Shown here in pieces: positions 1 to 64,000 of a stretch of 64,000 bases of DNA. Source of the stretch: Pedobacter mendelii (GTDB taxonomy: Bacteria > Bacteroidota > Bacteroidia > Sphingobacteriales > Sphingobacteriaceae); contig NZ_BMDJ01000002.1 in assembly GCF_014635725.1 (NCBI RefSeq), forward strand, positions 186,001-250,000, in the 5' to 3' direction. Every line of letters starts with the position of its first letter. The first letter of the stretch is position 1. Position numbers and translations under genes: made by a program. The notes beneath the pieces were generated by a model. It saw nothing but the letters and a program-made list of their open reading frames with translations. It made no database searches and was not told where the DNA came from.

Positions 1-710
1 CCTTTTGCTGCTTTTATTTGTGCTGGATCAGTTGTTACAACAAAATGGTGAGCACCGAGTTTTTTTGAATCTTCTTCTTTCTTAGGCGAAGTACTCAATA
101 CGGTTACTTCTGCACCAAATGCAACTCCAAATTTAACAGCCATATGCCCTAAGCCGCCTAATCCTAATACTGCTAATTTATGGCCTTTTCCTACCTTCCA
201 ATGACGTAATGGCGAATATGTTGTAATTCCTGCACATAGAAGTGGAGCAACAGCTGCCAAATCTAATTTATCAGAAATGTTGAGAACAAATTCTTCTCTA
301 ACAACAATACTATCTGAGTATCCACCATAGGTAGGCGTTTTACCATCCCTTTCTAAACCATTATAAGTTTGGGTATTTCCTTCTAAACAATATTGCTCTA
401 AATCCTGCTTACAATTTTCGCACACTTGGCAAGAATCTACCATACAACCTGTACCAGCAAGATCGCCAACTTTAAATTTCTTAACATGGTCGCCAACTTT
501 AACCACGCGACCAACAATTTCATGACCTGGAACCATTGGAAAAATACCAGGGAACCAATCATTTTTAATCTGATGAAGATCAGAGTGGCAAACGCCACAG
601 AAAAGTATTTCGAACTGTACATCATGTGGTCCTACTTCTCTACGTTCAAAGTTCCAAGGTGCCAGGTCTGTTTCGGCAGTTTGTGCCGCATATCCTTTTG
701 TTGTTATCAT
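1..710 (-). CDS. Zinc-dependent alcohol dehydrogenase, YahK type (3' end outside window)
   Basis: Medium-chain NAD(P)-dependent alcohol/aldehyde reductase; the family reduces aldehydes in the cytoplasm. The protein starts MITTKGYAAQ at 710 and 236 residues are visible. Catalytic-zinc ligands are C38 (in FCGVCHSD) and H63 (in PGHEIVG). The structural-zinc cysteines are C94, C97, C100 and C108. A Rossmann glycine motif GLGGLG follows near residue 175. The reading frame is open to the window edge, so the last ~110 residues are missing. It lies 158 bp downstream of the GH127 gene on the same strand, so it may be read through from the PUL, but nothing ties it to sugar use. The exact substrate cannot be told from sequence. 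Confidence 0.93.
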   Translation of the reverse strand, partial: MITTKGYAAQTAETDLAPWNFERREVGPHDVQFEILFCGVCHSDLHQIKNDWFPGIFPMVPGHEIVGRVVKVGDHVKKFKVGDLAGTGCMVDSCQVCENCKQDLEQYCLEGNTQTYNGLERDGKTPTYGGYSDSIVVREEFVLNISDKLDLAAVAPLLCAGITTYSPLRHWKVGKGHKLAVLGLGGLGHMAVKFGVAFGAEVTVLSTSPKKEEDSKKLGAHHFVVTTDPAQIKAAK

Positions 711-868
711 AATAATTTTAATTTACTATACTTCAACAAAAATAACAGCCAATTGTTAAATAAATATTACGCAAATCAAAGAATTGCTTACGATATTCAA
801 ACAATGGCTATTTTTGCCAAAGACGTGATAGAATTTCAATTTTTGAGTTATTAACCAAAAATTAATTT

Positions 869-2839
869 TTATTTTGTCATTTCCGGAAACCACACGCTCA
901 TCTCTCCTTTTCCTCGGTTTGCCCATGCATAATATGGAATAACAGTAAGTTGGACTCTATTTTCAGCACCATTAGCTTTGAGGCTGATAACAGGCGCTTT
1001 AAGTTTGATAACTCCATTCAAAATTTCAGAATGAAAATCTCCTGTAAACTGAGCTGTTGATGGAATCCTTATGGATGATATTGCTGCCACATTGTCAACA
1101 GATTCGCCACAAAAAATTATCGGCCCACGTTGTAAGCTTATCTTTCCTTGGTTCTCTACAAGATTTTTTTTAGCAATAATTTTTTTTAATTGCATAGGCA
1201 GTACAAATTTTACGGCATCTCCCTTTTTCCATTGGCGATTAATTACTACGTAACCCTTTTTTACATGATAATTGACATTTATGCCATTAACCATTACTTT
1301 AAAACCCGTCTTACCACTTTCTTCATATTTATATAAATCAGACGGTATTGCTTCATTTCTTACCCAGCCGGGTAAGCGCAAGTTAAGGCTAAACTTTAGC
1401 GTACGTTCCGGATCGACAGCTATATTTAAGTTTCCATCCCAAGGATAGTTATTATTTTGAGTGATCTTAATTTTTTCTTTGTTGATTTCTAATTCTGTAA
1501 TGCTCGCTACAAATAGGTTTATATAAATCTGATCATTCATCTGCGCATAAATATACCCGGGCAGAGAAGGCAAAAATCTTGAGATGTTGGTAGGGCAGCA
1601 TGAACATTCAAACCAACCCGATCTTGTTGCTTCTGCATCTTTATGGCTAACACCATCAATAATTTGCATAGCATTAGTGTAGAAAAACGATTTCCCATCT
1701 AAACCAACACCAGAAAGTAAAGCATTATATAATATTTTCTCTAACACATCAATATATTTAGAATCGCCATGGAGTAAAAACATACGCTGGTTCCAGTACA
1801 CATTTCCAACTGCTGCGCAAGTTTCATTGTAAGCTGTTGCATTTGGTAATTCATAATCATTCCCAAAGCGCTCTCCATCAGGCACAGCACCTATTCCACC
1901 TTGTACGTACATTTTTTTACTGCACATATTATCCCAAATTTTGTCGATGGCTTTTATATATCCTGGATCTCCTGTTAATGCTGCCACATCTGCCATTCCT
2001 GAATACAAATACATTGCTCTAACCGCATGTCCTACAGCTTCATTTTGTTCAATAACAGTTTCGTTATCCTGCCAATATTTTCCATTTTTCCAAGGATTAT
2101 TATCCTGAATATCATATTTCTTTTTTCCACGCTGGTCAATAAAGAATTTCGCCAGTTTTAAATAACTTTCATTAGCTGTTATTCTATATAATCTTACCAA
2201 TGCCATCTCAACAATTTCATGCCCAGGTGCTACACTTCGCTTATTTTCTCCAAATGTTGCTACCAACAGATTAGCATTTTTAATGGCAATATTTAGAAAA
2301 TTCTTTTTCCCGGTAGATTGATAATGTGCTACAGCAGCCTCTATCAAATGGCCAGCATTATATAATTCGTGGCTCATGTTCGCTTCATTAATCCATCTTT
2401 CTTTCCCTGACCATGAAGGTGGATTTTCAGGATTAATGGTTCGGGCAGTATAAAGATAACCATCTGGCTCCTGAGCATTGGCAATGACAACAATTAAAGA
2501 ATCTATGTAATTATCTAACTTAGCATCTGGATAAACGGCCAATGAATATGATGCCCCTTCAATGGTTTTATAAATATCGGTATCATCAAAAACATAAGTT
2601 GTGCAAAACTTACCTTTTTTAGCAGCAGCCATTTCAAAATTTTTAATTCTCCCAGTATTTTCGCAACGGGCAAAGGAAGTAGGAATGGTTACATTTTTAT
2701 TGGTCTCAATTCGGGGAAGCCAAAATTTATCTGCCAGTTTTACTTTATTAAATTGTATAGGATTTATTTTATAATCCTGAAGATTTTGAGCGTATGTAAT
2801 TTTACCGATCAGCAGGAGTAATAAAATAGCGTATTTCAT
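869..2839 (-). CDS. GH127 family (DUF1680) beta-L-arabinofuranosidase-like
   Basis: A 656-residue protein with a cleavable signal peptide (about residues 1-17), followed by the all-helical GH127 barrel and C-terminal beta domains. Family members cleave terminal beta-L-arabinofuranosyl residues using a zinc-bound cysteine nucleophile. The zinc site is recognisable: E339 and C341 in YNETC, then C414 and C415 in CSCCPTN, matching the Glu/Cys3 site known for Bifidobacterium HypBA1. It is 33 bp after the rhamnose mutarotase gene and is the last glycosidase of the PUL. In an arabinogalactan setting it would trim arabinose side chains in the periplasm. Other GH127 specificities (for example 3-C-carboxy-5-deoxy-L-xylose release) are possible, so the exact sugar is uncertain. 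Confidence 0.9.
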   Translation of the reverse strand: MKYAILLLLLIGKITYAQNLQDYKINPIQFNKVKLADKFWLPRIETNKNVTIPTSFARCENTGRIKNFEMAAAKKGKFCTTYVFDDTDIYKTIEGASYSLAVYPDAKLDNYIDSLIVVIANAQEPDGYLYTARTINPENPPSWSGKERWINEANMSHELYNAGHLIEAAVAHYQSTGKKNFLNIAIKNANLLVATFGENKRSVAPGHEIVEMALVRLYRITANESYLKLAKFFIDQRGKKKYDIQDNNPWKNGKYWQDNETVIEQNEAVGHAVRAMYLYSGMADVAALTGDPGYIKAIDKIWDNMCSKKMYVQGGIGAVPDGERFGNDYELPNATAYNETCAAVGNVYWNQRMFLLHGDSKYIDVLEKILYNALLSGVGLDGKSFFYTNAMQIIDGVSHKDAEATRSGWFECSCCPTNISRFLPSLPGYIYAQMNDQIYINLFVASITELEINKEKIKITQNNNYPWDGNLNIAVDPERTLKFSLNLRLPGWVRNEAIPSDLYKYEESGKTGFKVMVNGINVNYHVKKGYVVINRQWKKGDAVKFVLPMQLKKIIAKKNLVENQGKISLQRGPIIFCGESVDNVAAISSIRIPSTAQFTGDFHSEILNGVIKLKAPVISLKANGAENRVQLTVIPYYAWANRGKGEMSVWFPEMTK

Positions 2840-2872
2840 ATTCTAAAATATTAAAATAATACAAACTGCAAG

Positions 2873-3187
2873 TTAAGGTAAATAAAATACTTCCTTTAGT
2901 GGAATCGAAATTGGTGAATTATCCGAATTGCTTTCCATAATATCGCCCATAAATGCCCACCACTTTTGCATAATGGGTTGAGCCGGTAAATTATCCATAA
3001 GTTTAGGGTTTGCCATCTTTAAAACAGCAAATAAATCGTTGGTTGTTTCATCATAAAAGATTGAATAGTCCATTATTCCTGTATCGCTTAGTAATTCAAC
3101 TAATTCTGGCCAGATTTTATCATGCCTTTTTATGTATTCCTTTTCGTAACCTGAAAACAATTTCATTTTAAATGCTATCCTTACCAT
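2873..3187 (-). CDS. rhaM: L-rhamnose mutarotase
   Basis: A 104-residue cytoplasmic protein of the RhaM/DUF718 family, which interconverts alpha- and beta-L-rhamnopyranose. The start is MVRIAFKMKL. Family features seen are the early basic stretch, the HDKIWPEL segment, the DYSIFYDE strand (residues ~41-48) and the QKWWAFMGDIM helix. Length is normal for the family. It sits in the glycosidase operon, 11 bp after the GH16 gene and 33 bp before GH127. It is the only rhamnose-metabolism gene in the window, so its place here suggests that the PUL substrate releases L-rhamnose. No kinase, isomerase or aldolase for rhamnose is present. Confidence 0.92.
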   Translation of the reverse strand: MVRIAFKMKLFSGYEKEYIKRHDKIWPELVELLSDTGIMDYSIFYDETTNDLFAVLKMANPKLMDNLPAQPIMQKWWAFMGDIMESNSDNSPISIPLKEVFYLP

Positions 3188-3198
3188 GCTTATTTAAA

Positions 3199-4047
3199 TT
3201 ATTTTTGATAAACCCTAACGTAGTCTACTTCCATCCGGTTCGGAAATTTAGTATCCTTTAAATCGCCACCATTTAAACCACCCATCGCTAAATCTAAAAG
3301 TATGTAATGTTTTTGCATAAAAGGATTGATACCCGTACCATCATCATTTTTCAATTGTTTCAAAGTCGTTTTATTTAGAAGTAAACCATCAACATATAAA
3401 CTTATGGCTTCGCTATCCCAATCCATTCTCCAAATATGGAACTTTGCAGCCCATTTCTTACCCCCAAGTTCTTCTGTTGATTTCGTATTGCTAAACCACT
3501 TTGGTTTTTTACTGGTGCCAAGCGAAGCGATATTAGCCAGTAATTTTCCACGATAATATTCCATAATATCAATTTCACCATTTGCGGGCCAATTGCCTTT
3601 TTCGCCAAGTGTCCAGAAAGCGGGCCAAAGTCCATCCGAAATATCAATACGACCACGCATTTCAAACCTCCCATATTGAAAACTTCGCAAATCTTTGGTT
3701 ATTAAACAAGCAGATGTATATTCTATGTTATTCGGTTTTTTACGCCAGTTGTTGCTACCTTCTTCAAACAATGGATTAGGTTTTTGCTCTTTTCGGGCTT
3801 CAATAATAAGGAAACCATTTTTACAGAAAGCATTTTCAGGCTGATACCATTGCAACTCTTCATTTCGAACAAAACCTTTTTCATAAGTCCAGTTTGAAGC
3901 ATCAGGAAACCCATCTTTTTTAAATTCATCAGACCAAACCAGTTTATAACCTTCTTTCGAATATTTTTTTTCGAATTGCCGGGCGTTTAATGAATTTGCA
4001 ATTAGTAAAGTAAAAAAAATAAATAGAAGAAATATATTACTTTTCAT
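3199..4047 (-). CDS. GH16 family endo-glycosidase
   Basis: A 282-residue secreted enzyme with an N-terminal hydrophobic signal (residues ~1-22). The GH16 catalytic signature is intact in the NGEIDIMEYY segment: E158 nucleophile, D160, E163 acid/base. The upstream WSDEF motif (residues 38-42) and the C-terminal MEVDYVRVYQ strand are also typical. GH16 enzymes of this layout include laminarinases and, in arabinogalactan loci of Bacteroides, endo-beta-1,3-galactanases. Given the neighbouring GH35 and exo-galactanase-like GH43, endo-galactanase is the better guess, but beta-1,3-glucanase cannot be excluded. It lies 10 bp after GH35 and 11 bp before rhaM, in one operon. Confidence 0.92.
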   Translation of the reverse strand: MKSNIFLLFIFFTLLIANSLNARQFEKKYSKEGYKLVWSDEFKKDGFPDASNWTYEKGFVRNEELQWYQPENAFCKNGFLIIEARKEQKPNPLFEEGSNNWRKKPNNIEYTSACLITKDLRSFQYGRFEMRGRIDISDGLWPAFWTLGEKGNWPANGEIDIMEYYRGKLLANIASLGTSKKPKWFSNTKSTEELGGKKWAAKFHIWRMDWDSEAISLYVDGLLLNKTTLKQLKNDDGTGINPFMQKHYILLDLAMGGLNGGDLKDTKFPNRMEVDYVRVYQK

Positions 4048-4057
4048 TTGGAATCGA

Positions 4058-5887
4058 TTAATTCGATAACTTATTTAAAATTGGAGTGGCAATTGCTTCT
4101 AAAATATCTTGCTGAGGTTTTAATAATTCTAAAACAGAAATTTCGTTCTTGCCTACTTTTAACCATTCTTTAGGAAGGTAAAGTGTTTGTTGCGGACCAA
4201 TGCCCCAATATTTACCTAAATTGCGCCCGTTAACCCAAACAACACCTTTACCCCAATTTGTCATGTTTAAATAGGTATCGCCAACTTTTGAAATATTAAA
4301 GGTGCCACTTTGAACAACCGGACCATCTACTGTTTTCTGTAAAGGTGAAACCTTTGAGGTAACGGCAGAAATATCATTAAATGGAAAACTAAACATTTCC
4401 CAGTTTTTTAATTCTTCACCCCGAAATAAAACCTTTTCTGTTATTCCTTTTTTGTTTTCCAGCAGATATTTACCAAAGTTAATTCTACCCATATTCTCTA
4501 CAAAAATATCAAGCTGAACTTCTCCTTCGGGTAATTGTAATTCCAGGCTATCTAAAAGTGTTCTTCTATCTAGAACGCCAACTCTTTTTTGATTAATAAA
4601 CACCAAAGCGTAATCTCTTAACTGCTTAACCTGAAGCAAACCTTTCCTTCCTCCTGCTATTTTAGTTCGGTACAACACATATCCATAATCTTGTTTTAAA
4701 TCTTCAAAAGTTAATGGGGTTTCATTTTTAACCGCAGTTGGTAAAGCATTAAATAAATTGATTTTATTAGTTAGCTTAAATGGTTTTACCGCAATAGCTG
4801 GTTTATCCGCTGGAATTGGTGGCAAGCTTTTACCTTTTGGAAGGTATTTCCCAATTACTTCCCTAAATTGTCTAAATTTTTCAGTTGAGTTTCCAGCTTC
4901 ATTTAATGGCGCATCGTAATCGTAACTGCTTATTTGAGGTTCATAAGGCGAAGTATCTTTATAATTTGCACCATTCATAAATGCTCTCGTTGTGCCACCG
5001 TGGAACATATACATATTGATAGAAATACCCGCAGCTAGAACAGAATCTAATTTACCAGTATATTTTTCTGCCGGAACCGTATGATGTGGTGTTCCCCACC
5101 AATCGAACCAAGCCGGATACCATTCTGCGATAAAATAAGGGCCTTTTCCATCGTGATATTTATTAATCATGCTTTTAACCCTTTCAGGATTATCCTGACC
5201 ATTTATTGCGGGTAATAAGCCAGATAAATAGCCACCTTTAATATCAGCTTCAGGGTCGCAAGTGTATAATAACCCATCAAAACCCGCGGCAATGAACATT
5301 TTTCGGTTAATATCTAAATATTCTTTATCAGCTGCATAAGAACCATACTCATTTTCTACCTGAACCATAAGTACATTACCGCCGTGGTTTACTTGAAGTG
5401 GTGCCAACTGCTTACCAACTTCATTAATGTATTTTTTGTATTCTTCAAGGTATTGCGATTCTTTACTGCGAACCACCAAACCTTTTTCTGTTTGTAACCA
5501 ATATGGGTAGCCACCAAATTCCCACTCGGCGCACACATAAGGGCTTGGTCTTAAAATCACCCATAGCCCCTCTTCTTTAGCAATTTTCACGAATTCTGCA
5601 ATGTTGTTATTTCCAGAAAAATCGAATTTGCCCTTTTGAGGCTCGTGCAAATTCCAAAAAACATAAGTACCAATGGTATTTAAACCCATGGCTTTAGCCA
5701 TTTTCATACGGTCTCGCCAGGCTTCTTTTGGTACACGTGGATAATGAATTTCTCCGGAGATAATTTGAAATGGCTTTCCATCTAGTAGAAAGTTGTTTTT
5801 ACCAAGTTCGAAAGTATGCTTAATTTGCTGACTAAAACCATTTAATGCAAAGCAAAAGCAAATTATGAGTATTAGATTTTTTTTCAT
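4058..5887 (-). CDS. GH35 family beta-galactosidase
   Basis: A 609-residue secreted enzyme with a signal peptide at residues 1-20. The GH35 TIM barrel covers about residues 30-350. It opens with FLLDGKPFQIISGEIHYPR, carries the acid/base E180 in VQVENEYGS and the nucleophile E255 in IAEWYPAWFDWWG. The remaining residues form the C-terminal beta-sandwich domains, with WVNGRNLGKYW near 560. It removes terminal beta-galactose in the periplasm. Length matches Bacteroidota GH35 proteins. It starts 104 bp after the GH43 gene and is closely followed by GH16. In the proposed arabinogalactan pathway it would act on beta-1,6- or beta-1,3-linked galactose. Confidence 0.95.
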   Translation of the reverse strand: MKKNLILIICFCFALNGFSQQIKHTFELGKNNFLLDGKPFQIISGEIHYPRVPKEAWRDRMKMAKAMGLNTIGTYVFWNLHEPQKGKFDFSGNNNIAEFVKIAKEEGLWVILRPSPYVCAEWEFGGYPYWLQTEKGLVVRSKESQYLEEYKKYINEVGKQLAPLQVNHGGNVLMVQVENEYGSYAADKEYLDINRKMFIAAGFDGLLYTCDPEADIKGGYLSGLLPAINGQDNPERVKSMINKYHDGKGPYFIAEWYPAWFDWWGTPHHTVPAEKYTGKLDSVLAAGISINMYMFHGGTTRAFMNGANYKDTSPYEPQISSYDYDAPLNEAGNSTEKFRQFREVIGKYLPKGKSLPPIPADKPAIAVKPFKLTNKINLFNALPTAVKNETPLTFEDLKQDYGYVLYRTKIAGGRKGLLQVKQLRDYALVFINQKRVGVLDRRTLLDSLELQLPEGEVQLDIFVENMGRINFGKYLLENKKGITEKVLFRGEELKNWEMFSFPFNDISAVTSKVSPLQKTVDGPVVQSGTFNISKVGDTYLNMTNWGKGVVWVNGRNLGKYWGIGPQQTLYLPKEWLKVGKNEISVLELLKPQQDILEAIATPILNKLSN

Positions 5888-5991
5888 TTTTAATTTTGGG
5901 TAGATGATTAAAGGCTTTTTTTCGACAAAAGAATCTACTAATGCATATTTATTACGCAGATAAACTTTGTCCCTTTTTAATTTTTATTTTC

Positions 5992-7107
5992 TTATTTAAA
6001 GAAATTCAGATTCCATTTATCTGACCACTCGATTTTTAATTTATTATCTACAAATTGAATTGGAAGCCATAAATAACGACCATCAATTGCATTTTTAGGT
6101 TCCCATTTATCGGCCATAAAAATAAATGCATTCTTTTTTCCTGGGGCCGGAAGTACGTAAGTACTTTGGCCGCCGAAGGTTTTATCGGCACCAGAACCAA
6201 CACATGGATTACCCATATATTCCCATGGACCAAAAATAGATTTTGCTTTAAACCACCTTGCTGGGTTTGGTGCCCAACCTGTACATCCAGAACCAATCAT
6301 ATAATAAATTCCATCTTTTTTAAATAAAGCTGGTGCTTCGGTTTGCTGCCCAACGTAAATCCTGATGAACTTTCCTGTGTGGCCTAAGTAATCTGGTGTT
6401 AATTCTGCAAGGTGTAATGTGAAATTTTCTTCCGAAGAAAATATATGATAAGCTTTACCATCATCGTCAACAAAAATCGTCATGTCTCTGGCCATTTGTC
6501 CACCAGGTAAATCGCGACAGAAGAAGCCGTCACTTTTATTTGCAGGTCTTTCGCAGTTTACTTTTTCATTTTCAGGTGTTCCGGAAGCATAAAAAGGCAA
6601 TATACCTGGATTTGGACGATAACTTTTAATAAATGTATAAGGCCCGGTTGCTTTATCGGCGGTGGCTACACCTGTACGGGCTGCTGCATAACCTTTACCC
6701 AAAAGTTCAAGATGGAACCACATCACAAATTTTTTGGTTTTTTTATTGTAAACTACTTTCGGACGTTCTAAAATGCAGCCCTTTGCAATATCACTTTTTA
6801 AATCTTCAGAAACTGAAAGTGCAATCCCTTCATCTTTCCAGTTGTATAAATCTTTTGATGAATAACAATGCACACCTAATTGTGCTGTATTTCCCTTTTC
6901 GCCTTCTATTTTATGCTCCCCAAACCAATAATAAACGCCTTTACTATAAACAATACCACCTCCATGAGCGTTAATGTGAATACCATTATTATCTTTCCAG
7001 ATTTTACCCGGTGTAAAATCCTGATAGGATTCTTGCGCAAAAACCTGATTACTTGCTAAGCAACTAATGAAAATAAGACCAACGAAAAGAGATAAACGAT
7101 TGTACAT
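5992..7107 (-). CDS. GH43 family protein, exo-beta-1,3-galactanase-like (subfamily 24/34 type)
   Basis: A five-bladed propeller glycosidase. I start it at the Met at 7107 because this gives a normal signal peptide (MYNRLSLFVGLIFISC, ending near VFAQ); the upstream Met at 7152 would add 15 residues of poor signal character. Key segments are INAHGGGIVY with YYWFGEHK, the LERPKVVYN segment holding the likely catalytic acid, and TEAPALFKKDGIYYMIGSGCTGW. These resemble exo-beta-1,3-galactanase-type GH43 proteins more than arabinanases. The canonical aspartate base position is not obvious, as in known exo-galactanases. It is the first glycosidase after the SusCD genes, separated by a hairpin. Subfamily assignment is from memory of motifs. 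Confidence 0.82.
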   Translation of the reverse strand: MYNRLSLFVGLIFISCLASNQVFAQESYQDFTPGKIWKDNNGIHINAHGGGIVYSKGVYYWFGEHKIEGEKGNTAQLGVHCYSSKDLYNWKDEGIALSVSEDLKSDIAKGCILERPKVVYNKKTKKFVMWFHLELLGKGYAAARTGVATADKATGPYTFIKSYRPNPGILPFYASGTPENEKVNCERPANKSDGFFCRDLPGGQMARDMTIFVDDDGKAYHIFSSEENFTLHLAELTPDYLGHTGKFIRIYVGQQTEAPALFKKDGIYYMIGSGCTGWAPNPARWFKAKSIFGPWEYMGNPCVGSGADKTFGGQSTYVLPAPGKKNAFIFMADKWEPKNAIDGRYLWLPIQFVDNKLKIEWSDKWNLNFFK

Positions 7108-7170
7108 AACACTTAAATATATATTTTTTGAATTAAGACTGTAAGATAGCAATTGTGTTTAAATTAATAA

Positions 7171-7194
7171 TCGGGCCATCCGAAGACGACCCGA
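7171..7194 (-). terminator. Hairpin between SusD and the downstream glycosidase operon
   Basis: The arms TCGGG (7171-7175) and CCCGA (7190-7194) can pair. Read on the minus strand, the hairpin is followed by a T/A-rich tract. It lies between the SusD stop (7214) and the GH43 start (7107). Partial termination or RNA processing here would favour SusC/SusD over the enzymes. Short stem, so only moderately supported. Confidence 0.4.
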
Positions 7195-7213
7195 AAAACT
7201 AACCAATATATTA

Positions 7214-8956
7214 TTAATAACCGGGGTTTTGTAAATAAGAAGGCAGTTTTAAAATCTCACTTTGTGGAATAGGCATTAAATAATTTGCTGGCCGGAAATT
7301 ATGTCTACGAATTGAATTACCTATTGCATAATTATAAGTAGTTGGATCGGTAGATGTTGAAGTAGTTCCAGTTTTAGGTGAAATCAACATTATTTTATTG
7401 AATTGATTTTCAGTTACCTCTGCAATTTTCCAACGACGTTCATCAAAGAACCTCATGTCTTCGAAAGCCATTTCAGTACGGCGTTCTTTTTGAATAACTA
7501 AACGAAGTTCATCTTGAGTAATGCCCGATTTAATTCCATAACGAGCGTCAGTTCCTGGCAAAATACCAGCACGATCTCTTAGTTTAAGAAGATAAGTCGT
7601 TGCTTCTGTAATTTGTCCCATTTCATTCAACGCTTCTGCATAGTTTAATATAATTTCACCATATCTGATCAACGGATAACCTCTATCTACGTTAGCTGAG
7701 CCTCCGAATGCAACATTTACATCACACATTTTTCTTCCGTAATAACCTGTATTTGTACCAATTCCAGTTCCATCACCTGGAGCATTCGAATAAGTAAAAA
7801 CTGGAGTTTGTGCGCCTGCATTATTTGCATACAAAGAGCCATTATAGATAATCGTATATGCAAACCTTGGATCACGATTGATGTATGGATTAGCTGGATT
7901 ATATCCGGAAGTTGGATCGGTAATCTGTTTCCCGTTTCTCATGTCAAATGCATCTACAATATTTTGCGTAGGCTGTGTATTAAAACCTCCAGAGCGAGAT
8001 GGCGGCCCAAAATGCCCTTCGAAATCTTTGTTGGGTGCTTGGGTTAATGTAAATATCAATTCTTCATTTTTTCTTGCAAGAAAAGATTTATAGAACCCAA
8101 AACCTGGAGCAGTTGTATTATCAATTACCAAATTATATTTGTTCATATCAATTACCGCTTTTGCTGCGTTGGCTGCAGCTGTCCAACGTGTAGCATCGAA
8201 AGTTGGATAAGCAATTATAGAAGCGATTGCTCCGGTTTTTACAATACCACCACCATTAAATAACGGACTTGCAGCGGTTAAAAGAACCCTCGATTTTAAT
8301 GCGAGGCACATTCCTTTGGTAATTCGACCATAATCTTGATCCAATTGATCTAAAGGTAATATTGCTGCAGTTGCATCACATTCGCTAACGATGTAGTCAA
8401 CACATTCCTTCCAAGTATTTCTAGGAATATCAATAATATCGTCTTTATCATAAACTTTATCCCCTATTAAAGCTATGCCACCAAATGTTCTAATTAAATA
8501 ATGATAATACCATGCCCTTAGAAATCTGGCTTCAGCGGCAACTAGCCTTTGTGTTGAGGGATGAAGTGGTGTTGTTGATAGTTTAGATAACAATAAATTT
8601 ACTGCACGGATTTCCAGATAAGGCTGAACATACATATCGGTACTGGTTCCCTTAACAATATTTAACGGACTAACGTTACCCGAATAGATGATCACAGCTT
8701 GTTGGCCCGCGCCACTATACCGATACTCTCCATCATCAGTCGCTTCATCTAAATTTCCATGACTATCCCAACGACCTTTGTTAAAAGAAAATCCGCGGCC
8801 TGCATAAATTCCATTTAAGAACCCTAATGTTCTCACACTGTCGCTGAATACTACAGTTGCGTCTTGTCCTGCATTTGCTTGATCAAGATAACTCGTTGCT
8901 TTTTTACAGGAGAATAACCCTATTAAAGCGAGGATGATTAAAAAATATTTTTTCAT
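7214..8956 (-). CDS. SusD/RagB-family nutrient-binding outer-membrane lipoprotein (second pair)
   Basis: A 580-residue SusD-like protein. The N-terminus MKKYFLIILALIGLFSCKK carries a lipobox with C17 as the lipidated cysteine, so it should be anchored to the outer membrane and cap the SusC barrel. The central TPR-like part includes AEARFLRAWYYHYLIRTFGG (residues ~141-160). The C-terminal region has the family's RRTEMAFEDMRFFDERRW motif and ends PQSEILKLPSYLQNPGY. It binds the glycan for import. The gene starts 10 bp after its SusC partner. It is similar in layout to the other SusD at 12099-13802, which suggests a tandem pair duplication. Confidence 0.96.
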   Translation of the reverse strand: MKKYFLIILALIGLFSCKKATSYLDQANAGQDATVVFSDSVRTLGFLNGIYAGRGFSFNKGRWDSHGNLDEATDDGEYRYSGAGQQAVIIYSGNVSPLNIVKGTSTDMYVQPYLEIRAVNLLLSKLSTTPLHPSTQRLVAAEARFLRAWYYHYLIRTFGGIALIGDKVYDKDDIIDIPRNTWKECVDYIVSECDATAAILPLDQLDQDYGRITKGMCLALKSRVLLTAASPLFNGGGIVKTGAIASIIAYPTFDATRWTAAANAAKAVIDMNKYNLVIDNTTAPGFGFYKSFLARKNEELIFTLTQAPNKDFEGHFGPPSRSGGFNTQPTQNIVDAFDMRNGKQITDPTSGYNPANPYINRDPRFAYTIIYNGSLYANNAGAQTPVFTYSNAPGDGTGIGTNTGYYGRKMCDVNVAFGGSANVDRGYPLIRYGEIILNYAEALNEMGQITEATTYLLKLRDRAGILPGTDARYGIKSGITQDELRLVIQKERRTEMAFEDMRFFDERRWKIAEVTENQFNKIMLISPKTGTTSTSTDPTTYNYAIGNSIRRHNFRPANYLMPIPQSEILKLPSYLQNPGY

Positions 8957-8966
8957 TGTCTATTGC

Positions 8967-11900
8967 TTAAAAAGTTACAGATAAACCTAAATTATAGAGC
9001 CTTTCTGGCGGATAATTGGTGTTGGAATTATTATTCGATATTTCTGGATCATATTCGTACAATGAACCAAGTTTTGTCCAGGTAATTAAATTAGTTCCAT
9101 TTACGTAAATTCTAGCCCCTTTTAAGTGAACTTTATTTACCCAAGCTTGCGGAATTCCGTAGCTTAACTCAACAGACTTTAACCTTACATAGTCGCCTCT
9201 AACATTCCAAAAATTGGATGGTGAAGTTGGGATTGAAATGGAGTTTGGTGAGGTTGATAGAATTGGATATTTCGCATTATCGCCAAGTTCTGGTGTCCAG
9301 CTTTGTTGGTGAATTGCCTGAAGGTTTGATCCAAATGCCTGGATTGATTCACGAACTCCCGCCACGTTAAAATTCAATGCCCCCTGAAAAAGTACATTTA
9401 AACTTAGGGTTTTGTAATTTGCACTTAAATTTATTCCAAGTATTGTATTTGGGGTATTAGAGTAATCGAAATAAGATTGGTCGGCATCTGTTATGGCACC
9501 ATCGCCATTTAAATCTGCGTATTTAATATCTCCGGGTTTAGCGCCATTGAGTGGTTTAGCACTACTAGTTACATCAGTAGCATCTTTGTAAAACCCTAGA
9601 AAAGTATATTGCTTTGGGGTGTTAATTGCATTACCTGTATATTTTTGATATGGAAAAAGCGGCAATGCCTCATCTTGGAAAGTAATCTTATTTTTTGCAA
9701 CGGAAACATTTCCGCCTACTCTGTAAGTGAAGTCTTTTCCAACTTTATCGTTGTATGCCATTTCTACTTCATAACCTTTATTATTAGTTTTACCTAAATT
9801 AACAGGTGGAAGCGACTGACCAAATACAAATGATACGGTTCCTCTATTGGTAAGGATATCGAATCTATCTTCGTTAAAAACGTCTACACTACCTGTAATA
9901 CGACCTTTGAAAAGACTGATATCAGCACCCAAATTTAGCTTTTTAACCTTTTCCCAAGTTACATCCCCATTAGCTAAACGTCCCTCATAAATCGATGTAT
10001 AGGCATTATGTGAGTTACCGAAGGAAGCACTTCCGCTATTATTGTACGTTTGTAAATAAGCGTATGCAAAATTTCCTATATCATCAGTACCTACTAAACC
10101 ATAGGATGCTCTAAGTTTTAATCGATCAACAAATTTCACATGATCTTTAAAAAACTGCTCTTCTGATATGTTATATCCAACTGAACCTGCGGGAAAAAAC
10201 CCGTATTTCTTTCCATCTGCAAAAACTTCCGATTTATTATACCCGACGTTAAAATCCGCTAAATATTTCCCTTTATAATCATACCCAATACGTCCAGAAA
10301 ATCCACTGGTTGGTACCGGAATAAAGTTCAATATTCTATTGGTATTATTTGGGTCCCTCAACCCAAAAAAGCTACGATTATTGTATAACGCCAAACCGGT
10401 AAAGTGGTGTGAACCAAAAGTACGGTCGTAATTTAGTGAAGCTTGGGGGTTAATAGTTCTTGTAGTTGCACCAGGACTATAGTTTAGCGTATAGGGCCCA
10501 ACTCTGAAAACATTGGCATCTCTAGGTGTATATGTCCCTGTTGTTGAATTGTATATGAAAGACGGAAATGTTCCTCTAGATAAGCCTCTCGTATACGTAT
10601 AGGTGCTTCCGTAAGCAATTGCACCTCTAATGGATAGGCCTTTCGTCAAAAAATCCAGACGTTGCGTCGCCGAAGCATTTACATTCATGTTATTTTCGAA
10701 ATCCCTGCTGTAACCACCTAAACTTAACGCCTGTACCAGGTTTGGAGAACTGTATCTGTCTGGTTGCCTATTACTATAGCCATAACTTCCATCTGGATTA
10801 TAAATTGGATAAGCAAGAGGCGATAAGGTTAAGTAACTGTTATAAAAGTAGAAAACGTTTGTTATACCATTGATGTTCGGAATAACCGGATTGTTTCTTT
10901 CACCGATATTACCAAACAAATCTATTTTAACATTTAGTGTTTTTGTAGCCTTGATGTCTAAGTTTGAACGATAATTATACCTCTTGTAGTAGAAATTATT
11001 GTTAATGTCTTCATCTTTACCAAAATCATTGAGAATACCATTTTGATTAACCATGCCTAAAGATGCAAAGTACTTAATCACATCGTTACCACCACTAATA
11101 TCAAAGTTGGTACGCAACTGGTAACTATAATCACGAAACAATACTTTTTTCCAATTTACATCAGGAAACCCATAAGGATCGTCACCGGTACGGTAATGCT
11201 CAAGATCTGAAGCACTGAAAAATTTATTTCCTGGTGCTGTTGGTGATGCTCCATCATTGATTAATGCTTGATTGTATAATAGAGCCGATTCATAAGAATT
11301 TAAAAACTTAGGCAACCTTGTTGGTTGAGATATAGCATATTCGCTACGAAAAGTGATGGCAGGCGGCCCAACAACACCACGACGTGTGGTTACTAAAACT
11401 ACACCATTGGCGCCTTTTATGCCATAAACTGCTGTTGTAGAAGCATCTTTTAAAATACTTACGCTCTCAATTTCATTGGCATCTAAACGTGCAAACTGTG
11501 CATACGTAAACTCAATATCATCCACGATAATGAGTGGCTGATTTGAGCCTGTATAAGATCCCGTACCGCGAATAAAGAATGTTGCGCCATCAGAACCAGG
11601 CTGTCCACTGGTTTGCTGTGAGCTAAAACCTGGTAAACGGCCCGCCAATGTGTTTTGCAAACTGGCTGATGGATTTCTCCTAATGTCTGCACCAGATACG
11701 GAACTGATTGCTCCGGTAAGTGTTGCTTTCTTCGTAGTTCCATAGCCGATAACCACCACTTCATCCAAACCTTTTACGTCTGCTTCCAGCGTTATGGTGA
11801 TTTTTGTTGCTTGACCAACATTGACCTCTTTTGTAAGAAATCCCAAGGCTTTAACGATTAAAATTTTGCTTTGTCCACGCATTGTGATGGTAAATCTACC

Positions 11901-12065
11901 ATCCACTCCTGTAGACGCTCCGTTTCCAGGCACATCTTTTTCTAAGATACTTGCTCCAGGTATTCCGCCATCGTTATCAGTAACCTGTCCTTGTATATTA
12001 ACATTTTGTGCAAAGAGCATCTTCGATAAGATGGTAAATGCGAAAAGGAATATATATTTTTTCAT
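8967..12065 (-). CDS. SusC/RagA-family TonB-dependent outer-membrane transporter (second pair)
   Basis: A 1032-residue SusC-type receptor. It has a signal peptide (residues 1-19), a carboxypeptidase-regulatory-like domain (~22-105, NIQGQVTDNDGGIPGAS), the SusC hallmark DEVVVIGYGT (~100-109), a plug domain (~115-230, with SILKDASTTAVYGIKGANG) and a large beta-barrel ending LYNLGLSVTF with terminal aromatic. It imports oligosaccharides across the outer membrane, driven by TonB. It follows SusD of the first pair by 33 bp and precedes its own SusD by 10 bp, so the four genes form one transcription unit. Confidence 0.97.
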   Translation of the reverse strand: MKKYIFLFAFTILSKMLFAQNVNIQGQVTDNDGGIPGASILEKDVPGNGASTGVDGRFTITMRGQSKILIVKALGFLTKEVNVGQATKITITLEADVKGLDEVVVIGYGTTKKATLTGAISSVSGADIRRNPSASLQNTLAGRLPGFSSQQTSGQPGSDGATFFIRGTGSYTGSNQPLIIVDDIEFTYAQFARLDANEIESVSILKDASTTAVYGIKGANGVVLVTTRRGVVGPPAITFRSEYAISQPTRLPKFLNSYESALLYNQALINDGASPTAPGNKFFSASDLEHYRTGDDPYGFPDVNWKKVLFRDYSYQLRTNFDISGGNDVIKYFASLGMVNQNGILNDFGKDEDINNNFYYKRYNYRSNLDIKATKTLNVKIDLFGNIGERNNPVIPNINGITNVFYFYNSYLTLSPLAYPIYNPDGSYGYSNRQPDRYSSPNLVQALSLGGYSRDFENNMNVNASATQRLDFLTKGLSIRGAIAYGSTYTYTRGLSRGTFPSFIYNSTTGTYTPRDANVFRVGPYTLNYSPGATTRTINPQASLNYDRTFGSHHFTGLALYNNRSFFGLRDPNNTNRILNFIPVPTSGFSGRIGYDYKGKYLADFNVGYNKSEVFADGKKYGFFPAGSVGYNISEEQFFKDHVKFVDRLKLRASYGLVGTDDIGNFAYAYLQTYNNSGSASFGNSHNAYTSIYEGRLANGDVTWEKVKKLNLGADISLFKGRITGSVDVFNEDRFDILTNRGTVSFVFGQSLPPVNLGKTNNKGYEVEMAYNDKVGKDFTYRVGGNVSVAKNKITFQDEALPLFPYQKYTGNAINTPKQYTFLGFYKDATDVTSSAKPLNGAKPGDIKYADLNGDGAITDADQSYFDYSNTPNTILGINLSANYKTLSLNVLFQGALNFNVAGVRESIQAFGSNLQAIHQQSWTPELGDNAKYPILSTSPNSISIPTSPSNFWNVRGDYVRLKSVELSYGIPQAWVNKVHLKGARIYVNGTNLITWTKLGSLYEYDPEISNNNSNTNYPPERLYNLGLSVTF

Positions 12066-12098
12066 AAATAATTTCAGTTCTAATTTATTGACGAATAC

Positions 12099-13802
12099 TT
12101 ACCAACCTTCATTCTGTACCAAATTCCTATTTCTGACAATTTCAGCGTATGGAATCGGCATTATATAGAACTTCGGGCTAAACGTGGTGTTTACCACCGT
12201 AAAGGGTGTATAGGTTAAAGTTCCTGGTGTAGTATTGGTAATTTTATTTCCATGCAGCGCACCATTAAGCAGTTGACCTGCTATTTTCCATCTGCGAATA
12301 TCCCAGAAACGTTGCTCTTCAAAAGCCATTTCTATTCTGCGTTCGTTCTGAATGAACGTACGCATTTGTTCTTGAGTCATGCCATTAGCGATTCCATAGC
12401 TTCCCGTTCCAACTACAATCCCAGCTCTGGCGCGTAAGCTACGAAGTGGCGCATAAGCATCTGTTGTTCTACCTGCTTCATTTAAACACTCGGCATAATC
12501 AAGTAATACACCTCCATATCTGAAGATTGGAAAGTTATGATCTTGCGTGCTGTAGGCTGTAGCAGTAGAGAAATCAGCCATAAATTTTTTCGCATAATAG
12601 CCAGTTCTGGTTTGCACGGTAACCCCTCCTGGTTTATCTCTTCCACCCTCAAACGTTTCTACGTTCCTCGTATTCAGCCACTTCATTCCATTGTAGAAAA
12701 CCGTGTTATCCAATCTTTTGTCACGGCCAACGTACGGATTGCTTGCAATATATCCGGATGCCGGATCGGTAATACTTAAACCATTTGCCATCGGAAAAGC
12801 ATCTACAAGTTCCTGCGTCGGACTTGTAAAACCATTACTCAAAGGCGTAGTATAACCCATTGGGGCATTATTGGTTTCTATATCAAATGTTTTAGCACGT
12901 TGTTTCGCCAAAATGATTTCTGTATTTTTTCTTGCCAGAAATACGCCGTTAAATGTAGATACCAATGAGTAAGCATTTAAATTAATTAGATCCTGTGTCG
13001 CATTTAAAGCTGTTGTCCATCTTGTAGCGTCATATGTTGTGTAACCAGCTAGTGCTTTCTTTACTGGATCGCTAGAAATACCACCGCCATTATATAGCGG
13101 ACTAGCTGCATACAATAGTACTCTGGCTTTTAAGGCAAAAGCACAACCACGTGTAATTCTTCCAAGGTCGGTATCTACCACTGGTTCCAAACGCAACAGC
13201 GTTTTAATTGCATCGCACTCGCTAACAATATAATCAACACACTGTGCAAACGTATTGCGGGGAATTTGCAAGTTATCATCAGGGGTTAATATTTTATCGC
13301 CTATTAGAGGAACGCCTCCGTAACGTTTAATCATTTCGAAATAATTCATTGCCCTGATAAAGCGCGCTTCTGCTTTCCAATACTGAATTGTGTTTGGCGC
13401 ATTTGCATCAACAGGAACCACATCAACATTTGCCAGAAAATCATTAGCCGCTCTTATGGAACGATAGGCATTCTCCCAGTTGTCATCAGGATTATTGGTT
13501 GAATTTAATCGGCCGTTAGTAAAATATTCTACAACCTTATTTAATCTTGATGGTAATGCATCATCACTTCCTGCATCTAAAAAATCTCCCGCTACGACAT
13601 CACCGTCGACTTTAACACGATTAAAGCCATCTGGCAGTGAAGTATATAAATCGGACAGTACTTGTCTTGCATAATCACCATTTTTATCCAATGGATCATA
13701 AACATTATTTTTTTTCAATCCCTGTAGAGGTGTTTGTTCATATTTCTTGCACGCTGCCATACATATCAGGGCAATCATGAAAATCATTATTCTCGCTTTC
13801 AT
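12099..13802 (-). CDS. SusD/RagB-family nutrient-binding outer-membrane lipoprotein (first pair)
   Basis: A 567-residue SusD-like lipoprotein. The signal MKARIMIFMIALICMAACKK ends in a lipobox with C18. Family features seen are AEARFIRAMNYFEMIKRYGG near residue 150, RRIEMAFEEQRFWDIRRWK near 500 and the closing PIPYAEIVRNRNLVQNEGW. It should form the extracellular lid of the SusC encoded 11 bp upstream. The conserved CVDYIVSECDA segment is shared with the second SusD, pointing to a common origin of the two pairs. Ligand specificity cannot be read from sequence. Confidence 0.96.
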   Translation of the reverse strand: MKARIMIFMIALICMAACKKYEQTPLQGLKKNNVYDPLDKNGDYARQVLSDLYTSLPDGFNRVKVDGDVVAGDFLDAGSDDALPSRLNKVVEYFTNGRLNSTNNPDDNWENAYRSIRAANDFLANVDVVPVDANAPNTIQYWKAEARFIRAMNYFEMIKRYGGVPLIGDKILTPDDNLQIPRNTFAQCVDYIVSECDAIKTLLRLEPVVDTDLGRITRGCAFALKARVLLYAASPLYNGGGISSDPVKKALAGYTTYDATRWTTALNATQDLINLNAYSLVSTFNGVFLARKNTEIILAKQRAKTFDIETNNAPMGYTTPLSNGFTSPTQELVDAFPMANGLSITDPASGYIASNPYVGRDKRLDNTVFYNGMKWLNTRNVETFEGGRDKPGGVTVQTRTGYYAKKFMADFSTATAYSTQDHNFPIFRYGGVLLDYAECLNEAGRTTDAYAPLRSLRARAGIVVGTGSYGIANGMTQEQMRTFIQNERRIEMAFEEQRFWDIRRWKIAGQLLNGALHGNKITNTTPGTLTYTPFTVVNTTFSPKFYIMPIPYAEIVRNRNLVQNEGW

Positions 13803-13813
13803 TTATTTAACGA

Positions 13814-16800
13814 TTAAAATTTAACACTTAAACCACCGTTTACTACACGCTGAATAGGATAGACACCTCCATACGTTTCTGGATCTACCCGATCAAACGC
13901 TGAAGTTGTTAATAAATTAGTTCCATTAACAAACACCCGAATTGACGATACTTTAAGTTTTTCAGTAAACTTTGATGCAATTGTATAACCCAGCTCTACA
14001 TTTTTAAGGCGCAAATAATTTCCACTGTGCATCCAAAATGACGACACAATATTATTATTGAAATTGTTGCCCACAGTTACTCTTGGGTAAGTTGCTGTAG
14101 CGGCAGTCGCTGGTGTCCAACGGTTTAAATTATGTTCGTAAGCTTGTCCAAATCCTCCATTTTGAAATTCCCATTCACTGTTACCAGTCAACAACAGGTT
14201 TCTATTGGCCACACCCTGAAGTAAAACGCTTAAATCCAAGCCTCCATAAGAAAAACCAACTGTAGCACCATAATAAACTAACGGATTATCTGTACCTAAC
14301 TTAGCTTGGTCAAATTGGTCAATAATACCATCACTGTTTAGATCTTTATATTTTATATCTCCAGGTACTGGCGAATAACCCGCAATTTTAGCAGATGCAT
14401 TGATTTCGGTTTGCGACTGGAATAAACCATCAGCAATATAACCGAATGGTGTACCCACCGGTAACCCTGTGCGACTTTGATAATCAAATTGTCTGAACAC
14501 TTCATTCTGAAAAACAACTTTAGATTGTAAAGTACTGACATTACCCGATAAGAAATAACTGAATTTACCAAACGATTGTTGCCAATTCATTTGTAATTCA
14601 AAGCCATTGTAACGATTTACGCCGACGTTGAGGTTACGAATCGATGTACCTACAATAGTTGACAAGTTTGCAGAAGTTAGCAAGTCAGAATATTTATTAT
14701 TGAAATATTCAGCCTGAATGAATAGCTTATTATTAAATAAATTAGTTTTTATACCTAAGTTAAACTTATCGCCTTTTTCCCAAGTTACGTTTGGATTTGC
14801 CAACACATCCTGACGCAAAGCAGCATTACTCGCTACACTTGTTCCAAAGAAATAGGAACTAGGACTACCAACATAAAACTGTTGAAATACAAAATATCCT
14901 GAGGCATCGTTACCTGTCCTTCCATAACTCGCGAACAATTTCAGATCATTTAACCAGGAAAGTTTCGGCATAAATTTTTCCTTCGTAATGTTCCAGCTCA
15001 AACCTGCTGCTGGGAAAAACCCCATTGGTGTGCTTGATGGATACCTGTTTGTTTTGTTAAGCCCTACCACAAATTCAGCAGTGTAACGTTCATCGAAATT
15101 GTAGGATACACGACCAGAACCTCCATAATAATTTAACCCCAACTCACTGCCACTATTTACATTATCACTTGTTACCCTAACTTGAGCATCAAAATTATTT
15201 AAACCGAAACTACGTTTATAGCCGATTGCACCTTCTAGATAGGATTGTCTATTTTGAAAATCTGTTCCAGTGGAGTTACCTTGAGTTCCATTGGTACCAA
15301 ACATTTGATAGGTAGCTGCTACGCCCGTTCCAGTTTGTTTATAAACCGCAAAAGATTTAGATCGGTTTGTATTTTCCGAAACTCCAGAATAAAATGATAC
15401 TAAAGCTTGCGCCCATAGCCCTGGAGTAACCTCATCTAAACTTCTGCGAAGTGTTAAGTCGGTAATAATATCTCTCCGGTAATTTAAACTATAACCAGAA
15501 CTTACTGTTTGTGCGTAAATATTATTCTGAAATTGAGTTGTTCCCCCGTAACTTCCATTTTCATTGAAAATTGGATAAGCGTTGTTTGGTGTGTTCAATA
15601 TTGAATTAAAAATATTATCTGTACCAAAATTCCCTGGATGATTGCTATTCGAAATTTTACCAAAGAGATGTAGTCCAAGTATAGTTTTTGGAGTTAAATT
15701 GATATCAACATTAGACCTGATTGTATAGTTACTAATGCTACTATTAGTTGAATATGCATTTATGTCACTCTCTACCAGTTGGCCACCTAGTTTTTGATAT
15801 TGAACGCCAACATAATAACGTGCAACGGATCCTCCTCCCCTAAAGGTCAAGTCGTAACGCATAAATTTTGTATTTTCTTTTAAAATTTCGTCTTGCCAGT
15901 TTACATTTGGATGTCCAATAGGATCAGAACCTGTTCGAAAAGCCTCTATGTCTGTCGGTGTATATACTGGCAGATCACCACTGTTAACTCTAGCCTCATT
16001 ATACAACAAAGCGTAATTGTAAGCATCTAAAGTTTTTGGTGTTTTAAGGCTACTTTGTAAGCCATTTTGAGCGGTTAACGTAATCTGTTGAGTTCCCACT
16101 ATTCCTTTTTTTGTTGTAATCGCTATAACACCACCGGAAGAACGTAAGCCTAGCATAGCTGTAGAAACAGCATCCTTAAGTACAGTTATCGATTCTATCT
16201 CTTCTAAATCTATCCTCGTTAAATCTCTAGGAATTCCATCTACTAAAACAATTGGATTTTGTCCCCTTAAAAGTACGTTTGCTTCATCAACTGAAGGTCT
16301 TCCCGTAGTTTGATTAGTGTATAAACCAGTTAATCTTCCAGGCAAAGCATTTTTTATACTGGTTACCGGGAACTTCACCAAATCGGAGTTGTACACAGAC
16401 TGGGTAGATCCGGTAGTCATGTTTGGCGAAATAAGGATATCATTTGTTAATACAACTGCTTTCTGTTGCATCACCATCAGATTTTTTCCATTCACACGAA
16501 TAATCTGCGATTGATTTGCACCAACTAAGTACTTTCTCAGGAAAGTTTCATTAAGGCTAACTTGAATTTCATCGTTTATCGTTCCGGTTAATTGAGCCAT
16601 ACCTAAACTATCGGTTTGAACAGATGAACTAATTCGTAAGTTATTAAGGCTTACGCCTTTTACGGGAATATCATTTTCATCTAAAACAAGAAACTTGATC
16701 AGCTTCACCTGGCTAGTGTCTTGTTTTGAGGGCTGTGGAGCCTGATTTGCGAAACCTGGGTAGCTCAGGCATAACAAGGCCAAGAACAGCCTAAAATTCT

Positions 16801-16822
16801 TAAATATTTTTTTTTCACTCAT
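13814..16822 (-). CDS. SusC/RagA-family TonB-dependent transporter with divergent N-terminal domain (first pair)
   Basis: A 1002-residue SusC-type receptor. The signal peptide is residues ~1-26 (ending PGFANQ). The region ~38-115 occupies the place of the carboxypeptidase-regulatory-like domain but is divergent (LIKFLVLDENDIPVKGVSLN) and lacks the usual DEVVVIGYGT hallmark. The plug follows at ~140-240, with ITVLKDAVSTAMLGLRSSGG, and then the barrel, ending VVNGGLSVKF. It is the first gene of the SusCDCD block, with 589 bp of non-coding DNA upstream that must hold its promoter. It would import a different fragment from the second SusC, or work as an alternative receptor. Confidence 0.95.
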   Translation of the reverse strand: MSEKKIFKNFRLFLALLCLSYPGFANQAPQPSKQDTSQVKLIKFLVLDENDIPVKGVSLNNLRISSSVQTDSLGMAQLTGTINDEIQVSLNETFLRKYLVGANQSQIIRVNGKNLMVMQQKAVVLTNDILISPNMTTGSTQSVYNSDLVKFPVTSIKNALPGRLTGLYTNQTTGRPSVDEANVLLRGQNPIVLVDGIPRDLTRIDLEEIESITVLKDAVSTAMLGLRSSGGVIAITTKKGIVGTQQITLTAQNGLQSSLKTPKTLDAYNYALLYNEARVNSGDLPVYTPTDIEAFRTGSDPIGHPNVNWQDEILKENTKFMRYDLTFRGGGSVARYYVGVQYQKLGGQLVESDINAYSTNSSISNYTIRSNVDINLTPKTILGLHLFGKISNSNHPGNFGTDNIFNSILNTPNNAYPIFNENGSYGGTTQFQNNIYAQTVSSGYSLNYRRDIITDLTLRRSLDEVTPGLWAQALVSFYSGVSENTNRSKSFAVYKQTGTGVAATYQMFGTNGTQGNSTGTDFQNRQSYLEGAIGYKRSFGLNNFDAQVRVTSDNVNSGSELGLNYYGGSGRVSYNFDERYTAEFVVGLNKTNRYPSSTPMGFFPAAGLSWNITKEKFMPKLSWLNDLKLFASYGRTGNDASGYFVFQQFYVGSPSSYFFGTSVASNAALRQDVLANPNVTWEKGDKFNLGIKTNLFNNKLFIQAEYFNNKYSDLLTSANLSTIVGTSIRNLNVGVNRYNGFELQMNWQQSFGKFSYFLSGNVSTLQSKVVFQNEVFRQFDYQSRTGLPVGTPFGYIADGLFQSQTEINASAKIAGYSPVPGDIKYKDLNSDGIIDQFDQAKLGTDNPLVYYGATVGFSYGGLDLSVLLQGVANRNLLLTGNSEWEFQNGGFGQAYEHNLNRWTPATAATATYPRVTVGNNFNNNIVSSFWMHSGNYLRLKNVELGYTIASKFTEKLKVSSIRVFVNGTNLLTTSAFDRVDPETYGGVYPIQRVVNGGLSVKF

Positions 16823-17411
16823 AATCAGTTATAAAGGTTAGTTACATCAGTATATTACACGCTTAGTTTGGTGTAAGCATGCATAACATCAAATGAAATT
16901 GATTGTGACTTGTTGATTTAGCAGCAATACAGTTGCTCAATCAAGATTAACTTGTAATTAAGTTTTTCGTAAAAAAAGTTTGCTTTCCTGCTTACTTGAA
17001 ACTGTAAGAAATAGAAATTGGGGTAGCTAAAGATTTGTGTAAAATCTTTAATAGTAAATTTTTAATCATATCAAATTTGGTTAGTTAAGTTAAGCCTGTA
17101 AAAAGGCGTTGGTTAGTTTATTTAGTTTCGTGCTTTCGATTTGCTTTATAATATCATGTTAGATAAAATAAACCTACTGTTTTGGTTATTGCTCATAAGC
17201 TTTTTAAAATTTGGTTAAAACAAATAACTATAATTAAAGTACTTCCTATGAGGGGTAATACGGTAATTAATAGGGGATAAATTGTTATTTTATAGCAGAA
17301 ATAGATATTTAAAGACAATTTTTATTAATAAGTCGCAAATTTTAAACTTAAAAAGTAAGTTTATTTATTTAATTAAAAAATACTTGATATTGTAAAAACC
17401 GAAAAGTTAAA
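16823..17411. other. 589-bp non-coding region upstream of the SusCDCD block
   Basis: Very A+T-rich DNA between the DUF2264 stop and the first SusC start. It probably carries the main inducible promoter of the second half of the PUL and the target of the hybrid two-component regulator. I see one short inverted repeat, TTACAC at 16855-16860 and GTGTAA at 16871-16876 with a 10-bp spacer, as an operator candidate. I found no convincing -7 TAnnTTTG box and no coding remnant. Confidence 0.6.
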
Positions 17412-18665
17412 TTATCTTAAATCAGCACTATGGTCATTAGGGAAATCTTCGCCAGCCCAGATTTTTTGTGAACTCCACTTTGTTGGAGGATTTGCCCAAA
17501 AAGCATCTGTAGATGGTAGGCCTAAAGGCAAGAAAATGTTAGTACATATATAAGGGCTACCTTGGTTATTGTAAAAGTCTCCTAAATCGGGTTGAGCGCC
17601 ATATAAACCGATAGTTAACCAACCATTTTTATAAGTTGTTGTATTTTCTAAAGTCTTTTTTATTACAGCAGTTAATGCACAGCGAACCTGCTCCGGACTT
17701 AGTTGTTTTGGCAAAGCTTTTCTAAAAGCCATATCTGCCAGATGGTGAAATGCGCCGCCACGATATACAATTGAACGACCAGTTGCGGGATATGTTCCAT
17801 CCGTATTTATTAATCTTTCTTGAATGATTGCATAACGTTCGTTGCGTTTTTTAATCTTTTCGAACATGTTGTTGTAATCCTTAGTTTTTGTACCAATGAT
17901 GCTTGATATCGTTGCCAGATATGGATGAATAACATAGCTATTGTAGTAATCAAAAGCATAAGTGCTGCCATCTTTATACATACCGTCGCCCACATACCAT
18001 TGCTCCATTTGTTGTAAGGCATAGTCAACACGCATGGAATCCCAGGGGTAACCGAATTTGGCTAAAAATGCTTCATTCATCGCGGAGAACAATAACCAGT
18101 TCGAAAACACGGGCTTAAATCTTCTTGTGGTTACTATAGATTTCATCATTAATTCCTGATGTTTTTTATCAAGATTTTCCCATAACCATGGCGCACGTAC
18201 AAAAGCCAATGCCACATAAGAAGCATCTACCAACTGCTGACCGCCAATATCATAGTTCATAAAATCTTTTGCGTTCGAATCCAAAGAATTTTTTAAACCT
18301 TGAATTACCCACTGTCTGTATTTATTTCTTAAGGCAACTTCAGCAGCATCTCCACCTTCTAACTGTAACCAGGGTGCAATTCCGCTTAAAACCCGACCTA
18401 AAACCTCAACATACTGAACTTTAATTCTATGCTCTTTGTTATCAATATGGATTGAGGTAACCTTTGGCATATTTATGCGTAGACTATCTTTTGCGAGATT
18501 ATACAAAACCGGTTTCACCATTTTATCCATCTGTTGCAGCCAGAATTGTCTATCGCTTAAAACTGCTGTCTTTTTATTGGTCTTCTTTTGCTGAGCAAAT
18601 ACAGCTATTGAAAAGCATGCAAGCATCAATACGGTAAGCGATAATTTTTTTATAGGGATATTCAT
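17412..18665 (-). CDS. DUF2264 family protein (GH154-type beta-glucuronidase candidate)
   Basis: A 417-residue secreted protein (signal peptide ~1-25, ending VFAQQ) of the DUF2264 family, an alpha/alpha-barrel fold. Typical segments are VLGRVLSGIAPWLQLEG (~90-106), the NWLLFSAMNEAFL region (~190-205) and VGDGMYKDGSTYAFDYYNSYVIHP (~230-253). From memory, a DUF2264 protein of the Bacteroides thetaiotaomicron arabinogalactan locus is a beta-glucuronidase and founded CAZy GH154. By that link it would remove glucuronic acid from side chains. It is the last gene of the BNR-GH43-GH105-DUF2264 operon, 16 bp after GH105. The family call is firm; the activity is inferred. Confidence 0.85.
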   Translation of the reverse strand: MNIPIKKLSLTVLMLACFSIAVFAQQKKTNKKTAVLSDRQFWLQQMDKMVKPVLYNLAKDSLRINMPKVTSIHIDNKEHRIKVQYVEVLGRVLSGIAPWLQLEGGDAAEVALRNKYRQWVIQGLKNSLDSNAKDFMNYDIGGQQLVDASYVALAFVRAPWLWENLDKKHQELMMKSIVTTRRFKPVFSNWLLFSAMNEAFLAKFGYPWDSMRVDYALQQMEQWYVGDGMYKDGSTYAFDYYNSYVIHPYLATISSIIGTKTKDYNNMFEKIKKRNERYAIIQERLINTDGTYPATGRSIVYRGGAFHHLADMAFRKALPKQLSPEQVRCALTAVIKKTLENTTTYKNGWLTIGLYGAQPDLGDFYNNQGSPYICTNIFLPLGLPSTDAFWANPPTKWSSQKIWAGEDFPNDHSADLR

Positions 18666-18681
18666 GAGTATTTTAGTTCGG

Positions 18682-19806
18682 TTATTTTTTTAAGTACCTG
18701 TACATTTCGCAGTTCGCCAAAAGGAAAGCACCAACCCCAAAGTTTGCAGTCGAGTTTGCATCTACAATTTGCCCTGGAATTGCTTTTTCGCCAATTGGTT
18801 GCACATAGCCAACTTTACCGCTTTCTTGCAATGCAGTTTTGGTTAAATAGTTCCAACCTTTTAATGCCGAAGGCAAATAAGTTTTTTTATTCAGGTAGCC
18901 ATTGTTAATTCCCCATAATAGGCCATAGGTAAAAAAGGCCGTTCCACTGGTTTCCCTACCAGGTGCATGTTCAGCATCAAGCATGCTACGTGTCCAGTAG
19001 CCTTCCTCCTGCTGACTTTTTAAAATAGCCTCAGCCATACCTTTGTATTTAGATAAATATTCCTGCCTGTGTTTATCATTTTTCGGCAAATCTTTAAGCA
19101 CCTTGGCTAAGCCAGCAAACACCCATCCATCGCCCCTGGCCCAGAAATCTTTTTTACCATTTGAACTTTTATGCTGCGGATAAACATACTTCGCATCACG
19201 ATAATAAAGTTTAGCCTCCTCATCATACATAATGCTATTGGCATACGTAAAATACTCGTAAAGTTTATCTAAATATTTAGTGTTACCAGTTGTTTTATAC
19301 AGTTTTGTCATTACTGGCATTACCATATACAAACCGTCTGCCCACCACCAGTAATCGCTTTGAGCAGTACTCATCTCATATTCCATTACCTCTTTTGCTC
19401 TGGCAATTTTATAATCTTCGGGCATTAAGTGGTATAAATCGATATATGTTTGAAAACATATTTGCCAATCACCAAATAAAACATGCTCGTCTGTTTCGCC
19501 ATATTTATATTTCCATTGGCTTTTATCTGTAGATTTTGCACCCATCCATTTATTGTGAATAGCCCAATCTTCAGAATATTTGCGATAAGTTTCATTTTTT
19601 GTAAGTGTAACTACTTCCATATTTCCAGTGTGATACGCCGCATTATCCCAAAAGGAACGAACTTCGGGTTTATTACTGGCTTGCCAATAGGTATTCGCTT
19701 TATCAATAATGCTAAGGACTTCTTTTTTTGATGGTAGTTTCTGCGCATTTAAATTGATTGCGATAAAAAGTAGCATCCAAATACTGATATAAGTTTTATT
19801 CTTCAT
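18682..19806 (-). CDS. GH105 family unsaturated glucuronyl/galacturonyl hydrolase
   Basis: A 374-residue secreted GH105 enzyme (signal peptide ~1-21). The (alpha/alpha)6 barrel carries the likely catalytic aspartate D157 in DYWWWADGLYM, and FWARGDGWVFAGLAKVL is the other family signature. GH105 enzymes hydrolyse the 4,5-unsaturated uronic acid that polysaccharide lyases leave at a non-reducing end. A lyase is therefore expected in the same pathway; the BNR-repeat protein two genes upstream is the best candidate. The start overlaps the stop of the double-GH43 gene by one base (TAATG), indicating translational coupling. Confidence 0.93.
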   Translation of the reverse strand: MKNKTYISIWMLLFIAINLNAQKLPSKKEVLSIIDKANTYWQASNKPEVRSFWDNAAYHTGNMEVVTLTKNETYRKYSEDWAIHNKWMGAKSTDKSQWKYKYGETDEHVLFGDWQICFQTYIDLYHLMPEDYKIARAKEVMEYEMSTAQSDYWWWADGLYMVMPVMTKLYKTTGNTKYLDKLYEYFTYANSIMYDEEAKLYYRDAKYVYPQHKSSNGKKDFWARGDGWVFAGLAKVLKDLPKNDKHRQEYLSKYKGMAEAILKSQQEEGYWTRSMLDAEHAPGRETSGTAFFTYGLLWGINNGYLNKKTYLPSALKGWNYLTKTALQESGKVGYVQPIGEKAIPGQIVDANSTANFGVGAFLLANCEMYRYLKK

Positions 19807-21980
19807 TATTTAACAGGTTTAATTCCGGTTAGTGTTGGTGTTACTTTTTTAATGCTTCCATCTTTATTGAATTCCAGTTTATCGATACAAACTTCGCGAT
19901 TATAACCGGCAGCACTACCCATTGTAATGCCTTCCGGTAGGGTAAAGCGATGGTAAACTATATACCATTCATCTTTACCAGGAATCTGAATTACACTATT
20001 ATGTCCGGTTCCATAAATACCATTCTGAGTATCTTTAGCTAAAATCAGGTTATTTTCAGGAATAGATATTTTTCCTGTTGGTGAATCAGAATAACCATAC
20101 CGAACACGATAGTTTTCACTACGAGTATCATCTTCAGACCATAAGAAATAGTATTTGCCATTGCGATAAAATACCTCTGTACCTTCACGGAAATCTTTAT
20201 TTATGGTTATCACTTTTATAGAATTGGTATCAATGGAAACCATATCCTGATTTAAAGCCGCAACAGCCATATAGCTATTGCCCCAATACAAATAGCTTTT
20301 CCCTGTTTTTGGATCGGTAAAAACATCTGGATCGATTTCTTGACCGCCTTTAATACCTAAAGGTTTTTTATCGATTAGTGCTTTACCGCTATCTTTAAAC
20401 GGCCCAGCAGGATTATCAGAAAATGCTACACCGATTTTCTGCGCAGACGTGAAGTAATAGAAATATTTATACTTTCCATTAATGATCTTTTCAGCAATTG
20501 TAGGTGCCCAGGCATTTCTTTTTCCCCAACTTACATCTTTTACCAAATCTAATACTACACCTTCATCTTTCCAGTTTACTAAATCTGTAGATGAAAAAGT
20601 TTTAAAATAGGTTCCGCTCCATCCAGTAAATCCGTCGCTTGTTGGATATAGGTAATATTTTTTTGTTTTATTGGCATATAAAATCTCCGGATCTGCATAA
20701 TAACCTTTTAAAACCGGATTATTATTTATTCCTGAATTAACTTCATAGGTTTTAGCAGGTTTTCCAGCAATGCTGACTGAGATTTTTTTAGGTCCTTTTG
20801 AAAAATCTGATTTTCCATTTGGCATTATACTAACCCCAGAAAAACTTGGAAATTCAGGGTCGAAATCTTTTAGGTCTGTTTCATAATCTACAGGAAGAAA
20901 AAGCTTTTTAGCTGCACTATCCAAAACGATATTATTCTTTTTGATGTACTTAGATTGCGGCGATTTTAAAACCGATTCAACAGTATACCACTTTGACACT
21001 AAACTTTTCATTTCTAATTGGTTAATAGGCAAAACAGTTCCATGCCGAGGGTGGAAATCCATAGAAACAGCCTGATCAACTACCTGAAAATTTTCTAAGT
21101 CTTTACTACGTGTAAACTGATATTTACCTTTCATGTAAACATCATACATAAGAATATAATCACTACTATTATTTAGTTTAAAAACACCTGCACCTTCAAC
21201 GGCTTCTGTAGTTTGTTGTAAATATTTATCCTGTAATACATAACCCTCTGTAAGTTTATCCGAAACGGCTTTTTTAATGCCATTGCCATTACCTTCCGTT
21301 TTGAAAAAGAGGTTGTATTTCCCGTTATGGTAAATGATATCGCCATCAATACAAGAACCATTTGTAGGGCTAAAAAATAGTTGTTCTGGTTCGGTTTCCA
21401 AATCGGTAAAATCTGCATTTGCATAGGCGTAGTAAATTTTGTCGGGGTCTTTTCCATGTTTCATAGACCAGTAAACCATATATTTTTGCTTTACATTATC
21501 GTAAATGGTTTGAGGTGCCCAAACACGCAGTAAGTTTTCATTACCCGGAAATCTCTTTTGGATATTAATTATAGATGAAGACCAGTTGATTAAGTCTGTC
21601 GATTTTAGCAAAACCATTGCCCGGTTAGAATCCCATCCTTTGGCCGAAACCATATCGGTTACAACCATATAAAATGTTTTACCATCCGCACCGCGTAATA
21701 TGTGAGGATCGCGAACACCTCCAGTAGAACTTATTTTTTCTGATGATATAACAGGCTCATCGTTATTTAATGCATTAAAAGAATATCCATTTTTACTTAT
21801 GGCATAATGTATTGCTTCTTCTTTTTTATCATTTCCGGTGAAGTAAACAAAAAGATAGCCATCATTTTTATTTTTTCCAGCCACACTATCTTGAGCAAGT
21901 AGTTGATTTGAAGCCAGGTTTAACCAAAACAAGAAACAACAAGTTGTTTTAAGCAGGTTTTGTATTCCAAAATTTTTCAT
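19806..21980 (-). CDS. Double-domain GH43 protein (two GH43 propellers in one chain)
   Basis: A 724-residue secreted protein (signal ~1-30) with two GH43-like propellers. The N-terminal one (~40-340) has GVRDPHILRGADGKTFYMV, WAPQTIYD and CIDGDIIYHNGKYNLFFK. The C-terminal one (~385-715) has YYADPEILYANKTKKYYLYP, WAPTIAEK, EIDPDVFTDPKTGKSYLYWG and FREGTEVFYRNGKYYFLWSE, which supply the expected Asp base, Asp modulator and Glu acid. The N-terminal propeller has the aspartates, but its acid position (in AVEGAGVF) is less certain. Likely roles are arabinofuranosidase or galactosidase-type side-chain removal. It is one base after the BNR gene's stop and one base overlapped with GH105. Confidence 0.9.
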   Translation of the reverse strand: MKNFGIQNLLKTTCCFLFWLNLASNQLLAQDSVAGKNKNDGYLFVYFTGNDKKEEAIHYAISKNGYSFNALNNDEPVISSEKISSTGGVRDPHILRGADGKTFYMVVTDMVSAKGWDSNRAMVLLKSTDLINWSSSIINIQKRFPGNENLLRVWAPQTIYDNVKQKYMVYWSMKHGKDPDKIYYAYANADFTDLETEPEQLFFSPTNGSCIDGDIIYHNGKYNLFFKTEGNGNGIKKAVSDKLTEGYVLQDKYLQQTTEAVEGAGVFKLNNSSDYILMYDVYMKGKYQFTRSKDLENFQVVDQAVSMDFHPRHGTVLPINQLEMKSLVSKWYTVESVLKSPQSKYIKKNNIVLDSAAKKLFLPVDYETDLKDFDPEFPSFSGVSIMPNGKSDFSKGPKKISVSIAGKPAKTYEVNSGINNNPVLKGYYADPEILYANKTKKYYLYPTSDGFTGWSGTYFKTFSSTDLVNWKDEGVVLDLVKDVSWGKRNAWAPTIAEKIINGKYKYFYYFTSAQKIGVAFSDNPAGPFKDSGKALIDKKPLGIKGGQEIDPDVFTDPKTGKSYLYWGNSYMAVAALNQDMVSIDTNSIKVITINKDFREGTEVFYRNGKYYFLWSEDDTRSENYRVRYGYSDSPTGKISIPENNLILAKDTQNGIYGTGHNSVIQIPGKDEWYIVYHRFTLPEGITMGSAAGYNREVCIDKLEFNKDGSIKKVTPTLTGIKPVK

Positions 21981-21981
21981 T

Positions 21982-23391
21982 CTAATTTTTTAATTTCGGT
22001 TTCCATTGTAATACTTTAACCGCAGTTGGTTTAGATTCGGCTTTTCCTTCTCCATCTACCTGTATTACATTTTGCAGGTAAAGGTTCAAAATTGTTCTAT
22101 CCTTCCAAAGTTCGGTATCGTAACTTGGCTCCCAATCGCCAGCACTTTCCGTTGTTAAATCTTCAATTTGCCATTTATTTGTTTTTATGTCTTGATTTAT
22201 GGCAATAGAAGCTTTATTGCCTCTTTCGGCATCTCTAAACAAAATTCCGGCTGCATACCTTTTATTATTTGGCCAAACAATAATTTGCGGTCGGGAAATC
22301 GGAATTTTCTTAGTTCCGCCTCCACTTAAACTAAATGCTGTTTTCCTGAAAGATAAGTTATTTACTTTCCAGCTTTGCCCATCATTAAAAACAATATGAT
22401 ATTGCGGAACTGTATCAGGAACATCTCTCCAATAACCTGCAATAAATACATTTCCACATGCATCAGCATACATTGATGTTTGATTTATTAATTCACTTTT
22501 TTGAGGAATTTTTAAAGCGTATTCTGCATTTGATTCGATAATTGGTAAACGATATTTTTCTCCTGTAGATTTTTGCCAGGTTAAACCGCCATCTAAAGAT
22601 TTTGCATAACAAAGATCATGGTTACTGGCTACATCAGGGCTTTCTCTCCAAACCCATGATAAATGAAGCGCACCTGATTTATCAATTGCAACCTGCCAGT
22701 AAGCATTTCGTTTTCCTTCACCATCAATCATTCCATCCTGAATGCGTTGCCACGATTTTTTTTTAACAGAATAACGGTTAATCATTAAATTACCATTTCC
22801 CGAACCACCATCACGATAAAAGAAAAGTAAATCTCCAGTTGGAAGTTTATAAAATTCAGGGTAACTAACTTTATTTTCTTTTTCAGCAACCATTGATAAT
22901 TTTTCACCTAACTCAAGTGAACCAACAGAAATGCCTTTAGCGTAATTTAAACTGTTATTATGTTGACCCCAGGCTACATGCAAAAAACCAGAACCATCAA
23001 TAATTATACTTATCGATTTATGTGCATCGGTTGCATCACCCGTATATTGTGTTCTTTTGGACTGCCAAACCTTTGCTCCGGTTGCTCGCTTTGCTAAAAC
23101 AACAAATTGTTCGGCATCATAATAAGCAGCATATTGGTAATTTTTAAATGTTACCAATGAATTTTTACGAAAAACAACAGCATTAACGGAATTTTTTGCC
23201 CAGCCATTTTCGGCTATTGTGGTAATTTCTTTTTCCTGTGCATAGGTAAAATTAACCAATAGCACTGATAGACATAAAAATAAAATATATCTGGTAGTAG
23301 AATTAGTTTTGAAATTCGGATTAATCAATTTTTTATATTTGGTTAACCGAAGTACTGAAATTGTACAGACTTGCTTAGGGGGGAAAATCAT
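21982..23391 (-). CDS. BNR_4 repeat protein, possible rhamnose-glucuronate lyase
   Basis: A 469-residue protein of the BNR_4 propeller family. Met at 23391 precedes a signal-like stretch only at residues ~33-51 (YILFLCLSVLLVNFTYAQ); a TTG at 23328 would give a signal peptide of normal length and may be the true start. Propeller features include the repeated D-x-G elements (IDGSGFLHVAWGQHNN, IDKSGALHLSWVWRES) and YADACGNVFIAGYWRD. BNR_4-like seven-bladed propellers include the polysaccharide lyase families PL24/PL25 and, as I recall, PL42 L-rhamnose-alpha-1,4-glucuronate lyases. With GH105 and rhaM in the same locus, a lyase that releases rhamnose is attractive. The family is fairly clear; the activity is not proven. 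Confidence 0.78.
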   Translation of the reverse strand: MIFPPKQVCTISVLRLTKYKKLINPNFKTNSTTRYILFLCLSVLLVNFTYAQEKEITTIAENGWAKNSVNAVVFRKNSLVTFKNYQYAAYYDAEQFVVLAKRATGAKVWQSKRTQYTGDATDAHKSISIIIDGSGFLHVAWGQHNNSLNYAKGISVGSLELGEKLSMVAEKENKVSYPEFYKLPTGDLLFFYRDGGSGNGNLMINRYSVKKKSWQRIQDGMIDGEGKRNAYWQVAIDKSGALHLSWVWRESPDVASNHDLCYAKSLDGGLTWQKSTGEKYRLPIIESNAEYALKIPQKSELINQTSMYADACGNVFIAGYWRDVPDTVPQYHIVFNDGQSWKVNNLSFRKTAFSLSGGGTKKIPISRPQIIVWPNNKRYAAGILFRDAERGNKASIAINQDIKTNKWQIEDLTTESAGDWEPSYDTELWKDRTILNLYLQNVIQVDGEGKAESKPTAVKVLQWKPKLKN

Positions 23392-23547
23392 ATTTGAAGG
23401 GGGACGATTTGATATTGATATACGATTATACTAACTAACCACATAATTCAGCGGACAATTAGATTTTTTTTTAAGAAATTGTTCAATTTATTTTCTAAAC
23501 AACATACAAAATGAAAACTGGAAAATCATTTTGTTATTTAATTTTTA

Positions 23548-24015
23548 TTACACCTTCAGTAAAGCCTTACTCAAAGTATCTTTAAATGGCCCTCTTGGAT
23601 TATCAGATACTGCAACCCCAATTGATTTACCACTAACTGTTGCATGTTAAACGGCCACAGACCAATAAAATTTACCATCTCGCTCTATTACTTGTGAAGC
23701 CCAGGCATCATCTTTATCCCAAGCAAAATCTTTTACATTTAGCAGTGATTTGTGCACTTTCCATGTTATCATATCTGCTGACGAGTAACAAAGCCACTCG
23801 TGCATTTCATAACTATTTTTTGTCTTCGGCGCTACATCACGCCCAGTATATAGATAAACTGAATCGCCATAAACGAATGCAGCAGGATCAGCTGTGTATT
23901 TATCTGCTATTATAGGGTTACCTTTTGAAACAATAATATTCTCCTGCGCTTTTGCCTTACTGTAAATATTGAAAAGAAGTATAACTAAGCTATATGCTTT
24001 TAATTGTTTTACCAT
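23548..24015 (-). pseudogene. Broken GH43 gene (in-frame stop and missing C-terminal half)
   Basis: Start MVKQLKAYSLVILL at 24015 with a signal peptide, then a GH43 N-terminal half: YTADPAAFVYGDSVYLYTGRD, WASQVIERDGKFYWSVAV. A TAA at 23647-23649 interrupts, but the same frame continues with HATVSGKSIGVAVSDNPRGP and then FKD to another stop at 23548-23550. That continuation is the normal GH43 sequence (compare DNPAGPFKD in the intact protein at 19806-21980). After about 35 more residues homology ends, so the later blades and the catalytic acid are absent. It lies between the regulator and the BNR gene. I infer a once functional PUL enzyme lost by a nonsense mutation plus deletion. Confidence 0.9.
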
Positions 24016-24060
24016 TTTTATGATTTAAATAGGATTTCAATTTAATTGTTGCAAAAAAGT

Positions 24061-27000
24061 TTAATTCAGAGCATTGATGTTGTAATATTTATGAAAAGTT
24101 CTGCGGTGTTTTTTTACAAATTCAGATGGCGTTAATTTAAATAGCTTTTGAAACTGCTCTCTAAAATACTTTATATCATTAATACCAACCCTAAAAGCGG
24201 CTTCGTTAATGTTAAGATTTGTATTTATAAGTAATTCAGCCGCTTTCCTTAACCTTATAAAACGAATAAAACTATTTATAGATTGACCCGAAGTAGATTT
24301 AATTTTTTTATACAAGTTAGAATGGCTCATACCTAAATCTGAAGCTAGCGTTTTTACACTAAAGCTATCTTCTGTTAAATTACTTTCAATAATGTTAATG
24401 CATTTCTGCAAGAAACCGCTATCCTCCTGAGAAACTTTATGTGCATCAGATTTAAGTGTAATTTCATTATAAAAGTACGATTGCAGATTTGTTCTGTTTC
24501 TGATGATTCCATTGATTTTAGCAGTAAAAAGCTCTTTATCAAAAGGTTTACTTATAAAATCATAAGCACCAACTTCTATACCCTTTAATCTAATTTCATC
24601 ATTCGGATCTGCTGTTAACAAAATAACAGGAATATGGCTTAAAGCTGAATCTTCTTTAATGGCTCTACAAAGCTCGATACCATTAAGTCCATCCATATTT
24701 ACATCAGAAATAACAACGTCTGGTAAAAATTCTTTGCAAGTATTCAAACCTTCAACGCCATTAGCTGCTTTGTAAATCTTAAAATTATCTTTAAAAATCT
24801 GGTTAATGTAATCTACAATTTCAGTATTATCATCTACAACAAGAATAGAATGTAAATCAGATATTAAAAGCTCCAGATTTCCAATATTATCTTTTTCTGC
24901 TAAATCCTCTTCTAACTCTTCCTTTGCAATCAATTCATTTACATAGGTGAGTTCATTTTCCATTTCCTTATTATCAACAAATTCTAAAGGTTCACCAAAA
25001 GGCATTTCGATAAAAAAGCTTGTCCCTGAGCCATGATTAGATAAGAAGTAAATTTTACCTTTATGTAATTCAACAAAGTTTTTAACCAAATAAAGCCCGA
25101 TTCCAAAACCCATTTTCAAAGAGGTTTTATTTAATACTTTATAAAATTTATCGAAAAGTTTTTCTCCAACACCATCGGGAATACCTGGTCCGCTATCACT
25201 CACCTCAATTTTTATCTGACTATCAAGTGTTGTTATTTTAAACTTAACAAAACCACCATTTGGCGTAAATTTCAGTGCATTTGATAAAAGATTAAAAAAT
25301 ACAATTTCAAGTTTATCTCTATCTGCATAAATGTTTACTTCTTCATTATCACATTCAAAACTATATTCAATATTATTATTTTTTGCCAGGTAGCCAAAGC
25401 AGAGAAAAATCTCTTTAGAAAATTTATAAATGTTAATTTTAACTATATTCAAAATATCATTTTCACTTTCTGTTGTTCTGAAAAGCAACAATTGATCTAC
25501 CAAACTAAGCAATCGTCTAGAATTTCGATAAACAACATTTAAATCATTTTTTTCTTGTCCTGCTTCTTTATTATTTAGAATATCCTTTATTGGGTTTACA
25601 ATTAACGTCAGCGGTGTTCTTAATTCGTGAGATATATTGGTAAAAAAATTAAGTTTCTTTTCATTTAAATCTTTTTCACGCTCCATTTTTAGATTCGTGA
25701 GTTCAACTTCGTGTTTAAGATTGCGCTGTCTGTTTCTATAAGTTTGCAAAACATAATAGCCTACCGAAAATACAATTAGATAAATTACGTATGCCCACCA
25801 GCTTCGATACCATGGAGGCAGAATTTTAATTATAATTACCTTTTCATTATTACTCCAGGAGCCCTCTGTATCGGTACTTTTTATATGCAACTTATATTCG
25901 CCCTCGTTTAATCTAGAATAATATGCGGTAGTAAGTTTATTTACATCATTCCAACCTCTATCCCATCCTTCTAAATAATAAGAATAAGAAATCTGTTCTT
26001 GAAATGAAAATTCTATGGCGGCATAATTAATGGTTATCGAAGAATTATAAGGAACAGAAATTTTTTGCAGATTAACGATTGATATGTTTTTATAATTTGA
26101 ATCCAGATCAAGCGGAATATTATTAATCCTGAAATCGGTAAGCACAATTTTTGGGATACGTTTATTTTCCTTTATGCTATCAGGATAAAATAGGTTAAAC
26201 CCGTTAATCCCACCAAATAAAAATGCGCCATCTTTAAGTTTTAAGGCCGCGTTATAATTAAATTGATTACTTTGTAAACCATCAGATGTAAAGTAATTTT
26301 TAAAAGTTTTTTCTTTTATATCAAATTTAGATAAGCCGTTATAGGTGCTGCACCAAAGATTATCTTTTGAATCGATTAAAATATTTAGAATTGAGCTGCT
26401 TGGCAATCCATCACGTTCGGTATATTTTTTAATTTTTTTAGTTCTTGTATCAAACTGTAGTAATCCACCGCCTTCAGTACCTATCCATAAACGTTTCTTC
26501 GAGTCTTGATTAATTGTTCTTATGGCTAAATTAACTTCTATAAATTCATGCAACTTGTTAACGGGGTCTATTTTAATTAATTGAGTATAGTTACCTGCCC
26601 AAAAATTACCTTCCCCATCCTGAAATAATGCATGAATATCTTTAAGGTTATTATCAAAAAGATCAAATTTATCACTTTGCTTATTGTATTTGTAAAGCGC
26701 TCCACCTCTTGTTGTTCCTGCCCACAAGTTTTTATCTTTATCCTGAAAAAGCTTCCATATATTGGCTTCTTCTACTCCTTTAATGTTGTTGTAACAGTTG
26801 TAGTGAATGAATTTTTGAGTTCTTTTATCAAACCGATCGATACCTCCGCTAAAACTCGAAATCCAGATATTATTTTCCGCATCATTTAAAATACTGGTTA
26901 TAAAGTTACTTTTAAGTGAAGTAGGATCGTTAGTTTTTACATAATTAGTAAATGTATTCTGTTTCCGATTCCAATGACTTAAGCCTCCTCCATCTGTTCC

Positions 27001-28104
27001 AATCCATATATTTTGATTTTCATCTTCGCTAAATGAAAGCACAAAATTATTGACTAACGAATTACTTTTTATTGCATCATTTTTAATGGTTCGAAATTGC
27101 GTACTCTGCTGGTCAATTAAATTTATACCGCCTCTTAAAGTAGCAATCCATTTTCTAGATTCTTTATCTTCGTAAACCTGTGCCACAGAATTACTGCTGA
27201 GCAAACCTTTCTCTTTACCTGCCGATAAATGATTTATTTTTTTATTTTGAGTATCAAAAACATAAATCCCCGAGCCATCAGTAGATATCCATAGTTTCTT
27301 ATGCCTGTCCAGCAACAAATTCATTATGTTATCGCTATTTGGGTATTCTTCAGGCTTATTTAAAGCATTAGCCAGAATATCATATTTATAAAGGCCTTTT
27401 TCGGTACCAATCCATAATATATTATCCTCACCACTGATAATTTTACTTACATTTTTTAATTCTGGCTTAACAAGCTTCATTGTACCCTTTGCAGAATTGT
27501 ATCTGCACAAGCCAAAATCTTTAATATAAAGCCATAATGTTCCGTCTTTAGCTAAACAAAGCGCTTTTATATTATAATCTTTATTTTTCTTAAATATTAT
27601 TTTATTGGCAATATTGGTTCCTTTTTTAAATTCAAAAAGCCCACTTTCATCTGTTGATATATATACCAACCCGGTTTGATTAATTGCGATGGAATTAACT
27701 GATGCCGTTAATGTATTTTGCTTTCCGTTTTCATAGAATAGCAATTTATGAAATTTCGAATCTGCGTAACTGTAGTAGCATATACCCTTTTGAGTACCAA
27801 TCCAAATTCTATTCTGATTATCTCCATTTAAAACTGTAATGTGGTTATTTATCAAAGAATTTTCGATATTATGGCTGTTTCTGAAAACCTTAAAATTGTA
27901 GCCATCGTATCGGTTAAGGCCATCATAAGTACCCATCCACATAAACCCAAAACTATCTAAATAAAGTGAATTTACCGTATTGTTAGAAAGACCACTTTCT
28001 ACGCCAAGATATTTTATTGAGACTGGAAATTGTGAAAAGCAGAAACTTACGCTCAGGCATAAATATGTTGCAAAACCAATTAAAATCTTGTGAGCAAAAG
28101 GCAT
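24061..28104 (-). CDS. Hybrid two-component system regulator (HTCS) of the PUL
   Basis: About 1347 residues from the Met at 28104, chosen because MPFAHKILIGFATYLCLSVSFCFSQ is a good signal peptide; an upstream Met at 28179 would add 25 residues. Order: periplasmic two-component-propeller repeats (to ~660, many LWIGT-type blades), Y_Y_Y domain (~670-760), one membrane helix (WWAYVIYLIVFSVGYYVL), HisKA with the phospho-acceptor His in FFTNISHELRTPL, HATPase with GFGIGLYLVKN, a receiver domain (ILVVDDNTE, phospho-Asp in DVVISDVNMDG) and a C-terminal AraC-type HTH (~1240-1335). It senses an oligosaccharide in the periplasm and activates the PUL. It is on the same strand, directly upstream of the locus. 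Confidence 0.97.
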   Translation of the reverse strand: MPFAHKILIGFATYLCLSVSFCFSQFPVSIKYLGVESGLSNNTVNSLYLDSFGFMWMGTYDGLNRYDGYNFKVFRNSHNIENSLINNHITVLNGDNQNRIWIGTQKGICYYSYADSKFHKLLFYENGKQNTLTASVNSIAINQTGLVYISTDESGLFEFKKGTNIANKIIFKKNKDYNIKALCLAKDGTLWLYIKDFGLCRYNSAKGTMKLVKPELKNVSKIISGEDNILWIGTEKGLYKYDILANALNKPEEYPNSDNIMNLLLDRHKKLWISTDGSGIYVFDTQNKKINHLSAGKEKGLLSSNSVAQVYEDKESRKWIATLRGGINLIDQQSTQFRTIKNDAIKSNSLVNNFVLSFSEDENQNIWIGTDGGGLSHWNRKQNTFTNYVKTNDPTSLKSNFITSILNDAENNIWISSFSGGIDRFDKRTQKFIHYNCYNNIKGVEEANIWKLFQDKDKNLWAGTTRGGALYKYNKQSDKFDLFDNNLKDIHALFQDGEGNFWAGNYTQLIKIDPVNKLHEFIEVNLAIRTINQDSKKRLWIGTEGGGLLQFDTRTKKIKKYTERDGLPSSSILNILIDSKDNLWCSTYNGLSKFDIKEKTFKNYFTSDGLQSNQFNYNAALKLKDGAFLFGGINGFNLFYPDSIKENKRIPKIVLTDFRINNIPLDLDSNYKNISIVNLQKISVPYNSSITINYAAIEFSFQEQISYSYYLEGWDRGWNDVNKLTTAYYSRLNEGEYKLHIKSTDTEGSWSNNEKVIIIKILPPWYRSWWAYVIYLIVFSVGYYVLQTYRNRQRNLKHEVELTNLKMEREKDLNEKKLNFFTNISHELRTPLTLIVNPIKDILNNKEAGQEKNDLNVVYRNSRRLLSLVDQLLLFRTTESENDILNIVKINIYKFSKEIFLCFGYLAKNNNIEYSFECDNEEVNIYADRDKLEIVFFNLLSNALKFTPNGGFVKFKITTLDSQIKIEVSDSGPGIPDGVGEKLFDKFYKVLNKTSLKMGFGIGLYLVKNFVELHKGKIYFLSNHGSGTSFFIEMPFGEPLEFVDNKEMENELTYVNELIAKEELEEDLAEKDNIGNLELLISDLHSILVVDDNTEIVDYINQIFKDNFKIYKAANGVEGLNTCKEFLPDVVISDVNMDGLNGIELCRAIKEDSALSHIPVILLTADPNDEIRLKGIEVGAYDFISKPFDKELFTAKINGIIRNRTNLQSYFYNEITLKSDAHKVSQEDSGFLQKCINIIESNLTEDSFSVKTLASDLGMSHSNLYKKIKSTSGQSINSFIRFIRLRKAAELLINTNLNINEAAFRVGINDIKYFREQFQKLFKLTPSEFVKKHRRTFHKYYNINALN

Positions 28105-28279
28105 AAAATAATAAGAGAGGAAGATATTTGGTATAAACGAATATACAACTTTTATTGAAGTGGAACCGATTAAAACCAATAAACGTATTATTAACGTTAA
28201 TAAAAATAATTATTTTGTTTTTAAGTTCGAAATTGATGTGCATAATTTTTAGTGCTTTTGTTATTTTAATAAAAAATAA

Positions 28280-28304
28280 GGTAACTCTTACTGAAATGGG
28301 ACAA
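28280..28304 (+). repeat. Left terminal inverted repeat of the transposon
   Basis: 25 bp, identical to the reverse complement of 35752-35776. Begins GGTAACTCTTACTG and ends GGGACAA. Outside it lies AAAAATAA, the left copy of the probable target duplication. Confidence 0.93.
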
Positions 28305-28391
28305 AATAAAGATATACCGTAATTATTAAATTTCAAGTAATAGAATATCTGGTCTGGTATAACTATATTGTTTTTTATAAAAATAATAGTT

Positions 28392-28949
28392 ATGGCAGAA
28401 ATAACTCAAACATGGGTTGCAAATATTGAAAATAAAAAGAAGCTTACATTAGAAGATGCAAGATTTATATTTGAACAGGCAGAAAAATTTCTTGTAGATG
28501 TTATCGATGCTCATAAAACCATAATTGAAAGAACAAACACACTTTTGGCTCTTTTAATTACTATTTTAACTGGATTGGTTGGGTTTAATATTTCTAAAAT
28601 TGATGAAGGTTTTGGAAAGAATAATATATGTGATACTGTTTGGTTTTTAATTTTATACCTTATTTTAGGTGGGATTTATTTGGTAAAAAATATTAAACCT
28701 ACAACCTATATGGCATTAGGTTCTCAACCCCGTAAAATTTTTGTTGACCATTTTTTCCAAAAGAATATACCTGATGAAAAAAGAGTCGTATTTATACTAT
28801 CTTCCGAAATAGAAAGGTATCAAACACGAATAGAAGAAAATATGATAATAAATAATAAAAAGTGGTTGATTTATAGGAATGGTATATATATCCTAGCAGC
28901 CATACCAGCAATATTTTTATTGACTTATTTAGTGTTAGTCTTCATCTAA
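28392..28949 (+). CDS. Small three-helix membrane protein, candidate effector
   Basis: A 185-residue protein starting MAEITQTW at 28392; an in-frame Met 8 codons earlier is less likely because it lies in the A+T-rich leader. It has an acidic, helical N-terminus (~10-50), then membrane helices at about 48-68 (LLALLITILTGLVGF), 80-100 (VWFLILYLILGGIYLV) and 163-184 (IYILAAIPAIFLLTYLVLVF). The helix leading into the first membrane segment (HKTIIERTNTLLALL) resembles the layout of SLATT or Pycsar-type small membrane effectors, but I cannot assign it to either family. It is the first passenger gene, 88 bp inside the left repeat. Function unknown. Confidence 0.75.
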   Translation: MAEITQTWVANIENKKKLTLEDARFIFEQAEKFLVDVIDAHKTIIERTNTLLALLITILTGLVGFNISKIDEGFGKNNICDTVWFLILYLILGGIYLVKNIKPTTYMALGSQPRKIFVDHFFQKNIPDEKRVVFILSSEIERYQTRIEENMIINNKKWLIYRNGIYILAAIPAIFLLTYLVLVFI

Positions 28950-29081
28950 GCACATTCCTTTCGGTTCCGTATCACCTTTTACGATATAATCATGTTCATC
29001 CGAAGGAATACTTGTCCAACCAGAGTCATTATCATCTGATGGAATTGGATTTTCTTCTGGGTCTGGATAGTTTAAATTCAT
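28935..29081 (-). CDS. Possible 48-residue acidic protein
   Basis: A short reading frame starting MNLNYPDPEENPIPSDD at 29081 and ending GMCLDED at 28935. It is strongly acidic and proline-rich at the start, with no hydrophobic segment. Its last 15 bases overlap the end of the membrane-protein gene on the other strand. Coding-like composition supports it, but no family is recognised, and convergent overlap makes it uncertain. Confidence 0.4.
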   Translation of the reverse strand: MNLNYPDPEENPIPSDDNDSGWTSIPSDEHDYIVKGDTEPKGMCLDED

Positions 29082-29411
29082 TTTATTAGATTATGTTATC
29101 TAAAGATAGGTTAATTTTATCTAATTGTGGTTTAAAGATTATGGTTTTGTAACTATCAGGATTTTCAATAATTACGGGAAACCGTAAAGTATTGATTAAT
29201 AGCTAATTAAAATAACTTGTTAACACTCTTTTAATTTTTAAAATAGCTGTTTAACAATGAGTTAAAAAAATTTTAGGTGGCTTATGACATTACTATGATT
29301 GTTAGTAATGTATTGACCGATAGAATGTTAATAAATTCATATAACTAAATATATTAGCTGAATGTATATTTGTACTTGCAGAGAATAAACTCTGAAATTA
29401 TACAATATGCC
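29082..29411. other. 330-bp non-coding stretch inside the transposon
   Basis: A+T-rich DNA between the acidic small gene and the basic 42-residue gene. The only element I can support is the promoter at 29365-29372. No coding remnant or clear repeat was found in the rest. Confidence 0.6.
29365..29372 (+). promoter_or_regulatory. -7 promoter element for the 42-residue gene
   Basis: TATATTTG matches the Bacteroidota -7 consensus TAnnTTTG exactly. It is 39 bp before the ATG at 29412, leaving an ordinary leader of about 35 nt. The -33 box is not clear. Confidence 0.55.
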
Positions 29412-29540
29412 ATGGCAACTGTAAGAAAAGTTGGTAGAGATTCTGGTAATGGACAATTTGTTCCTATTAAGGAAACAATTAAACACCCCAGAACTACAGA
29501 AGTAGAAAAGATTAAATACCCTACTCCAAAGAAGAAGTAG
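29412..29540 (+). CDS. 42-residue basic protein
   Basis: A tiny gene coding MATVRKVGRDSGNGQFVPI and ending KIKYPTPKKK. It has its own consensus promoter 39 bp upstream and a strong hairpin terminator 47 bp downstream, so it is a complete single-gene transcription unit, which supports it being real. Short proteins with an RD(S/A)GTGxFV-like motif occur as accessory genes in many mobile elements, but I know no function for them. Unassigned. Confidence 0.7.
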   Translation: MATVRKVGRDSGNGQFVPIKETIKHPRTTEVEKIKYPTPKKK

Positions 29541-29587
29541 TCTATTTAGTTTGATGTTTAATTTTATTTTATGAAAAATTTATGACT

Positions 29588-29610
29588 GCCCTTGATGATG
29601 AATCAAGGGC
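29588..29610. terminator. Intrinsic terminator between converging transposon genes
   Basis: A perfect 9-bp stem GCCCTTGAT / ATCAAGGGC with a 5-base loop, followed on the plus strand by a T-rich tract (TTTATCATTTGTTTT). It ends the 42-residue gene's transcript and, being between convergent genes, may also stop the lipoprotein operon (stop at 29624) on the other strand. Confidence 0.8.
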
Positions 29611-29623
29611 TTTATCATTTGTT

Positions 29624-29869
29624 TTATTTTCTACAAGGGTCTTCATCTAATACAACTGCTTCCCATGCTCCATGAGTATCTTCTTTAAATCTTTGCCAAT
29701 CATCACTGGATTTAAAATCACATTCGCACCTTACCGCACCATCTGGTAACGTTTTGATACAATCGGCACTGGTCCCCATCATATAGTAACATCCACCCCA
29801 AATAGATAGAAATAATAAAAGTACAATGGCGCAGGATTTATATGTTTTCTGTTGTTCTGTATTTTCCAT
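29624..29869 (-). CDS. Small membrane-anchored, cysteine-containing protein
   Basis: An 81-residue protein starting MENTEQQKTYKSC at 29869. An upstream Met at 29905 would overlap the preceding gene by 26 bases and is less likely. One hydrophobic helix (AIVLLLFLSIWGGCYYMMG, ~13-32) is followed by an acidic outside domain with cysteines spaced CIKTLPDGAVRCECDF and a final DEDPCRK, which could form disulphides. It lies 10 bp after the lipoprotein gene stop, so the two are co-transcribed. No family recognised. Confidence 0.65.
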   Translation of the reverse strand: MENTEQQKTYKSCAIVLLLFLSIWGGCYYMMGTSADCIKTLPDGAVRCECDFKSSDDWQRFKEDTHGAWEAVVLDEDPCRK

Positions 29870-29879
29870 AGCTTTATAA

Positions 29880-30452
29880 TTAGTATTCTCTAACTGCTCT
29901 AACATTAATTACTGCACCACCCGAGCCAGTTAAGGAGTTTCCATATATCATGCTATAGAAATATGGAGATGATGATGGATTAAGGTCTGCACCTTCCTGA
30001 CAACTCCAATATTGACTAGTATAAGAACCAAGTAAGTTTCTGTTTTTATACATCGCTTGTAAATCAACATTCATTGGGAGACACCAATCTGAATAACCAC
30101 CACCTTTATAATCTTTGGCAATTTTAGCAGCGATATTTGCATTATTTCCATAAAATGCTAATATTTTGTTGGTGTTAATTAATGCACCATTAGCACCCAC
30201 TACATCAGGTTTTCCAGATTTACCAACAACAGCCCATTGACATCCACTTGTAGTTTGGTCTTGTGGCGAAACAATAGTTCCATGTTCACCAGTTTCACTG
30301 ATAACCCTAATTATGATACCTCCACCAAAGCTATCGCCTACTTTGTGTAATACAATTGGCTTAGGCTCAGGTTGTGTTCCATTAGAGTTTGAATTGGATT
30401 TCTTGCAGGATATAATACCAATGAGAGCAAGAGCAAATAGAATTTTCTTCAT
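29880..30452 (-). CDS. Lipoprotein with a DUF1566/Lcl_C-like domain
   Basis: A 190-residue lipoprotein; start MKKILFALALIGIISCKK at 30452 gives a lipobox with C16. After a low-complexity linker (SNSNSNGTQPEPKP) the domain has GDSFGGGIIIRVI, DWCLPMNVDLQAMYKN, YWSCQEG and VRAVREY. The pattern W-x-LP...L..MY...YWS...R.VR is that of the Lcl C-terminal/DUF1566 domain found in secreted Bacteroidota proteins. It is the first gene of a two-gene operon divergent from the XRE regulator. Role unknown; surface exposure is likely. Confidence 0.75.
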   Translation of the reverse strand: MKKILFALALIGIISCKKSNSNSNGTQPEPKPIVLHKVGDSFGGGIIIRVISETGEHGTIVSPQDQTTSGCQWAVVGKSGKPDVVGANGALINTNKILAFYGNNANIAAKIAKDYKGGGYSDWCLPMNVDLQAMYKNRNLLGSYTSQYWSCQEGADLNPSSSPYFYSMIYGNSLTGSGGAVINVRAVREY

Positions 30453-30479
30453 ACAGATTTGTTTAAATAGTTTATTATT

Positions 30480-30487
30480 CAAAAGTA
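30480..30487 (-). promoter_or_regulatory. -7 promoter element for the lipoprotein operon
   Basis: Read on the minus strand it is TACTTTTG, an exact TAnnTTTG match, 27 bp before the lipoprotein start at 30452. The palindrome at 30489-30496 is immediately upstream. Confidence 0.55.
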
Positions 30488-30488
30488 T

Positions 30489-30496
30489 GACATGTC
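30489..30496. promoter_or_regulatory. GACATGTC palindrome, candidate XRE operator
   Basis: A perfect 8-bp palindrome in the divergent promoter region, two bases from the lipoprotein -7 box and 26 bp before the regulator's -7 box. A second CATG follows at 30500-30503. Its position would let the XRE protein control both promoters. The link is inferred. Confidence 0.4.
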
Positions 30497-30522
30497 GTGC
30501 ATGTTTCAAAATATGATATAAA

Positions 30523-30530
30523 TATTTTTG
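30523..30530 (+). promoter_or_regulatory. -7 promoter element abutting the XRE regulator start
   Basis: TATTTTTG matches TAnnTTTG and ends only 5 bases before the ATG at 30536. If used, the transcript would begin at or next to the start codon, giving a leaderless mRNA. Confidence 0.5.
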
Positions 30531-30535
30531 TTTCT

Positions 30536-30766
30536 ATGGCGACCAAAAATCCAAGGAACAATCAAATCATTATTCGATTTGGTTATAACGTGCGAAAATA
30601 CCGCACAGCCAAGGGGTTAACCATGAATGAACTGGCTGGTCTTTGTGATGTAGAATTAGGTGCAATCAGCACCGTGGAACGAGGAAAAGTCAATTGTACG
30701 ATTAGTACAGCTTATGCGATTTCAAATGCATTGAATATATCAATCGATAAACTTTTAGAAGAATGA
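30536..30766 (+). CDS. XRE-family helix-turn-helix regulator
   Basis: A 76-residue Cro/C1-type DNA-binding protein starting MATKNPRNNQ at 30536; the upstream Met at 30497 would place the promoter inside the gene. The HTH spans about residues 12-70: VRKYRTAKGLTMNELAGLCDV then ISTVERGKVNCTISTAYAIS. Length is that of a minimal XRE repressor. It is divergent from the lipoprotein operon across an 83-bp region with a palindrome, the usual layout for an autoregulated repressor. Its stop overlaps the next gene's start (ATGA). Confidence 0.9.
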   Translation: MATKNPRNNQIIIRFGYNVRKYRTAKGLTMNELAGLCDVELGAISTVERGKVNCTISTAYAISNALNISIDKLLEE

Positions 30767-31005
30767 TTAATTATCAATACGTAAACAATTTTCGCTTGGT
30801 CAATAATAAATGTAAACCCGAGAAACCACCAAAACTGATTAAGTATAAAGTGATATTAGGCTATCAAGTGTATTATTCTACTTTTAATAAAAAACTGTTT
30901 GTGATTTTTGACCACATCAAAAATCAATACTGCTCATTTGAAAACAATGGTGAGTCAACAGATTTGGACATGGATTTAAAAGAGAACGTTAAACGCATCC
31001 AGTAG
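30763..31005 (+). CDS. Unknown 80-residue protein coupled to the XRE regulator
   Basis: Starts MINYQYVNNFRL within the last codons of the regulator gene (4-base ATGA overlap), so translation is probably coupled. The middle is beta-rich (YKVILGYQVYYSTFNKKLFVIFDH) and the tail is acidic. There is no membrane segment or signal. I do not recognise a family. Pairing with a small XRE protein raises a toxin-antitoxin or repressor-partner possibility, without direct support. Confidence 0.65.
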   Translation: MINYQYVNNFRLVNNKCKPEKPPKLIKYKVILGYQVYYSTFNKKLFVIFDHIKNQYCSFENNGESTDLDMDLKENVKRIQ

Positions 31006-31327
31006 GGTCGTAGTTTACCTTAATTTCGATGATATTTTGTGGTTGGTGTATATCTGAATTGTATTTAATTTCGTAAGGAAAATCAAATTTTCCTGTTCCT
31101 AGCGTGGATTCATATTTTATATCCGAAACAACAATTTCTCCATCAATCAAATCAAATCTTGCTGATTCTATTCCAAGTGAATCTAAATGAACCTGAACCC
31201 AAATGAAAAACCTTTGTGGGTCATCATGTCTACTATAATCCATGTTAAATCCATCACCAAAATTTCTAGTCTTTAAAAAAGATTTTAAAGTTTCATTAAA
31301 TTCTTTTAATCCTTTCATGTTCTTCAT
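30989..31327 (-). CDS. Unknown 112-residue acidic protein
   Basis: Starts MKNMKGLKEFNETLK (Met4 at 31318 is an alternative) and ends NYDPTGCV. It is mixed alpha/beta and soluble, with an aromatic strand RFFIWVQVHLDSLGI and an acidic region. It converges on the preceding gene with a 17-base 3' overlap. No family recognised. It resembles small immunity-type proteins only in size and charge. Confidence 0.65.
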   Translation of the reverse strand: MKNMKGLKEFNETLKSFLKTRNFGDGFNMDYSRHDDPQRFFIWVQVHLDSLGIESARFDLIDGEIVVSDIKYESTLGTGKFDFPYEIKYNSDIHQPQNIIEIKVNYDPTGCV

Positions 31328-31416
31328 GATTATAAATATCGCCCATAATGAAAAACTTATAAATGCTATTTAAAAAATCTTAACCATAATGTTACTGTTA
31401 GAAAATAATATTAGAA

Positions 31417-31433
31417 AAAGCATATATTGCTTT
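31417..31433. promoter_or_regulatory. Perfect inverted repeat directly before the TIR-like gene
   Basis: AAAGCA-TATAT-TGCTTT, a 17-bp perfect inverted repeat ending one base before the ATG at 31435. The place where a ribosome binding site would sit is inside the repeat. It may be an operator, or an RNA hairpin controlling translation. It also contains a weak -7-like TATATTGC. Confidence 0.6.
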
Positions 31434-31434
31434 A

Positions 31435-32196
31435 ATGAATAATTCATCTATAACATTTGCCAAGTTAGCAGGATTAGATAAAAAAGTTAGTTTAACTTTA
31501 TCCAGAAGGAATCTTTCTTACGATTCTGATATTGTCATTGAATATTATAATCTATATATTTTCTTGCGGGCTAAATTGATTAAAGAGATTCCAGAATTAT
31601 ATTCTGAACTTCCTGTGAGAAAAATACCAACTGCTCAATATACCCTTAATGATGGTCAAAGAAGAGGGTATATAGAATCTTCCTATTTAAGGACTATTAA
31701 GGAAGATTTATCTTACATTTTTGAAGTTAGAAGCAATAGTCGAATAGGAGAAACTACAATTGATAAGCCAAATAGAATTTTTATTAGTCATGGAAAAAGT
31801 ACTGAATGGTATAAGTTACAGGCATATCTCGAAAAAACGCTGAATTATAAAACTTTAGAGTTAGCCCAGGAAGCTAATCAAGGACGAACTATCATGCAAA
31901 AGTTGGGTGAGGAATCTGATAAATGCAGATATGCTATTATAGTTATGACTGGCGATGATGAGCAAGGTGAAGATAAGCCTAGAGCAAGAGAAAATGTAAT
32001 GCATGAAATCGGATTTTTTCAGGGAAAATACGGTTTCAGAAATGTATGTTTGTTATATGAAGAAAACACTAGTCTTCCAAGTAATATACATGGATTAGTT
32101 TATATACCCTTCACAAGGGGTATGATTGAAGCTACGTTTGGAGCTTTATCACGAGAACTGTCACCAATATTCAATAAACAAAATGGGGAAATATAA
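31435..32196 (+). CDS. TIR-like nucleotide-binding domain protein (PF10137 type), candidate defence effector
   Basis: A 253-residue soluble protein. The N-terminal ~110 residues are a mixed helical region I do not recognise. Residues ~113-240 are a TIR-like domain of the predicted nucleotide-binding class: NRIFISHGKSTEW (113-125), LELAQEANQGRTIMQKL (141-157), YAIIVMTGDDEQGED (166-180), RARENVMHEIGFFQGKYG (183-200) and PSNIHGLVYIPF (215-226). E191 in the NVMHEIGFF helix is the probable catalytic glutamate if the domain cleaves NAD+. Such domains serve in CBASS (Cap12-like), Argonaute-linked and other abortive-infection systems. It overlaps the next gene by 14 bp. The domain is well supported; NADase and defence roles are inferred. 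Confidence 0.88.
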   Translation: MNNSSITFAKLAGLDKKVSLTLSRRNLSYDSDIVIEYYNLYIFLRAKLIKEIPELYSELPVRKIPTAQYTLNDGQRRGYIESSYLRTIKEDLSYIFEVRSNSRIGETTIDKPNRIFISHGKSTEWYKLQAYLEKTLNYKTLELAQEANQGRTIMQKLGEESDKCRYAIIVMTGDDEQGEDKPRARENVMHEIGFFQGKYGFRNVCLLYEENTSLPSNIHGLVYIPFTRGMIEATFGALSRELSPIFNKQNGEI

Positions 32197-32404
32197 AATA
32201 GAAGATTTCGCAATTGGCGATACGGTTTATCATTTAAGCAATACTTTGATTATGATGGTAGTCATTGACAGATATATGCACATTAATGAGGTTGAATGCC
32301 GGTGGCTTACTAAATCTGGCGAGAAGCAAATTGATACCTTTTTAGCAGAGGAATTGGGTAAGAAGGATGATTTGCGACCCAAGATAAGACAGATATCTAT
32401 ATAG
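32183..32404 (+). CDS. Small DUF2158-like protein overlapping the TIR-like gene
   Basis: A 73-residue protein starting MGKYKIEDFAIGDTV at 32183, inside the last codons of the TIR-like gene (14-base overlap, different frame). The pattern IGDTVYHLSN...MMVVID...NEVECRWLTKSG is like DUF2158/YodC small beta-barrel proteins (GDVV..KSGGP.MTV..V...CxW). A Met at 32126 in the same frame would extend it deep into the TIR gene and is unlikely. The overlap suggests co-translation with the TIR protein; a regulatory or antitoxin-like partner role is possible but untested. Confidence 0.7.
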   Translation: MGKYKIEDFAIGDTVYHLSNTLIMMVVIDRYMHINEVECRWLTKSGEKQIDTFLAEELGKKDDLRPKIRQISI

Positions 32405-32472
32405 CTTCCAAGATTCAATAATAGATATATTGAATCTTGTCGAATATTAGAAGATGTGTAAAGGGGTTAAAA

Positions 32473-33150
32473 TTAGTCAATTGTCTTTTTCTTTTTATCA
32501 ATACGGAAGTTTTTATCATGCTTCAAATTCTCATAAATACTTAGTGCAGTGTCAATTTTCGAATTACCAATAAGATGAATTGTGACCGTAGAATCGACAT
32601 TTTTAGTAACCTTATATTCAATACCATAGTATTTCGCTATTTGAGACCGAAAAGCGTCTAATTCTTGATATTTATATGGGTGATATTTATCAATAGTAGA
32701 ATTAAGACCCTTTATATTAGAATTTGCTTTACTAATGGCTTCGTTATAATTTTTGACTAGCTGATTATATTGTTCGTGTAAAAGGTTATAATCCTTATTA
32801 GCATTAATCAAATCAGCTTTATAAGCATCCCGTTCTAACTTAAATCTTTCTCTCTCATTGAACCACACATTGGCAGATTTTACAATAGATGCTATACTTA
32901 CTTCTTTGTTACCTCGAACGTATGAATATTTTTTGTCAATTGTTACAATTGAATCCAGTTTCTTTGAATAAAAATTATAGGTTTTAATGTTTTCGTTTTG
33001 CAGACTGTCAATCGTTTGGTCTCTCCTTGTAATTCTATCTTCATAATCGTTTATTACTGAAATTCCGAAATAAATAAAAAAACCAATAAATATAAGGAAT
33101 GTAATAAGCTCAATGAGCTTCGCTTTGCTCATCTTTTTATTTCTTTCCAT
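32473..33150 (-). CDS. Membrane-anchored coiled-coil protein (second of a pair)
   Basis: A 225-residue protein with one N-terminal membrane helix (LIELITFLIFIGFFIYFGISV, ~12-32), a long charged coiled-coil (~36-165, with ERDAYKADLINANKDYN and QYNQLVKNYNEAISK) and a basic tail. Start MERNKKMSK; Met7 at 33132 is an alternative. It overlaps the upstream gene by 14 bp, so both are made together. No enzymatic motif. Such topology suits a structural, sensor or pore-associated protein. No family recognised. Confidence 0.7.
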   Translation of the reverse strand: MERNKKMSKAKLIELITFLIFIGFFIYFGISVINDYEDRITRRDQTIDSLQNENIKTYNFYSKKLDSIVTIDKKYSYVRGNKEVSIASIVKSANVWFNERERFKLERDAYKADLINANKDYNLLHEQYNQLVKNYNEAISKANSNIKGLNSTIDKYHPYKYQELDAFRSQIAKYYGIEYKVTKNVDSTVTIHLIGNSKIDTALSIYENLKHDKNFRIDKKKKTID

Positions 33151-33439
33151 TGCTTATAGTTTTAATTAAATTTTCTTCAAACTGTTTTAGTTCATCTTTA
33201 GTAACGATATTTTTAGTGTTTTCATAAGCATCAATTTTTGATTGTAGTGCCGCCTTTGAACTATCACATTCCCTCTCTTTAGTGTGTAGTTCCTCCAAAA
33301 ATTCCTGCCTACAATAGAATTTTACAACAAAAAAAGTGGCAACTATAATAAAACCTAAAAAGCCTATCATCGACATGATAAATTTCTCGACTCCAATTAC
33401 TATAATGCCAAAATAAGATTGATTGCTATTTCTAGCCAT
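33137..33439 (-). CDS. Membrane-anchored coiled-coil protein (first of a pair)
   Basis: A 100-residue protein, MARNSNQSYFGII start, with a membrane helix at about residues 21-42 (MSMIGFLGFIIVATFFVVKFY) and a C-terminal coiled-coil (EFLEELHTKERECDSSK onward). It shares the helix-plus-coil layout with its overlapping partner at 32473-33150, which suggests the two form a hetero-oligomer in the membrane. Promoter candidates lie in the 197-bp gap shared with the divergent transposase gene. Function unknown. Confidence 0.7.
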   Translation of the reverse strand: MARNSNQSYFGIIVIGVEKFIMSMIGFLGFIIVATFFVVKFYCRQEFLEELHTKERECDSSKAALQSKIDAYENTKNIVTKDELKQFEENLIKTISNGKK

Positions 33440-33601
33440 AGAATTAATTTTCCAAATAAATTTAATCTAAAATAGGATAAATCATTTATAAAATGTCATT
33501 ACTATTTAATATGTGTAATAATACGAAAACTTACAAAGTTCGTTTTGCTGCGATAAGTTGTGCATTTTTGCATAAATACAGGAAAACTTTATAAATTTTA
33601 T

Positions 33602-33632
33602 TTTGAATTTCCTAAAAGTTTTGCTATATTTG
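33602..33632 (+). promoter_or_regulatory. Consensus promoter of the transposase gene, abutting the start codon
   Basis: TTTG at 33602-33605, a 19-bp spacer and TATATTTG at 33625-33632 fit the Bacteroidota consensus exactly. The -7 box ends 4 bases before the ATG at 33637, so transcription should start at or beside the start codon. Confidence 0.65.
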
Positions 33633-33636
33633 TGTC

Positions 33637-34566
33637 ATGTTTAATGAATTTAAATCTTACTCTCAATTTTTAGATTATTTTAAAGATGAACAAATTTGTG
33701 TTAAATATTTAGAATATCATCTATGGGGTGATACACCTTCTTGCCCACATTGTGGTTGCACCAACGCCTATAAAACTAATCGTGGATATAAATGTTCAGA
33801 TAAGCATTGCCACAAAAAATTCACCGTAACTTCTGGAACAATTTACAGGCATACCAAAGTAAGTCTTCGTACATGGTTGTCGGCAATGTATCTAACTACA
33901 TCTTTTAAAAAGGGTATCTCATCTTTGCAACTCGCTAAAATGATTGGTGTTTCTGATAAAACCGCTTGGTTTATGTTGAGAAAAATCAGAAACATGTTTA
34001 TGGTGATGACTCACGATAAATTAACTTCTCATGTTCAAGCTGATGAAACTTTTGTAGGTGGAAAAAATAAAAATAGACATGCTGATAAAAAGTACAAAGG
34101 AGTTCAAGGTAGAGCAGCTAAAGATAAAGTCCCAGTTTTAGGACTTGTTACTAATGAAGGTACTGTACGTACATTTGTAGTTAAAGATACAGAAGCTAAT
34201 ACTTTACAGAAAATTGTAAAGGAAAATGTTGAAGAAGGTGCTACCTTTGTTTCAGATGCTTATAAATCTTATATTGGTTTAAATAAACATTATAATCACA
34301 TAAGAGTTAAACATAATGAGAATGGCGATTACAAATTTGCTGTAACCAATACTTATAACACGAATAGAATGGAAGGATTCTGGACGTGGGTAAAAAGGGG
34401 TTACATGGGAACACACCATTACATGAGCAGAAAACATTTACAGGCTTATTGTGATGAGATTAGTTTCAGATATAATACTAGGAAATTATCTGATAAAGAA
34501 CGATTAGAGCAATCTATAAAATTATCTTATCAAGGACAAATTACATATCGAGATATAGCTGCATAA
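33637..34566 (+). CDS. IS1595-family (ISXO2-like) transposase
   Basis: A 309-residue transposase that should cut and paste the surrounding 7.5-kb element. Residues ~25-62 form the ISXO2-type zinc ribbon (C36, C39, C53, C58 in CPHC...KCSDKHC). A helical DNA-binding part follows (~75-118, LQLAKMIGVSDKTAWFML), then the DDE catalytic domain with D136 (QADETFVGGK), D207 (VSDAYKSYI) and E246 (NRMEGFWTWVKRG). All key residues are present and the length is normal, so it looks active. Start at 33637 keeps the zinc ribbon; no other Met lies before it. A small companion gene follows 4 bp later. Confidence 0.96.
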   Translation: MFNEFKSYSQFLDYFKDEQICVKYLEYHLWGDTPSCPHCGCTNAYKTNRGYKCSDKHCHKKFTVTSGTIYRHTKVSLRTWLSAMYLTTSFKKGISSLQLAKMIGVSDKTAWFMLRKIRNMFMVMTHDKLTSHVQADETFVGGKNKNRHADKKYKGVQGRAAKDKVPVLGLVTNEGTVRTFVVKDTEANTLQKIVKENVEEGATFVSDAYKSYIGLNKHYNHIRVKHNENGDYKFAVTNTYNTNRMEGFWTWVKRGYMGTHHYMSRKHLQAYCDEISFRYNTRKLSDKERLEQSIKLSYQGQITYRDIAA

Positions 34567-34570
34567 TATC

Positions 34571-34735
34571 ATGTCAAAGAAGAAGGGCAAGAATAGAGAG
34601 GAAAAAGAAAAGCAACTTGAAGAAAAGTATAATGAAAAAATAGTCATAAATTCTTCTTTTGAAGATTTAGTAAAAGTGAGTTTAGGAATTAAACCTAAAC
34701 AACAAAAAGAGGATAAAGGAAAAGGTTCAGAATAA
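34571..34735 (+). CDS. 54-residue lysine-rich companion of the transposase
   Basis: Starts MSKKKGKNREEKEKQ four bases after the transposase stop, ends KGKGSE, and is followed at once by an intrinsic terminator, so it shares the transposase transcript. It is highly charged, with a short hydrophobic motif FEDLVKVSLGIKP near residues 30-42. I recall similar tiny lysine-rich proteins with an F(D/E)(D/E)L-k-x-s motif next to IS1595 transposases in other Bacteroidota, which suggests a conserved accessory role. Confidence 0.75.
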   Translation: MSKKKGKNREEKEKQLEEKYNEKIVINSSFEDLVKVSLGIKPKQQKEDKGKGSE

Positions 34736-34751
34736 ACGTTGAACCTTTTTT
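34721..34751 (+). terminator. Intrinsic terminator of the transposase operon
   Basis: Arms AAAGGTTCA (34721-34729) and TGAACCTTT (34740-34748) give a 9-bp stem with a 10-base loop, followed by a T run. The stem overlaps the last codons of the 54-residue gene. Confidence 0.85.
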
Positions 34752-34811
34752 GTTGAATTACTTATTTTTTTTATAGAAATCACTATATTGGTATTTCTAA
34801 ATTAAATAAAT

Positions 34812-35096
34812 ATGACTGTTCTCATTACTTATGACATTAAAACACCATATATTGGTGACAGCAAAAACAAGGCTGTAAAAGATGCGATGAAAGAAATAGG
34901 TTATTATGATACCTATGATATTAATTCTATATCTCATTATTTACCAAATACCTGCCTTTTTAAACAGGATATAACTCCTGAACAAGCAAAAGGGGAGTTA
35001 TTAAATGCTGCTGTGAGGTGTAGTGCAACTATAGAAAGATTATTTGCTACGGAAGTATCAGATAATCATTCTGAAATAACGGGAGAACCATTTTAA
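34812..35096 (+). CDS. 94-residue protein, possible Cas2/VapD-like fold
   Basis: Starts MTVLITYDIKTPY. A beta strand followed by a helix (KNKAVKDAMKEIGYYDTYD), then ISHYLPNTCLFKQD and the helix PEQAKGELLNAAVRCSATIERLF. The order strand-helix-strand with an early LITYDI and a later strand at YLPNTCLFK is the ferredoxin-like plan shared by Cas2, VapD and SinR-like proteins. No cas gene is near, so adaptation is unlikely; the similarity is a fold-level guess. An imperfect repeat AGAAAT...ATTTCT (34775-34798) lies just upstream. Confidence 0.65.
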   Translation: MTVLITYDIKTPYIGDSKNKAVKDAMKEIGYYDTYDINSISHYLPNTCLFKQDITPEQAKGELLNAAVRCSATIERLFATEVSDNHSEITGEPF

Positions 35097-35104
35097 AAAA
35101 AAAG

Positions 35105-35278
35105 CTATTTCTTTTCAAAATAAATATCTAATGTTCCAATGCTCTGTCCAGCATCTGTTCGTATGATAAATGCATCATTATTTTTAGTTTTCTTATATAA
35201 CGTTTGCATTTCTGCTACAAATGTATCATAAATTCTATTCCATTCTTTTTCTACTTCTATTCGTCCTAATTTTTTCAT
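35105..35278 (-). CDS. Possible 57-residue protein
   Basis: Starts MKKLGRIEVEKEWNRIYDT at 35278, ends LDIYFEKK. It is helical then beta, with no membrane segment, and converges on the previous gene with an 8-base gap. Coding-like amino-acid composition supports it. Unassigned. Confidence 0.5.
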   Translation of the reverse strand: MKKLGRIEVEKEWNRIYDTFVAEMQTLYKKTKNNDAFIIRTDAGQSIGTLDIYFEKK

Positions 35279-35360
35279 ATTAATACTTTTTAGCTTTAAG
35301 ATAAATTAGAACTGTTGATTTATGTACCTTATTTTTAATTCATAGCGAAATTTTATTTAG

Positions 35361-35750
35361 ATGGAAACACTAAATGTTTTATTTATAGTAGTAACTTCAT
35401 TAGCATCAGGCTTAGTTGGGGTGATTATATCAAATAGATTTTTTATTAAACATGAGAGAATAAAATTCAAAAGGGACATTTGTTTGCAATTAATAGCCAA
35501 CAGAAATGACCTGAAAGGTGATGAATTTACAAAGGCTCTTAACTCAATTATTTTTGCGTTTAATGATGACAACGCTGTTATAGAAAAATTTTGTATTTTC
35601 AATGATTGCATTATGACTAGAAATTGTGATTTGGATACCTCAAATCGAAATCTGTTAATGGTGATTAAAGCAATGCTTAAACATCTAAATATGGAGGTTA
35701 AAGATATTGATGACAAATATTATCTAATAACCTTCAATCCTAAAAATTAA
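35361..35750 (+). CDS. DUF6680-like single-helix membrane protein
   Basis: A 129-residue protein with an N-terminal membrane helix (VLFIVVTSLASGLVGVIISNRFF, ~6-28) and a soluble helical domain. KRDICLQLIANRNDL, FTKALNSIIFAF and LLMVIKAMLKHLNM resemble the DUF6680 layout (membrane helix, R-rich helix, ALN-I-F). It is the last passenger gene; the stop codon ends one base before the right terminal repeat. Function unknown. Confidence 0.7.
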   Translation: METLNVLFIVVTSLASGLVGVIISNRFFIKHERIKFKRDICLQLIANRNDLKGDEFTKALNSIIFAFNDDNAVIEKFCIFNDCIMTRNCDLDTSNRNLLMVIKAMLKHLNMEVKDIDDKYYLITFNPKN

Positions 35751-35751
35751 C

Positions 35752-35776
35752 TTGTCCCATTTCAGTAAGAGTTACC
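35752..35776 (-). repeat. Right terminal inverted repeat of the transposon
   Basis: 25 bp, exact reverse complement of 28280-28304. Outside it lies AAAAATAT, matching 7 of 8 bases of the left flank. Confidence 0.93.
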
Positions 35777-35825
35777 AAAAATATTTCTAACCATTCAACT
35801 ATAAAAGCTTTTAAAAACTTATTAG

Positions 35826-35833
35826 TAGTTTTG
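35826..35833 (+). promoter_or_regulatory. -7 promoter element abutting the methionine aminopeptidase start
   Basis: TAGTTTTG is an exact TAnnTTTG match, followed by CACCA and then the ATG at 35839. As with the transposase and XRE genes, this predicts a leaderless transcript. It lies 49 bp outside the transposon. Confidence 0.5.
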
Positions 35834-35838
35834 CACCA

Positions 35839-36636
35839 ATGATTTTTTACAAAACTGATGAACAAGTAGAACTGATGCGAATCAGTGCACTTTTGGTAAG
35901 CGAAACTCTTTCAGAAATCGCTAAAATACTACGCCCGGGTTTAGCTACTATCGAAATTGACAAATTAGCGAATGAATTTATTTTAGATAATGGTGCAGTA
36001 CCATCATTCTATAATTATAATGGCTTCCCCCATCATATTATTACTTCGGTTAATGATGTAGTTGTACATGGCTTTCCTGGTAGTGAAACGTTAAAAGATG
36101 GCGATATTATTACCGTTGATGTTGGCGTAATTAAAAATGAATATCACGGCGACCATGCCTACACGTTCGTAATTGGTGATGCGAGCGAAGAAGTTTTAAA
36201 GCTTGTTAAAACAACAAAAGAATCACTTTTTATAGGGATAGAAGAAGCAATTGTTGGTAAACGATTAGGAGATATTGGTTTTGCTATTCAAAATCATAAT
36301 GAAAAGCAGGGTTTTAGCGTGGTAAGAGATTTCGTAGGCCATGGATTAGGAAAAAGCATGCATGAAGACCCACAAGTACCTAATTATGGAAAACGAGGAT
36401 CTGGATTACTACTTAAAGAAAACCTTGTATTAGCCATCGAACCGATGATTAATCTTGGAAAAAAAGATGTATTTATCGAAAAAGACGGATGGACGGTTAA
36501 AACTGCAGATGGTAAACCTTCAGTTCATTTTGAGCATGATGTATGTATTAAAAAAGGAAAAGCATTTATTTTATCAGATTATGCACCAATTGAGGCTGCA
36601 GAAAAAAATAATGTTAATTTGATATTTAGTGCATAA
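35839..36636 (+). CDS. map: Type I methionine aminopeptidase
   Basis: A 265-residue cytoplasmic metalloprotease that removes the N-terminal Met from new proteins. The five metal ligands are in place: D94 (ITVDVG), D105 (YHGDHAYTF), H168 (FVGHGLG), E201 (IEPM) and E232 (HFEHDV). The GDHAYTF segment replaces the usual GDxAxTF, a conservative change. Bacteroidota normally carry another map in the ribosomal-protein cluster, so this isolated copy is probably a second enzyme. The transposon right end is 62 bp upstream of its start. Confidence 0.95.
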   Translation: MIFYKTDEQVELMRISALLVSETLSEIAKILRPGLATIEIDKLANEFILDNGAVPSFYNYNGFPHHIITSVNDVVVHGFPGSETLKDGDIITVDVGVIKNEYHGDHAYTFVIGDASEEVLKLVKTTKESLFIGIEEAIVGKRLGDIGFAIQNHNEKQGFSVVRDFVGHGLGKSMHEDPQVPNYGKRGSGLLLKENLVLAIEPMINLGKKDVFIEKDGWTVKTADGKPSVHFEHDVCIKKGKAFILSDYAPIEAAEKNNVNLIFSA

Positions 36637-36830
36637 TATTATTGCTTAACTACAAATCAAAATATATTTAATAGTAAATAGGCGGTATCATAAATCAATT
36701 TATCTCCAGATTTTCTGAGCTGGAACTTAATAAAATGCTTAAATGGCAATTATTGAAAATATTCAGAATATATCTTATTTACGATACAACCTCTAATTAG
36801 TTTAGTAAAATAAGCGTAGTTTATTAAATA

Positions 36831-37202
36831 TTATTTACTAATCAAATCAGCATTCAACTGATCTTTTGATGTAATAAAAAGCCCATGTGGCTCACCCTGA
36901 TAAACAATATATTCAGCATTGGTAATCATAGCTGCTGCCTGCTCTCCGGTTGCTTTGATTGGAACGGTTTGATCTTCATCTCCATGGATAACAAATACAG
37001 GCACATTTATAGAAGCCATATCGCTTCGAAGATCTGTTGATGAAAATACTGTAGCACAACCTAATGTAGAATTCAATGTTGCCTGCATGGCAAGGGTGTC
37101 ATAATCATAACCGGTTAATGGTTTATCAGATTTCCCGAAACCTCTTCTGTCATAACTAATACATCTATATCCCGCATCTGTTAGTGCGGCCACCTGATAA
37201 TC
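36831..37202 (-). pseudogene. Decayed alpha/beta hydrolase (non-haem chloroperoxidase type)
   Basis: The reading frame translates to DYQVAALTDAGYRCISYDRR, then GFGKSDKPLTGYDYDTLA, then jumps to CATVFSSTDLRSDM, VFVIHGDEDQTVPI and NAEYIVYQGEPHGLF. Normal members have about 100 residues between these parts, including the nucleophile-elbow serine (GFSMGG). Here that region is deleted. Two TAG codons lie directly before the first homologous residue and no normal start remains (only a GTG at 37193). The Asp and His of the triad survive, but with no serine the product cannot work. Relic of a cofactor-free peroxidase/esterase. Confidence 0.88.
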
Positions 37203-37276
37203 CTACTAAGCTAAATTTTAATTAAGCGGCAGAGCATCCACCCTAACCGCTATCATTAACTAAATCTAAATTTTAC

Positions 37277-39580
37277 CTATTTTCTTTTACGTTTGATAAG
37301 AAGAACTGTTCCAATCAGCACAATTAAGCCAGGAAATAAACCCAAATACATAACTTTCAATGCGGTTAATCCTCCAGCTGTAAGATTTAACCGTTTATCT
37401 TGTGATAATGGCCTGGAAGTATCAATTGGAAATTGGCCATTGGTAAACCAACCTGTTAGCGGCATATAAAGATCTCGGTTAGCAGAACCCCAGCCCCTCA
37501 CTTCGGCCGAGCTTAGAAAATCCGCATCACCCGATACAATGATACGCTGCTCTTTCCCCTGAACATTTCTTTGAAGGGATAAAGCTACAGGGAATGCCCC
37601 ACTTACATCACCATTTGCCGAAGAGAACTTAAGGGTTGTTGAATCTGATATGATTTGTTTTTTTGTTAACCAGGATGTTTTTTGATCTGAAATTAATAAA
37701 GGTTTAATGGTAAATGCCGAATTTTTTTCATAAAGTAAAGCCGAACTACCTGGCATCCGCACTTGTATATTTTCCTTAAAATTGAAATTCAGGTTTGTTG
37801 ACAAACTTGCGCTGTACCTGGTTAGCTTGGCTTTTAAAAATTCAGGTGCAGCATCATCACTTTTTTGAACCAGCATCCCCTCCATCAGGCTAACACCCAA
37901 AGGTTTGATGATTGGATTTACAACAGCTTGTTTTCCGGGTTCGCCGGCGACAAATAAGTTACCACCCTTTTCGATGTATTTATGTATTTTTTCCAAAGCC
38001 TCGCCCTTAAACGAAATTTTAGGATCAGCGATGACCAATAATGTGATATCATTGGGAATATCCTGCCTGGCCAGGTTAATGGTATCTGTATCGAAACCCT
38101 GGTTAACCATCGCATTCCTATTGGTAATCATGCTTACAAAAAAGCCGTAGTCTCTATCGCCCAGTTTTTCTTTACTCCTTTCAAACTGCCCTACAACAAA
38201 CAATATTTTTGGTAGCTTAACTGTTAAACGCTTCAATGCCGCACTGGTTTCAGTCTCCGTTGGAAACTGAATCTGATCATCGAACAAACGTAAAAAAGTA
38301 GTGCGATCTTTATATTTCAATTGCATTACGTAACGGTTTTGTTCTGGTACCAGGTTAATGATTTTTCTAATCTCTGCCGGCGATTTGAAATCGTTAAAAT
38401 CCAGTTTCCACGATTTTGCGCTTTGTTGTGCAATTTCCTTTAATGTTTTCCCGGGGTAAAATTTACTTAAAGTTTGATCTTTACTGGGTTCATCATAATA
38501 GTAAACATATTTAAAGGAAATGTTTGGTTTAAACCTCAAATAAGGTTCCCAACGCTCCCGATCGTAGTTTCTGCTGGCAGGGTTTCCCATCCCAAAACGC
38601 TGATCAACCAGGTTAATGTATGATGTTACTTCAAGTGGCGCATCGCCCAGTTCTTTCAATACTTTTTGAGTAGTTGGAGTAAGCGTTTGCGTTTCATTAA
38701 CAGTTGGATCGTAATAAGCAATAAAACTTGGCAACGAAGTAATATATCCGAGTAGGAAAGCGATTATCGTTAAGCCCAAATACTGCCCTATGGTAAATAA
38801 AATCTCTGATTTAGGTGTCCTTGCAGACTGAAGTTTGATCATACTGAAGCCAAGAAACAAGGCTATGATAATGATAAAGTAAGCCACATCTTTAGTATTG
38901 ATTAAACCATAAATAATTTTTTCTGCCCGGCCGTTAATGGAAAGGAAATAACTAATCTCCCTAAAAAAAGCACTACTTTGCCAAATTGTGCCAACATAAG
39001 CTAATATTGCAAAAACAACTAAGGTGCTAATGGCTGCAACAATTTGATAACTACTTAAGCACGACATAAACAAACCAATGGCCGCATACGTACACAGCAA
39101 AAGGTAAACGGCTAATAATCCGGTAAAAACAAGCCCGATATCAATTTGCTTAATGTTTAAAATGCCTGTAAATACAAAAATTAGCAGGATAAAGATGAGT
39201 ATCAGATTATACGTCATTAAGGCCATGAACTTGCCAAAAATAATTTGAGAAATCTTAACAGGCGACGAATAAAGCAGTTTGATTGTACCGCTACTAATTT
39301 CCCTGCTGATAACACCCATGGTAAGCAAGGGTAAATACAAATAAACTTTTTTTAGTACATCTCCATACAAACCTCTCTGCATACCAAATACACCTGAAGT
39401 TAAATAATTAAGACTACGTAACATACCACCACCTATTTCCTGATTGGTTAGGTGTGTTTCGATAATAGAAGTATAAAATAATCCGCATTGGAAAACAAAA
39501 ACGACGGATAAGAACCACGCAATGGGTGAATAAAACAGGATACTAAGTTCGAGTTTAGCTATTTTTAAGGTTGTTTTCAT
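37277..39580 (-). CDS. ABC permease fused to GldG-type auxiliary domain
   Basis: A 767-residue membrane protein. The N-terminal ~240 residues are an ABC-2-type permease of GldF kind with about six helices (for example ILIFILLIFVFTGIL and LFMSCLSSYQIVAAIST). A further helix (~265-285) leads into a large outside domain of GldG type (~300-730, with VTSYINLVDQRFGMG and FVAGEPGKQAVVNPI), and a last helix (LKVMYLGLFPGLIVLIGTVLL) anchors the C-terminus. In Flavobacterium GldF and GldG are separate. Its start overlaps the ATPase stop by 4 bases (ATGA). The substrate is unknown; gliding is not implied. Confidence 0.9.
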   Translation of the reverse strand: MKTTLKIAKLELSILFYSPIAWFLSVVFVFQCGLFYTSIIETHLTNQEIGGGMLRSLNYLTSGVFGMQRGLYGDVLKKVYLYLPLLTMGVISREISSGTIKLLYSSPVKISQIIFGKFMALMTYNLILIFILLIFVFTGILNIKQIDIGLVFTGLLAVYLLLCTYAAIGLFMSCLSSYQIVAAISTLVVFAILAYVGTIWQSSAFFREISYFLSINGRAEKIIYGLINTKDVAYFIIIIALFLGFSMIKLQSARTPKSEILFTIGQYLGLTIIAFLLGYITSLPSFIAYYDPTVNETQTLTPTTQKVLKELGDAPLEVTSYINLVDQRFGMGNPASRNYDRERWEPYLRFKPNISFKYVYYYDEPSKDQTLSKFYPGKTLKEIAQQSAKSWKLDFNDFKSPAEIRKIINLVPEQNRYVMQLKYKDRTTFLRLFDDQIQFPTETETSAALKRLTVKLPKILFVVGQFERSKEKLGDRDYGFFVSMITNRNAMVNQGFDTDTINLARQDIPNDITLLVIADPKISFKGEALEKIHKYIEKGGNLFVAGEPGKQAVVNPIIKPLGVSLMEGMLVQKSDDAAPEFLKAKLTRYSASLSTNLNFNFKENIQVRMPGSSALLYEKNSAFTIKPLLISDQKTSWLTKKQIISDSTTLKFSSANGDVSGAFPVALSLQRNVQGKEQRIIVSGDADFLSSAEVRGWGSANRDLYMPLTGWFTNGQFPIDTSRPLSQDKRLNLTAGGLTALKVMYLGLFPGLIVLIGTVLLIKRKRK

Positions 39581-40509
39581 TTAAATTTGGATTTGTTTGA
39601 TAATTGAGCAAAAATTTCATCTACCGAAGTTTTATCCAGATTAATTTCAGTAAGGCGCCAGCCATTTTTCACACTTGTTTCAACAATACGTTCGGTTATA
39701 CCTTCTGCTTTATTGAAAAATATCCGTAGCTGGTTATTGGTCAGGTAATCGACACTGGTTACGCCAGCTATTTTCATAACCTCGCTTTTTTCCGGTGGGT
39801 TGGCTAATGTTACCAGTGAACTGTGTGGCTCTACATAGTTATTAAAGGCTTGTATAGAATCGGTGAAAACAATTTCTCCACCTTCAATCATCACAATATC
39901 TTTGCAAAGTAATTGCACTTCGGAAAGGATGTGAGAGGAAAATATTACAGCCCTATCTAAAGCAATTTCTTTTATCAATGCACGAACTTCAATAATCTGG
40001 TTTGGATCGAGTCCATTAGTCGGCTCATCCAAAACCACCAACTGAGGGCGGTGGATTATTGATTGGGCAATGCCAACGCGCTGACGGTATCCTCCGGAAA
40101 GGTTACTGATCAGCCTGTTGCTAAAATGTGCAATACCACAACGCTCTTTCACCTCTTCGAGTGCTGGTTTTATTGTTTGCTTTTCCATTAAGCGCAACCA
40201 TGCACAATGGGTTAAATATTCATCAACCGTAAGATCCATGTATAGCGGTGGGTTTTGCGGCAGAAAACCAATCTTCATTTTCGCAGTTTCCGGGTCTAAT
40301 CGCATATCTATGCCATCAATTAATACTTTACCCTCTGTTTGGTTCAGTACCCCACACATAATGTTCATCGTTGTTGATTTTCCTGCGCCATTAGAGCCAA
40401 GCAAACCCAATATCCCGGTTTGACGAATTTCAAGGTTAATATTTTGGATTGCCCAGGCACGACTGTACTTGTGAGACAAATTTTCGATTTTTAATATTGG
40501 GTTGTTCAT
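39577..40509 (-). CDS. ABC transporter ATP-binding protein, GldA-like
   Basis: A 310-residue cytoplasmic ATPase; the Met at 40509 (MNNPILKIENLSHKY) is chosen as start because the extra five residues from 40524 are not conserved-looking. Walker A GLLGSNGAGKST (35-46), signature LSGGYRQRVG (137-146), Walker B LVVLDEPTNGLDP (157-169) and the switch His in FSSHILSEV are all intact. It powers the fused permease/GldG encoded next. It begins 70 bp after the SusD stop, with a small hairpin between (40536-40554), so it may be expressed with the sigma-controlled SusCD genes. Confidence 0.94.
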   Translation of the reverse strand: MNNPILKIENLSHKYSRAWAIQNINLEIRQTGILGLLGSNGAGKSTTMNIMCGVLNQTEGKVLIDGIDMRLDPETAKMKIGFLPQNPPLYMDLTVDEYLTHCAWLRLMEKQTIKPALEEVKERCGIAHFSNRLISNLSGGYRQRVGIAQSIIHRPQLVVLDEPTNGLDPNQIIEVRALIKEIALDRAVIFSSHILSEVQLLCKDIVMIEGGEIVFTDSIQAFNNYVEPHSSLVTLANPPEKSEVMKIAGVTSVDYLTNNQLRIFFNKAEGITERIVETSVKNGWRLTEINLDKTSVDEIFAQLSNKSKFK

Positions 40510-40579
40510 AAGAAATTTAAGCATAACACGGTTGGGCGAATTTAAAATATTCGCTCCAGCAGTGTCTTTATGTTTATAA

Positions 40580-41950
40580 TTAATATCCCGGGTTCTGAAC
40601 TAAACTTTTGTTTACAATAATTTCAGATTGGGGTATAGGGAAAAGTGCTGCACTTGCTTTCCAGGTTGGTTTCTTTGCAGATAATACGGCATTAACAGTT
40701 CCGGTACGCTTCAAATCCAACCAGCGATGTCCCCATTCTGCAAAAAATTCATGCCTGTTTTCGTTTGCAATTGCGGTAAGCAAAGTAACCTTATCCGTAG
40801 TATTGAAGTTGGGTAATCCGGCACGGCTGCGAATAACATTTATATCGCTTAAAGCATTGGTTAAATTACCTTGCTGTGCCCTCGCCTCTGCTCTGATTAA
40901 ATATTGCTCGCTTAAGCGCAACATAATATAGTTTTCAGTTACCGTTGCAGGTAAGTATTGGCCAACATCTTTATACTTAAACGGATAATTATAAGTTACA
41001 CCCGAAGCAGTTGCTGTGCCAATCCAGGCCGTTTTTCTATTGTCGCCAGTTTCAAAGCTATTTAACAAATCACTTGTAAAATAATAACCACCACCAGTTG
41101 TGGCCTGTCTTAAAAAAATATAACCTTCTTGCGTAGCAGAATAATTACTAAGCGGCAATAATTGCCAAATTGTTTCAATACTACCCCTTAAAAATGTGTT
41201 GGTTAAAGTTGGCAATGGGCCATAAGTTCCTGATGAAATAACCGCGGATGCCTGAATTTCGGCATTTGCATAATCATTAACATATAAATAAGCCCTTGCA
41301 AGTAAGGCAGTCGCCGCCAGTTTATTTGGTCTTACTTTACCACTCGTTGGATATGTATTGCTTAGTTGAGATTGTGCATCTAATAAATCGGCGATAATAG
41401 CTTTATGAACATCAGTAGAATTACTTTGAGCAATTATTGCATTTTGTTTGTAGTCGAGTCCGGTAACCAATGGTACATTACCAAACAGATTTACCAGATA
41501 AAAATTAGTATAAGCCCTACTAAACTTAGCCTCGCCAAGTAATTGTGCTTTCACAGCTGGAGTTAGTGTATTTGAGGCTTCTAAACCAGTTATGCAGGTG
41601 TTAATTTGCGCTAAATTTCTGTAAGCGCCAGTCCACATCGAATTTATAATTGAACTTGTTGGTAATATTTGATTCTTTTCAAACTGGAGTCCTTCAGGGT
41701 CTTGAGCAGATGCAAATTCATCTGCAGCTACACCCGAATAGATAGTAATACCACTATTGATGAAATTATTATCATTTACCATGTTAGCGTAAATGCCTAG
41801 AACAGCAGATGTTGCTGATTTGTCTTGTAGAAAAGCCTCTGATGTTAAAATTTCCGTCTTTGGAGGATCTACATCTACAAACTTTTTACAGCTCAATATA
41901 GTGGTGATTCCTACCACGAGTATACTTATAATGATTAATTTCTGTTTCAT
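40580..41950 (-). CDS. SusD/RagB-family lipoprotein (third pair)
   Basis: A 456-residue SusD-like lipoprotein with lipobox at C21 (VVGITTILSCKK). It is shorter than the two PUL SusDs (580 and 567), so belongs to another branch. Family features: LLGEAKFSRAYTNFYLVNLFG (~136-156), the LRLSEQYLIRAEARAQQG helix (~348-365), ENRHEFFAEWGHRWLDLKR (~402-420) and the final PQSEIIVNKSLVQNPGY. It is one base after its SusC partner, which shows tight coupling. No glycosidase is adjacent, so the ligand may not be a polysaccharide. Confidence 0.96.
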   Translation of the reverse strand: MKQKLIIISILVVGITTILSCKKFVDVDPPKTEILTSEAFLQDKSATSAVLGIYANMVNDNNFINSGITIYSGVAADEFASAQDPEGLQFEKNQILPTSSIINSMWTGAYRNLAQINTCITGLEASNTLTPAVKAQLLGEAKFSRAYTNFYLVNLFGNVPLVTGLDYKQNAIIAQSNSTDVHKAIIADLLDAQSQLSNTYPTSGKVRPNKLAATALLARAYLYVNDYANAEIQASAVISSGTYGPLPTLTNTFLRGSIETIWQLLPLSNYSATQEGYIFLRQATTGGGYYFTSDLLNSFETGDNRKTAWIGTATASGVTYNYPFKYKDVGQYLPATVTENYIMLRLSEQYLIRAEARAQQGNLTNALSDINVIRSRAGLPNFNTTDKVTLLTAIANENRHEFFAEWGHRWLDLKRTGTVNAVLSAKKPTWKASAALFPIPQSEIIVNKSLVQNPGY

Positions 41951-41951
41951 G

Positions 41952-44900
41952 TTAAAGTGTGATTTGAATTCCTGCTGTGATTATTTTTCTTGGGGGAAGG
42001 GAGAATGAACCAGGTGATGCCGGATCAGTACCCCTATAGCCGGTAATGGTTAATAAATTTTCACCTTGTACATAAACTTTTAGATTTTTCAGCTTCGCTT
42101 TTTGTAGTAAAGAAGATGGTAAATTATAGGCAAGCAATAGATTTTGTAACCTGATGTATGATGCATCTACAAATACCTCATCCGAAGCGTAATAAGCAAA
42201 TCTATCATTACGGAATCCGTTAGTGGTTAAATTTTCAAGGGCTGGCTTACCGGTTAATTGTTCAGCTAAAATCAGTTGATTTCCAAGTCCGCTACCAAGT
42301 GCTCCAGGTGCTACATTAGATAGTCTTAATATCCCCATTTGTTTAGTAAATGTGAAAAAGAAACTTAGCTGAACACCTTTATAATTGAAATTATTGCTTA
42401 ATCCTCCAAAATAAGAAGGGGTATTGTCTTTATAAACAAAGTCAGTAATACCGAATAAATCTACAACGCCATTTCCATTAACATCGGCAAAAGTGTATTG
42501 ACCATTGGCTGCATCAACACCTGTATATTGATAAAGGCCCAAACTATTAATCGATCTGCCTATTGCATATCTTCCAGCATAAGTTGAAGTTTCCAGACCA
42601 GGAAATGAAACGAGTTTATTCCTGTTTCTGGAAATATTAAAATCAGTTCTCCAGCTAAAATTTTTGCCTTTTATATTCTGTGTTTGTAAGGTAAATTCCA
42701 CCCCTTTATTTTCAACAACTGCTGGCAAATTCTCTACAATTGATGTAAATCCTGTAGTAATTGGTAATGGAGAACTTACAAGTTGATTACCAGAACGATT
42801 GCGGTACCAAGAAAACTCTGTTGTAATTCTATCCTTTAAAAAACCTAAGGCAATGGCAGCTTCCAGCTTTTTATTGGTTGTCCAGCTGAACTGATCATTG
42901 GCCAACCTGCTTAACTGAAATGCTGTTGTACTTTGATAAGTATTTTGCCCTGTTGTTAAGCTCGACAGATATTGATAATCCCTCAAATTATCTCCACCAA
43001 CTAAGCCGTATGATGCTCTTATTTTCCCGAAAGAAAGAAAGCTTAGCTTATTTTTTATAAATTCTTCTTGAGAAAATACCCACGCTGCACCAACAGAACC
43101 AAAATTTCCGAACTTTTTACCATCCGCAAAACGTGAAGAACCATCCCGTCTTCCGTTTAAATTCAATAAATACTTTTGATCGTAGTTGTAGCTAATTCTG
43201 GCAAAAACAGATTCAAATTTTGTGTTTGTGTAAAAAGTAATCGGATTACTATATGTTGATGCTGAGGCTAATGAACTCAAAAATGCATTATCTGCGTAGC
43301 CATTTGCGGTAATACTGTTTCCCTCTATTTCTGTATCTTGAAATGTAGTACCTAACAGCGTAGATAAATTGTGTTTCCCAAAGGTTTTTTGATAAGTTAA
43401 ATTGGGTTCAATTATCCATGATTGGCTATCGTTATTTCCGAAGATGGAGAAAGCGGTAGAGGTTGAGTTTGGATCAAAAGAGCCGTAGGGAGCTGTTTGA
43501 AGTTGATCTTGTTTACTGATGTTGTAGCCAAACGAAGAACTAAAATCCAAGCCAGGGATTATATTGTATTTTAAAGAAAGGTTACTAATCAGGTTTTTAG
43601 TTTTTGCAGAATAAACTCTTTTTAGCGCTATTGCATCTGATGGAAAACCAAAAGATGGATATGCAGCAAAATTTAAGTTGCCATTTGCATTGAGCAAATC
43701 CGGTGCATTTGGTGCCAGAAAAATTAATCTGGTTAAATCACTTGCAGGTAAGTTACTGTTTGTTGAAGAAAAGTTTACTGTAACTGTGGTATGTAGTTTA
43801 TTATTAAATGCCACATTGGTTAATGCGAGCGAGCTGGATGAACGCCTTTCTGTATAATCACCTTTAAAAGGAGGTGAGGCACTATTAAATCCACCGCTTA
43901 TCCTATATGTTGTCTTTTCATCGCCACCAGAAAGACTTAATTGTGCATCTGTTGTATGAGCGGTACCAAGTAATTCTTTCTGCCAATCGGTATCCTTGGT
44001 TTGATCCCATGTTTTAAGGTCGTAAGCATTACCAGTTGTTGGTATAATGTTATCATTAACAAATGCCCTGTTTCTCATTTCAAGGTATTCGGCTGTGTTC
44101 ATTAAATCCAATTTTCTGGTTTGCAAACTCAATCCTGAATATACATTTGCGGTAACCGTTGTTACACCTGCCTTTCCCTTTTTTGTTGTAATTAGTACCA
44201 CTCCGTTTGCGCCTCGGGCACCATATATTGCAGTTGCATCGGCATCTTTTAAAATGGATATACTTTCTATATCAGCCGGATTGATGCCATACAATGGACT
44301 TTGCCCTTCACTTGGCCCTCTTAACCCGCCCTTGTTAACGCCAAAATTCAAATTCGTCGAATTACCTGAAGATATTATCGGCACACCATCCAATATAAAT
44401 AATGGCTCACTAAGGTTATTAATACCATCTCCAATATTGGCAGCAATTGTATTTTGCCCCCTCAGTTTAACATTGAAAGATGCACTTGCAAAACCGCTAG
44501 CCTGGTTAACTGTTAAACCTGGCACCATTCCTTGCAAAGCCTGAAGTACATTAACAACTGGTTGCTTTTCGATATCTTCGCTAGTTATCATCGAATAGTT
44601 ACCTGTACTTGTTCTTTTGGTTGTTGTGCCATAACCAATAACAATTTTAACTTCTTCCAAATCATTTGCCTTCGGAATAAGTCTGATATCTCCTAAATCA
44701 TTTTTTACCGAGCGAAAAGAAACACTTTCATAACCTATATAACTGATGGTAAGCTTTATGGGTTTTTTAACTGTTTTAACTGTAGCTGCCAGATTAAATC
44801 TACCATCCGAACCAGCAAAACTTGATGAGGAAATACCACTTGCAACTTCAAATAAAATGGATGCTCCAGGCAAAGGCATTCCATTTTCATTCAATACCCT

Positions 44901-45323
44901 TCCGATTATTGTTATAGTTGTATCTATGGCAACATCAACCGTGAGCTTATTTTGTGGAATTTTATCTAAATCTCTAATTACAATTGTTTTTTCTTCGATT
45001 GTGTACTCCAGAAATTGATTTTCGATAGATTTTTTTAATACTTCATCTAGGGTTGCGTCTTTAAAATTAGCATTTATAATTTTGTTGCTTTTTATTCTTG
45101 CACCTGAAAATAATACGCTATATCCTGTTTGCTTATATATTTCTGAAAATACCTGTTTTAATGTTGTATTCTTTTTAACATAGGTTACTTTCTGAGCAAA
45201 ACTTGCAGCACTAACTTGTAATAAAGCAGAAAGGAGCAAAATAGTTGTCAGTTTCATAACCAGCAGAAATTTATACGTATAGCCAGAGGGCGTACAAAAA
45301 AATTTTGTAAATTTTTTATACAT
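41952..45323 (-). CDS. STN-domain SusC/RagA TonB-dependent transporter, sigma/anti-sigma controlled
   Basis: An 1123-residue receptor. A long N-terminus (~1-43) includes the signal (MKLTTILLLSALLQVSAASFAQ, perhaps starting at Met23). The STN/secretin-TonB domain is at ~48-115 (TLKQVFSEIYKQTGYSVLFSG), a carboxypeptidase-regulatory-like domain at ~138-225, the hallmark EEVKIVIGYGT-like segment at ~223-233, the plug at ~235-360 and then the barrel ending KIITAGIQITL. The STN domain is the part that signals to a FecR anti-sigma factor, which is encoded just upstream. So it both imports and reports its ligand. Confidence 0.97.
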   Translation of the reverse strand: MYKKFTKFFCTPSGYTYKFLLVMKLTTILLLSALLQVSAASFAQKVTYVKKNTTLKQVFSEIYKQTGYSVLFSGARIKSNKIINANFKDATLDEVLKKSIENQFLEYTIEEKTIVIRDLDKIPQNKLTVDVAIDTTITIIGRVLNENGMPLPGASILFEVASGISSSSFAGSDGRFNLAATVKTVKKPIKLTISYIGYESVSFRSVKNDLGDIRLIPKANDLEEVKIVIGYGTTTKRTSTGNYSMITSEDIEKQPVVNVLQALQGMVPGLTVNQASGFASASFNVKLRGQNTIAANIGDGINNLSEPLFILDGVPIISSGNSTNLNFGVNKGGLRGPSEGQSPLYGINPADIESISILKDADATAIYGARGANGVVLITTKKGKAGVTTVTANVYSGLSLQTRKLDLMNTAEYLEMRNRAFVNDNIIPTTGNAYDLKTWDQTKDTDWQKELLGTAHTTDAQLSLSGGDEKTTYRISGGFNSASPPFKGDYTERRSSSSLALTNVAFNNKLHTTVTVNFSSTNSNLPASDLTRLIFLAPNAPDLLNANGNLNFAAYPSFGFPSDAIALKRVYSAKTKNLISNLSLKYNIIPGLDFSSSFGYNISKQDQLQTAPYGSFDPNSTSTAFSIFGNNDSQSWIIEPNLTYQKTFGKHNLSTLLGTTFQDTEIEGNSITANGYADNAFLSSLASASTYSNPITFYTNTKFESVFARISYNYDQKYLLNLNGRRDGSSRFADGKKFGNFGSVGAAWVFSQEEFIKNKLSFLSFGKIRASYGLVGGDNLRDYQYLSSLTTGQNTYQSTTAFQLSRLANDQFSWTTNKKLEAAIALGFLKDRITTEFSWYRNRSGNQLVSSPLPITTGFTSIVENLPAVVENKGVEFTLQTQNIKGKNFSWRTDFNISRNRNKLVSFPGLETSTYAGRYAIGRSINSLGLYQYTGVDAANGQYTFADVNGNGVVDLFGITDFVYKDNTPSYFGGLSNNFNYKGVQLSFFFTFTKQMGILRLSNVAPGALGSGLGNQLILAEQLTGKPALENLTTNGFRNDRFAYYASDEVFVDASYIRLQNLLLAYNLPSSLLQKAKLKNLKVYVQGENLLTITGYRGTDPASPGSFSLPPRKIITAGIQITL

Positions 45324-45366
45324 TTGATAGTCGGTTTTTAAAAATAAATATTGTTTAATTCTCTAT

Positions 45367-45389
45367 TTGAATACGTTTATCGTATTCAA
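45367..45389. promoter_or_regulatory. Perfect 9-bp inverted repeat between fecR and susC genes
   Basis: TTGAATACG (45367-45375), a 5-base loop, and CGTATTCAA (45381-45389). It lies 44 bp before the SusC start, in the 207-bp gap after the FecR stop. It could be a terminator or attenuator limiting read-through into SusC, or an operator. No long T run follows on the minus strand, so the role is open. Confidence 0.55.
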
Positions 45390-45530
45390 TAAAACGGACA
45401 AAGTAAATCGGGGGCGGTACGAACGCTTCCGATTTTTCGTTTTGTTCTATTTTTTTTGTTTGGTTTAGGTTGTTCTTTCTTACTTCATAAAAATTGGTTA
45501 ATAATGAATAAATAGTTATTGGTTGTTGAT

Positions 45531-46652
45531 TTATTTTGAAACAATAATTTTTTTGCCCTCAATTTTAAAACGAACCTGTTTAGTAAGTTCGAGCATTCTG
45601 AGTACTTTTGAAACTTTAGTAAAATGTGTTATTATACCTGTAAGAGGTATTTCCTTTATATTTTCATCTGTATATTCAATCTCTACATCGTACCAGCGGG
45701 AAATTTTACGCATAACACTTTCAAGATTTTCATCACTGAATTGAAAAAGTCCATTTTTCCAGGCAATTACATCATCTACATCTGCCGGCAGTACCTTTAA
45801 TTTCTGCTGAGTTAAAACAGATTGCTGACCTGGCTTTATCAGCAAATGGGCTAAACCTGCATTTATCCTAACACTACCCTGCAGCAAAGTTGTGCTAACA
45901 CTCTGTTCATCGTTATAAGCATTTACGTTGAAATGAGTACCTAAAACTTCAACAGTTTGGTTGTCGGTTTCTACCATAAAAGGACTTGAAGCATCATGTG
46001 CTACTTCAAAATAAGCCTCGCCTTTAAGGTGAACCTTTCTCTGCTTTTTTTCCTCGAATGCAGTTGGATAATTAAGCGAGGATTCAGCATTCAGCCATAC
46101 TTTTGATCCGTCTGGCAAAATAACCATATAAGTTCCTCCTCTTGGTGTTTCAATGGTGTTGTAGTTTACAACTGAAAGTTTAGTCGCCGAGCTAGAAATT
46201 TTATATATTAACTGACCATTTGCCAGCTTAGATACTTTTATACCTGCTTGCTCAGCAATTTCTCCATTTTCAGCTTTTGAAAGATCAATTCTCTTTCCAT
46301 TGGTTAGCGTTAAGAATGCATTATTACCTCCAGGCGCAACATCATTTTGAACAATTTGTGCATCATTAACCGGCTGATTTTTAAACAAAATCAAACCTAT
46401 AGAAACCATTAAAAATAAAACTGCTGCTATAGAAATGCTTTGCCAAAGGGCTATAGCCTTTTTACCTTTCGAATTGATGTTTAGATTTGCACCAACCCTT
46501 TGAAAAGTATCTAAACGTTCTTCCTCGCTTAAAATTTCAGATTCGGATGTTTCAAACTTTAAATACCAGCTTTCGAGCAAAGCAACTTCTTCATCGCTAG
46601 CTTTTCCGGCTTTAAATTTATCCAGTATATGTGTAATTTCTTGTTTGTCCAT
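45531..46652 (-). CDS. FecR-family anti-sigma factor
   Basis: A 373-residue inner-membrane regulator. The cytoplasmic N-terminus (~1-80) binds the sigma factor; the membrane helix is at about 86-108 (LWQSISIAAVLFLMVSIGLIL); the periplasmic FecR domain (~160-270) shows TPRGGTYMVILPDGSKVWLN and GEAYFEVAHD with FMVETDNQTVEVLGTHFNV; a C-terminal DUF4974 domain (~300-370) follows, with FQFSDENLESVMRKISRWYDV. It holds the sigma factor until the SusC STN domain signals. It is 102 bp downstream of the sigma gene on the same strand. Confidence 0.96.
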   Translation of the reverse strand: MDKQEITHILDKFKAGKASDEEVALLESWYLKFETSESEILSEEERLDTFQRVGANLNINSKGKKAIALWQSISIAAVLFLMVSIGLILFKNQPVNDAQIVQNDVAPGGNNAFLTLTNGKRIDLSKAENGEIAEQAGIKVSKLANGQLIYKISSSATKLSVVNYNTIETPRGGTYMVILPDGSKVWLNAESSLNYPTAFEEKKQRKVHLKGEAYFEVAHDASSPFMVETDNQTVEVLGTHFNVNAYNDEQSVSTTLLQGSVRINAGLAHLLIKPGQQSVLTQQKLKVLPADVDDVIAWKNGLFQFSDENLESVMRKISRWYDVEIEYTDENIKEIPLTGIITHFTKVSKVLRMLELTKQVRFKIEGKKIIVSK

Positions 46653-46754
46653 TATTTGATGAGCTGTTTTTCAGACTTAATAACAGTAAGACAAACTTTA
46701 GATACCGAAGGGGGTATTTTAAATCGAAATAAATTAAATTAAACTAAAAATAAT

Positions 46755-47336
46755 CTAATATCGATGAAATAAAAAAGCTAAATAAACAATAACACCAAAT
46801 TTAGCTCTCATTATTTTAAGTACAGATGATATTTGCTTTTTAATCGTTTCTTCACTTGTGCCTAACCGGGCAGCAATTTCTTTATGTGTTAAGTGTTCTT
46901 TCCTGCTCATTTCAAAAACTTCACGCATTCTGGCAGGAAGTGATTCGATTTCTTTTTCAATAAGCTCTCTAAGCTGATTTTCACGAATGCGATGATCAGT
47001 TAATACATTTTGCTCTTCTGTAAATTTTTGTATATGGGATACATAACGGCCTTGAATATCCTTTCTGGCTATAAAATTCAAAAAATAATTTCTAACAGAA
47101 GCATATAAATAACCAGAGAGATTTACATTTGCTTCAAGCAAAAATCGTTTATCCCATAATTTCGTAAATACTTCCTGTAAAGCATCTTCTGCTTCTTGTT
47201 TATTTCTAAACTTATTCCAGGCATGATTATGCAAAATAAATTTATAACGGTGATAAATCTCTTCATAGGCAAGCCTATCACCAGACTTTAAAAAGCCTGC
47301 CAGTTCATTATCCGTACACTTATTATAGGAAGGCAT
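46755..47336 (-). CDS. ECF RNA polymerase sigma factor
   Basis: A 193-residue sigma-70 factor of the extracytoplasmic-function class common in Bacteroidota. Region 2 is at ~15-85 (YEEIYHRYKFILHNHAWNKF then EAEDALQEVFTKLWDKR). Region 4 is at ~125-180, with the HTH THKEIAARLGTSEETIKKQISS. It should direct transcription of the downstream fecR and susCD genes when released by FecR. It is the first gene of the block; its 388-bp upstream region contains no other gene. Confidence 0.96.
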   Translation of the reverse strand: MPSYNKCTDNELAGFLKSGDRLAYEEIYHRYKFILHNHAWNKFRNKQEAEDALQEVFTKLWDKRFLLEANVNLSGYLYASVRNYFLNFIARKDIQGRYVSHIQKFTEEQNVLTDHRIRENQLRELIEKEIESLPARMREVFEMSRKEHLTHKEIAARLGTSEETIKKQISSVLKIMRAKFGVIVYLAFLFHRY

Positions 47337-47724
47337 GATTTAGTAAAAATTGTTTTAAAGCGTATACAATATTGATAAAAATACAATAAATAATTTACAA
47401 GCAACCATTGTTACATTTAGTCTAAAAACTTTTGAACTAAAAAGCTTACAAATTAAATATAACACAAAGAAAAATGTTGATTAACTTACCGTCCCAACGC
47501 AGATTACCTTAAAAACATTAAACAACTGTAATTGTTAAAAATGCAACTGCTAAAAATCTGGTAGTTAACATGGTTCAAGTTATCCGCACAAATGGCATTT
47601 AAACCTATCAGAGGATACTTAGGTTCTTCATCATTAATAGATATTAATTAGCGAGAAACCTGTTTAGCAAAACCGAAATGATCTGCAAAACGATATTTCT
47701 TAAATAATTTGAAAATAGTTTAAA
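47337..47724. other. 388-bp non-coding divergent promoter region
   Basis: Lies between the ECF sigma gene (minus) and the flavin reductase-like gene (plus). It must contain both promoters, but I see no clear consensus -7 box, riboswitch fold or repeat, and no coding remnant. Confidence 0.6.
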
Positions 47725-48372
47725 ATGATAAAAATTAATAGTGATATGATAAAGGAATTCGATAAGCAACATCGAATAAATTTAATCAATAGTCTTATCG
47801 GTTACCGGTCACTAAACCTTTTAGGTACTGTAAATAAAGATAATATTTGCAATCTATGTGTAATTAGTTCAACATTTCACCTTGGAGCAAGTCCGCCATT
47901 ATTGGGCTTTGTTATCAGACCGCAAAGAGAACATAACGATTCGCTAAGAAATATCATCACAACAAAACAATTCAGTTTGAATAATGTGTTGCCAGAATGG
48001 TATATGTGGGCACATCAAACTAGTGCCAGTTATCCATCCGGGATTTCCGAATTCGAAACTTGTGGTTTCAGCAAAGAATACGTTGATGGGTTTAAAGCAC
48101 CATTTGTTAAACAGTCAACCATTAGCATCGGGCTTGAGCTTCGTGAATTAATTGAGATGAAGCTTAATGGCACCACCATTGTGATAGGCGAAGTTGTAGA
48201 GATACTAACTGATGCTAAATTAATTACAGCAGATGGAACCGTTGACCACATCAAGGCCGAAACGATGACCGTTGCCGGATTGGATACTTATTTTATTCCA
48301 CAACTTGCAGGACAGCTGGCTTATGCTAAACCCGGAGTAGAGCCACATCTTTTAAATGAAAATCAAATCTAA
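47725..48372 (+). CDS. Flavin reductase-like (FMN-binding split-barrel) protein
   Basis: A 215-residue cytoplasmic protein of the flavin reductase-like domain family (PF01613 type). The split-barrel pattern is visible in SLNLLGTVNKDNICNLCVIS (~29-48), PPLLGFVIRPQREHNDSLRN (~57-76) and TSASYPSGISEFETCG. Met8 at 47746 is an alternative start. Such proteins bind FMN and reduce it or act on quinone/aldehyde substrates. It is the first of three plus-strand genes with gaps of 8 and -1 bp, so it may feed reduced flavin or act on the same substrate as the two oxidoreductases that follow. Confidence 0.87.
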   Translation: MIKINSDMIKEFDKQHRINLINSLIGYRSLNLLGTVNKDNICNLCVISSTFHLGASPPLLGFVIRPQREHNDSLRNIITTKQFSLNNVLPEWYMWAHQTSASYPSGISEFETCGFSKEYVDGFKAPFVKQSTISIGLELRELIEMKLNGTTIVIGEVVEILTDAKLITADGTVDHIKAETMTVAGLDTYFIPQLAGQLAYAKPGVEPHLLNENQI

Positions 48373-48380
48373 AGTAACCA

Positions 48381-49631
48381 ATGAAAAAGAATGCAGAAGT
48401 GATTATAATTGGTGCTGGCCTGGCCGGCTTAACCGCCGCTAAAGTGCTGAAAAATGCAGGAAAATCTGTTCTTGTTATTGAGGCTTCTGATGCGATAGGT
48501 GGGCGTGTTAGAACAGATGAGGTTGATGGTTTTCTTTTAGATCGTGGCTTTCAGGTACTATTAACTGCTTACCCCGAAACTAAAAAACTTTTAGATTACA
48601 AGGCTCTCGAACTTTGCAATTTCGATGCAGGTGCTTTAATATTAGATAAAAGCGGCACCAACAAAATCGGCGATCCATTAAGACAACCAAGTACGCTTTT
48701 TAGTACCTTAAGTTCATCTGCAGGAACATTCTCTGATAAATTACGCATGCTAAAATTAAAGATTTATTTAGCTTCGAAATCTATAGAAGCAATTTTTGAA
48801 GAGGAAGAAATCACAACCTATAATTACCTGCAAAAAAAAGGATTTAGCAGCTTAATAATCAGCAAGTTTTTCCTTCCTTTTTTTACAGGCATTTTTTTAG
48901 AAGATAAGCTAACCACTTCAAGCCGGATGTTTGAATTTGTATTTAAAATGTTTAGCGAAGGGAATGCAGCAATTCCTTCCATGGGAATGGGCATGATACC
49001 GAAACAGCTGGCTGAATGCCTTTCTGAAAAAGAAATTCTACTTAACACTAGAATTTCAACAGTAGAATCAGGCATGGCAATAACAACAACAGGAATTTCT
49101 TATACTGCCGACTTTTTTCTGTTTGCCACCGATCAGTTAAGCATTCCCATTCCAAATAAAAATATTGTTAAAAAATTTAATTCCGTTACCAATATGTATT
49201 TCGTTGCAGCGCGTGAGCCATTCAAAGCACCGATAATAGCTTTGAATGCATTACCTGGCAAATTGGTTAACAATATTGCAGTTATGAACCAAGTCTCCCC
49301 TAAATATTCTAAAAATGGCAATGCACTAATATCTTTATCACTGATAGGAGATCATTCAAGTACGAACGAAGAAGAACTTCAACAAAAGGTTTTAACAGAA
49401 CTAAAATTTTGGTACCCTGATGCAATGAAATGGAAGCACCTGAAAACGTATCATATAAATTATGCCTTACCTGATGATGATCAGGTGAACAATAACGTAG
49501 ATCTTAATGCAATTAGATTAAACGAAAAGGATTTTTTATGTGGAGACTATCTTTTAAACGGATCGATTAATGCGGCAATGAAAAGTGGAAGAATCGCAGC
49601 TGAGGCAATTATAAACACCATGATAAAATAA
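48381..49631 (+). CDS. FAD-dependent amine oxidase-type oxidoreductase
   Basis: A 416-residue flavoprotein. The N-terminal dinucleotide-binding fold is VIIIGAGLAGLTAAKVLKNA (8-27) followed by the acidic residue of VIEASDAIGGRVRTDEVDGF (35-55), the classic GG-R motif of amine oxidases, phytoene desaturases and protoporphyrinogen oxidases. The C-terminal GDYLLNGSINAAMKSGRIAAEAI is the second FAD contact. No signal peptide. Substrate cannot be told. Its stop overlaps the next start by one base (TAATG), so the product is coupled to the MpaB-type oxygenase. Confidence 0.92.
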   Translation: MKKNAEVIIIGAGLAGLTAAKVLKNAGKSVLVIEASDAIGGRVRTDEVDGFLLDRGFQVLLTAYPETKKLLDYKALELCNFDAGALILDKSGTNKIGDPLRQPSTLFSTLSSSAGTFSDKLRMLKLKIYLASKSIEAIFEEEEITTYNYLQKKGFSSLIISKFFLPFFTGIFLEDKLTTSSRMFEFVFKMFSEGNAAIPSMGMGMIPKQLAECLSEKEILLNTRISTVESGMAITTTGISYTADFFLFATDQLSIPIPNKNIVKKFNSVTNMYFVAAREPFKAPIIALNALPGKLVNNIAVMNQVSPKYSKNGNALISLSLIGDHSSTNEEELQQKVLTELKFWYPDAMKWKHLKTYHINYALPDDDQVNNNVDLNAIRLNEKDFLCGDYLLNGSINAAMKSGRIAAEAIINTMIK

Positions 49632-50689
49632 TGACAGCAAATAAAAATTTTAACGACGATTTTTTAAATATTAAAAGGCAGTTGGGGGATCAGCCAGCGG
49701 ATGAATTTATAAAATATGTTTTCTCTGATGATGAACGAAAATTAAAGCTGCAGCAATGGCTAACCAGCGATTCGGGAATAGCACAATTAAGCTCAATGTT
49801 TCCTGGTTTTGATTTCATAAATGATGCAAGTCAGCTCCCGGTGTGGGCAAATCCTGAATTAATCAAAAATGGGTCTGCTTTTTTTGCTAAGAATTCACAG
49901 AATATAATGAGTTTACTCGGCCTGTTGTCTCTACCCTATTGCTATACTGCTGCTAACGGAGCAATGGTTTTGTATCTATCCGAACGGATAAGAAAACATA
50001 CCACCAAACGCCTTTATGATACGGCAGTTTTTGTTTGGGAAGTTATGGGGCCAAGTGCTTTCAGTGAAGGTGGAAATGCATTTAGCAGTATTTTGAAAGT
50101 GAGGATTATGCATGCTGCAGTTCGTTTTTACACACTCCAGAGCGGTAAATGGAACAATTCCTGGGGAACCCCTGTAAACCAGGAAGATATGGCAGGAACT
50201 AACCTATCTTTTTCCCTAATCGTTGTTCGGGGCTTGCGAAAATTGGGGATAAGCATAAGCAATAATGAACAGATTGCATTTCTTCATATTTGGAAAGTTG
50301 TAGGGTATTTTACCGGACTTAATGAGGATTTATTACCAGAAAATGGAAAAATGGCTACTCAGCTCGATTTGTCAATTAAAAACCGTCAGTTCGAAACCTC
50401 AAAACATGGGCAAGAACTTACAAAATCGCTTATAGACCATATTCTTACCCTGAACAAAAGAAAAGTGAGTAATAATGATATTTTGGGTTTAATGCGGTAT
50501 TTATTAGGATTCGAAATTGCAGATATGCTCGGTATTAGCGCCCCGGAATTGCCCAGGTATAAACTCACGTTGATTAGAACAACTAATTTCTTTAAAAGCT
50601 TCATGCCAGAAGGCGACAGCAGATATAATTACCATCAAGCTTATTCAGCCTTTAAAAAACAAAATCCTGTAATTCAGCAAAAAAACTAA
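49631..50689 (+). CDS. MpaB/DUF2236-type oxygenase
   Basis: A 352-residue protein of the DUF2236 (ER-bound oxygenase MpaB / latex-clearing protein catalytic) family. Typical segments are TKRLYDTAVFVWEVMGP (~118-134), the helix KVRIMHAAVRFYTL (~156-169) with the conserved R..HA..R pattern proposed to hold haem b, and QEDMAGTNLSFSLIVVRGL (~183-201). Relatives oxidatively cleave polyisoprene (Lcp) or terpenoid side chains (MpaB). Here it is the last gene of a coupled redox trio, suggesting modification of a hydrophobic substrate. The reaction is not predictable. Confidence 0.88.
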   Translation: MTANKNFNDDFLNIKRQLGDQPADEFIKYVFSDDERKLKLQQWLTSDSGIAQLSSMFPGFDFINDASQLPVWANPELIKNGSAFFAKNSQNIMSLLGLLSLPYCYTAANGAMVLYLSERIRKHTTKRLYDTAVFVWEVMGPSAFSEGGNAFSSILKVRIMHAAVRFYTLQSGKWNNSWGTPVNQEDMAGTNLSFSLIVVRGLRKLGISISNNEQIAFLHIWKVVGYFTGLNEDLLPENGKMATQLDLSIKNRQFETSKHGQELTKSLIDHILTLNKRKVSNNDILGLMRYLLGFEIADMLGISAPELPRYKLTLIRTTNFFKSFMPEGDSRYNYHQAYSAFKKQNPVIQQKN

Positions 50690-51216
50690 AATTATCTAAC
50701 AATAATAATTTATAAAACATTCACGCCTATTAATATCGTCAAATACAGAAAATTGAGTGTAACTGCTAATAATAGAGGAGAACCTTTGCCTCTAGGGATT
50801 TAAAAAATGATGCTTTAAATTTAAATTAAGAAGAACGAACGCGTACATAAACCTAAATCTTGTTCTTATTGTATTACATCTACAAAACAGAAAAAGTACG
50901 AAGCTAATCAGGATGATATTGCACAAAAAAAGCGAAAAGGAGAAAACAAATTAATGTCATGGAACCGAAATATAAAAAAAGTTAATTCTGCAAAATAAAC
51001 TGTATATAATTTGGTAACCTAGCCCCATCTTCATGATGAATTTATTCTACAAGTTTCTATATTATTTTCAGGTATCTTAAAGCCAATTCGCAGTTAGTTT
51101 TTTTGACATCACAGCACCAAAAATTAATGTTTTAATTGCCAAAATGTTTTTTTCAGTTCTTATAATGTTTAAACTATAGCCTATTCTTAATAACTTAAAA
51201 CAAATAAAAAAACTAA
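50690..51216. other. Non-coding region with a possible coding relic
   Basis: Follows the MpaB gene. At about 50828-50998 (plus) a frame without a start codon reads KPKSCSYCITSTKQKKYEAN and continues with KLMSWNRNIKKVNSAK before a TAA; composition looks protein-like, so it may be a decayed gene end. I could not identify it. The rest is A+T-rich with no other feature. Confidence 0.4.
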
Positions 51217-51375
51217 GAGCCTATTTAAAATTTATCTAATAATTTATTTATGCTTCTCTTCGGCTGCAACATCATTAAATATTTAGAGATAGGCTGGCTA
51301 TCTTTACAACGTTTGAATTTTTTTGCTAAAAAAATAAGTGATAAACATTTTCACAATATAAATTTAAACTGGCTC
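51217..51375. mobile_element. 159-bp MITE-like element or IS deletion relic
   Basis: Imperfect terminal inverted repeats: left GAGCCTATTTAAAATTTAT (51217-51235), right (reverse strand from 51375) GAGCCAGTTTAAATTTAT. They match at 16 positions with two mismatches and one gap. TAA stands on both outer sides, a likely 3-bp target duplication. Inside, the minus strand has a frame ending INKLLDKF* close to the left repeat, which may be the last codons of a lost transposase. Size and structure fit a non-autonomous element, possibly of IS5-like origin. Confidence 0.6.
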
Positions 51376-51429
51376 TAAAAAAAGATTTTTGATTGCACAA
51401 TAGCTTTATTAATTATGAATATTATGCTG

Positions 51430-52545
51430 CTATTTCAGGTATATCCGTTTACCGCTTTTTGCACTTCGGATACCGGCATCAAGAATTTCCATAACAACCA
51501 TATTGTTTTCCAGTGAAGAAAGATCAAAAGGCGCTGGCTTAATTGTTCCTTTAACAACTGCAGCAAAGTATCCATAAGGATCATCATAAGGAGGTTTTTT
51601 ATCTGCAAGGTCAAGAGATTCCTCAACTTTTTTTTCATCTAAGCGAAAACGGATTTTTTTTCCATTTTCTGCAATTACATACCCTTTGGTTCCATATACT
51701 TCCATATCTTTTCTGGCAAATGGCCAATTCCATGATGCCTGTATGATACCTTGTGCTTTAGGATAAGTTAAAATAAAAGTTGCTTCATCATCTACTTTAG
51801 GGTAAATTTCGGGTTTGATCTGCTGGCTTACGGCCATCACTGATTGAGGTCGTTCGCCGTTCATTAACCAAGTCATAAGGTTTGCGCCATAACAGCCGAA
51901 ATCAGTAATTACACCACCACCATTCTGAACCGGATCGGTTAACCAATCCAAAAACTCTTTATTTACACCAATTTCTTTTGGTCCCTTATGCCCATCGTGA
52001 ACAACGATTTTGCGAACATCGCCAAGTGCATTTTCATTAAGCATTTCATAACTTTTTTCATTAGAAGGATACCAGGTAGTTTCATAATTGGTTAATAATT
52101 GTATTTTATATTTCATGGCAAGGGCTTCCATTTTTTTTGCATGCGCCAAACTTACAGCAAGGGGTTTTTCAACCATAACGTGTATGCCTCTAGGCGCACA
52201 TGCTTCTACGGTTTCGAGATGCTGATAAATAGTGTTGAATGCATAAACAGCTTCTGGATTGGCTTTGTTCAGCATTTCTTCAGTGCTGTTGAATACCAGA
52301 TCCATAGACATACCGTATTGGTCCATATACCGTTTCGCCAGTTCTTTATTCGGCTCAACAATACCTACAATTTTTATATCGCCTTTATCCTTACGACTCA
52401 ATATACCATGAACATGCGTATGGGTAAGGCCAATTATTCCTACCCGAAGGGGAACTTTATTGTTTTTTAGGTTAAACCCGAATAAAACAATTGAGACCAA
52501 GTTTATGGCCGCAATTAAAAAAAATACATTTGCTTTTTTTATCAT
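51430..52545 (-). CDS. Gfo/Idh/MocA-family oxidoreductase with N-terminal signal
   Basis: A 371-residue protein from Met at 52545 (nine residues shorter than the longest frame; MIKKANVFFLIAAINLV is a cleaner signal/anchor). The Rossmann fold begins RVGIIGLTHTHVHG, with the second glycine replaced, and continues to the EKP motif MVEKPLAVSLAHAKKME. The C-terminal part has GGGVITDFGCYGANLMTW, where the conserved D and nearby H/Y positions sit. Family members oxidise sugars or inositols with NAD(P). Export through a signal peptide is seen in many Bacteroidota members. No operon partner is adjacent. Confidence 0.9.
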   Translation of the reverse strand: MIKKANVFFLIAAINLVSIVLFGFNLKNNKVPLRVGIIGLTHTHVHGILSRKDKGDIKIVGIVEPNKELAKRYMDQYGMSMDLVFNSTEEMLNKANPEAVYAFNTIYQHLETVEACAPRGIHVMVEKPLAVSLAHAKKMEALAMKYKIQLLTNYETTWYPSNEKSYEMLNENALGDVRKIVVHDGHKGPKEIGVNKEFLDWLTDPVQNGGGVITDFGCYGANLMTWLMNGERPQSVMAVSQQIKPEIYPKVDDEATFILTYPKAQGIIQASWNWPFARKDMEVYGTKGYVIAENGKKIRFRLDEKKVEESLDLADKKPPYDDPYGYFAAVVKGTIKPAPFDLSSLENNMVVMEILDAGIRSAKSGKRIYLK

Positions 52546-52809
52546 TATTTTTATAAATGGTGAATAAAACATATTTGTTAATGGCTGTAAAGCTATTAAT
52601 TTTTGTTTTATGTTTGAAAGTGTTATTTAGGGTAAATCGTCTCTTTTCTTATCGCCTTAAATAAGATAGAAAACTATACACCCCATTTTGCAGGGATTAA
52701 AAAATCAACATACGAATAGATAGACACTATAACCTATTCTTTACTAACGCGATCAAAAATTTTATGCAATTATAGATAACACCTACAATAAGTCGCTTTA
52801 AACAAGGTG

Positions 52810-53178
52810 CTAAAAAAGAGAATCATTAGTGGTGAAAAAATAATTTTTAGGCTGCGTTTTTAATATTTTAGGATTAATCCTTTTCATTAGGTCATCAAAT
52901 TTTACAATTTCAATCATATCATCCATATTTAAAGCTTGCTGATCGAGGTATTCTGACCAAAAATCATTCACCTTAGGATGAGTTTCATGGTTTCTGACTT
53001 TTTCAGCCTTGAACTTTTCTACATTTATAATTGAATGACCAGCTGTTTTTAACTTGTTGATTTCATCAAGAGTAAAGGCAATAAATAAGTTTATCTACGT
53101 TTACTGGTGCATAGCCAAAGCAAATGTTGTAGGCGGGCGAATTTTTGGTTACTGCGACACTTAGGGGCAGACTTGTTT
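52810..53178 (-). pseudogene. C-terminal remnant of an M16 (insulinase-type) zinc peptidase with frameshift
   Basis: On the minus strand one frame reads NSPAYNICFGYAPVNVDKLI (to about 53085), and the adjacent frame continues FTLDEINKLKTAGHSIINVE and WSEYLDQQALNMDDMIEIVK to a TAG at 52810-52812. Joined, this is the C-terminal end of an M16 peptidase (pattern GxAPENVDKLI-x-TLDEI-KLK). The join shows a 4-base tandem duplication (AATAAATA at 53079-53086 on the plus strand) that causes the frameshift. An in-frame TAA lies just before the homology and the whole N-terminal part, including the HxxEH zinc site, is absent. Confidence 0.8.
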
Positions 53179-53334
53179 AAGTGTTATCAAATAAATGGCA
53201 ATTAATTTAATGCTTTTTATTAATATGATTTTATCTGTGGAGAATATCCAAGTTGATGATTAATAGACGAACACTATTTAATCAATTACAGGCTTTAAAG
53301 AAGTCCAGTTAAATATTTGAGCTTCATCAGTACC

Positions 53335-54066
53335 TTAATTTGATTGCCTGCCTATTGTCTTTTTTGCTACAAATTCTTCAAAAAAGTATGTCCTGTAAGC
53401 GTTACCTATAGGCACTTCGTTTTCCTTGATAAATACCACATTATTATTAAACGAATCCACTTGCTGAATATTTATAATATTCGATTTACTGACCCTTATG
53501 AAACTCTCCTGAGGTAGCTGGTCATGAATGGTTTTAATGTTCATGGCTGTAATTACACGATCGTTTGTTGTATTCAATACAACGTAATCCTTAAGGCCTT
53601 CTATAAATAAGATATCTTTAAAATATATCTTAACAAATTTGCGTTCGGCTTTTACAAAGAAATAGTCATCAAAAGTGCTTTCAACAGGATGGTTTCTTTC
53701 AGCAGATTTGAGCAAAGCACTATAATCAAAAGCTTTGTTTACGGCCTTGTTAAAACGCTCCTGATTGAATGGCTTGAGGAGGTAATCAATGGCTTCCACT
53801 TCAAATCCATCAAGTGCGTATTCGGCATAGGCAGTGGTAAAAATAATCAGGGTATTTTTGGAAACAGTTTTGGAAAAATCAATTCCATTTAAACCTGGCA
53901 TACGGATATCAAGAAATATCAGGTCAGCCTCGCTTGTTTTCAAAAAATCTGCGGCAGCATCCGCACTTGCGAAGCTTTTCAGTAGTTTTATATCAGGATT
54001 TGCCCTGAGGTAAAGTTGGATGGCCCCGCGAGCCAGCGGCTCATCGTCAACTACAATGCAATTCAT
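53335..54066 (-). CDS. LytTR-family response regulator
   Basis: A 243-residue regulator. The receiver domain (~1-120) has the acidic pair VVDDEP, the phospho-accepting D53 in FLDIRMPG, the switch Thr in IIFTTAYAEYA and Lys in LLKPFNQERF. The LytTR DNA-binding domain (~140-238) shows FVKAERKFVKIYFKDILFIEG and FIRVSKSNIINI. It overlaps the sensor kinase stop by 4 bases, so the two form a coupled LytS/LytR-type pair. Targets unknown; the DUF4249/receptor genes are encoded just upstream on the same strand. Confidence 0.96.
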   Translation of the reverse strand: MNCIVVDDEPLARGAIQLYLRANPDIKLLKSFASADAAADFLKTSEADLIFLDIRMPGLNGIDFSKTVSKNTLIIFTTAYAEYALDGFEVEAIDYLLKPFNQERFNKAVNKAFDYSALLKSAERNHPVESTFDDYFFVKAERKFVKIYFKDILFIEGLKDYVVLNTTNDRVITAMNIKTIHDQLPQESFIRVSKSNIINIQQVDSFNNNVVFIKENEVPIGNAYRTYFFEEFVAKKTIGRQSN

Positions 54067-55124
54067 ATATTTAATTTTAATTCAACGTTAAACTGGTCTT
54101 TTTTATCATCAATAGATAGAAAGTGGGCATCAGGAAAGAGCAATTCCATTCTTCGCTTAACATTTACCAGCCCCAAACCTCCTTTCCGATTCAAAGGAGC
54201 TGCTGTTGCGGGTTTAGAGTTCAGGCAGTTAAAATAAAGCACATTGTCCTCAAGTTCAAAGGAGATATATACATAAGATGGGTTAACGGCATCGAGGTTA
54301 TGCTTAACTGCATTTTCAACAAAAGTAATAAATAATAATGGTGGTACCAGTACGCCGCTCAGGTCGCCGTTCAAAGTTATATCAAAGTCAAATACATCTC
54401 GCCTTATTTTTTCAAGGTTAAGAAAGTCTTCTATAAAACGGATGTCGGCAGTAAGCAATACTTTGTTCATCGTACTGTCGTAAAGTTGATAATGCAACAG
54501 GTCGCTTAGCCTGATGAGGATCTGAGAAGCTTTTGCGGGATCGGTTTGGGTTAACACATTAACATTGTTAAGGGTATTAAACAGGAAATGGGGATTAATC
54601 TGGTTCTTTAACTGTTCGAGTTCCGACTGCATGGTAGCCGTTTCGAGGGCATTAAGCCTTTGCGACATCACAATGGAACGCTGAAAAAGTTTTACCGCTA
54701 CAATAGCCGCAATGGTTGTACAAAATGAAACCGAGAATACCACTGCTGTGGAAATATTGGATAAACTTTCGAACTTATTGGATCTGAGGTGCTGAAGGTA
54801 ATGGTGCGAAATAAAAACAACCGACATTGTAATCGCCAATAAGCCTGCAACCCAAAAACTGTAGGCAAAATAACGTTCCCTGAATATAAACCTGGGGATG
54901 AGGTAATATATGTTAATGTAAAAGAGCGACAAGAAAATAAAGAAAATTAAGATTTTAATATAAGTATTAGCTGGTTCAGTGAGTGCATCCTTTGCGTTTA
55001 ACAAAAACGTAATCAATAGTAAGATGAGTGCCAAATGCCTGTAAACACGAAACTTTTTATGTGTGATAAACTGCAGCAAACGGTCATTCCCTTCATTTAC
55101 ACCATCTATTTTTGTTGGTTCCAT
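54063..55124 (-). CDS. LytS-type membrane sensor histidine kinase
   Basis: A 353-residue kinase with four predicted membrane helices in the first 150 residues (for example HLALILLLITFLLNA, IKILIFFIFLSLFYINIYYLI, WVAGLLAITMSVVFISHHYL and SVSFCTTIAAIVAVKLF). The His_kinase domain follows with phospho-acceptor H179 in NQINPHFLFNTLNN, and a HATPase domain with FVENAVKHNLDA and KGGLGLVNVKRRMELLFP. No outside sensory domain is seen, so it probably senses through its membrane part. Paired with the LytTR regulator 3' to it. Confidence 0.95.
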   Translation of the reverse strand: MEPTKIDGVNEGNDRLLQFITHKKFRVYRHLALILLLITFLLNAKDALTEPANTYIKILIFFIFLSLFYINIYYLIPRFIFRERYFAYSFWVAGLLAITMSVVFISHHYLQHLRSNKFESLSNISTAVVFSVSFCTTIAAIVAVKLFQRSIVMSQRLNALETATMQSELEQLKNQINPHFLFNTLNNVNVLTQTDPAKASQILIRLSDLLHYQLYDSTMNKVLLTADIRFIEDFLNLEKIRRDVFDFDITLNGDLSGVLVPPLLFITFVENAVKHNLDAVNPSYVYISFELEDNVLYFNCLNSKPATAAPLNRKGGLGLVNVKRRMELLFPDAHFLSIDDKKDQFNVELKLNI

Positions 55125-55213
55125 TTTAAGAAATTAACAAATGTGTTAAATATTTTTTTTTGCTAAAAAGTTGAAGCTGGATCATGATAGTTTTTATCTT
55201 CAAATCTGCCAAG

Positions 55214-55269
55214 TTGAGCCTGTCGAAATCCCCTAAAATATAGTATTTACAAGTCCTTCGATAGGCTCA
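55214..55269. repeat. REP-like palindromic repeat (GAGCCTGTCGAA type)
   Basis: TGAGCCTGTCGAA (55215-55227) and TTCGATAGGCTCA (55257-55269) are inverted copies with one mismatch, 29 bases apart. The TGAGCCTRTCGAA unit is a dispersed palindromic sequence common in bacterial genomes. It sits just after the DUF4249 gene and can act as a transcript-end hairpin before the sensor kinase gene. Confidence 0.7.
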
Positions 55270-55277
55270 GTCACTAA

Positions 55278-56072
55278 TTATTTAAGAATAATGGTTTTTG
55301 TTGATGTAGTGTAGGCGCTGAAATAGCCTAAACTAACCGGACTGATATTTGTAGGTGGATCTGAAGGGGTAACACCACCACCTGCTCCATTGCCACTCTG
55401 ACTTGCCAGCGAAAAAAAATAAGTGTGTACTGGTTTATCAATACATTGCATTTCAACACGAACTTTATCACCAATATAAATATCAATGTCTCGCTGCCGC
55501 AACTCCTGTACGATTTTGTTTCCATCTGTAAAGTCATCATCGCTTACCAGTATATCTTTTACCTGTACATCATTTACAAACATCAAAAAACGGTATTGAT
55601 TGGCTATACCTTTCGGGTCGGCGTAATGAACGCTGATCTGTTGGGTGCCATCATCTCCGAAATCATTTTTTTTAAATGATAAAGAGTCTAGTATTACTAT
55701 TTCGGGCATTTTAGATGTTGCGGCATAGGTTTTACCGTTCAACAATACGTTCATGGTATAAGTAATGCCAGGGTTTCCTGATGCATTGTAAACAACATAC
55801 GTACCTAAAGGCCCCTCTATAAAATCGTATTTTGTTCCATTCTGATCACGGATTGAAACCTGTGCGCCAGAAACGGGTGGATAATTATTGGTATTGGAGA
55901 CGGGTACATTCTTGCTTAGTTTTACTATCTGCTGTCCTGGAGTATTATTAATGTTTGCCTCGATCACCAGCTTTCCGCTTTCATCACCGAGGTTTAAATT
56001 AATCACCTTCTCGCATGACGACAGGAATATCATGGCAACCGCCACCAGTGTATAGATAGAATATTTTTTCAT
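55278..56072 (-). CDS. DUF4249 family lipoprotein
   Basis: A 264-residue lipoprotein; MKKYSIYTLVAVAMIFLSSCEK gives a lipobox with C20. The beta-sandwich region begins with KLVIEANINNTPGQQIVKLS and continues with AQVSIRDQNGTKYDF and ITYTMNVLLNGKTYAATSKMP, typical of DUF4249. These proteins are normally encoded with a TonB-dependent receptor and are thought to be surface partners in uptake. It is 8 bp after the receptor gene, so the two are one operon. Ligand unknown. Confidence 0.93.
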   Translation of the reverse strand: MKKYSIYTLVAVAMIFLSSCEKVINLNLGDESGKLVIEANINNTPGQQIVKLSKNVPVSNTNNYPPVSGAQVSIRDQNGTKYDFIEGPLGTYVVYNASGNPGITYTMNVLLNGKTYAATSKMPEIVILDSLSFKKNDFGDDGTQQISVHYADPKGIANQYRFLMFVNDVQVKDILVSDDDFTDGNKIVQELRQRDIDIYIGDKVRVEMQCIDKPVHTYFFSLASQSGNGAGGGVTPSDPPTNISPVSLGYFSAYTTSTKTIILK

Positions 56073-56080
56073 GTTTTTTT

Positions 56081-58411
56081 TTAAAATTTAAAATTCCAGG
56101 TAACAGACGGGATTGGGATGGCGAAAATGCTGGTTTGAACAGTTTCAGTTGTATTAGGGATATCTTCACTATCTCTGAAAGTGATGCTGTAAGGGTCTCT
56201 ACTACCATACACATTATAAATACTGAAGGTCCAGCTGGAATGAAACCGCTTGTGTTCCTTACCTTCAAGGGTAGCGCCCACATCGAGCCTGTTTGTTGAG
56301 GGTTGTCGGTATCCGTTTCTTTCAGAATAGGAGAATACAGTATTACCGCCTGAATTATATTTACCGGTTGGATACGTTACCGCGTTCCCCGTTCGATAAA
56401 TGAAACTGCTCGAAAAAGACCACCTTTTATTTAACTGGTAAATTCCAACGAGTGATACATCATGTGTGCGATCTTGCCTGGCGGGATAATAACTGCCATT
56501 GTTGATCTCTGCAAATTTACGTTCTGTTTTAGATAAGGTATAGCCTACCCAGCCGTTAAATTTTCCATATTTTTTCTTCAAAAACAATTCCATTCCATAC
56601 GCTCTCCCTGTTCCGTAATTCAATAAAGATTCTACATCCTGGTTAACTAAAAGCTGTGCACCATCTTTGTAGTCTATCTGGTTTTGCAATGCTTTATAAT
56701 ATACTTCAGCAGAAAACTCATAAGTGTTATCACTAAAATTCCGGAAATAACCTACAGCTATTTGGTCGGCAATTTCGGGTTTAATGTTGTTGCTACTCAT
56801 TACATATAAATCAGTAGGCGTACTGCTGGTAGAGTTGCTTAACAAGTGGATATTCTGTGTATTTCTATTATACGATGCTTTGACCGAACTTTGTTCGTTA
56901 AGTGAATAACTTGCGCTAAGGCGCGGTTCGAGATTCCAGTAATCCTTAACCAAATCACCTGATTCATAAGTTGCCACACTGGCAATATTTCCCTGAACAT
57001 CGTAAGTTTTGAATGTGCCGGGGCCAACCAGGAACATCGAACTCAGCCGTAAACCATATAAAATGGTTAAACGGTTATTTAATTTCCATTCATCGCTTAC
57101 ATAAGCAGCACTTTCATAGCCGTATCTGTGTTCAATATGTTTCTCATTGAAACTTGAGGCTGATCCGGTTGTAGATATATCACCGGGCGCAATGTCATGT
57201 CTGAGTACATTAAGACCAAACTTTAACGTGTGCTTACTACCTGTATAGTAGCTAAAATCCTGTTTAAGGTTAAGGTCTGTAATTTTTGAAGTTGCCTTAA
57301 AGCCATCGTTACTTTGAAGGCTTTCTACAACATAGTTGTAATTACTATAGATAAGAGATGTATTTGAAAATAGTTTACTACTGAACACGTGGTTAAAACG
57401 TATTGTACCTGTCGAATTTCCCCAATTTGTTCCGAAAATATCTGCTAAGCCTAAAACATCTTTCCCGAAATATCCAGATAGATAAATGGCATTTTTATCA
57501 TTAAAATGGTAATTTGCTTTGGCATTAATATCATAAAAATACAAAGTACTTTTGTTGATAGATGAATCGGAAGATGCCTTTAGAAAGATATCTGCATAGG
57601 TTCTGCGGGCACTAATCATAAAAGATCCTTTTCCCTTTACAATTGGCCCTTCCAGCTTTAACCGTGAAGCCACAAGACCAATCCCACCTTGTACTGTAAA
57701 ATCCTGATTGTTTCCGTCGTTCATCTTAACATCAAGTACAGATGATAACCGCCCCCCATATTCGGCCGGCATGCCGCCTTTGTAAATGCTTACATCCTTA
57801 ATCGCATCAGAGTTAAAAGTAGAGAAAAACCCAAGCAGGTGGGAAGCATTGTAAACAGTTGCTTCATCCAGTAAGATCAGGTTCTGGTCAGAACCTCCAC
57901 CACGCACATAAAATCCGGTGTTGCCTTCTCCTGATGTCTTAATCCCGGGTAATAAGGTAATCGTTTTAAGGATATCCCTTTCGCCAAGAACTACAGGCAC
58001 CTGGTTAATCTGGGTCATATTTAGTTTTTCAAGTCCCATTTGGGGCGAGGCAACATTATCATTATTTTTTTTGTTTGACAGGATAACAATCTCATCCAGA
58101 TTTGCCTTAGAGCCGAGTGAAATGTTAACGCTCTGATTTTTTCTAAGCTCCACTTTTTTAGTGCTCGGCTCATAACCAATGTAGGACCAGGTTACCAGAT
58201 AACTGCCCTCTGGTATGGTTAGCGAGTAAAAGCCATAATTGTTGGTTGAAATGCCAGCCGAAGGGAGTTCCTGAATCCTAACGGATGCACCAATCAAGGT
58301 TTCACCGGTTGATGCATCTTTAATTGTACCACTTAACGTATACTTTTTCTGGGCATGAGCTACGAAAACTGTAAATATGGAAAACAACGGTATTAAAAAG
58401 TATTTAAACAT
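56081..58411 (-). CDS. TonB-dependent receptor, DUF4249 partner
   Basis: A 776-residue outer-membrane receptor. It has a signal peptide (1-20), a carboxypeptidase-regulatory-like domain (~22-105, YTLSGTIKDASTGETLIGAS), a plug (~125-235, with GIKTSGEGNTGFYVRGGG and LLDEATVYNASHLLGFFSTF) and a barrel closing with FAIPIPSVTWNFKF, ending in Phe. It is smaller than SusC proteins and lacks the SusC hallmark; this is the siderophore/cobalamin-like group that pairs with DUF4249. It is expressed with the lipoprotein 8 bp downstream. Cargo unknown. Confidence 0.96.
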   Translation of the reverse strand: MFKYFLIPLFSIFTVFVAHAQKKYTLSGTIKDASTGETLIGASVRIQELPSAGISTNNYGFYSLTIPEGSYLVTWSYIGYEPSTKKVELRKNQSVNISLGSKANLDEIVILSNKKNNDNVASPQMGLEKLNMTQINQVPVVLGERDILKTITLLPGIKTSGEGNTGFYVRGGGSDQNLILLDEATVYNASHLLGFFSTFNSDAIKDVSIYKGGMPAEYGGRLSSVLDVKMNDGNNQDFTVQGGIGLVASRLKLEGPIVKGKGSFMISARRTYADIFLKASSDSSINKSTLYFYDINAKANYHFNDKNAIYLSGYFGKDVLGLADIFGTNWGNSTGTIRFNHVFSSKLFSNTSLIYSNYNYVVESLQSNDGFKATSKITDLNLKQDFSYYTGSKHTLKFGLNVLRHDIAPGDISTTGSASSFNEKHIEHRYGYESAAYVSDEWKLNNRLTILYGLRLSSMFLVGPGTFKTYDVQGNIASVATYESGDLVKDYWNLEPRLSASYSLNEQSSVKASYNRNTQNIHLLSNSTSSTPTDLYVMSSNNIKPEIADQIAVGYFRNFSDNTYEFSAEVYYKALQNQIDYKDGAQLLVNQDVESLLNYGTGRAYGMELFLKKKYGKFNGWVGYTLSKTERKFAEINNGSYYPARQDRTHDVSLVGIYQLNKRWSFSSSFIYRTGNAVTYPTGKYNSGGNTVFSYSERNGYRQPSTNRLDVGATLEGKEHKRFHSSWTFSIYNVYGSRDPYSITFRDSEDIPNTTETVQTSIFAIPIPSVTWNFKF

Positions 58412-58855
58412 TCCTTATAATTTTAATCGAAAGTAAATCAATGGCTTTTTTTACATTTAATTTTTATACCAAATGAGCAGCAAATTATACGAAATGAGGT
58501 ATTTTGTATAGCAAACCGAACTACCCTATGCAGGTTTTCTAAGAAATATCCACTTGACCGGAGGTTCATTTATGATTGTGCAGGTATGTAAAAAAATTCA
58601 ATGAGAAAAAAGAGGAAGAGATTAGAAAATGGTTAATAAAGATTTATGGATTCATAGATCTTTGTATGGAAGGCCAGAGATACGTGTTGGATTGCTTACA
58701 TTATGCCGTATACCAAGCATACAGCTTTTTTTCTGTATTACATGTTCACATTTTCTTTGAATCGCCAATTATGATTATTTTTTTCATTTTATTTTCTTAA
58801 TGATGTAAAATGTACAACTTATTCCTGATGATCATAAAATAGCCTGCCCATCAAA
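58412..58855. other. 444-bp intergenic region upstream of the receptor gene
   Basis: A+T-rich DNA between the receptor start and the TetR gene stop. A 74-codon plus-strand frame at 58576-58800 has no ribosome-site or family support and is not called. The receptor promoter must lie here, but I see no clear TAnnTTTG box in the right place. Confidence 0.5.
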
Positions 58856-59500
58856 CTAATCTTCCCAGTAAGGCTGCTTTAGGGTTTGCACATATGAGGT
58901 GAACTTATGCTGGCTTTTGTACAAATGTATTTTTTCTAACCCGGTCGGGGTCGCTATTCCACATATCATATGCCCCAATAGATTTTCGTGATCGGCAGCC
59001 TCAAGGTCTTTTAAAGATTCGTGATCAGAAATAACGACCAGGCTTTCTAGAAAAAATCTGGTCATAACATTTACGCTAAAATCATCCTTGTATAAATGAT
59101 GCTTAATCCCTTTTTCGATACTGTGTTTTAAAGCATTGAAAATAAAGGTTTCTTTATGTTGCTTCACTATCAGATAGGATTGATAATGATCTTTCTCCAG
59201 TGCGTAAATAATCGCTGGATTTAACCTAAAAAACAATTTTTGCGCAAATACCATTATAAAAAATAGTTTAATTATCGGGTCGTTTGTTGTATTTGACAGT
59301 ATGGTAAAACTATTGATATTGCCGTCAGTTTCCTTAACGATAAAATGCTCTACTAATGCATTTTTGTTTTTGAAGAATTTATAGATCGTTTCTTTTGCCA
59401 TGCTCAAATGAGCAGCTAAATCGTCAATATTGACTGATCTAATCCCGTTTTCAAGGAAAAGTTCGGCCGCCTTTTCGGCAATCTTATTTAGTGTCTCCAT
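58856..59500 (-). CDS. TetR/AcrR-family transcriptional regulator
   Basis: A 214-residue regulator. The N-terminal HTH (~1-50) reads KIAEKAAELFLENGIRSVNI then LAAHLSMAKETIYKFFKNK, the classic TetR layout. The C-terminal ligand-binding part is helical and not assignable. It is 50 bp downstream of the unknown 147-residue gene and in the same direction as the barrel protein and the RND pump, so it may control one of these. TetR regulators near RND pumps usually repress them. Confidence 0.93.
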   Translation of the reverse strand: METLNKIAEKAAELFLENGIRSVNIDDLAAHLSMAKETIYKFFKNKNALVEHFIVKETDGNINSFTILSNTTNDPIIKLFFIMVFAQKLFFRLNPAIIYALEKDHYQSYLIVKQHKETFIFNALKHSIEKGIKHHLYKDDFSVNVMTRFFLESLVVISDHESLKDLEAADHENLLGHMICGIATPTGLEKIHLYKSQHKFTSYVQTLKQPYWED

Positions 59501-59550
59501 ACCTGATTCCAGCTATCCTCGTCCTAGAAATTTGTACTATTTTTAACAAT

Positions 59551-59994
59551 TTAATTGGTATTATTGGTTAAGCTTTTCCAACGGCTTTCTGACAATATAG
59601 TGAGCAACTCGTTTATTAAAAACTTACAAAATACGATACCTAAAACCGGTTTTTCGCCCTGTTTTAAATACGGGGTGGCTACTTGATAATATGTTCTGAA
59701 TTTATGTATCACCGAAATACGGTCATCATAATACATATTGAGCCAGGTTTTAATCCCCTTTACTATTTTGCTAGATAACACGTACCCAGGGATAGGTCTA
59801 CCGATGAGATATCCGCATAAAAAATCCACTTTCGTCGTGCTCTTGTAACTGAAATTTCGAACATGCGTATACTTGACAAAGCGGGTTTTAGCATATAGAT
59901 TTTCAATTTTCGATTCCAGTTCCTCGCGTAATTGTTCGGAGAGATTGATGTATTCTGTTTCGAATACATCAATCGTTTTTAAATTTGCGCTCAT
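59551..59994 (-). CDS. Unknown 147-residue protein
   Basis: Starts MSANLKTIDVFETEYINLSE. A charged helical N-terminus (SEQLREELESKIENLYAK), then KSTTKVDFLCGYLIGRPIPG, and a C-terminal amphipathic region (LGIVFCKFLINELLTILSE). No signal or confident membrane helix. It sits between the barrel protein (24 bp gap) and TetR (50 bp gap) on the same strand, so it is probably co-transcribed. I do not recognise a family. Confidence 0.75.
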   Translation of the reverse strand: MSANLKTIDVFETEYINLSEQLREELESKIENLYAKTRFVKYTHVRNFSYKSTTKVDFLCGYLIGRPIPGYVLSSKIVKGIKTWLNMYYDDRISVIHKFRTYYQVATPYLKQGEKPVLGIVFCKFLINELLTILSESRWKSLTNNTN

Positions 59995-60018
59995 TTCGGG
60001 TATTAAATATGATATTAA

Positions 60019-61020
60019 TTATTTACGGCCGCCCTTATTGGCTTTAAATGGGTTAAATGATATCCCTATATTGAAATAGCCAACCCCATCCTGTGTATTT
60101 TCATAAACATAATCAGAGAATGCTGCATTCTTCTGGTAAAGCCTTGCTACCAATGTATTTGCTATTCCACCCTTTAAAGTAAGTATCAGCTTGCTGCCGA
60201 GTGCATGTTCGTACGTTGCACCCGATTTTATCTCCAATTGTGTATATTCATAGGTTCCCGGCAGGAAGAATTGTCCCGGCTTAACATAAAAACCTTCACC
60301 CAACAGTTCGCTACCTAATGACAGTCTGCCATTTTTAAAAAGCGGCCTTTGAACCTTCAAATGCCTCGGCAAAATTAAATCCAGGCTCCACTGCGAATTA
60401 CTGAAACTTTGTTTCCATGAAAACGATGGTAATATGGGTGAAATTGCCGTGCGGTCAATCAGTCCAAGAAGGCCTACGGTGATTAAGGTATTTTGGCTGC
60501 GCTTCAAAACAAGAGCTGCCGCAAACAATCCTTTCACCCTTTGTATGCCGTTTTCGTCTCCGTCTACGTTCAATGTTGCATTATAAATTACGGGTTTCCC
60601 AAACAGCTTGGAGAAGTAGGTAAAACTACCCGCAGCGGAGAGGTAATGAAAACTCATTTCGCTTCGCTGATTTGTAAGACCATATAAACCTGAGGGTGTT
60701 ACATCATTAAAATCGTAGTGATTGTATTTATATCTTAAGGATGTAGTGATGACATATTTTCTGGTTTTAAATACGGGAATATTTAACGCTATTCTTAAAC
60801 GGGATTCGTTGTCTATTTTGCCACGCTGGAAACTTTCTCCAAAAAGCTTGGAATCGAAGTTTCTTGATCCAAATTGTTCAAACTGAACATCAATGGGCCG
60901 GGTTGTTGGGAACTTATCTGTGATAAATTCCTTTGTTTCCCTTTTTATAGAATCTAAAGTTTGGGCTTCTACGTGGATATAAAATAGCAGAATACTGCCA
61001 ATTATGATTATTGTTTTCAT
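60019..61020 (-). CDS. Outer-membrane beta-barrel-like protein (DUF6268-like)
   Basis: A 333-residue exported protein (signal peptide 1-19, ending VEAQ). The mature part is rich in alternating polar/hydrophobic strands (YVITTSLRYKYNHYDF, ALVLKRSQNTLITVGLLGLI, LGSKLILTLKGGIANTLVARL) and ends VGYFNIGISFNPFK, as expected for an outer-membrane barrel. The layout recalls DUF6268-type proteins, but I am not sure. It starts a three-gene unit with the unknown protein and TetR and lies 351 bp after the RND gene. Confidence 0.75.
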   Translation of the reverse strand: MKTIIIIGSILLFYIHVEAQTLDSIKRETKEFITDKFPTTRPIDVQFEQFGSRNFDSKLFGESFQRGKIDNESRLRIALNIPVFKTRKYVITTSLRYKYNHYDFNDVTPSGLYGLTNQRSEMSFHYLSAAGSFTYFSKLFGKPVIYNATLNVDGDENGIQRVKGLFAAALVLKRSQNTLITVGLLGLIDRTAISPILPSFSWKQSFSNSQWSLDLILPRHLKVQRPLFKNGRLSLGSELLGEGFYVKPGQFFLPGTYEYTQLEIKSGATYEHALGSKLILTLKGGIANTLVARLYQKNAAFSDYVYENTQDGVGYFNIGISFNPFKANKGGRK

Positions 61021-61323
61021 TTTAAATTTACTTATGGTGAGGTTTTTTGCAGAGGTTAAATATGAAAATTTTATGAATGTTTGTTTTGTACTAAGTCAAC
61101 TACTGTTATCAAATAGCGAGGCCAATTTTTTCAAATTTGATTATTAAATTCTTTTTGTTTTCCCTCCTTTAATTTCATTTATATTATTATGCTATGGTGT
61201 TAGGCTGTAACCCTTATTTTCGGAAAGATGAGGTAAAAAAGTTCATCATGTATGCTATAGACAGGTATCTGCTGTAAAAGCAGGTAGCGGAATCTTAGAC
61301 GCTGGAAACTAATTTGATGTTAA
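61021..61323. other. Intergenic region between the RND gene and the barrel-protein gene
   Basis: About 300 bp of A+T-rich DNA with no coding relic that I can identify. It should contain the promoter of the barrel-protein operon. The RND transcript-end hairpin follows at 61324. Confidence 0.5.
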
Positions 61324-61354
61324 CTTGCCGGCAATGCAAAACCTTGCCGGCAAG
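61324..61354. terminator. Strong hairpin downstream of the RND gene
   Basis: CTTGCCGGCAA (61324-61334) and TTGCCGGCAAG (61344-61354) form a perfect 11-bp G+C-rich stem with a 9-base loop, 18 bp past the RND stop codon. The tail on the minus strand is not a clean T run, so it may be a stabilising hairpin as much as a terminator. Confidence 0.7.
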
Positions 61355-61371
61355 GATGAATTTTATAATAA

Positions 61372-64000
61372 TTAATGTCCGCCTTTAGTGGCTATGGCAG
61401 ACTGCAAAACTTCTTTTTTAGGAAACCGTAGCCTGAATTTTTCGCCGATGCGATCAACGCAATAGTATACCGTTGGCACTACAAAAACAGTCAAACAAAG
61501 GCTGGATGTCAGACCGCCAATGATCACCCAGGCCAGGCCGTTTTTCCATTCGCTTCCGGGTGCAGTTGATATGGCTATAGGTATCATACCAATAACCATT
61601 GCAGTTGTGGTCATCAGAATAGGCCTTAACCGCTCCTTACCTGCTTCTATCAGGGCTTGCCAGGTTGTATCTCCATGCTCTTTACGGTGATTGGCAAAAT
61701 CTACTATCAGGATCGCATTTTTAGCTACCAGACCGAGCAGCATAATCATTCCTAGAATAGTAAAGATACTCATGGAAGATTTCGTTAATGCCAAAGCTAA
61801 AAACACACCGATGAAGGCAACCGGGAGGGAGAACAGTACCACAAAAGGATAGACAAAGTTATCATACAACGCCACCATAACCAGGTACATCAATATCACA
61901 GCGGCTACTATCGCTACACCCATGGCACCAAAGGAATCGCCCTGGCGTTCCACATCGCCACCCCAGCGGAGGTCAATACCCTCAGGCAGTGGTTTTTCCA
62001 ACAGTGATTGCTTGATGTTATCGGCAATCACACCTGATGTAATCCCTAAAACATCACTTTTTACTGTGACAGAAGTACGGCGATCCTTTCGTTCCAATAC
62101 GCTTGGACCGCTGCCTTGCGATACATCGGCAAATTGTGTTAGTTTGATTAACTTACCAGATGTATTGCTGAAATTCATACCTTTTACGTCCTCCACGCTA
62201 TGCTTATCAAATTCGTCAAACTTTACTTTGATATCGTATTCGTTATTACCCACACGATATTTAGCATCATCATTACCAGCGAATGAATTTTGGAGCACCG
62301 CACCAACCATGTTAATATTTAAGCCTAACTGGCTCATTTTTTCGCGGTCGATATTTACTTCTACTTCCGGATTACCATCTTCCACGCTTAACGCTACGTT
62401 AATTGCACCAGGCATAAGCTTGATACGCTGCTTTAATTCATTGGCAGCAGCCATTAATTGCGGGGTATTTTCTCCATTTAATACCAATTGTATCGGTGCG
62501 CCGCTGTTGATCATACTAACCATAGTAGGGCTGATCTTTACACCTGCGAAGTGCTGCGCAATATCAAGACTTTTCTTCAGCATTAATTTTTCAGTGGGAA
62601 GGTTGCGGTCTTTTTTATCAACCAGCGTTACCGTTAGTTCCGATTTATAATCAGAACCAACACCAGCCACCAGCGAGGTAGTGCTTGAGCCGGCAACATT
62701 ACTCGAAACAGTAATCACATCAGGCTGCTTGCGCAGATAACGCTCAATAGCGTTACTGCGCAGGTTGCTTTGTTTAACCGTTGAATTTTTATCAAACTCC
62801 AAAGCCATCCTGAACTGGCCCTTATCTGTCGGGGCGACAAATTCACTTCCGATAACCCCTAATTTCATCACCCAGACCACTGCAGCAAAAAGGCATATCA
62901 CCATCCCCCCCATGATGAGTTTATTGGCAAGAACCCATTTCAGGGCATTCATATACCAATTTGTTAATCCTGTAATAAGTTTTTCAAACAGAATAAGTGG
63001 TTTATCCAGCAGTTTACGGTTATCTAATATGGATACTCTGCCAAAGCGCGAGGCTAACCACGGCGTAAGTGTAAAGCAAACAAAAAGACTCATTAAGGTC
63101 GCTACCACGATGGTAGCAGAATAAGAGCGCAGGATAGAGCCGATGCTGTTTTGAATAAGACACAAGGGGCCAAATACAACCACATCAACCATTGTAATGG
63201 CAATAGCTGAAAAGCCGATTTCGCTACGTCCATCCAATGCGGCGGTAACTTTATCCTTACCCATTGAGAGGTGCCTGTGTATATTTTCCAATACCACTAT
63301 ACTGTCATCTACGAGGATACCGATCACTAGTGACAAGCCAAGCAATGTCATTAAATTCAATGTGTAGCCAAACAGGTACAGTGCAATAAAAGTAGAAATA
63401 AGGGATGTGGGTATAGCCACTAATACGATCAGCGAATCACGAATACTGTGCAGAAATAATAGCATGATGATAGCGACCAGGATCACAGCGAGGATCAAGT
63501 CGTCTACCACGCCATTAGCTGCCTCAAGCGTATAATCAGCTGTATCATCGGCAACAATGAATTTTACACCGTTTGCAGCATATCTTTTTTCAATAAGCTT
63601 GATTTTTTCTTTAACCTTCTCACTAATATCAACCGCGTTGGCATCGCCTTGCTTTTTAATAAGCAGTCCTATCCCGTTTTGGCCGTTATAGCGGAACACG
63701 CTGGAAGGGTCCTTAGTTACATCGGCTACACTGGCTATATCGCTTAATTTTATAGGGCTGCCTGAAACGGGCAGACTTACCACCAGGTTATTCAGTTGCG
63801 ACACCGAGTTGTAATTACCGGACAAGCGCACGGTCATTTGACCGATGCTTTCGGATTTTATTTTTCCCGCCGGCAGTTCTTGGTTGCCATTGGCAACCGC
63901 TGTAGTGACATTTAAAATAGAAAGGCCATAATAATCCAGTTTGTCCTTATTAATATTTACCTGTATTTCGCGCTCCTGCCCGCCAATAAGGGTTATCTCG
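61372..64000 (-). CDS. RND efflux transporter, HAE1/AcrB-type permease (5' end outside window)
   Basis: At least 875 codons, open to the window edge; translation before the internal Met at 63837 continues as EITLIGGQEREIQVNINKDK and IGQMTVR, so the gene starts beyond 64000. It is the C-terminal five-sixths of an inner-membrane proton-driven pump. TM4 has the proton-relay pair in GILVDDSIVVLENIHRH. The second half repeats the porter and membrane plan (YLVMVALYDNFVYPFVVLFSLP, ERLRPILMTTTAMVIGMIPI). It exports drugs or other compounds together with a membrane-fusion protein and outer-membrane channel, which are not in view. Confidence 0.95.
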   Translation of the reverse strand, partial: EITLIGGQEREIQVNINKDKLDYYGLSILNVTTAVANGNQELPAGKIKSESIGQMTVRLSGNYNSVSQLNNLVVSLPVSGSPIKLSDIASVADVTKDPSSVFRYNGQNGIGLLIKKQGDANAVDISEKVKEKIKLIEKRYAANGVKFIVADDTADYTLEAANGVVDDLILAVILVAIIMLLFLHSIRDSLIVLVAIPTSLISTFIALYLFGYTLNLMTLLGLSLVIGILVDDSIVVLENIHRHLSMGKDKVTAALDGRSEIGFSAIAITMVDVVVFGPLCLIQNSIGSILRSYSATIVVATLMSLFVCFTLTPWLASRFGRVSILDNRKLLDKPLILFEKLITGLTNWYMNALKWVLANKLIMGGMVICLFAAVVWVMKLGVIGSEFVAPTDKGQFRMALEFDKNSTVKQSNLRSNAIERYLRKQPDVITVSSNVAGSSTTSLVAGVGSDYKSELTVTLVDKKDRNLPTEKLMLKKSLDIAQHFAGVKISPTMVSMINSGAPIQLVLNGENTPQLMAAANELKQRIKLMPGAINVALSVEDGNPEVEVNIDREKMSQLGLNINMVGAVLQNSFAGNDDAKYRVGNNEYDIKVKFDEFDKHSVEDVKGMNFSNTSGKLIKLTQFADVSQGSGPSVLERKDRRTSVTVKSDVLGITSGVIADNIKQSLLEKPLPEGIDLRWGGDVERQGDSFGAMGVAIVAAVILMYLVMVALYDNFVYPFVVLFSLPVAFIGVFLALALTKSSMSIFTILGMIMLLGLVAKNAILIVDFANHRKEHGDTTWQALIEAGKERLRPILMTTTAMVIGMIPIAISTAPGSEWKNGLAWVIIGGLTSSLCLTVFVVPTVYYCVDRIGEKFRLRFPKKEVLQSAIATKGGH

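Follow-up and report, generated by a model that had tools for sequence, protein, structure and literature searches.

Predicted eliminative uncapping of plant arabinogalactan-protein side chains by a Pedobacter mendelii locus

The window analyzed here is a 64,000-nucleotide stretch of the Pedobacter mendelii genome. It contains a locus at positions 869-28179 in which all named genes lie on the minus strand (Table 1). An earlier note, made from the sequence alone, had described these genes as a co-located set, and a Pfam scan of 15 locus ORFs bore this out for each family. Its call of L-rhamnose mutarotase (rhaM) was also sound, as the TIGR02625 score was above the cut-off (113.3 vs 99.6 bits). 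Adjacent genes overlap or are separated by at most 104 bp, with two exceptions: a 589-bp gap between SusC 2 and DUF2264, and the segment with a GH43 relic that separates BNR_4 from the HTCS regulator. BNR_4 was joined by GH43, GH105, DUF2264 and GH43_24, each with at least 70% identity, in 25 of 40 places in relatives, and an HTCS match of at least 64% occurred in 28 of the 40. Because of this recurrence, the grouping is more than chance. SusC/D, HTCS, GH43_24, a predicted rhamnose-glucuronate (Rha-GlcA) lyase and GH105 are all present together, the combination by which arabinogalactan-protein (AGP) loci of Bacteroidota are recognized. Pfam detected no separate rhamnosidase or glucuronidase family among the 15 ORFs, and no lipoprotein signal was seen in any CAZyme of the locus.

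Table 1. Features of the P. mendelii locus (positions in the window)
Feature	Position	Strand	Basis
HTCS regulator, presumed sensor and activator	24061..28179	-	Pfam Reg_prop, Y_Y_Y, HisKA, HATPase_c, Response_reg, HTH_18 (AraC-type)
Relic of secreted GH43 gene	23548..24015	-	Sequence; Pfam GH43 on first 122 aa
PL42 (former GH145) rhamnose-alpha-1,4-glucuronate lyase, predicted	21982..23391	-	Pfam BNR_4; 5muk and 7esk matches; residue mapping
Two-domain GH43, likely arabinofuranosidase activities	19806..21980	-	Pfam; 3qz4 match
GH105 unsaturated beta-glucuronyl hydrolase, predicted	18682..19806	-	Pfam GH88; 5noa match
DUF2264 (former GH154) beta-glucuronate dehydratase, predicted	17412..18665	-	Pfam; 9o4u/9nwf matches; residues
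SusC-type TonB-dependent transporter 2	13814..16822	-	Pfam Plug
SusD-type glycan-binding protein 2	12099..13802	-	Pfam SusD_RagB; lipoprotein-like N-terminus by eye
SusC-type TonB-dependent transporter 1	8967..12065	-	Pfam Plug, TonB_dep_Rec
SusD-type glycan-binding protein 1	7214..8956	-	Pfam SusD_RagB; lipoprotein-like N-terminus by eye
GH43, GH43_24-like exo-beta-1,3-galactanase, predicted	5992..7152	-	6eug match
GH35 beta-galactosidase, predicted	4058..5887	-	Pfam; 6eon match
GH16, probably an endo-beta-1,3-galactanase (beta-glucanase possible by homology)	3199..4047	-	Pfam; 6xof match; genomic association
L-rhamnose mutarotase, no signal peptide seen	2873..3187	-	Pfam rhaM; TIGR02625; N-terminus
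GH127, probably beta-L-arabinofuranosidase	869..2839	-	Pfam; 6ex6 match

The GH43 relic, a decayed gene absent from the earlier account, consists of a 122-aa ORF (23647-24015), an in-frame stop and about 32 further codons before it is truncated. It was 72-75% identical to ORFs of 322-324 aa at the same place in the three relatives looked at (L112, L133 and L137).

The best solved relative of the BNR_4 protein was 5muk (E 1.9e-147), which is BT3686 (PMC8406133). Matches to the BT3686/BACCELL_00856 group ranged from E 1.9e-147 to 2.8e-139 over residues 56-465, near full length, and FoRham1 (7esk) matched at E 6e-28. Anterior residues H90, H110, Y143 and R333 of BT3686 were all identical in the window protein, whose anterior lyase residues H124, H144, Y177, R193 and R367 are present. 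In addition, 10 of 11 mapped anterior positions of FoRham1 were identical, with Phe74 in place of Y26, and nine anterior positions were invariant but for a single cell in the best 80 named relatives. The posterior hydrolase histidine of BT3686 (His48), however, is replaced by Phe82. This histidine was found in 6 of the 80 relatives, in agreement with its rarity outside gut organisms as described in PMC8406133. A hydrolase assignment was rejected on account of Phe82; judged by its residues, the protein is a PL42 (former GH145) member that has kept the lyase catalytic residues and lost the hydrolase histidine.

The DUF2264 protein was most similar to 8oi4 (E 1e-94), a member of the same family named beta-galactosidase, followed by the glucuronate dehydratase chains 9o4u and 9nwf (E ~1e-91). 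Mutation of each of ten residues in BcGDH (E74, R78, N176, N177, W178, F181, Y229, R285, Y289 and Y354) left no detectable activity, according to PMC12269599. Nine of these are retained in the window protein; the sole mismatch, Ser188 at the position of N176, is also usual among the relatives read. The note's phrase that a DUF2264 enzyme acts on glucuronate is to be understood as dehydration and not hydrolysis (PMC12269599). GH105 matched 5noa at E 5.3e-172, and the unsaturated 3S-rhamnoglycuronyl hydrolase 4ce7 at E 2e-53. From these similarities, unsaturated GlcA is the expected product of Rha-GlcA ends as well as of bare GlcA ends, and GH105 should then remove it.

Several other enzymes are candidates for action on galactose and arabinose. 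The GH43 at 5992-7152 had 6eug as its best PDB match (E 3.6e-130), and the next matches included the galactan 1,3-beta-galactosidase 7bys and the exo-beta-1,3-galactanase 5flw, before a drop from 1e-32 to 4e-10. Several matches bear generic molecule names, and we take these to be exo-beta-1,3-galactanases as well. With such enzymes as its closest solved relatives, this protein is classed as exo-beta-1,3-galactanase-like. GH35 matched 6eon at E 4.6e-164. In the two-domain GH43, Pfam placed a GH32N-type match at 40-136 and GH43 at 420-709; the C-terminal half was most similar to 3qz4 (E 2e-103), and the N-terminal half resembled an alpha-arabinofuranosidase NCBIfam model, below its cut-off. GH127 matched 6ex6 at E 6.8e-218, and its best NCBIfam model was aceric acid hydrolase, a rhamnogalacturonan-II activity, at 472.8 bits (cut-off 950). 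NCBIfam names for GH16, GH35, GH105 and BNR_4 were likewise below cut-off, and no name was returned for the GH43 at 5992 or for DUF2264. Relative loci were surveyed in a set of 72, which were those of at least 20 kb among the best 80 named-genome loci, none titled Bacteroides. GH16 occurred in 13 of them, rhaM in 6 and GH127 in 4, although the 10-kb flanks undercount distal genes.

The best PDB match of GH16 was 6xof (E 6.7e-36), whose PDB code is mentioned in a paper on a GH16 laminarinase (PMC7961093), and GH16 is described as having no conserved feature for choosing Glc or Gal (PMC7419316). By homology, a beta-glucanase is possible; the argument for galactan is genomic association. Among the matches listed, 27 of 33 with at least 65% identity were near GH43_24 or BNR_4, as were 8 of 28 in the 57-64% tier and none of 88 Pedobacter GH16 sequences with at most 50% identity. 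These counts cover the listed matches, with the window gene among the 33, and a second GH16 of the same genome; second pieces of split genes and weak or second-piece BNR_4 matches are excluded, and in genomes from G198 upward the neighbor sought was GH43_24 alone. This distribution suggests that GH16 is probably an endo-beta-1,3-galactanase. Laminarin loci combine GH16 with GH3, GH17 or GH30, for which Pfam gave no match in the 15 ORFs, and it is therefore unlikely that GH16 is a laminarinase, with the locus being of mixed purpose or the gene a passenger. Among 30 GH16 matches read, an S-C lipoprotein signal was recognized in 23 by eye and in 3 by a regular expression; the window protein has no such signal.

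Outside the locus, the same genome encodes RhaT, a RhaD-dehydrogenase, a RhaI-type isomerase and an FGGY kinase at G000:C3, and KduI and an SDR protein at G000:C1. The RhaI-type and kinase matches were below NCBIfam cut-offs, and classical RhaA was absent from the genome. We counted these genes for catabolism of rhamnose and unsaturated uronate as fitting an AGP target. No clear sulfatase was detected in the genome: one match to the sulfatase family was over the cut-off, and this protein was nearest to phosphoglycerol transferases (below cut-off), with one further match being weaker. The S1-type sulfatase motif was found in none of the 72 full relative loci, as searched with one regular expression without a positive control.

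It is very likely, on the evidence of these sequences, that the locus digests plant AGP side chains ending in Rha-alpha-1,4-GlcA or bare GlcA and uncaps them by elimination. The two SusC/D pairs would import the glycan, and GH127 and the two-domain GH43 may strip arabinose, as their families suggest. The PL42 lyase would free rhamnose and leave unsaturated GlcA, and the DUF2264 dehydratase would convert bare GlcA to the same sugar, activities to which the retained residues point; GH105 would clear the unsaturated GlcA in both cases. GH43_24 and GH35 would take galactose from the backbone and side chains, possibly after opening by GH16. Rhamnose would be mutarotated and handled by RhaT, RhaI, the kinase and RhaD, and the unsaturated uronate would proceed through KduI and a KduD-like step. 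Several observations count against this reading: the sulfated substrate suspected for the anterior lyase site (PMC8406133) in view of a genome with no clear sulfatase, the NCBIfam names of BNR_4 and GH127, the beta-galactosidase name of the top DUF2264 structure, the laminarinase as nearest solved relative of GH16, the missing lipoprotein signals of the CAZymes, the relative loci with neither GH105 nor GH88, the low counts of GH16, rhaM and GH127 in relatives, the absence of classical RhaA, and the sub-cut-off RhaI-type and kinase matches.

The earlier note had named AGP or gum-arabic glycans as the substrate. The target class of rhamnose-capped, glucuronylated type II arabinogalactan draws support from PL42, the dehydratase residues, GH105, GH43, the catabolic genes and the lack of a clear sulfatase. 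Gum arabic is doubtful because the hydrolase histidine is lost, and two Bacteroides relatives that lack it acted on wine AGP and left gum arabic uncut in the experiments described in PMC8406133. Arguments for a gum-arabic-type target and a GH145 hydrolase, the rhamnosidase role originally given to BT3686, are that BT3686 is the best-scoring solved relative and frees rhamnose from gum arabic (PMC8377490), and that the nearest NCBIfam model is alpha-L-rhamnosidase BT3686 (621 bits, below the cut-off of 700). Given Phe82 and the scarcity of the histidine among relatives, this explanation is improbable. A gum arabic target is nevertheless conceivable even for a lyase, since FoRham1, a lyase without the posterior histidine, cuts gum arabic (PMC8377490).

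A target such as ulvan or another sulfated rhamnose-glucuronate glycan is most improbable, even though the PL42 fold is common to ulvan lyases (PMC8377490) and GH105 and rhaM would fit too. The authors of PMC8406133 also considered a sulfated substrate probable for the anterior lyase site, with some members excepted, and suspected such a target for the lyase-only relatives. However, the ulvan lyase chains 6jq9, 6byp and 7czh matched BNR_4 only at E 1e-5 to 2e-5, and the locus does not show the sulfatases and ulvan-lyase-type PLs that mark ulvan loci. Ulvan was rejected on the lack of a clear sulfatase in the genome and on the type of GH105, which is far nearer 5noa than 4ce7; in addition, ulvan offers no obvious task for an exo-beta-1,3-galactanase or for GH127.

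The gene content of relatives fits uncapping by elimination. GH105 was present in 46 of the 72 relative loci and GH88 without GH105, its type being judged from one member, in 11; neither was detected within 10 kb in 15. The idea that several Mucilaginibacter genomes lack an unsaturated-glucuronyl hydrolase was rejected, as GH88 genes, to which PF07470 gives poor scores, adjoin PL42 there, although some loci still had neither. Fusions of PL42 and GH105 were found in six genomes and in both orders: GH105-PL42 in G059, G070, G091 and G095, PL42-GH105 in G031, and, in G012, PL42 joined to a distant GH105 (30%). The search covered every ORF of L001-L070 and L111-L190 and ten more stretches, with 150 BNR_4 ORFs, many of which were the same gene fetched twice. 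A joined GH105-DUF2264 frame in G035 was treated as an artefact, its assembly being fragmented and one module having no end and the other no start. An apparent fusion in G036, based on open-frame length, proved to be separate genes; lengths alone do not show fusions. For a broader proposal the balance is even: environmental Bacteroidota may uncap AGPs wholly by elimination, with PL42 for Rha-GlcA and DUF2264 for bare GlcA feeding one unsaturated-glucuronyl hydrolase, for which GH105 and GH88 are interchangeable and which became fused to the lyase repeatedly and in either order, the cap not being of the gum-arabic type. If so, the fusions of PL42 and GH105 would be natural two-step uncapping enzymes.

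Descriptions of AGP breakdown are fullest for gut Bacteroides. The present locus is a well-built example of this already known type of system and departs from it in a few informative ways. It offers a testable prediction, at the level of residues, of whether the enzyme is a lyase or a hydrolase, and a new setting for the recently recognized glucuronate dehydratase, and the natural fusion enzymes of its relatives are possible tools to read side-chain ends of AGPs, which are widespread plant surface glycans (PMC8406133).

Homologs of Bacteroides thetaiotaomicron BT3674 (GH127), BT3677 (DUF2264) and BT3686 (GH145) are all present in the locus. Structures 6ex6, 3qz4, 6eug and 5noa are presumably from the AGP locus of that organism or its companion AGP loci. 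BT3686 keeps His48 and hydrolyzes gum arabic caps (PMC8377490), whereas the Pedobacter protein has Phe82; a second domain is predicted for BT3677 (PMC12269599), and the Pedobacter protein, at 417 aa, is too short to contain one. Bacteroides plebeius PUL5, as described in PMC8406133, similarly combines GH43_24 (BACPLE00335), GH105 (BACPLE00337) and a GH145/PL42 protein without the posterior histidine (BACPLE00338); its susC is upregulated on wine AGP and its GH105 cuts the lyase product. However, B. plebeius needs a sulfatase from another PUL, whereas no clear one was detected in the Pedobacter genome, and the Pedobacter locus, unlike PUL5 in that description, also has DUF2264, GH16, rhaM and GH127. 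FoRham1, a PL42 lyase of the fungus Fusarium oxysporum that is active on gum arabic (PMC8377490), shares most mapped anterior positions with the window protein but is distant in overall similarity. BcGDH, the Bacteroides caccae glucuronate dehydratase, shares the DUF2264 family and nearly all of the mutated residues; it feeds GH88 in chondroitin breakdown (PMC12269599), whereas the Pedobacter enzyme would supply GH105 during the breakdown of AGPs.

The gene set listed in the earlier note was borne out by the gene content of 869-28179, in a genome of 4.5 Mb. All genes at 869-23391 lie on the minus strand behind a hybrid two-component system regulator (HTCS). From sequence, we infer the activities of all enzymes of the locus, its control by the HTCS, the import route of the glycan and the exact substrate. 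The transporter genes were seemingly exchanged independently of the enzymes: in the related genome G083 the enzymes are 81-95% identical, yet the SusC match is just 29%, and in G042 and G050 BNR_4 stands at 66-69% and SusC at 75-85%.

Locations of features in the window (listed from the HTCS onwards) and in stretches of related genomes (L numbers) or of the host
Feature	Location	Remark
HTCS	24061-28179	
GH43 relic	23548-24015	decayed; relatives hold longer, apparently intact copies
BNR_4 (PL42)	21982-23391	
Two-domain GH43	19806-21980	
GH105	18682-19806	
DUF2264	17412-18665	followed by 589-bp gap
SusC, SusD, SusC, SusD	7214-16822	
GH43 (GH43_24-like)	5992-7152	
GH35	4058-5887	
GH16	3199-4047	
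Rhamnose mutarotase		between GH16 and GH127
GH127	869-2839	
CAP12/Pycsar-type TIR domain	31435-32196	PF10137, E 3e-30; possible anti-phage effector
ABC transporter pair	37277-40524	ABC_transp_aux and ABC2 membrane domains; presumably resembles gliding-type GldA/GldFG
PL42/GH105 fusions	L155:8858-11320; L158:8735-11236; L115:10043-12448; L275:3152-5605; L278:3400-5766	
GH88 unsaturated-glucuronyl hydrolase	L157:11347-12594	directly after PL42; similar ORFs in L141, L148, L164, L181
GH2	L150:13693-15564	
Second GH16 locus	L228:8128-17681	sister-clade GH16, PF05426, GH88/105, DUF4886; SusC/D by ORF size alone
GDPD-GH16 two-domain protein	L226:8224-9753 (host contig C6)	host's other GH16; adjoins phospholipase C-like gene

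The BNR_4 protein matched four structures of the BT3686/BACCELL_00856 group (E-values 2e-147 to 3e-139) and the fungal rhamnose-glucuronate (Rha-GlcA) lyase FoRham1 (6e-28). Its nearest relatives belong to Pedobacter genomes (85% for the match in G079:C1). A renaming of the family to PL42 was planned by CAZy (PMC8377490). In BT3686, a posterior site with His48 is described as a hydrolase and an anterior site (His90, Tyr143, Arg333) as a lyase that cuts wine arabinogalactan protein (AGP) (PMC8406133). By residue mapping, BT3686 His90, His110, Tyr143 and Arg333 correspond to His124, His144, Tyr177 and Arg367 of the window protein, and His48 to Phe82. FoRham1 residues H85, H105, Y150, R166, S170, Y202, R220, P223, N275 and Q276 were also retained, with Y26 replaced by Phe74. 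Since the anterior residues are kept and the posterior His is replaced, the protein reads, judged by its residues, as a lyase without the hydrolase residue. Among the best 80 named relatives, nine anterior positions were invariant save one cell, and at the posterior position 57 carry Phe, 14 Tyr, 6 His and 3 another residue; rarity of this His outside gut organisms has already been stated (PMC8406133). Two lyase-only Bacteroides enzymes are reported not to cut gum arabic, and a sulfated target was suspected for the anterior site, not for all members (PMC8406133), whereas FoRham1 cuts gum arabic though it also lacks the posterior His (PMC8377490). Thus, gum arabic is not the safest choice for assays of the window enzyme. 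One sulfatase-family protein exceeded the cut-off in the host genome; its closest likeness is to phosphoglycerol transferases, whose models it matches below their cut-off.

The earlier claim that DUF2264 acts on glucuronate gained support as a dehydration. A 2025 paper reports that BcGDH and BT3677, both DUF2264 (formerly GH154), dehydrate terminal beta-glucuronate to a 4,5-unsaturated sugar, proposes this reaction for the whole family, supplying GH88 or GH105, and argues that a hydrolase-like active site is absent from every member (PMC12269599). All ten BcGDH alanine mutants had undetectable activity, on a substrate that its authors call poor (PMC12269599). In our alignment, the window protein shares nine of these ten residues; N176 is replaced by Ser, the usual residue there among the relatives read. 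The top PDB match was 8oi4, named beta-galactosidase (1e-94), followed by dehydratase chains (2e-91 and 1e-90). For GH105, the closest solved relative was 5noa (5e-172), not 4ce7 (2e-53). Given the dehydratase residues of DUF2264 and the lyase residues of PL42, bare GlcA ends (through DUF2264) and Rha-GlcA ends (through PL42) should converge on one shared unsaturated sugar, which GH105 would take off. A Pfam scan of 15 ORFs of the locus gave no other match to a family of rhamnosidases or glucuronidases.

PL42 was present in 64 of 198 related genomes. We counted neighbors in 72 loci of at least 20 kb, centered on PL42 and drawn from the best 80 named: DUF2264 occurred in 55, GH105 in 46 and GH43_24 in 44. 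GH88 was found in 11 loci without GH105, in 10 of which it starts within ~70 bp of the PL42 end; the nearest structures of one member examined were 3wiw (2e-108), then unsaturated glucuronyl hydrolases. Single GH105-PL42 proteins (789-834 aa) were detected in G059, G070, G091 and G095, the reverse order in G031 (802 aa), and PL42 joined to a distant GH105 (30%) in G012. The five tabulated fusions, of both orders and from different Pedobacter genomes, each have one N-terminal signal-like sequence. The second-module match begins about where its own signal peptide would end (PL42 part in G059 and G070, GH105 part in G031); in G091 and G095, where the match limits overlap, such a start is not visible. 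Among the papers listed by one open-access literature search (15 of 77), none dealt with PL42-GH105 fusions. These neighborhood, fusion and substitution patterns are as predicted by a pathway of lyase or dehydratase, then hydrolase; the 15 loci with neither GH105 nor GH88 add nothing. Two of the 15 (L151 and L153) have KduI and a short-chain dehydrogenase 3-5 kb upstream of PL42, in the same orientation. Several Mucilaginibacter loci hold, between GH43_24 and GH35, a GH2 that scores best, though below cut-off, against beta-glucuronidase models; this type occurred in 6 of the 72 loci.

On contig C1 the host carries KduI, which passes its cut-off, along with a short-chain dehydrogenase. Classical RhaA had no match in the genome. 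On contig C3, RhaT and a bifunctional RhaD-dehydrogenase both exceed their cut-offs; grouped with them are a RhaI-type isomerase (492 bits against a cut-off of 647), an FGGY kinase that matches a rhamnulokinase model below its cut-off, and a gene resembling FMN-dependent lactate dehydrogenases.

The best solved relative of GH16 was 6xof (7e-36), a code appearing in a laminarinase paper (PMC7961093), and the family is described as having no conserved means of choosing Glc or Gal (PMC7419316). Among the matches listed, 27 of 33 Pedobacter GH16 at 65% identity or more (window's own included) had GH43_24 or BNR_4 within 35 kb, against 8 of 28 at 57-64% and 0 of 88 at 50% or less. Because close matches sit near these genes and distant ones do not, genomic association speaks for galactan as the target. 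An S-C lipoprotein-like signal was seen by eye in 23 of 30 GH16 N-termini (a regular expression flagged just 3); the window GH16 and its close relatives in L195, L196 and L198 have an ordinary signal peptide, so a Bacteroides-type surface endo-enzyme is not evident in the window locus. Some of the GH16 matches at 57-64% identity sit in another conserved Pedobacter locus, with a PF05426 (alginate-lyase-family) protein, GH88/105 and DUF4886 (two cases, L228 and L230, by Pfam; five more by matching ORF sizes); its substrate is possibly a uronate-containing galactan.

The nearest solved relatives of the GH43 at 5992-7152 were exo-beta-1,3-galactanases, followed by a sharp fall in score; several of these structures are generically named, and we take them to be such enzymes. 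GH35 and GH127 best matched 6eon and 6ex6, presumably products of AGP-induced B. theta genes. Among NCBIfam models, aceric acid hydrolase ranked first for GH127, below cut-off. BT3674 (GH127) worked jointly with exo-galactanases on larch arabinogalactan (PMC10850190). The two-domain GH43 may parallel the GH43_19+GH43_34 protein that Maribacter expressed on arabinogalactan (PMC11036162).

Gene content, residue identities, neighborhoods, fusions and catabolic genes were observed directly. The gene set of the earlier note is solidly confirmed and its reading is supported, with helpful corrections. The system is of a known kind, within which the PL42-GH105 fusions and the GH88 substitution are of some further interest.
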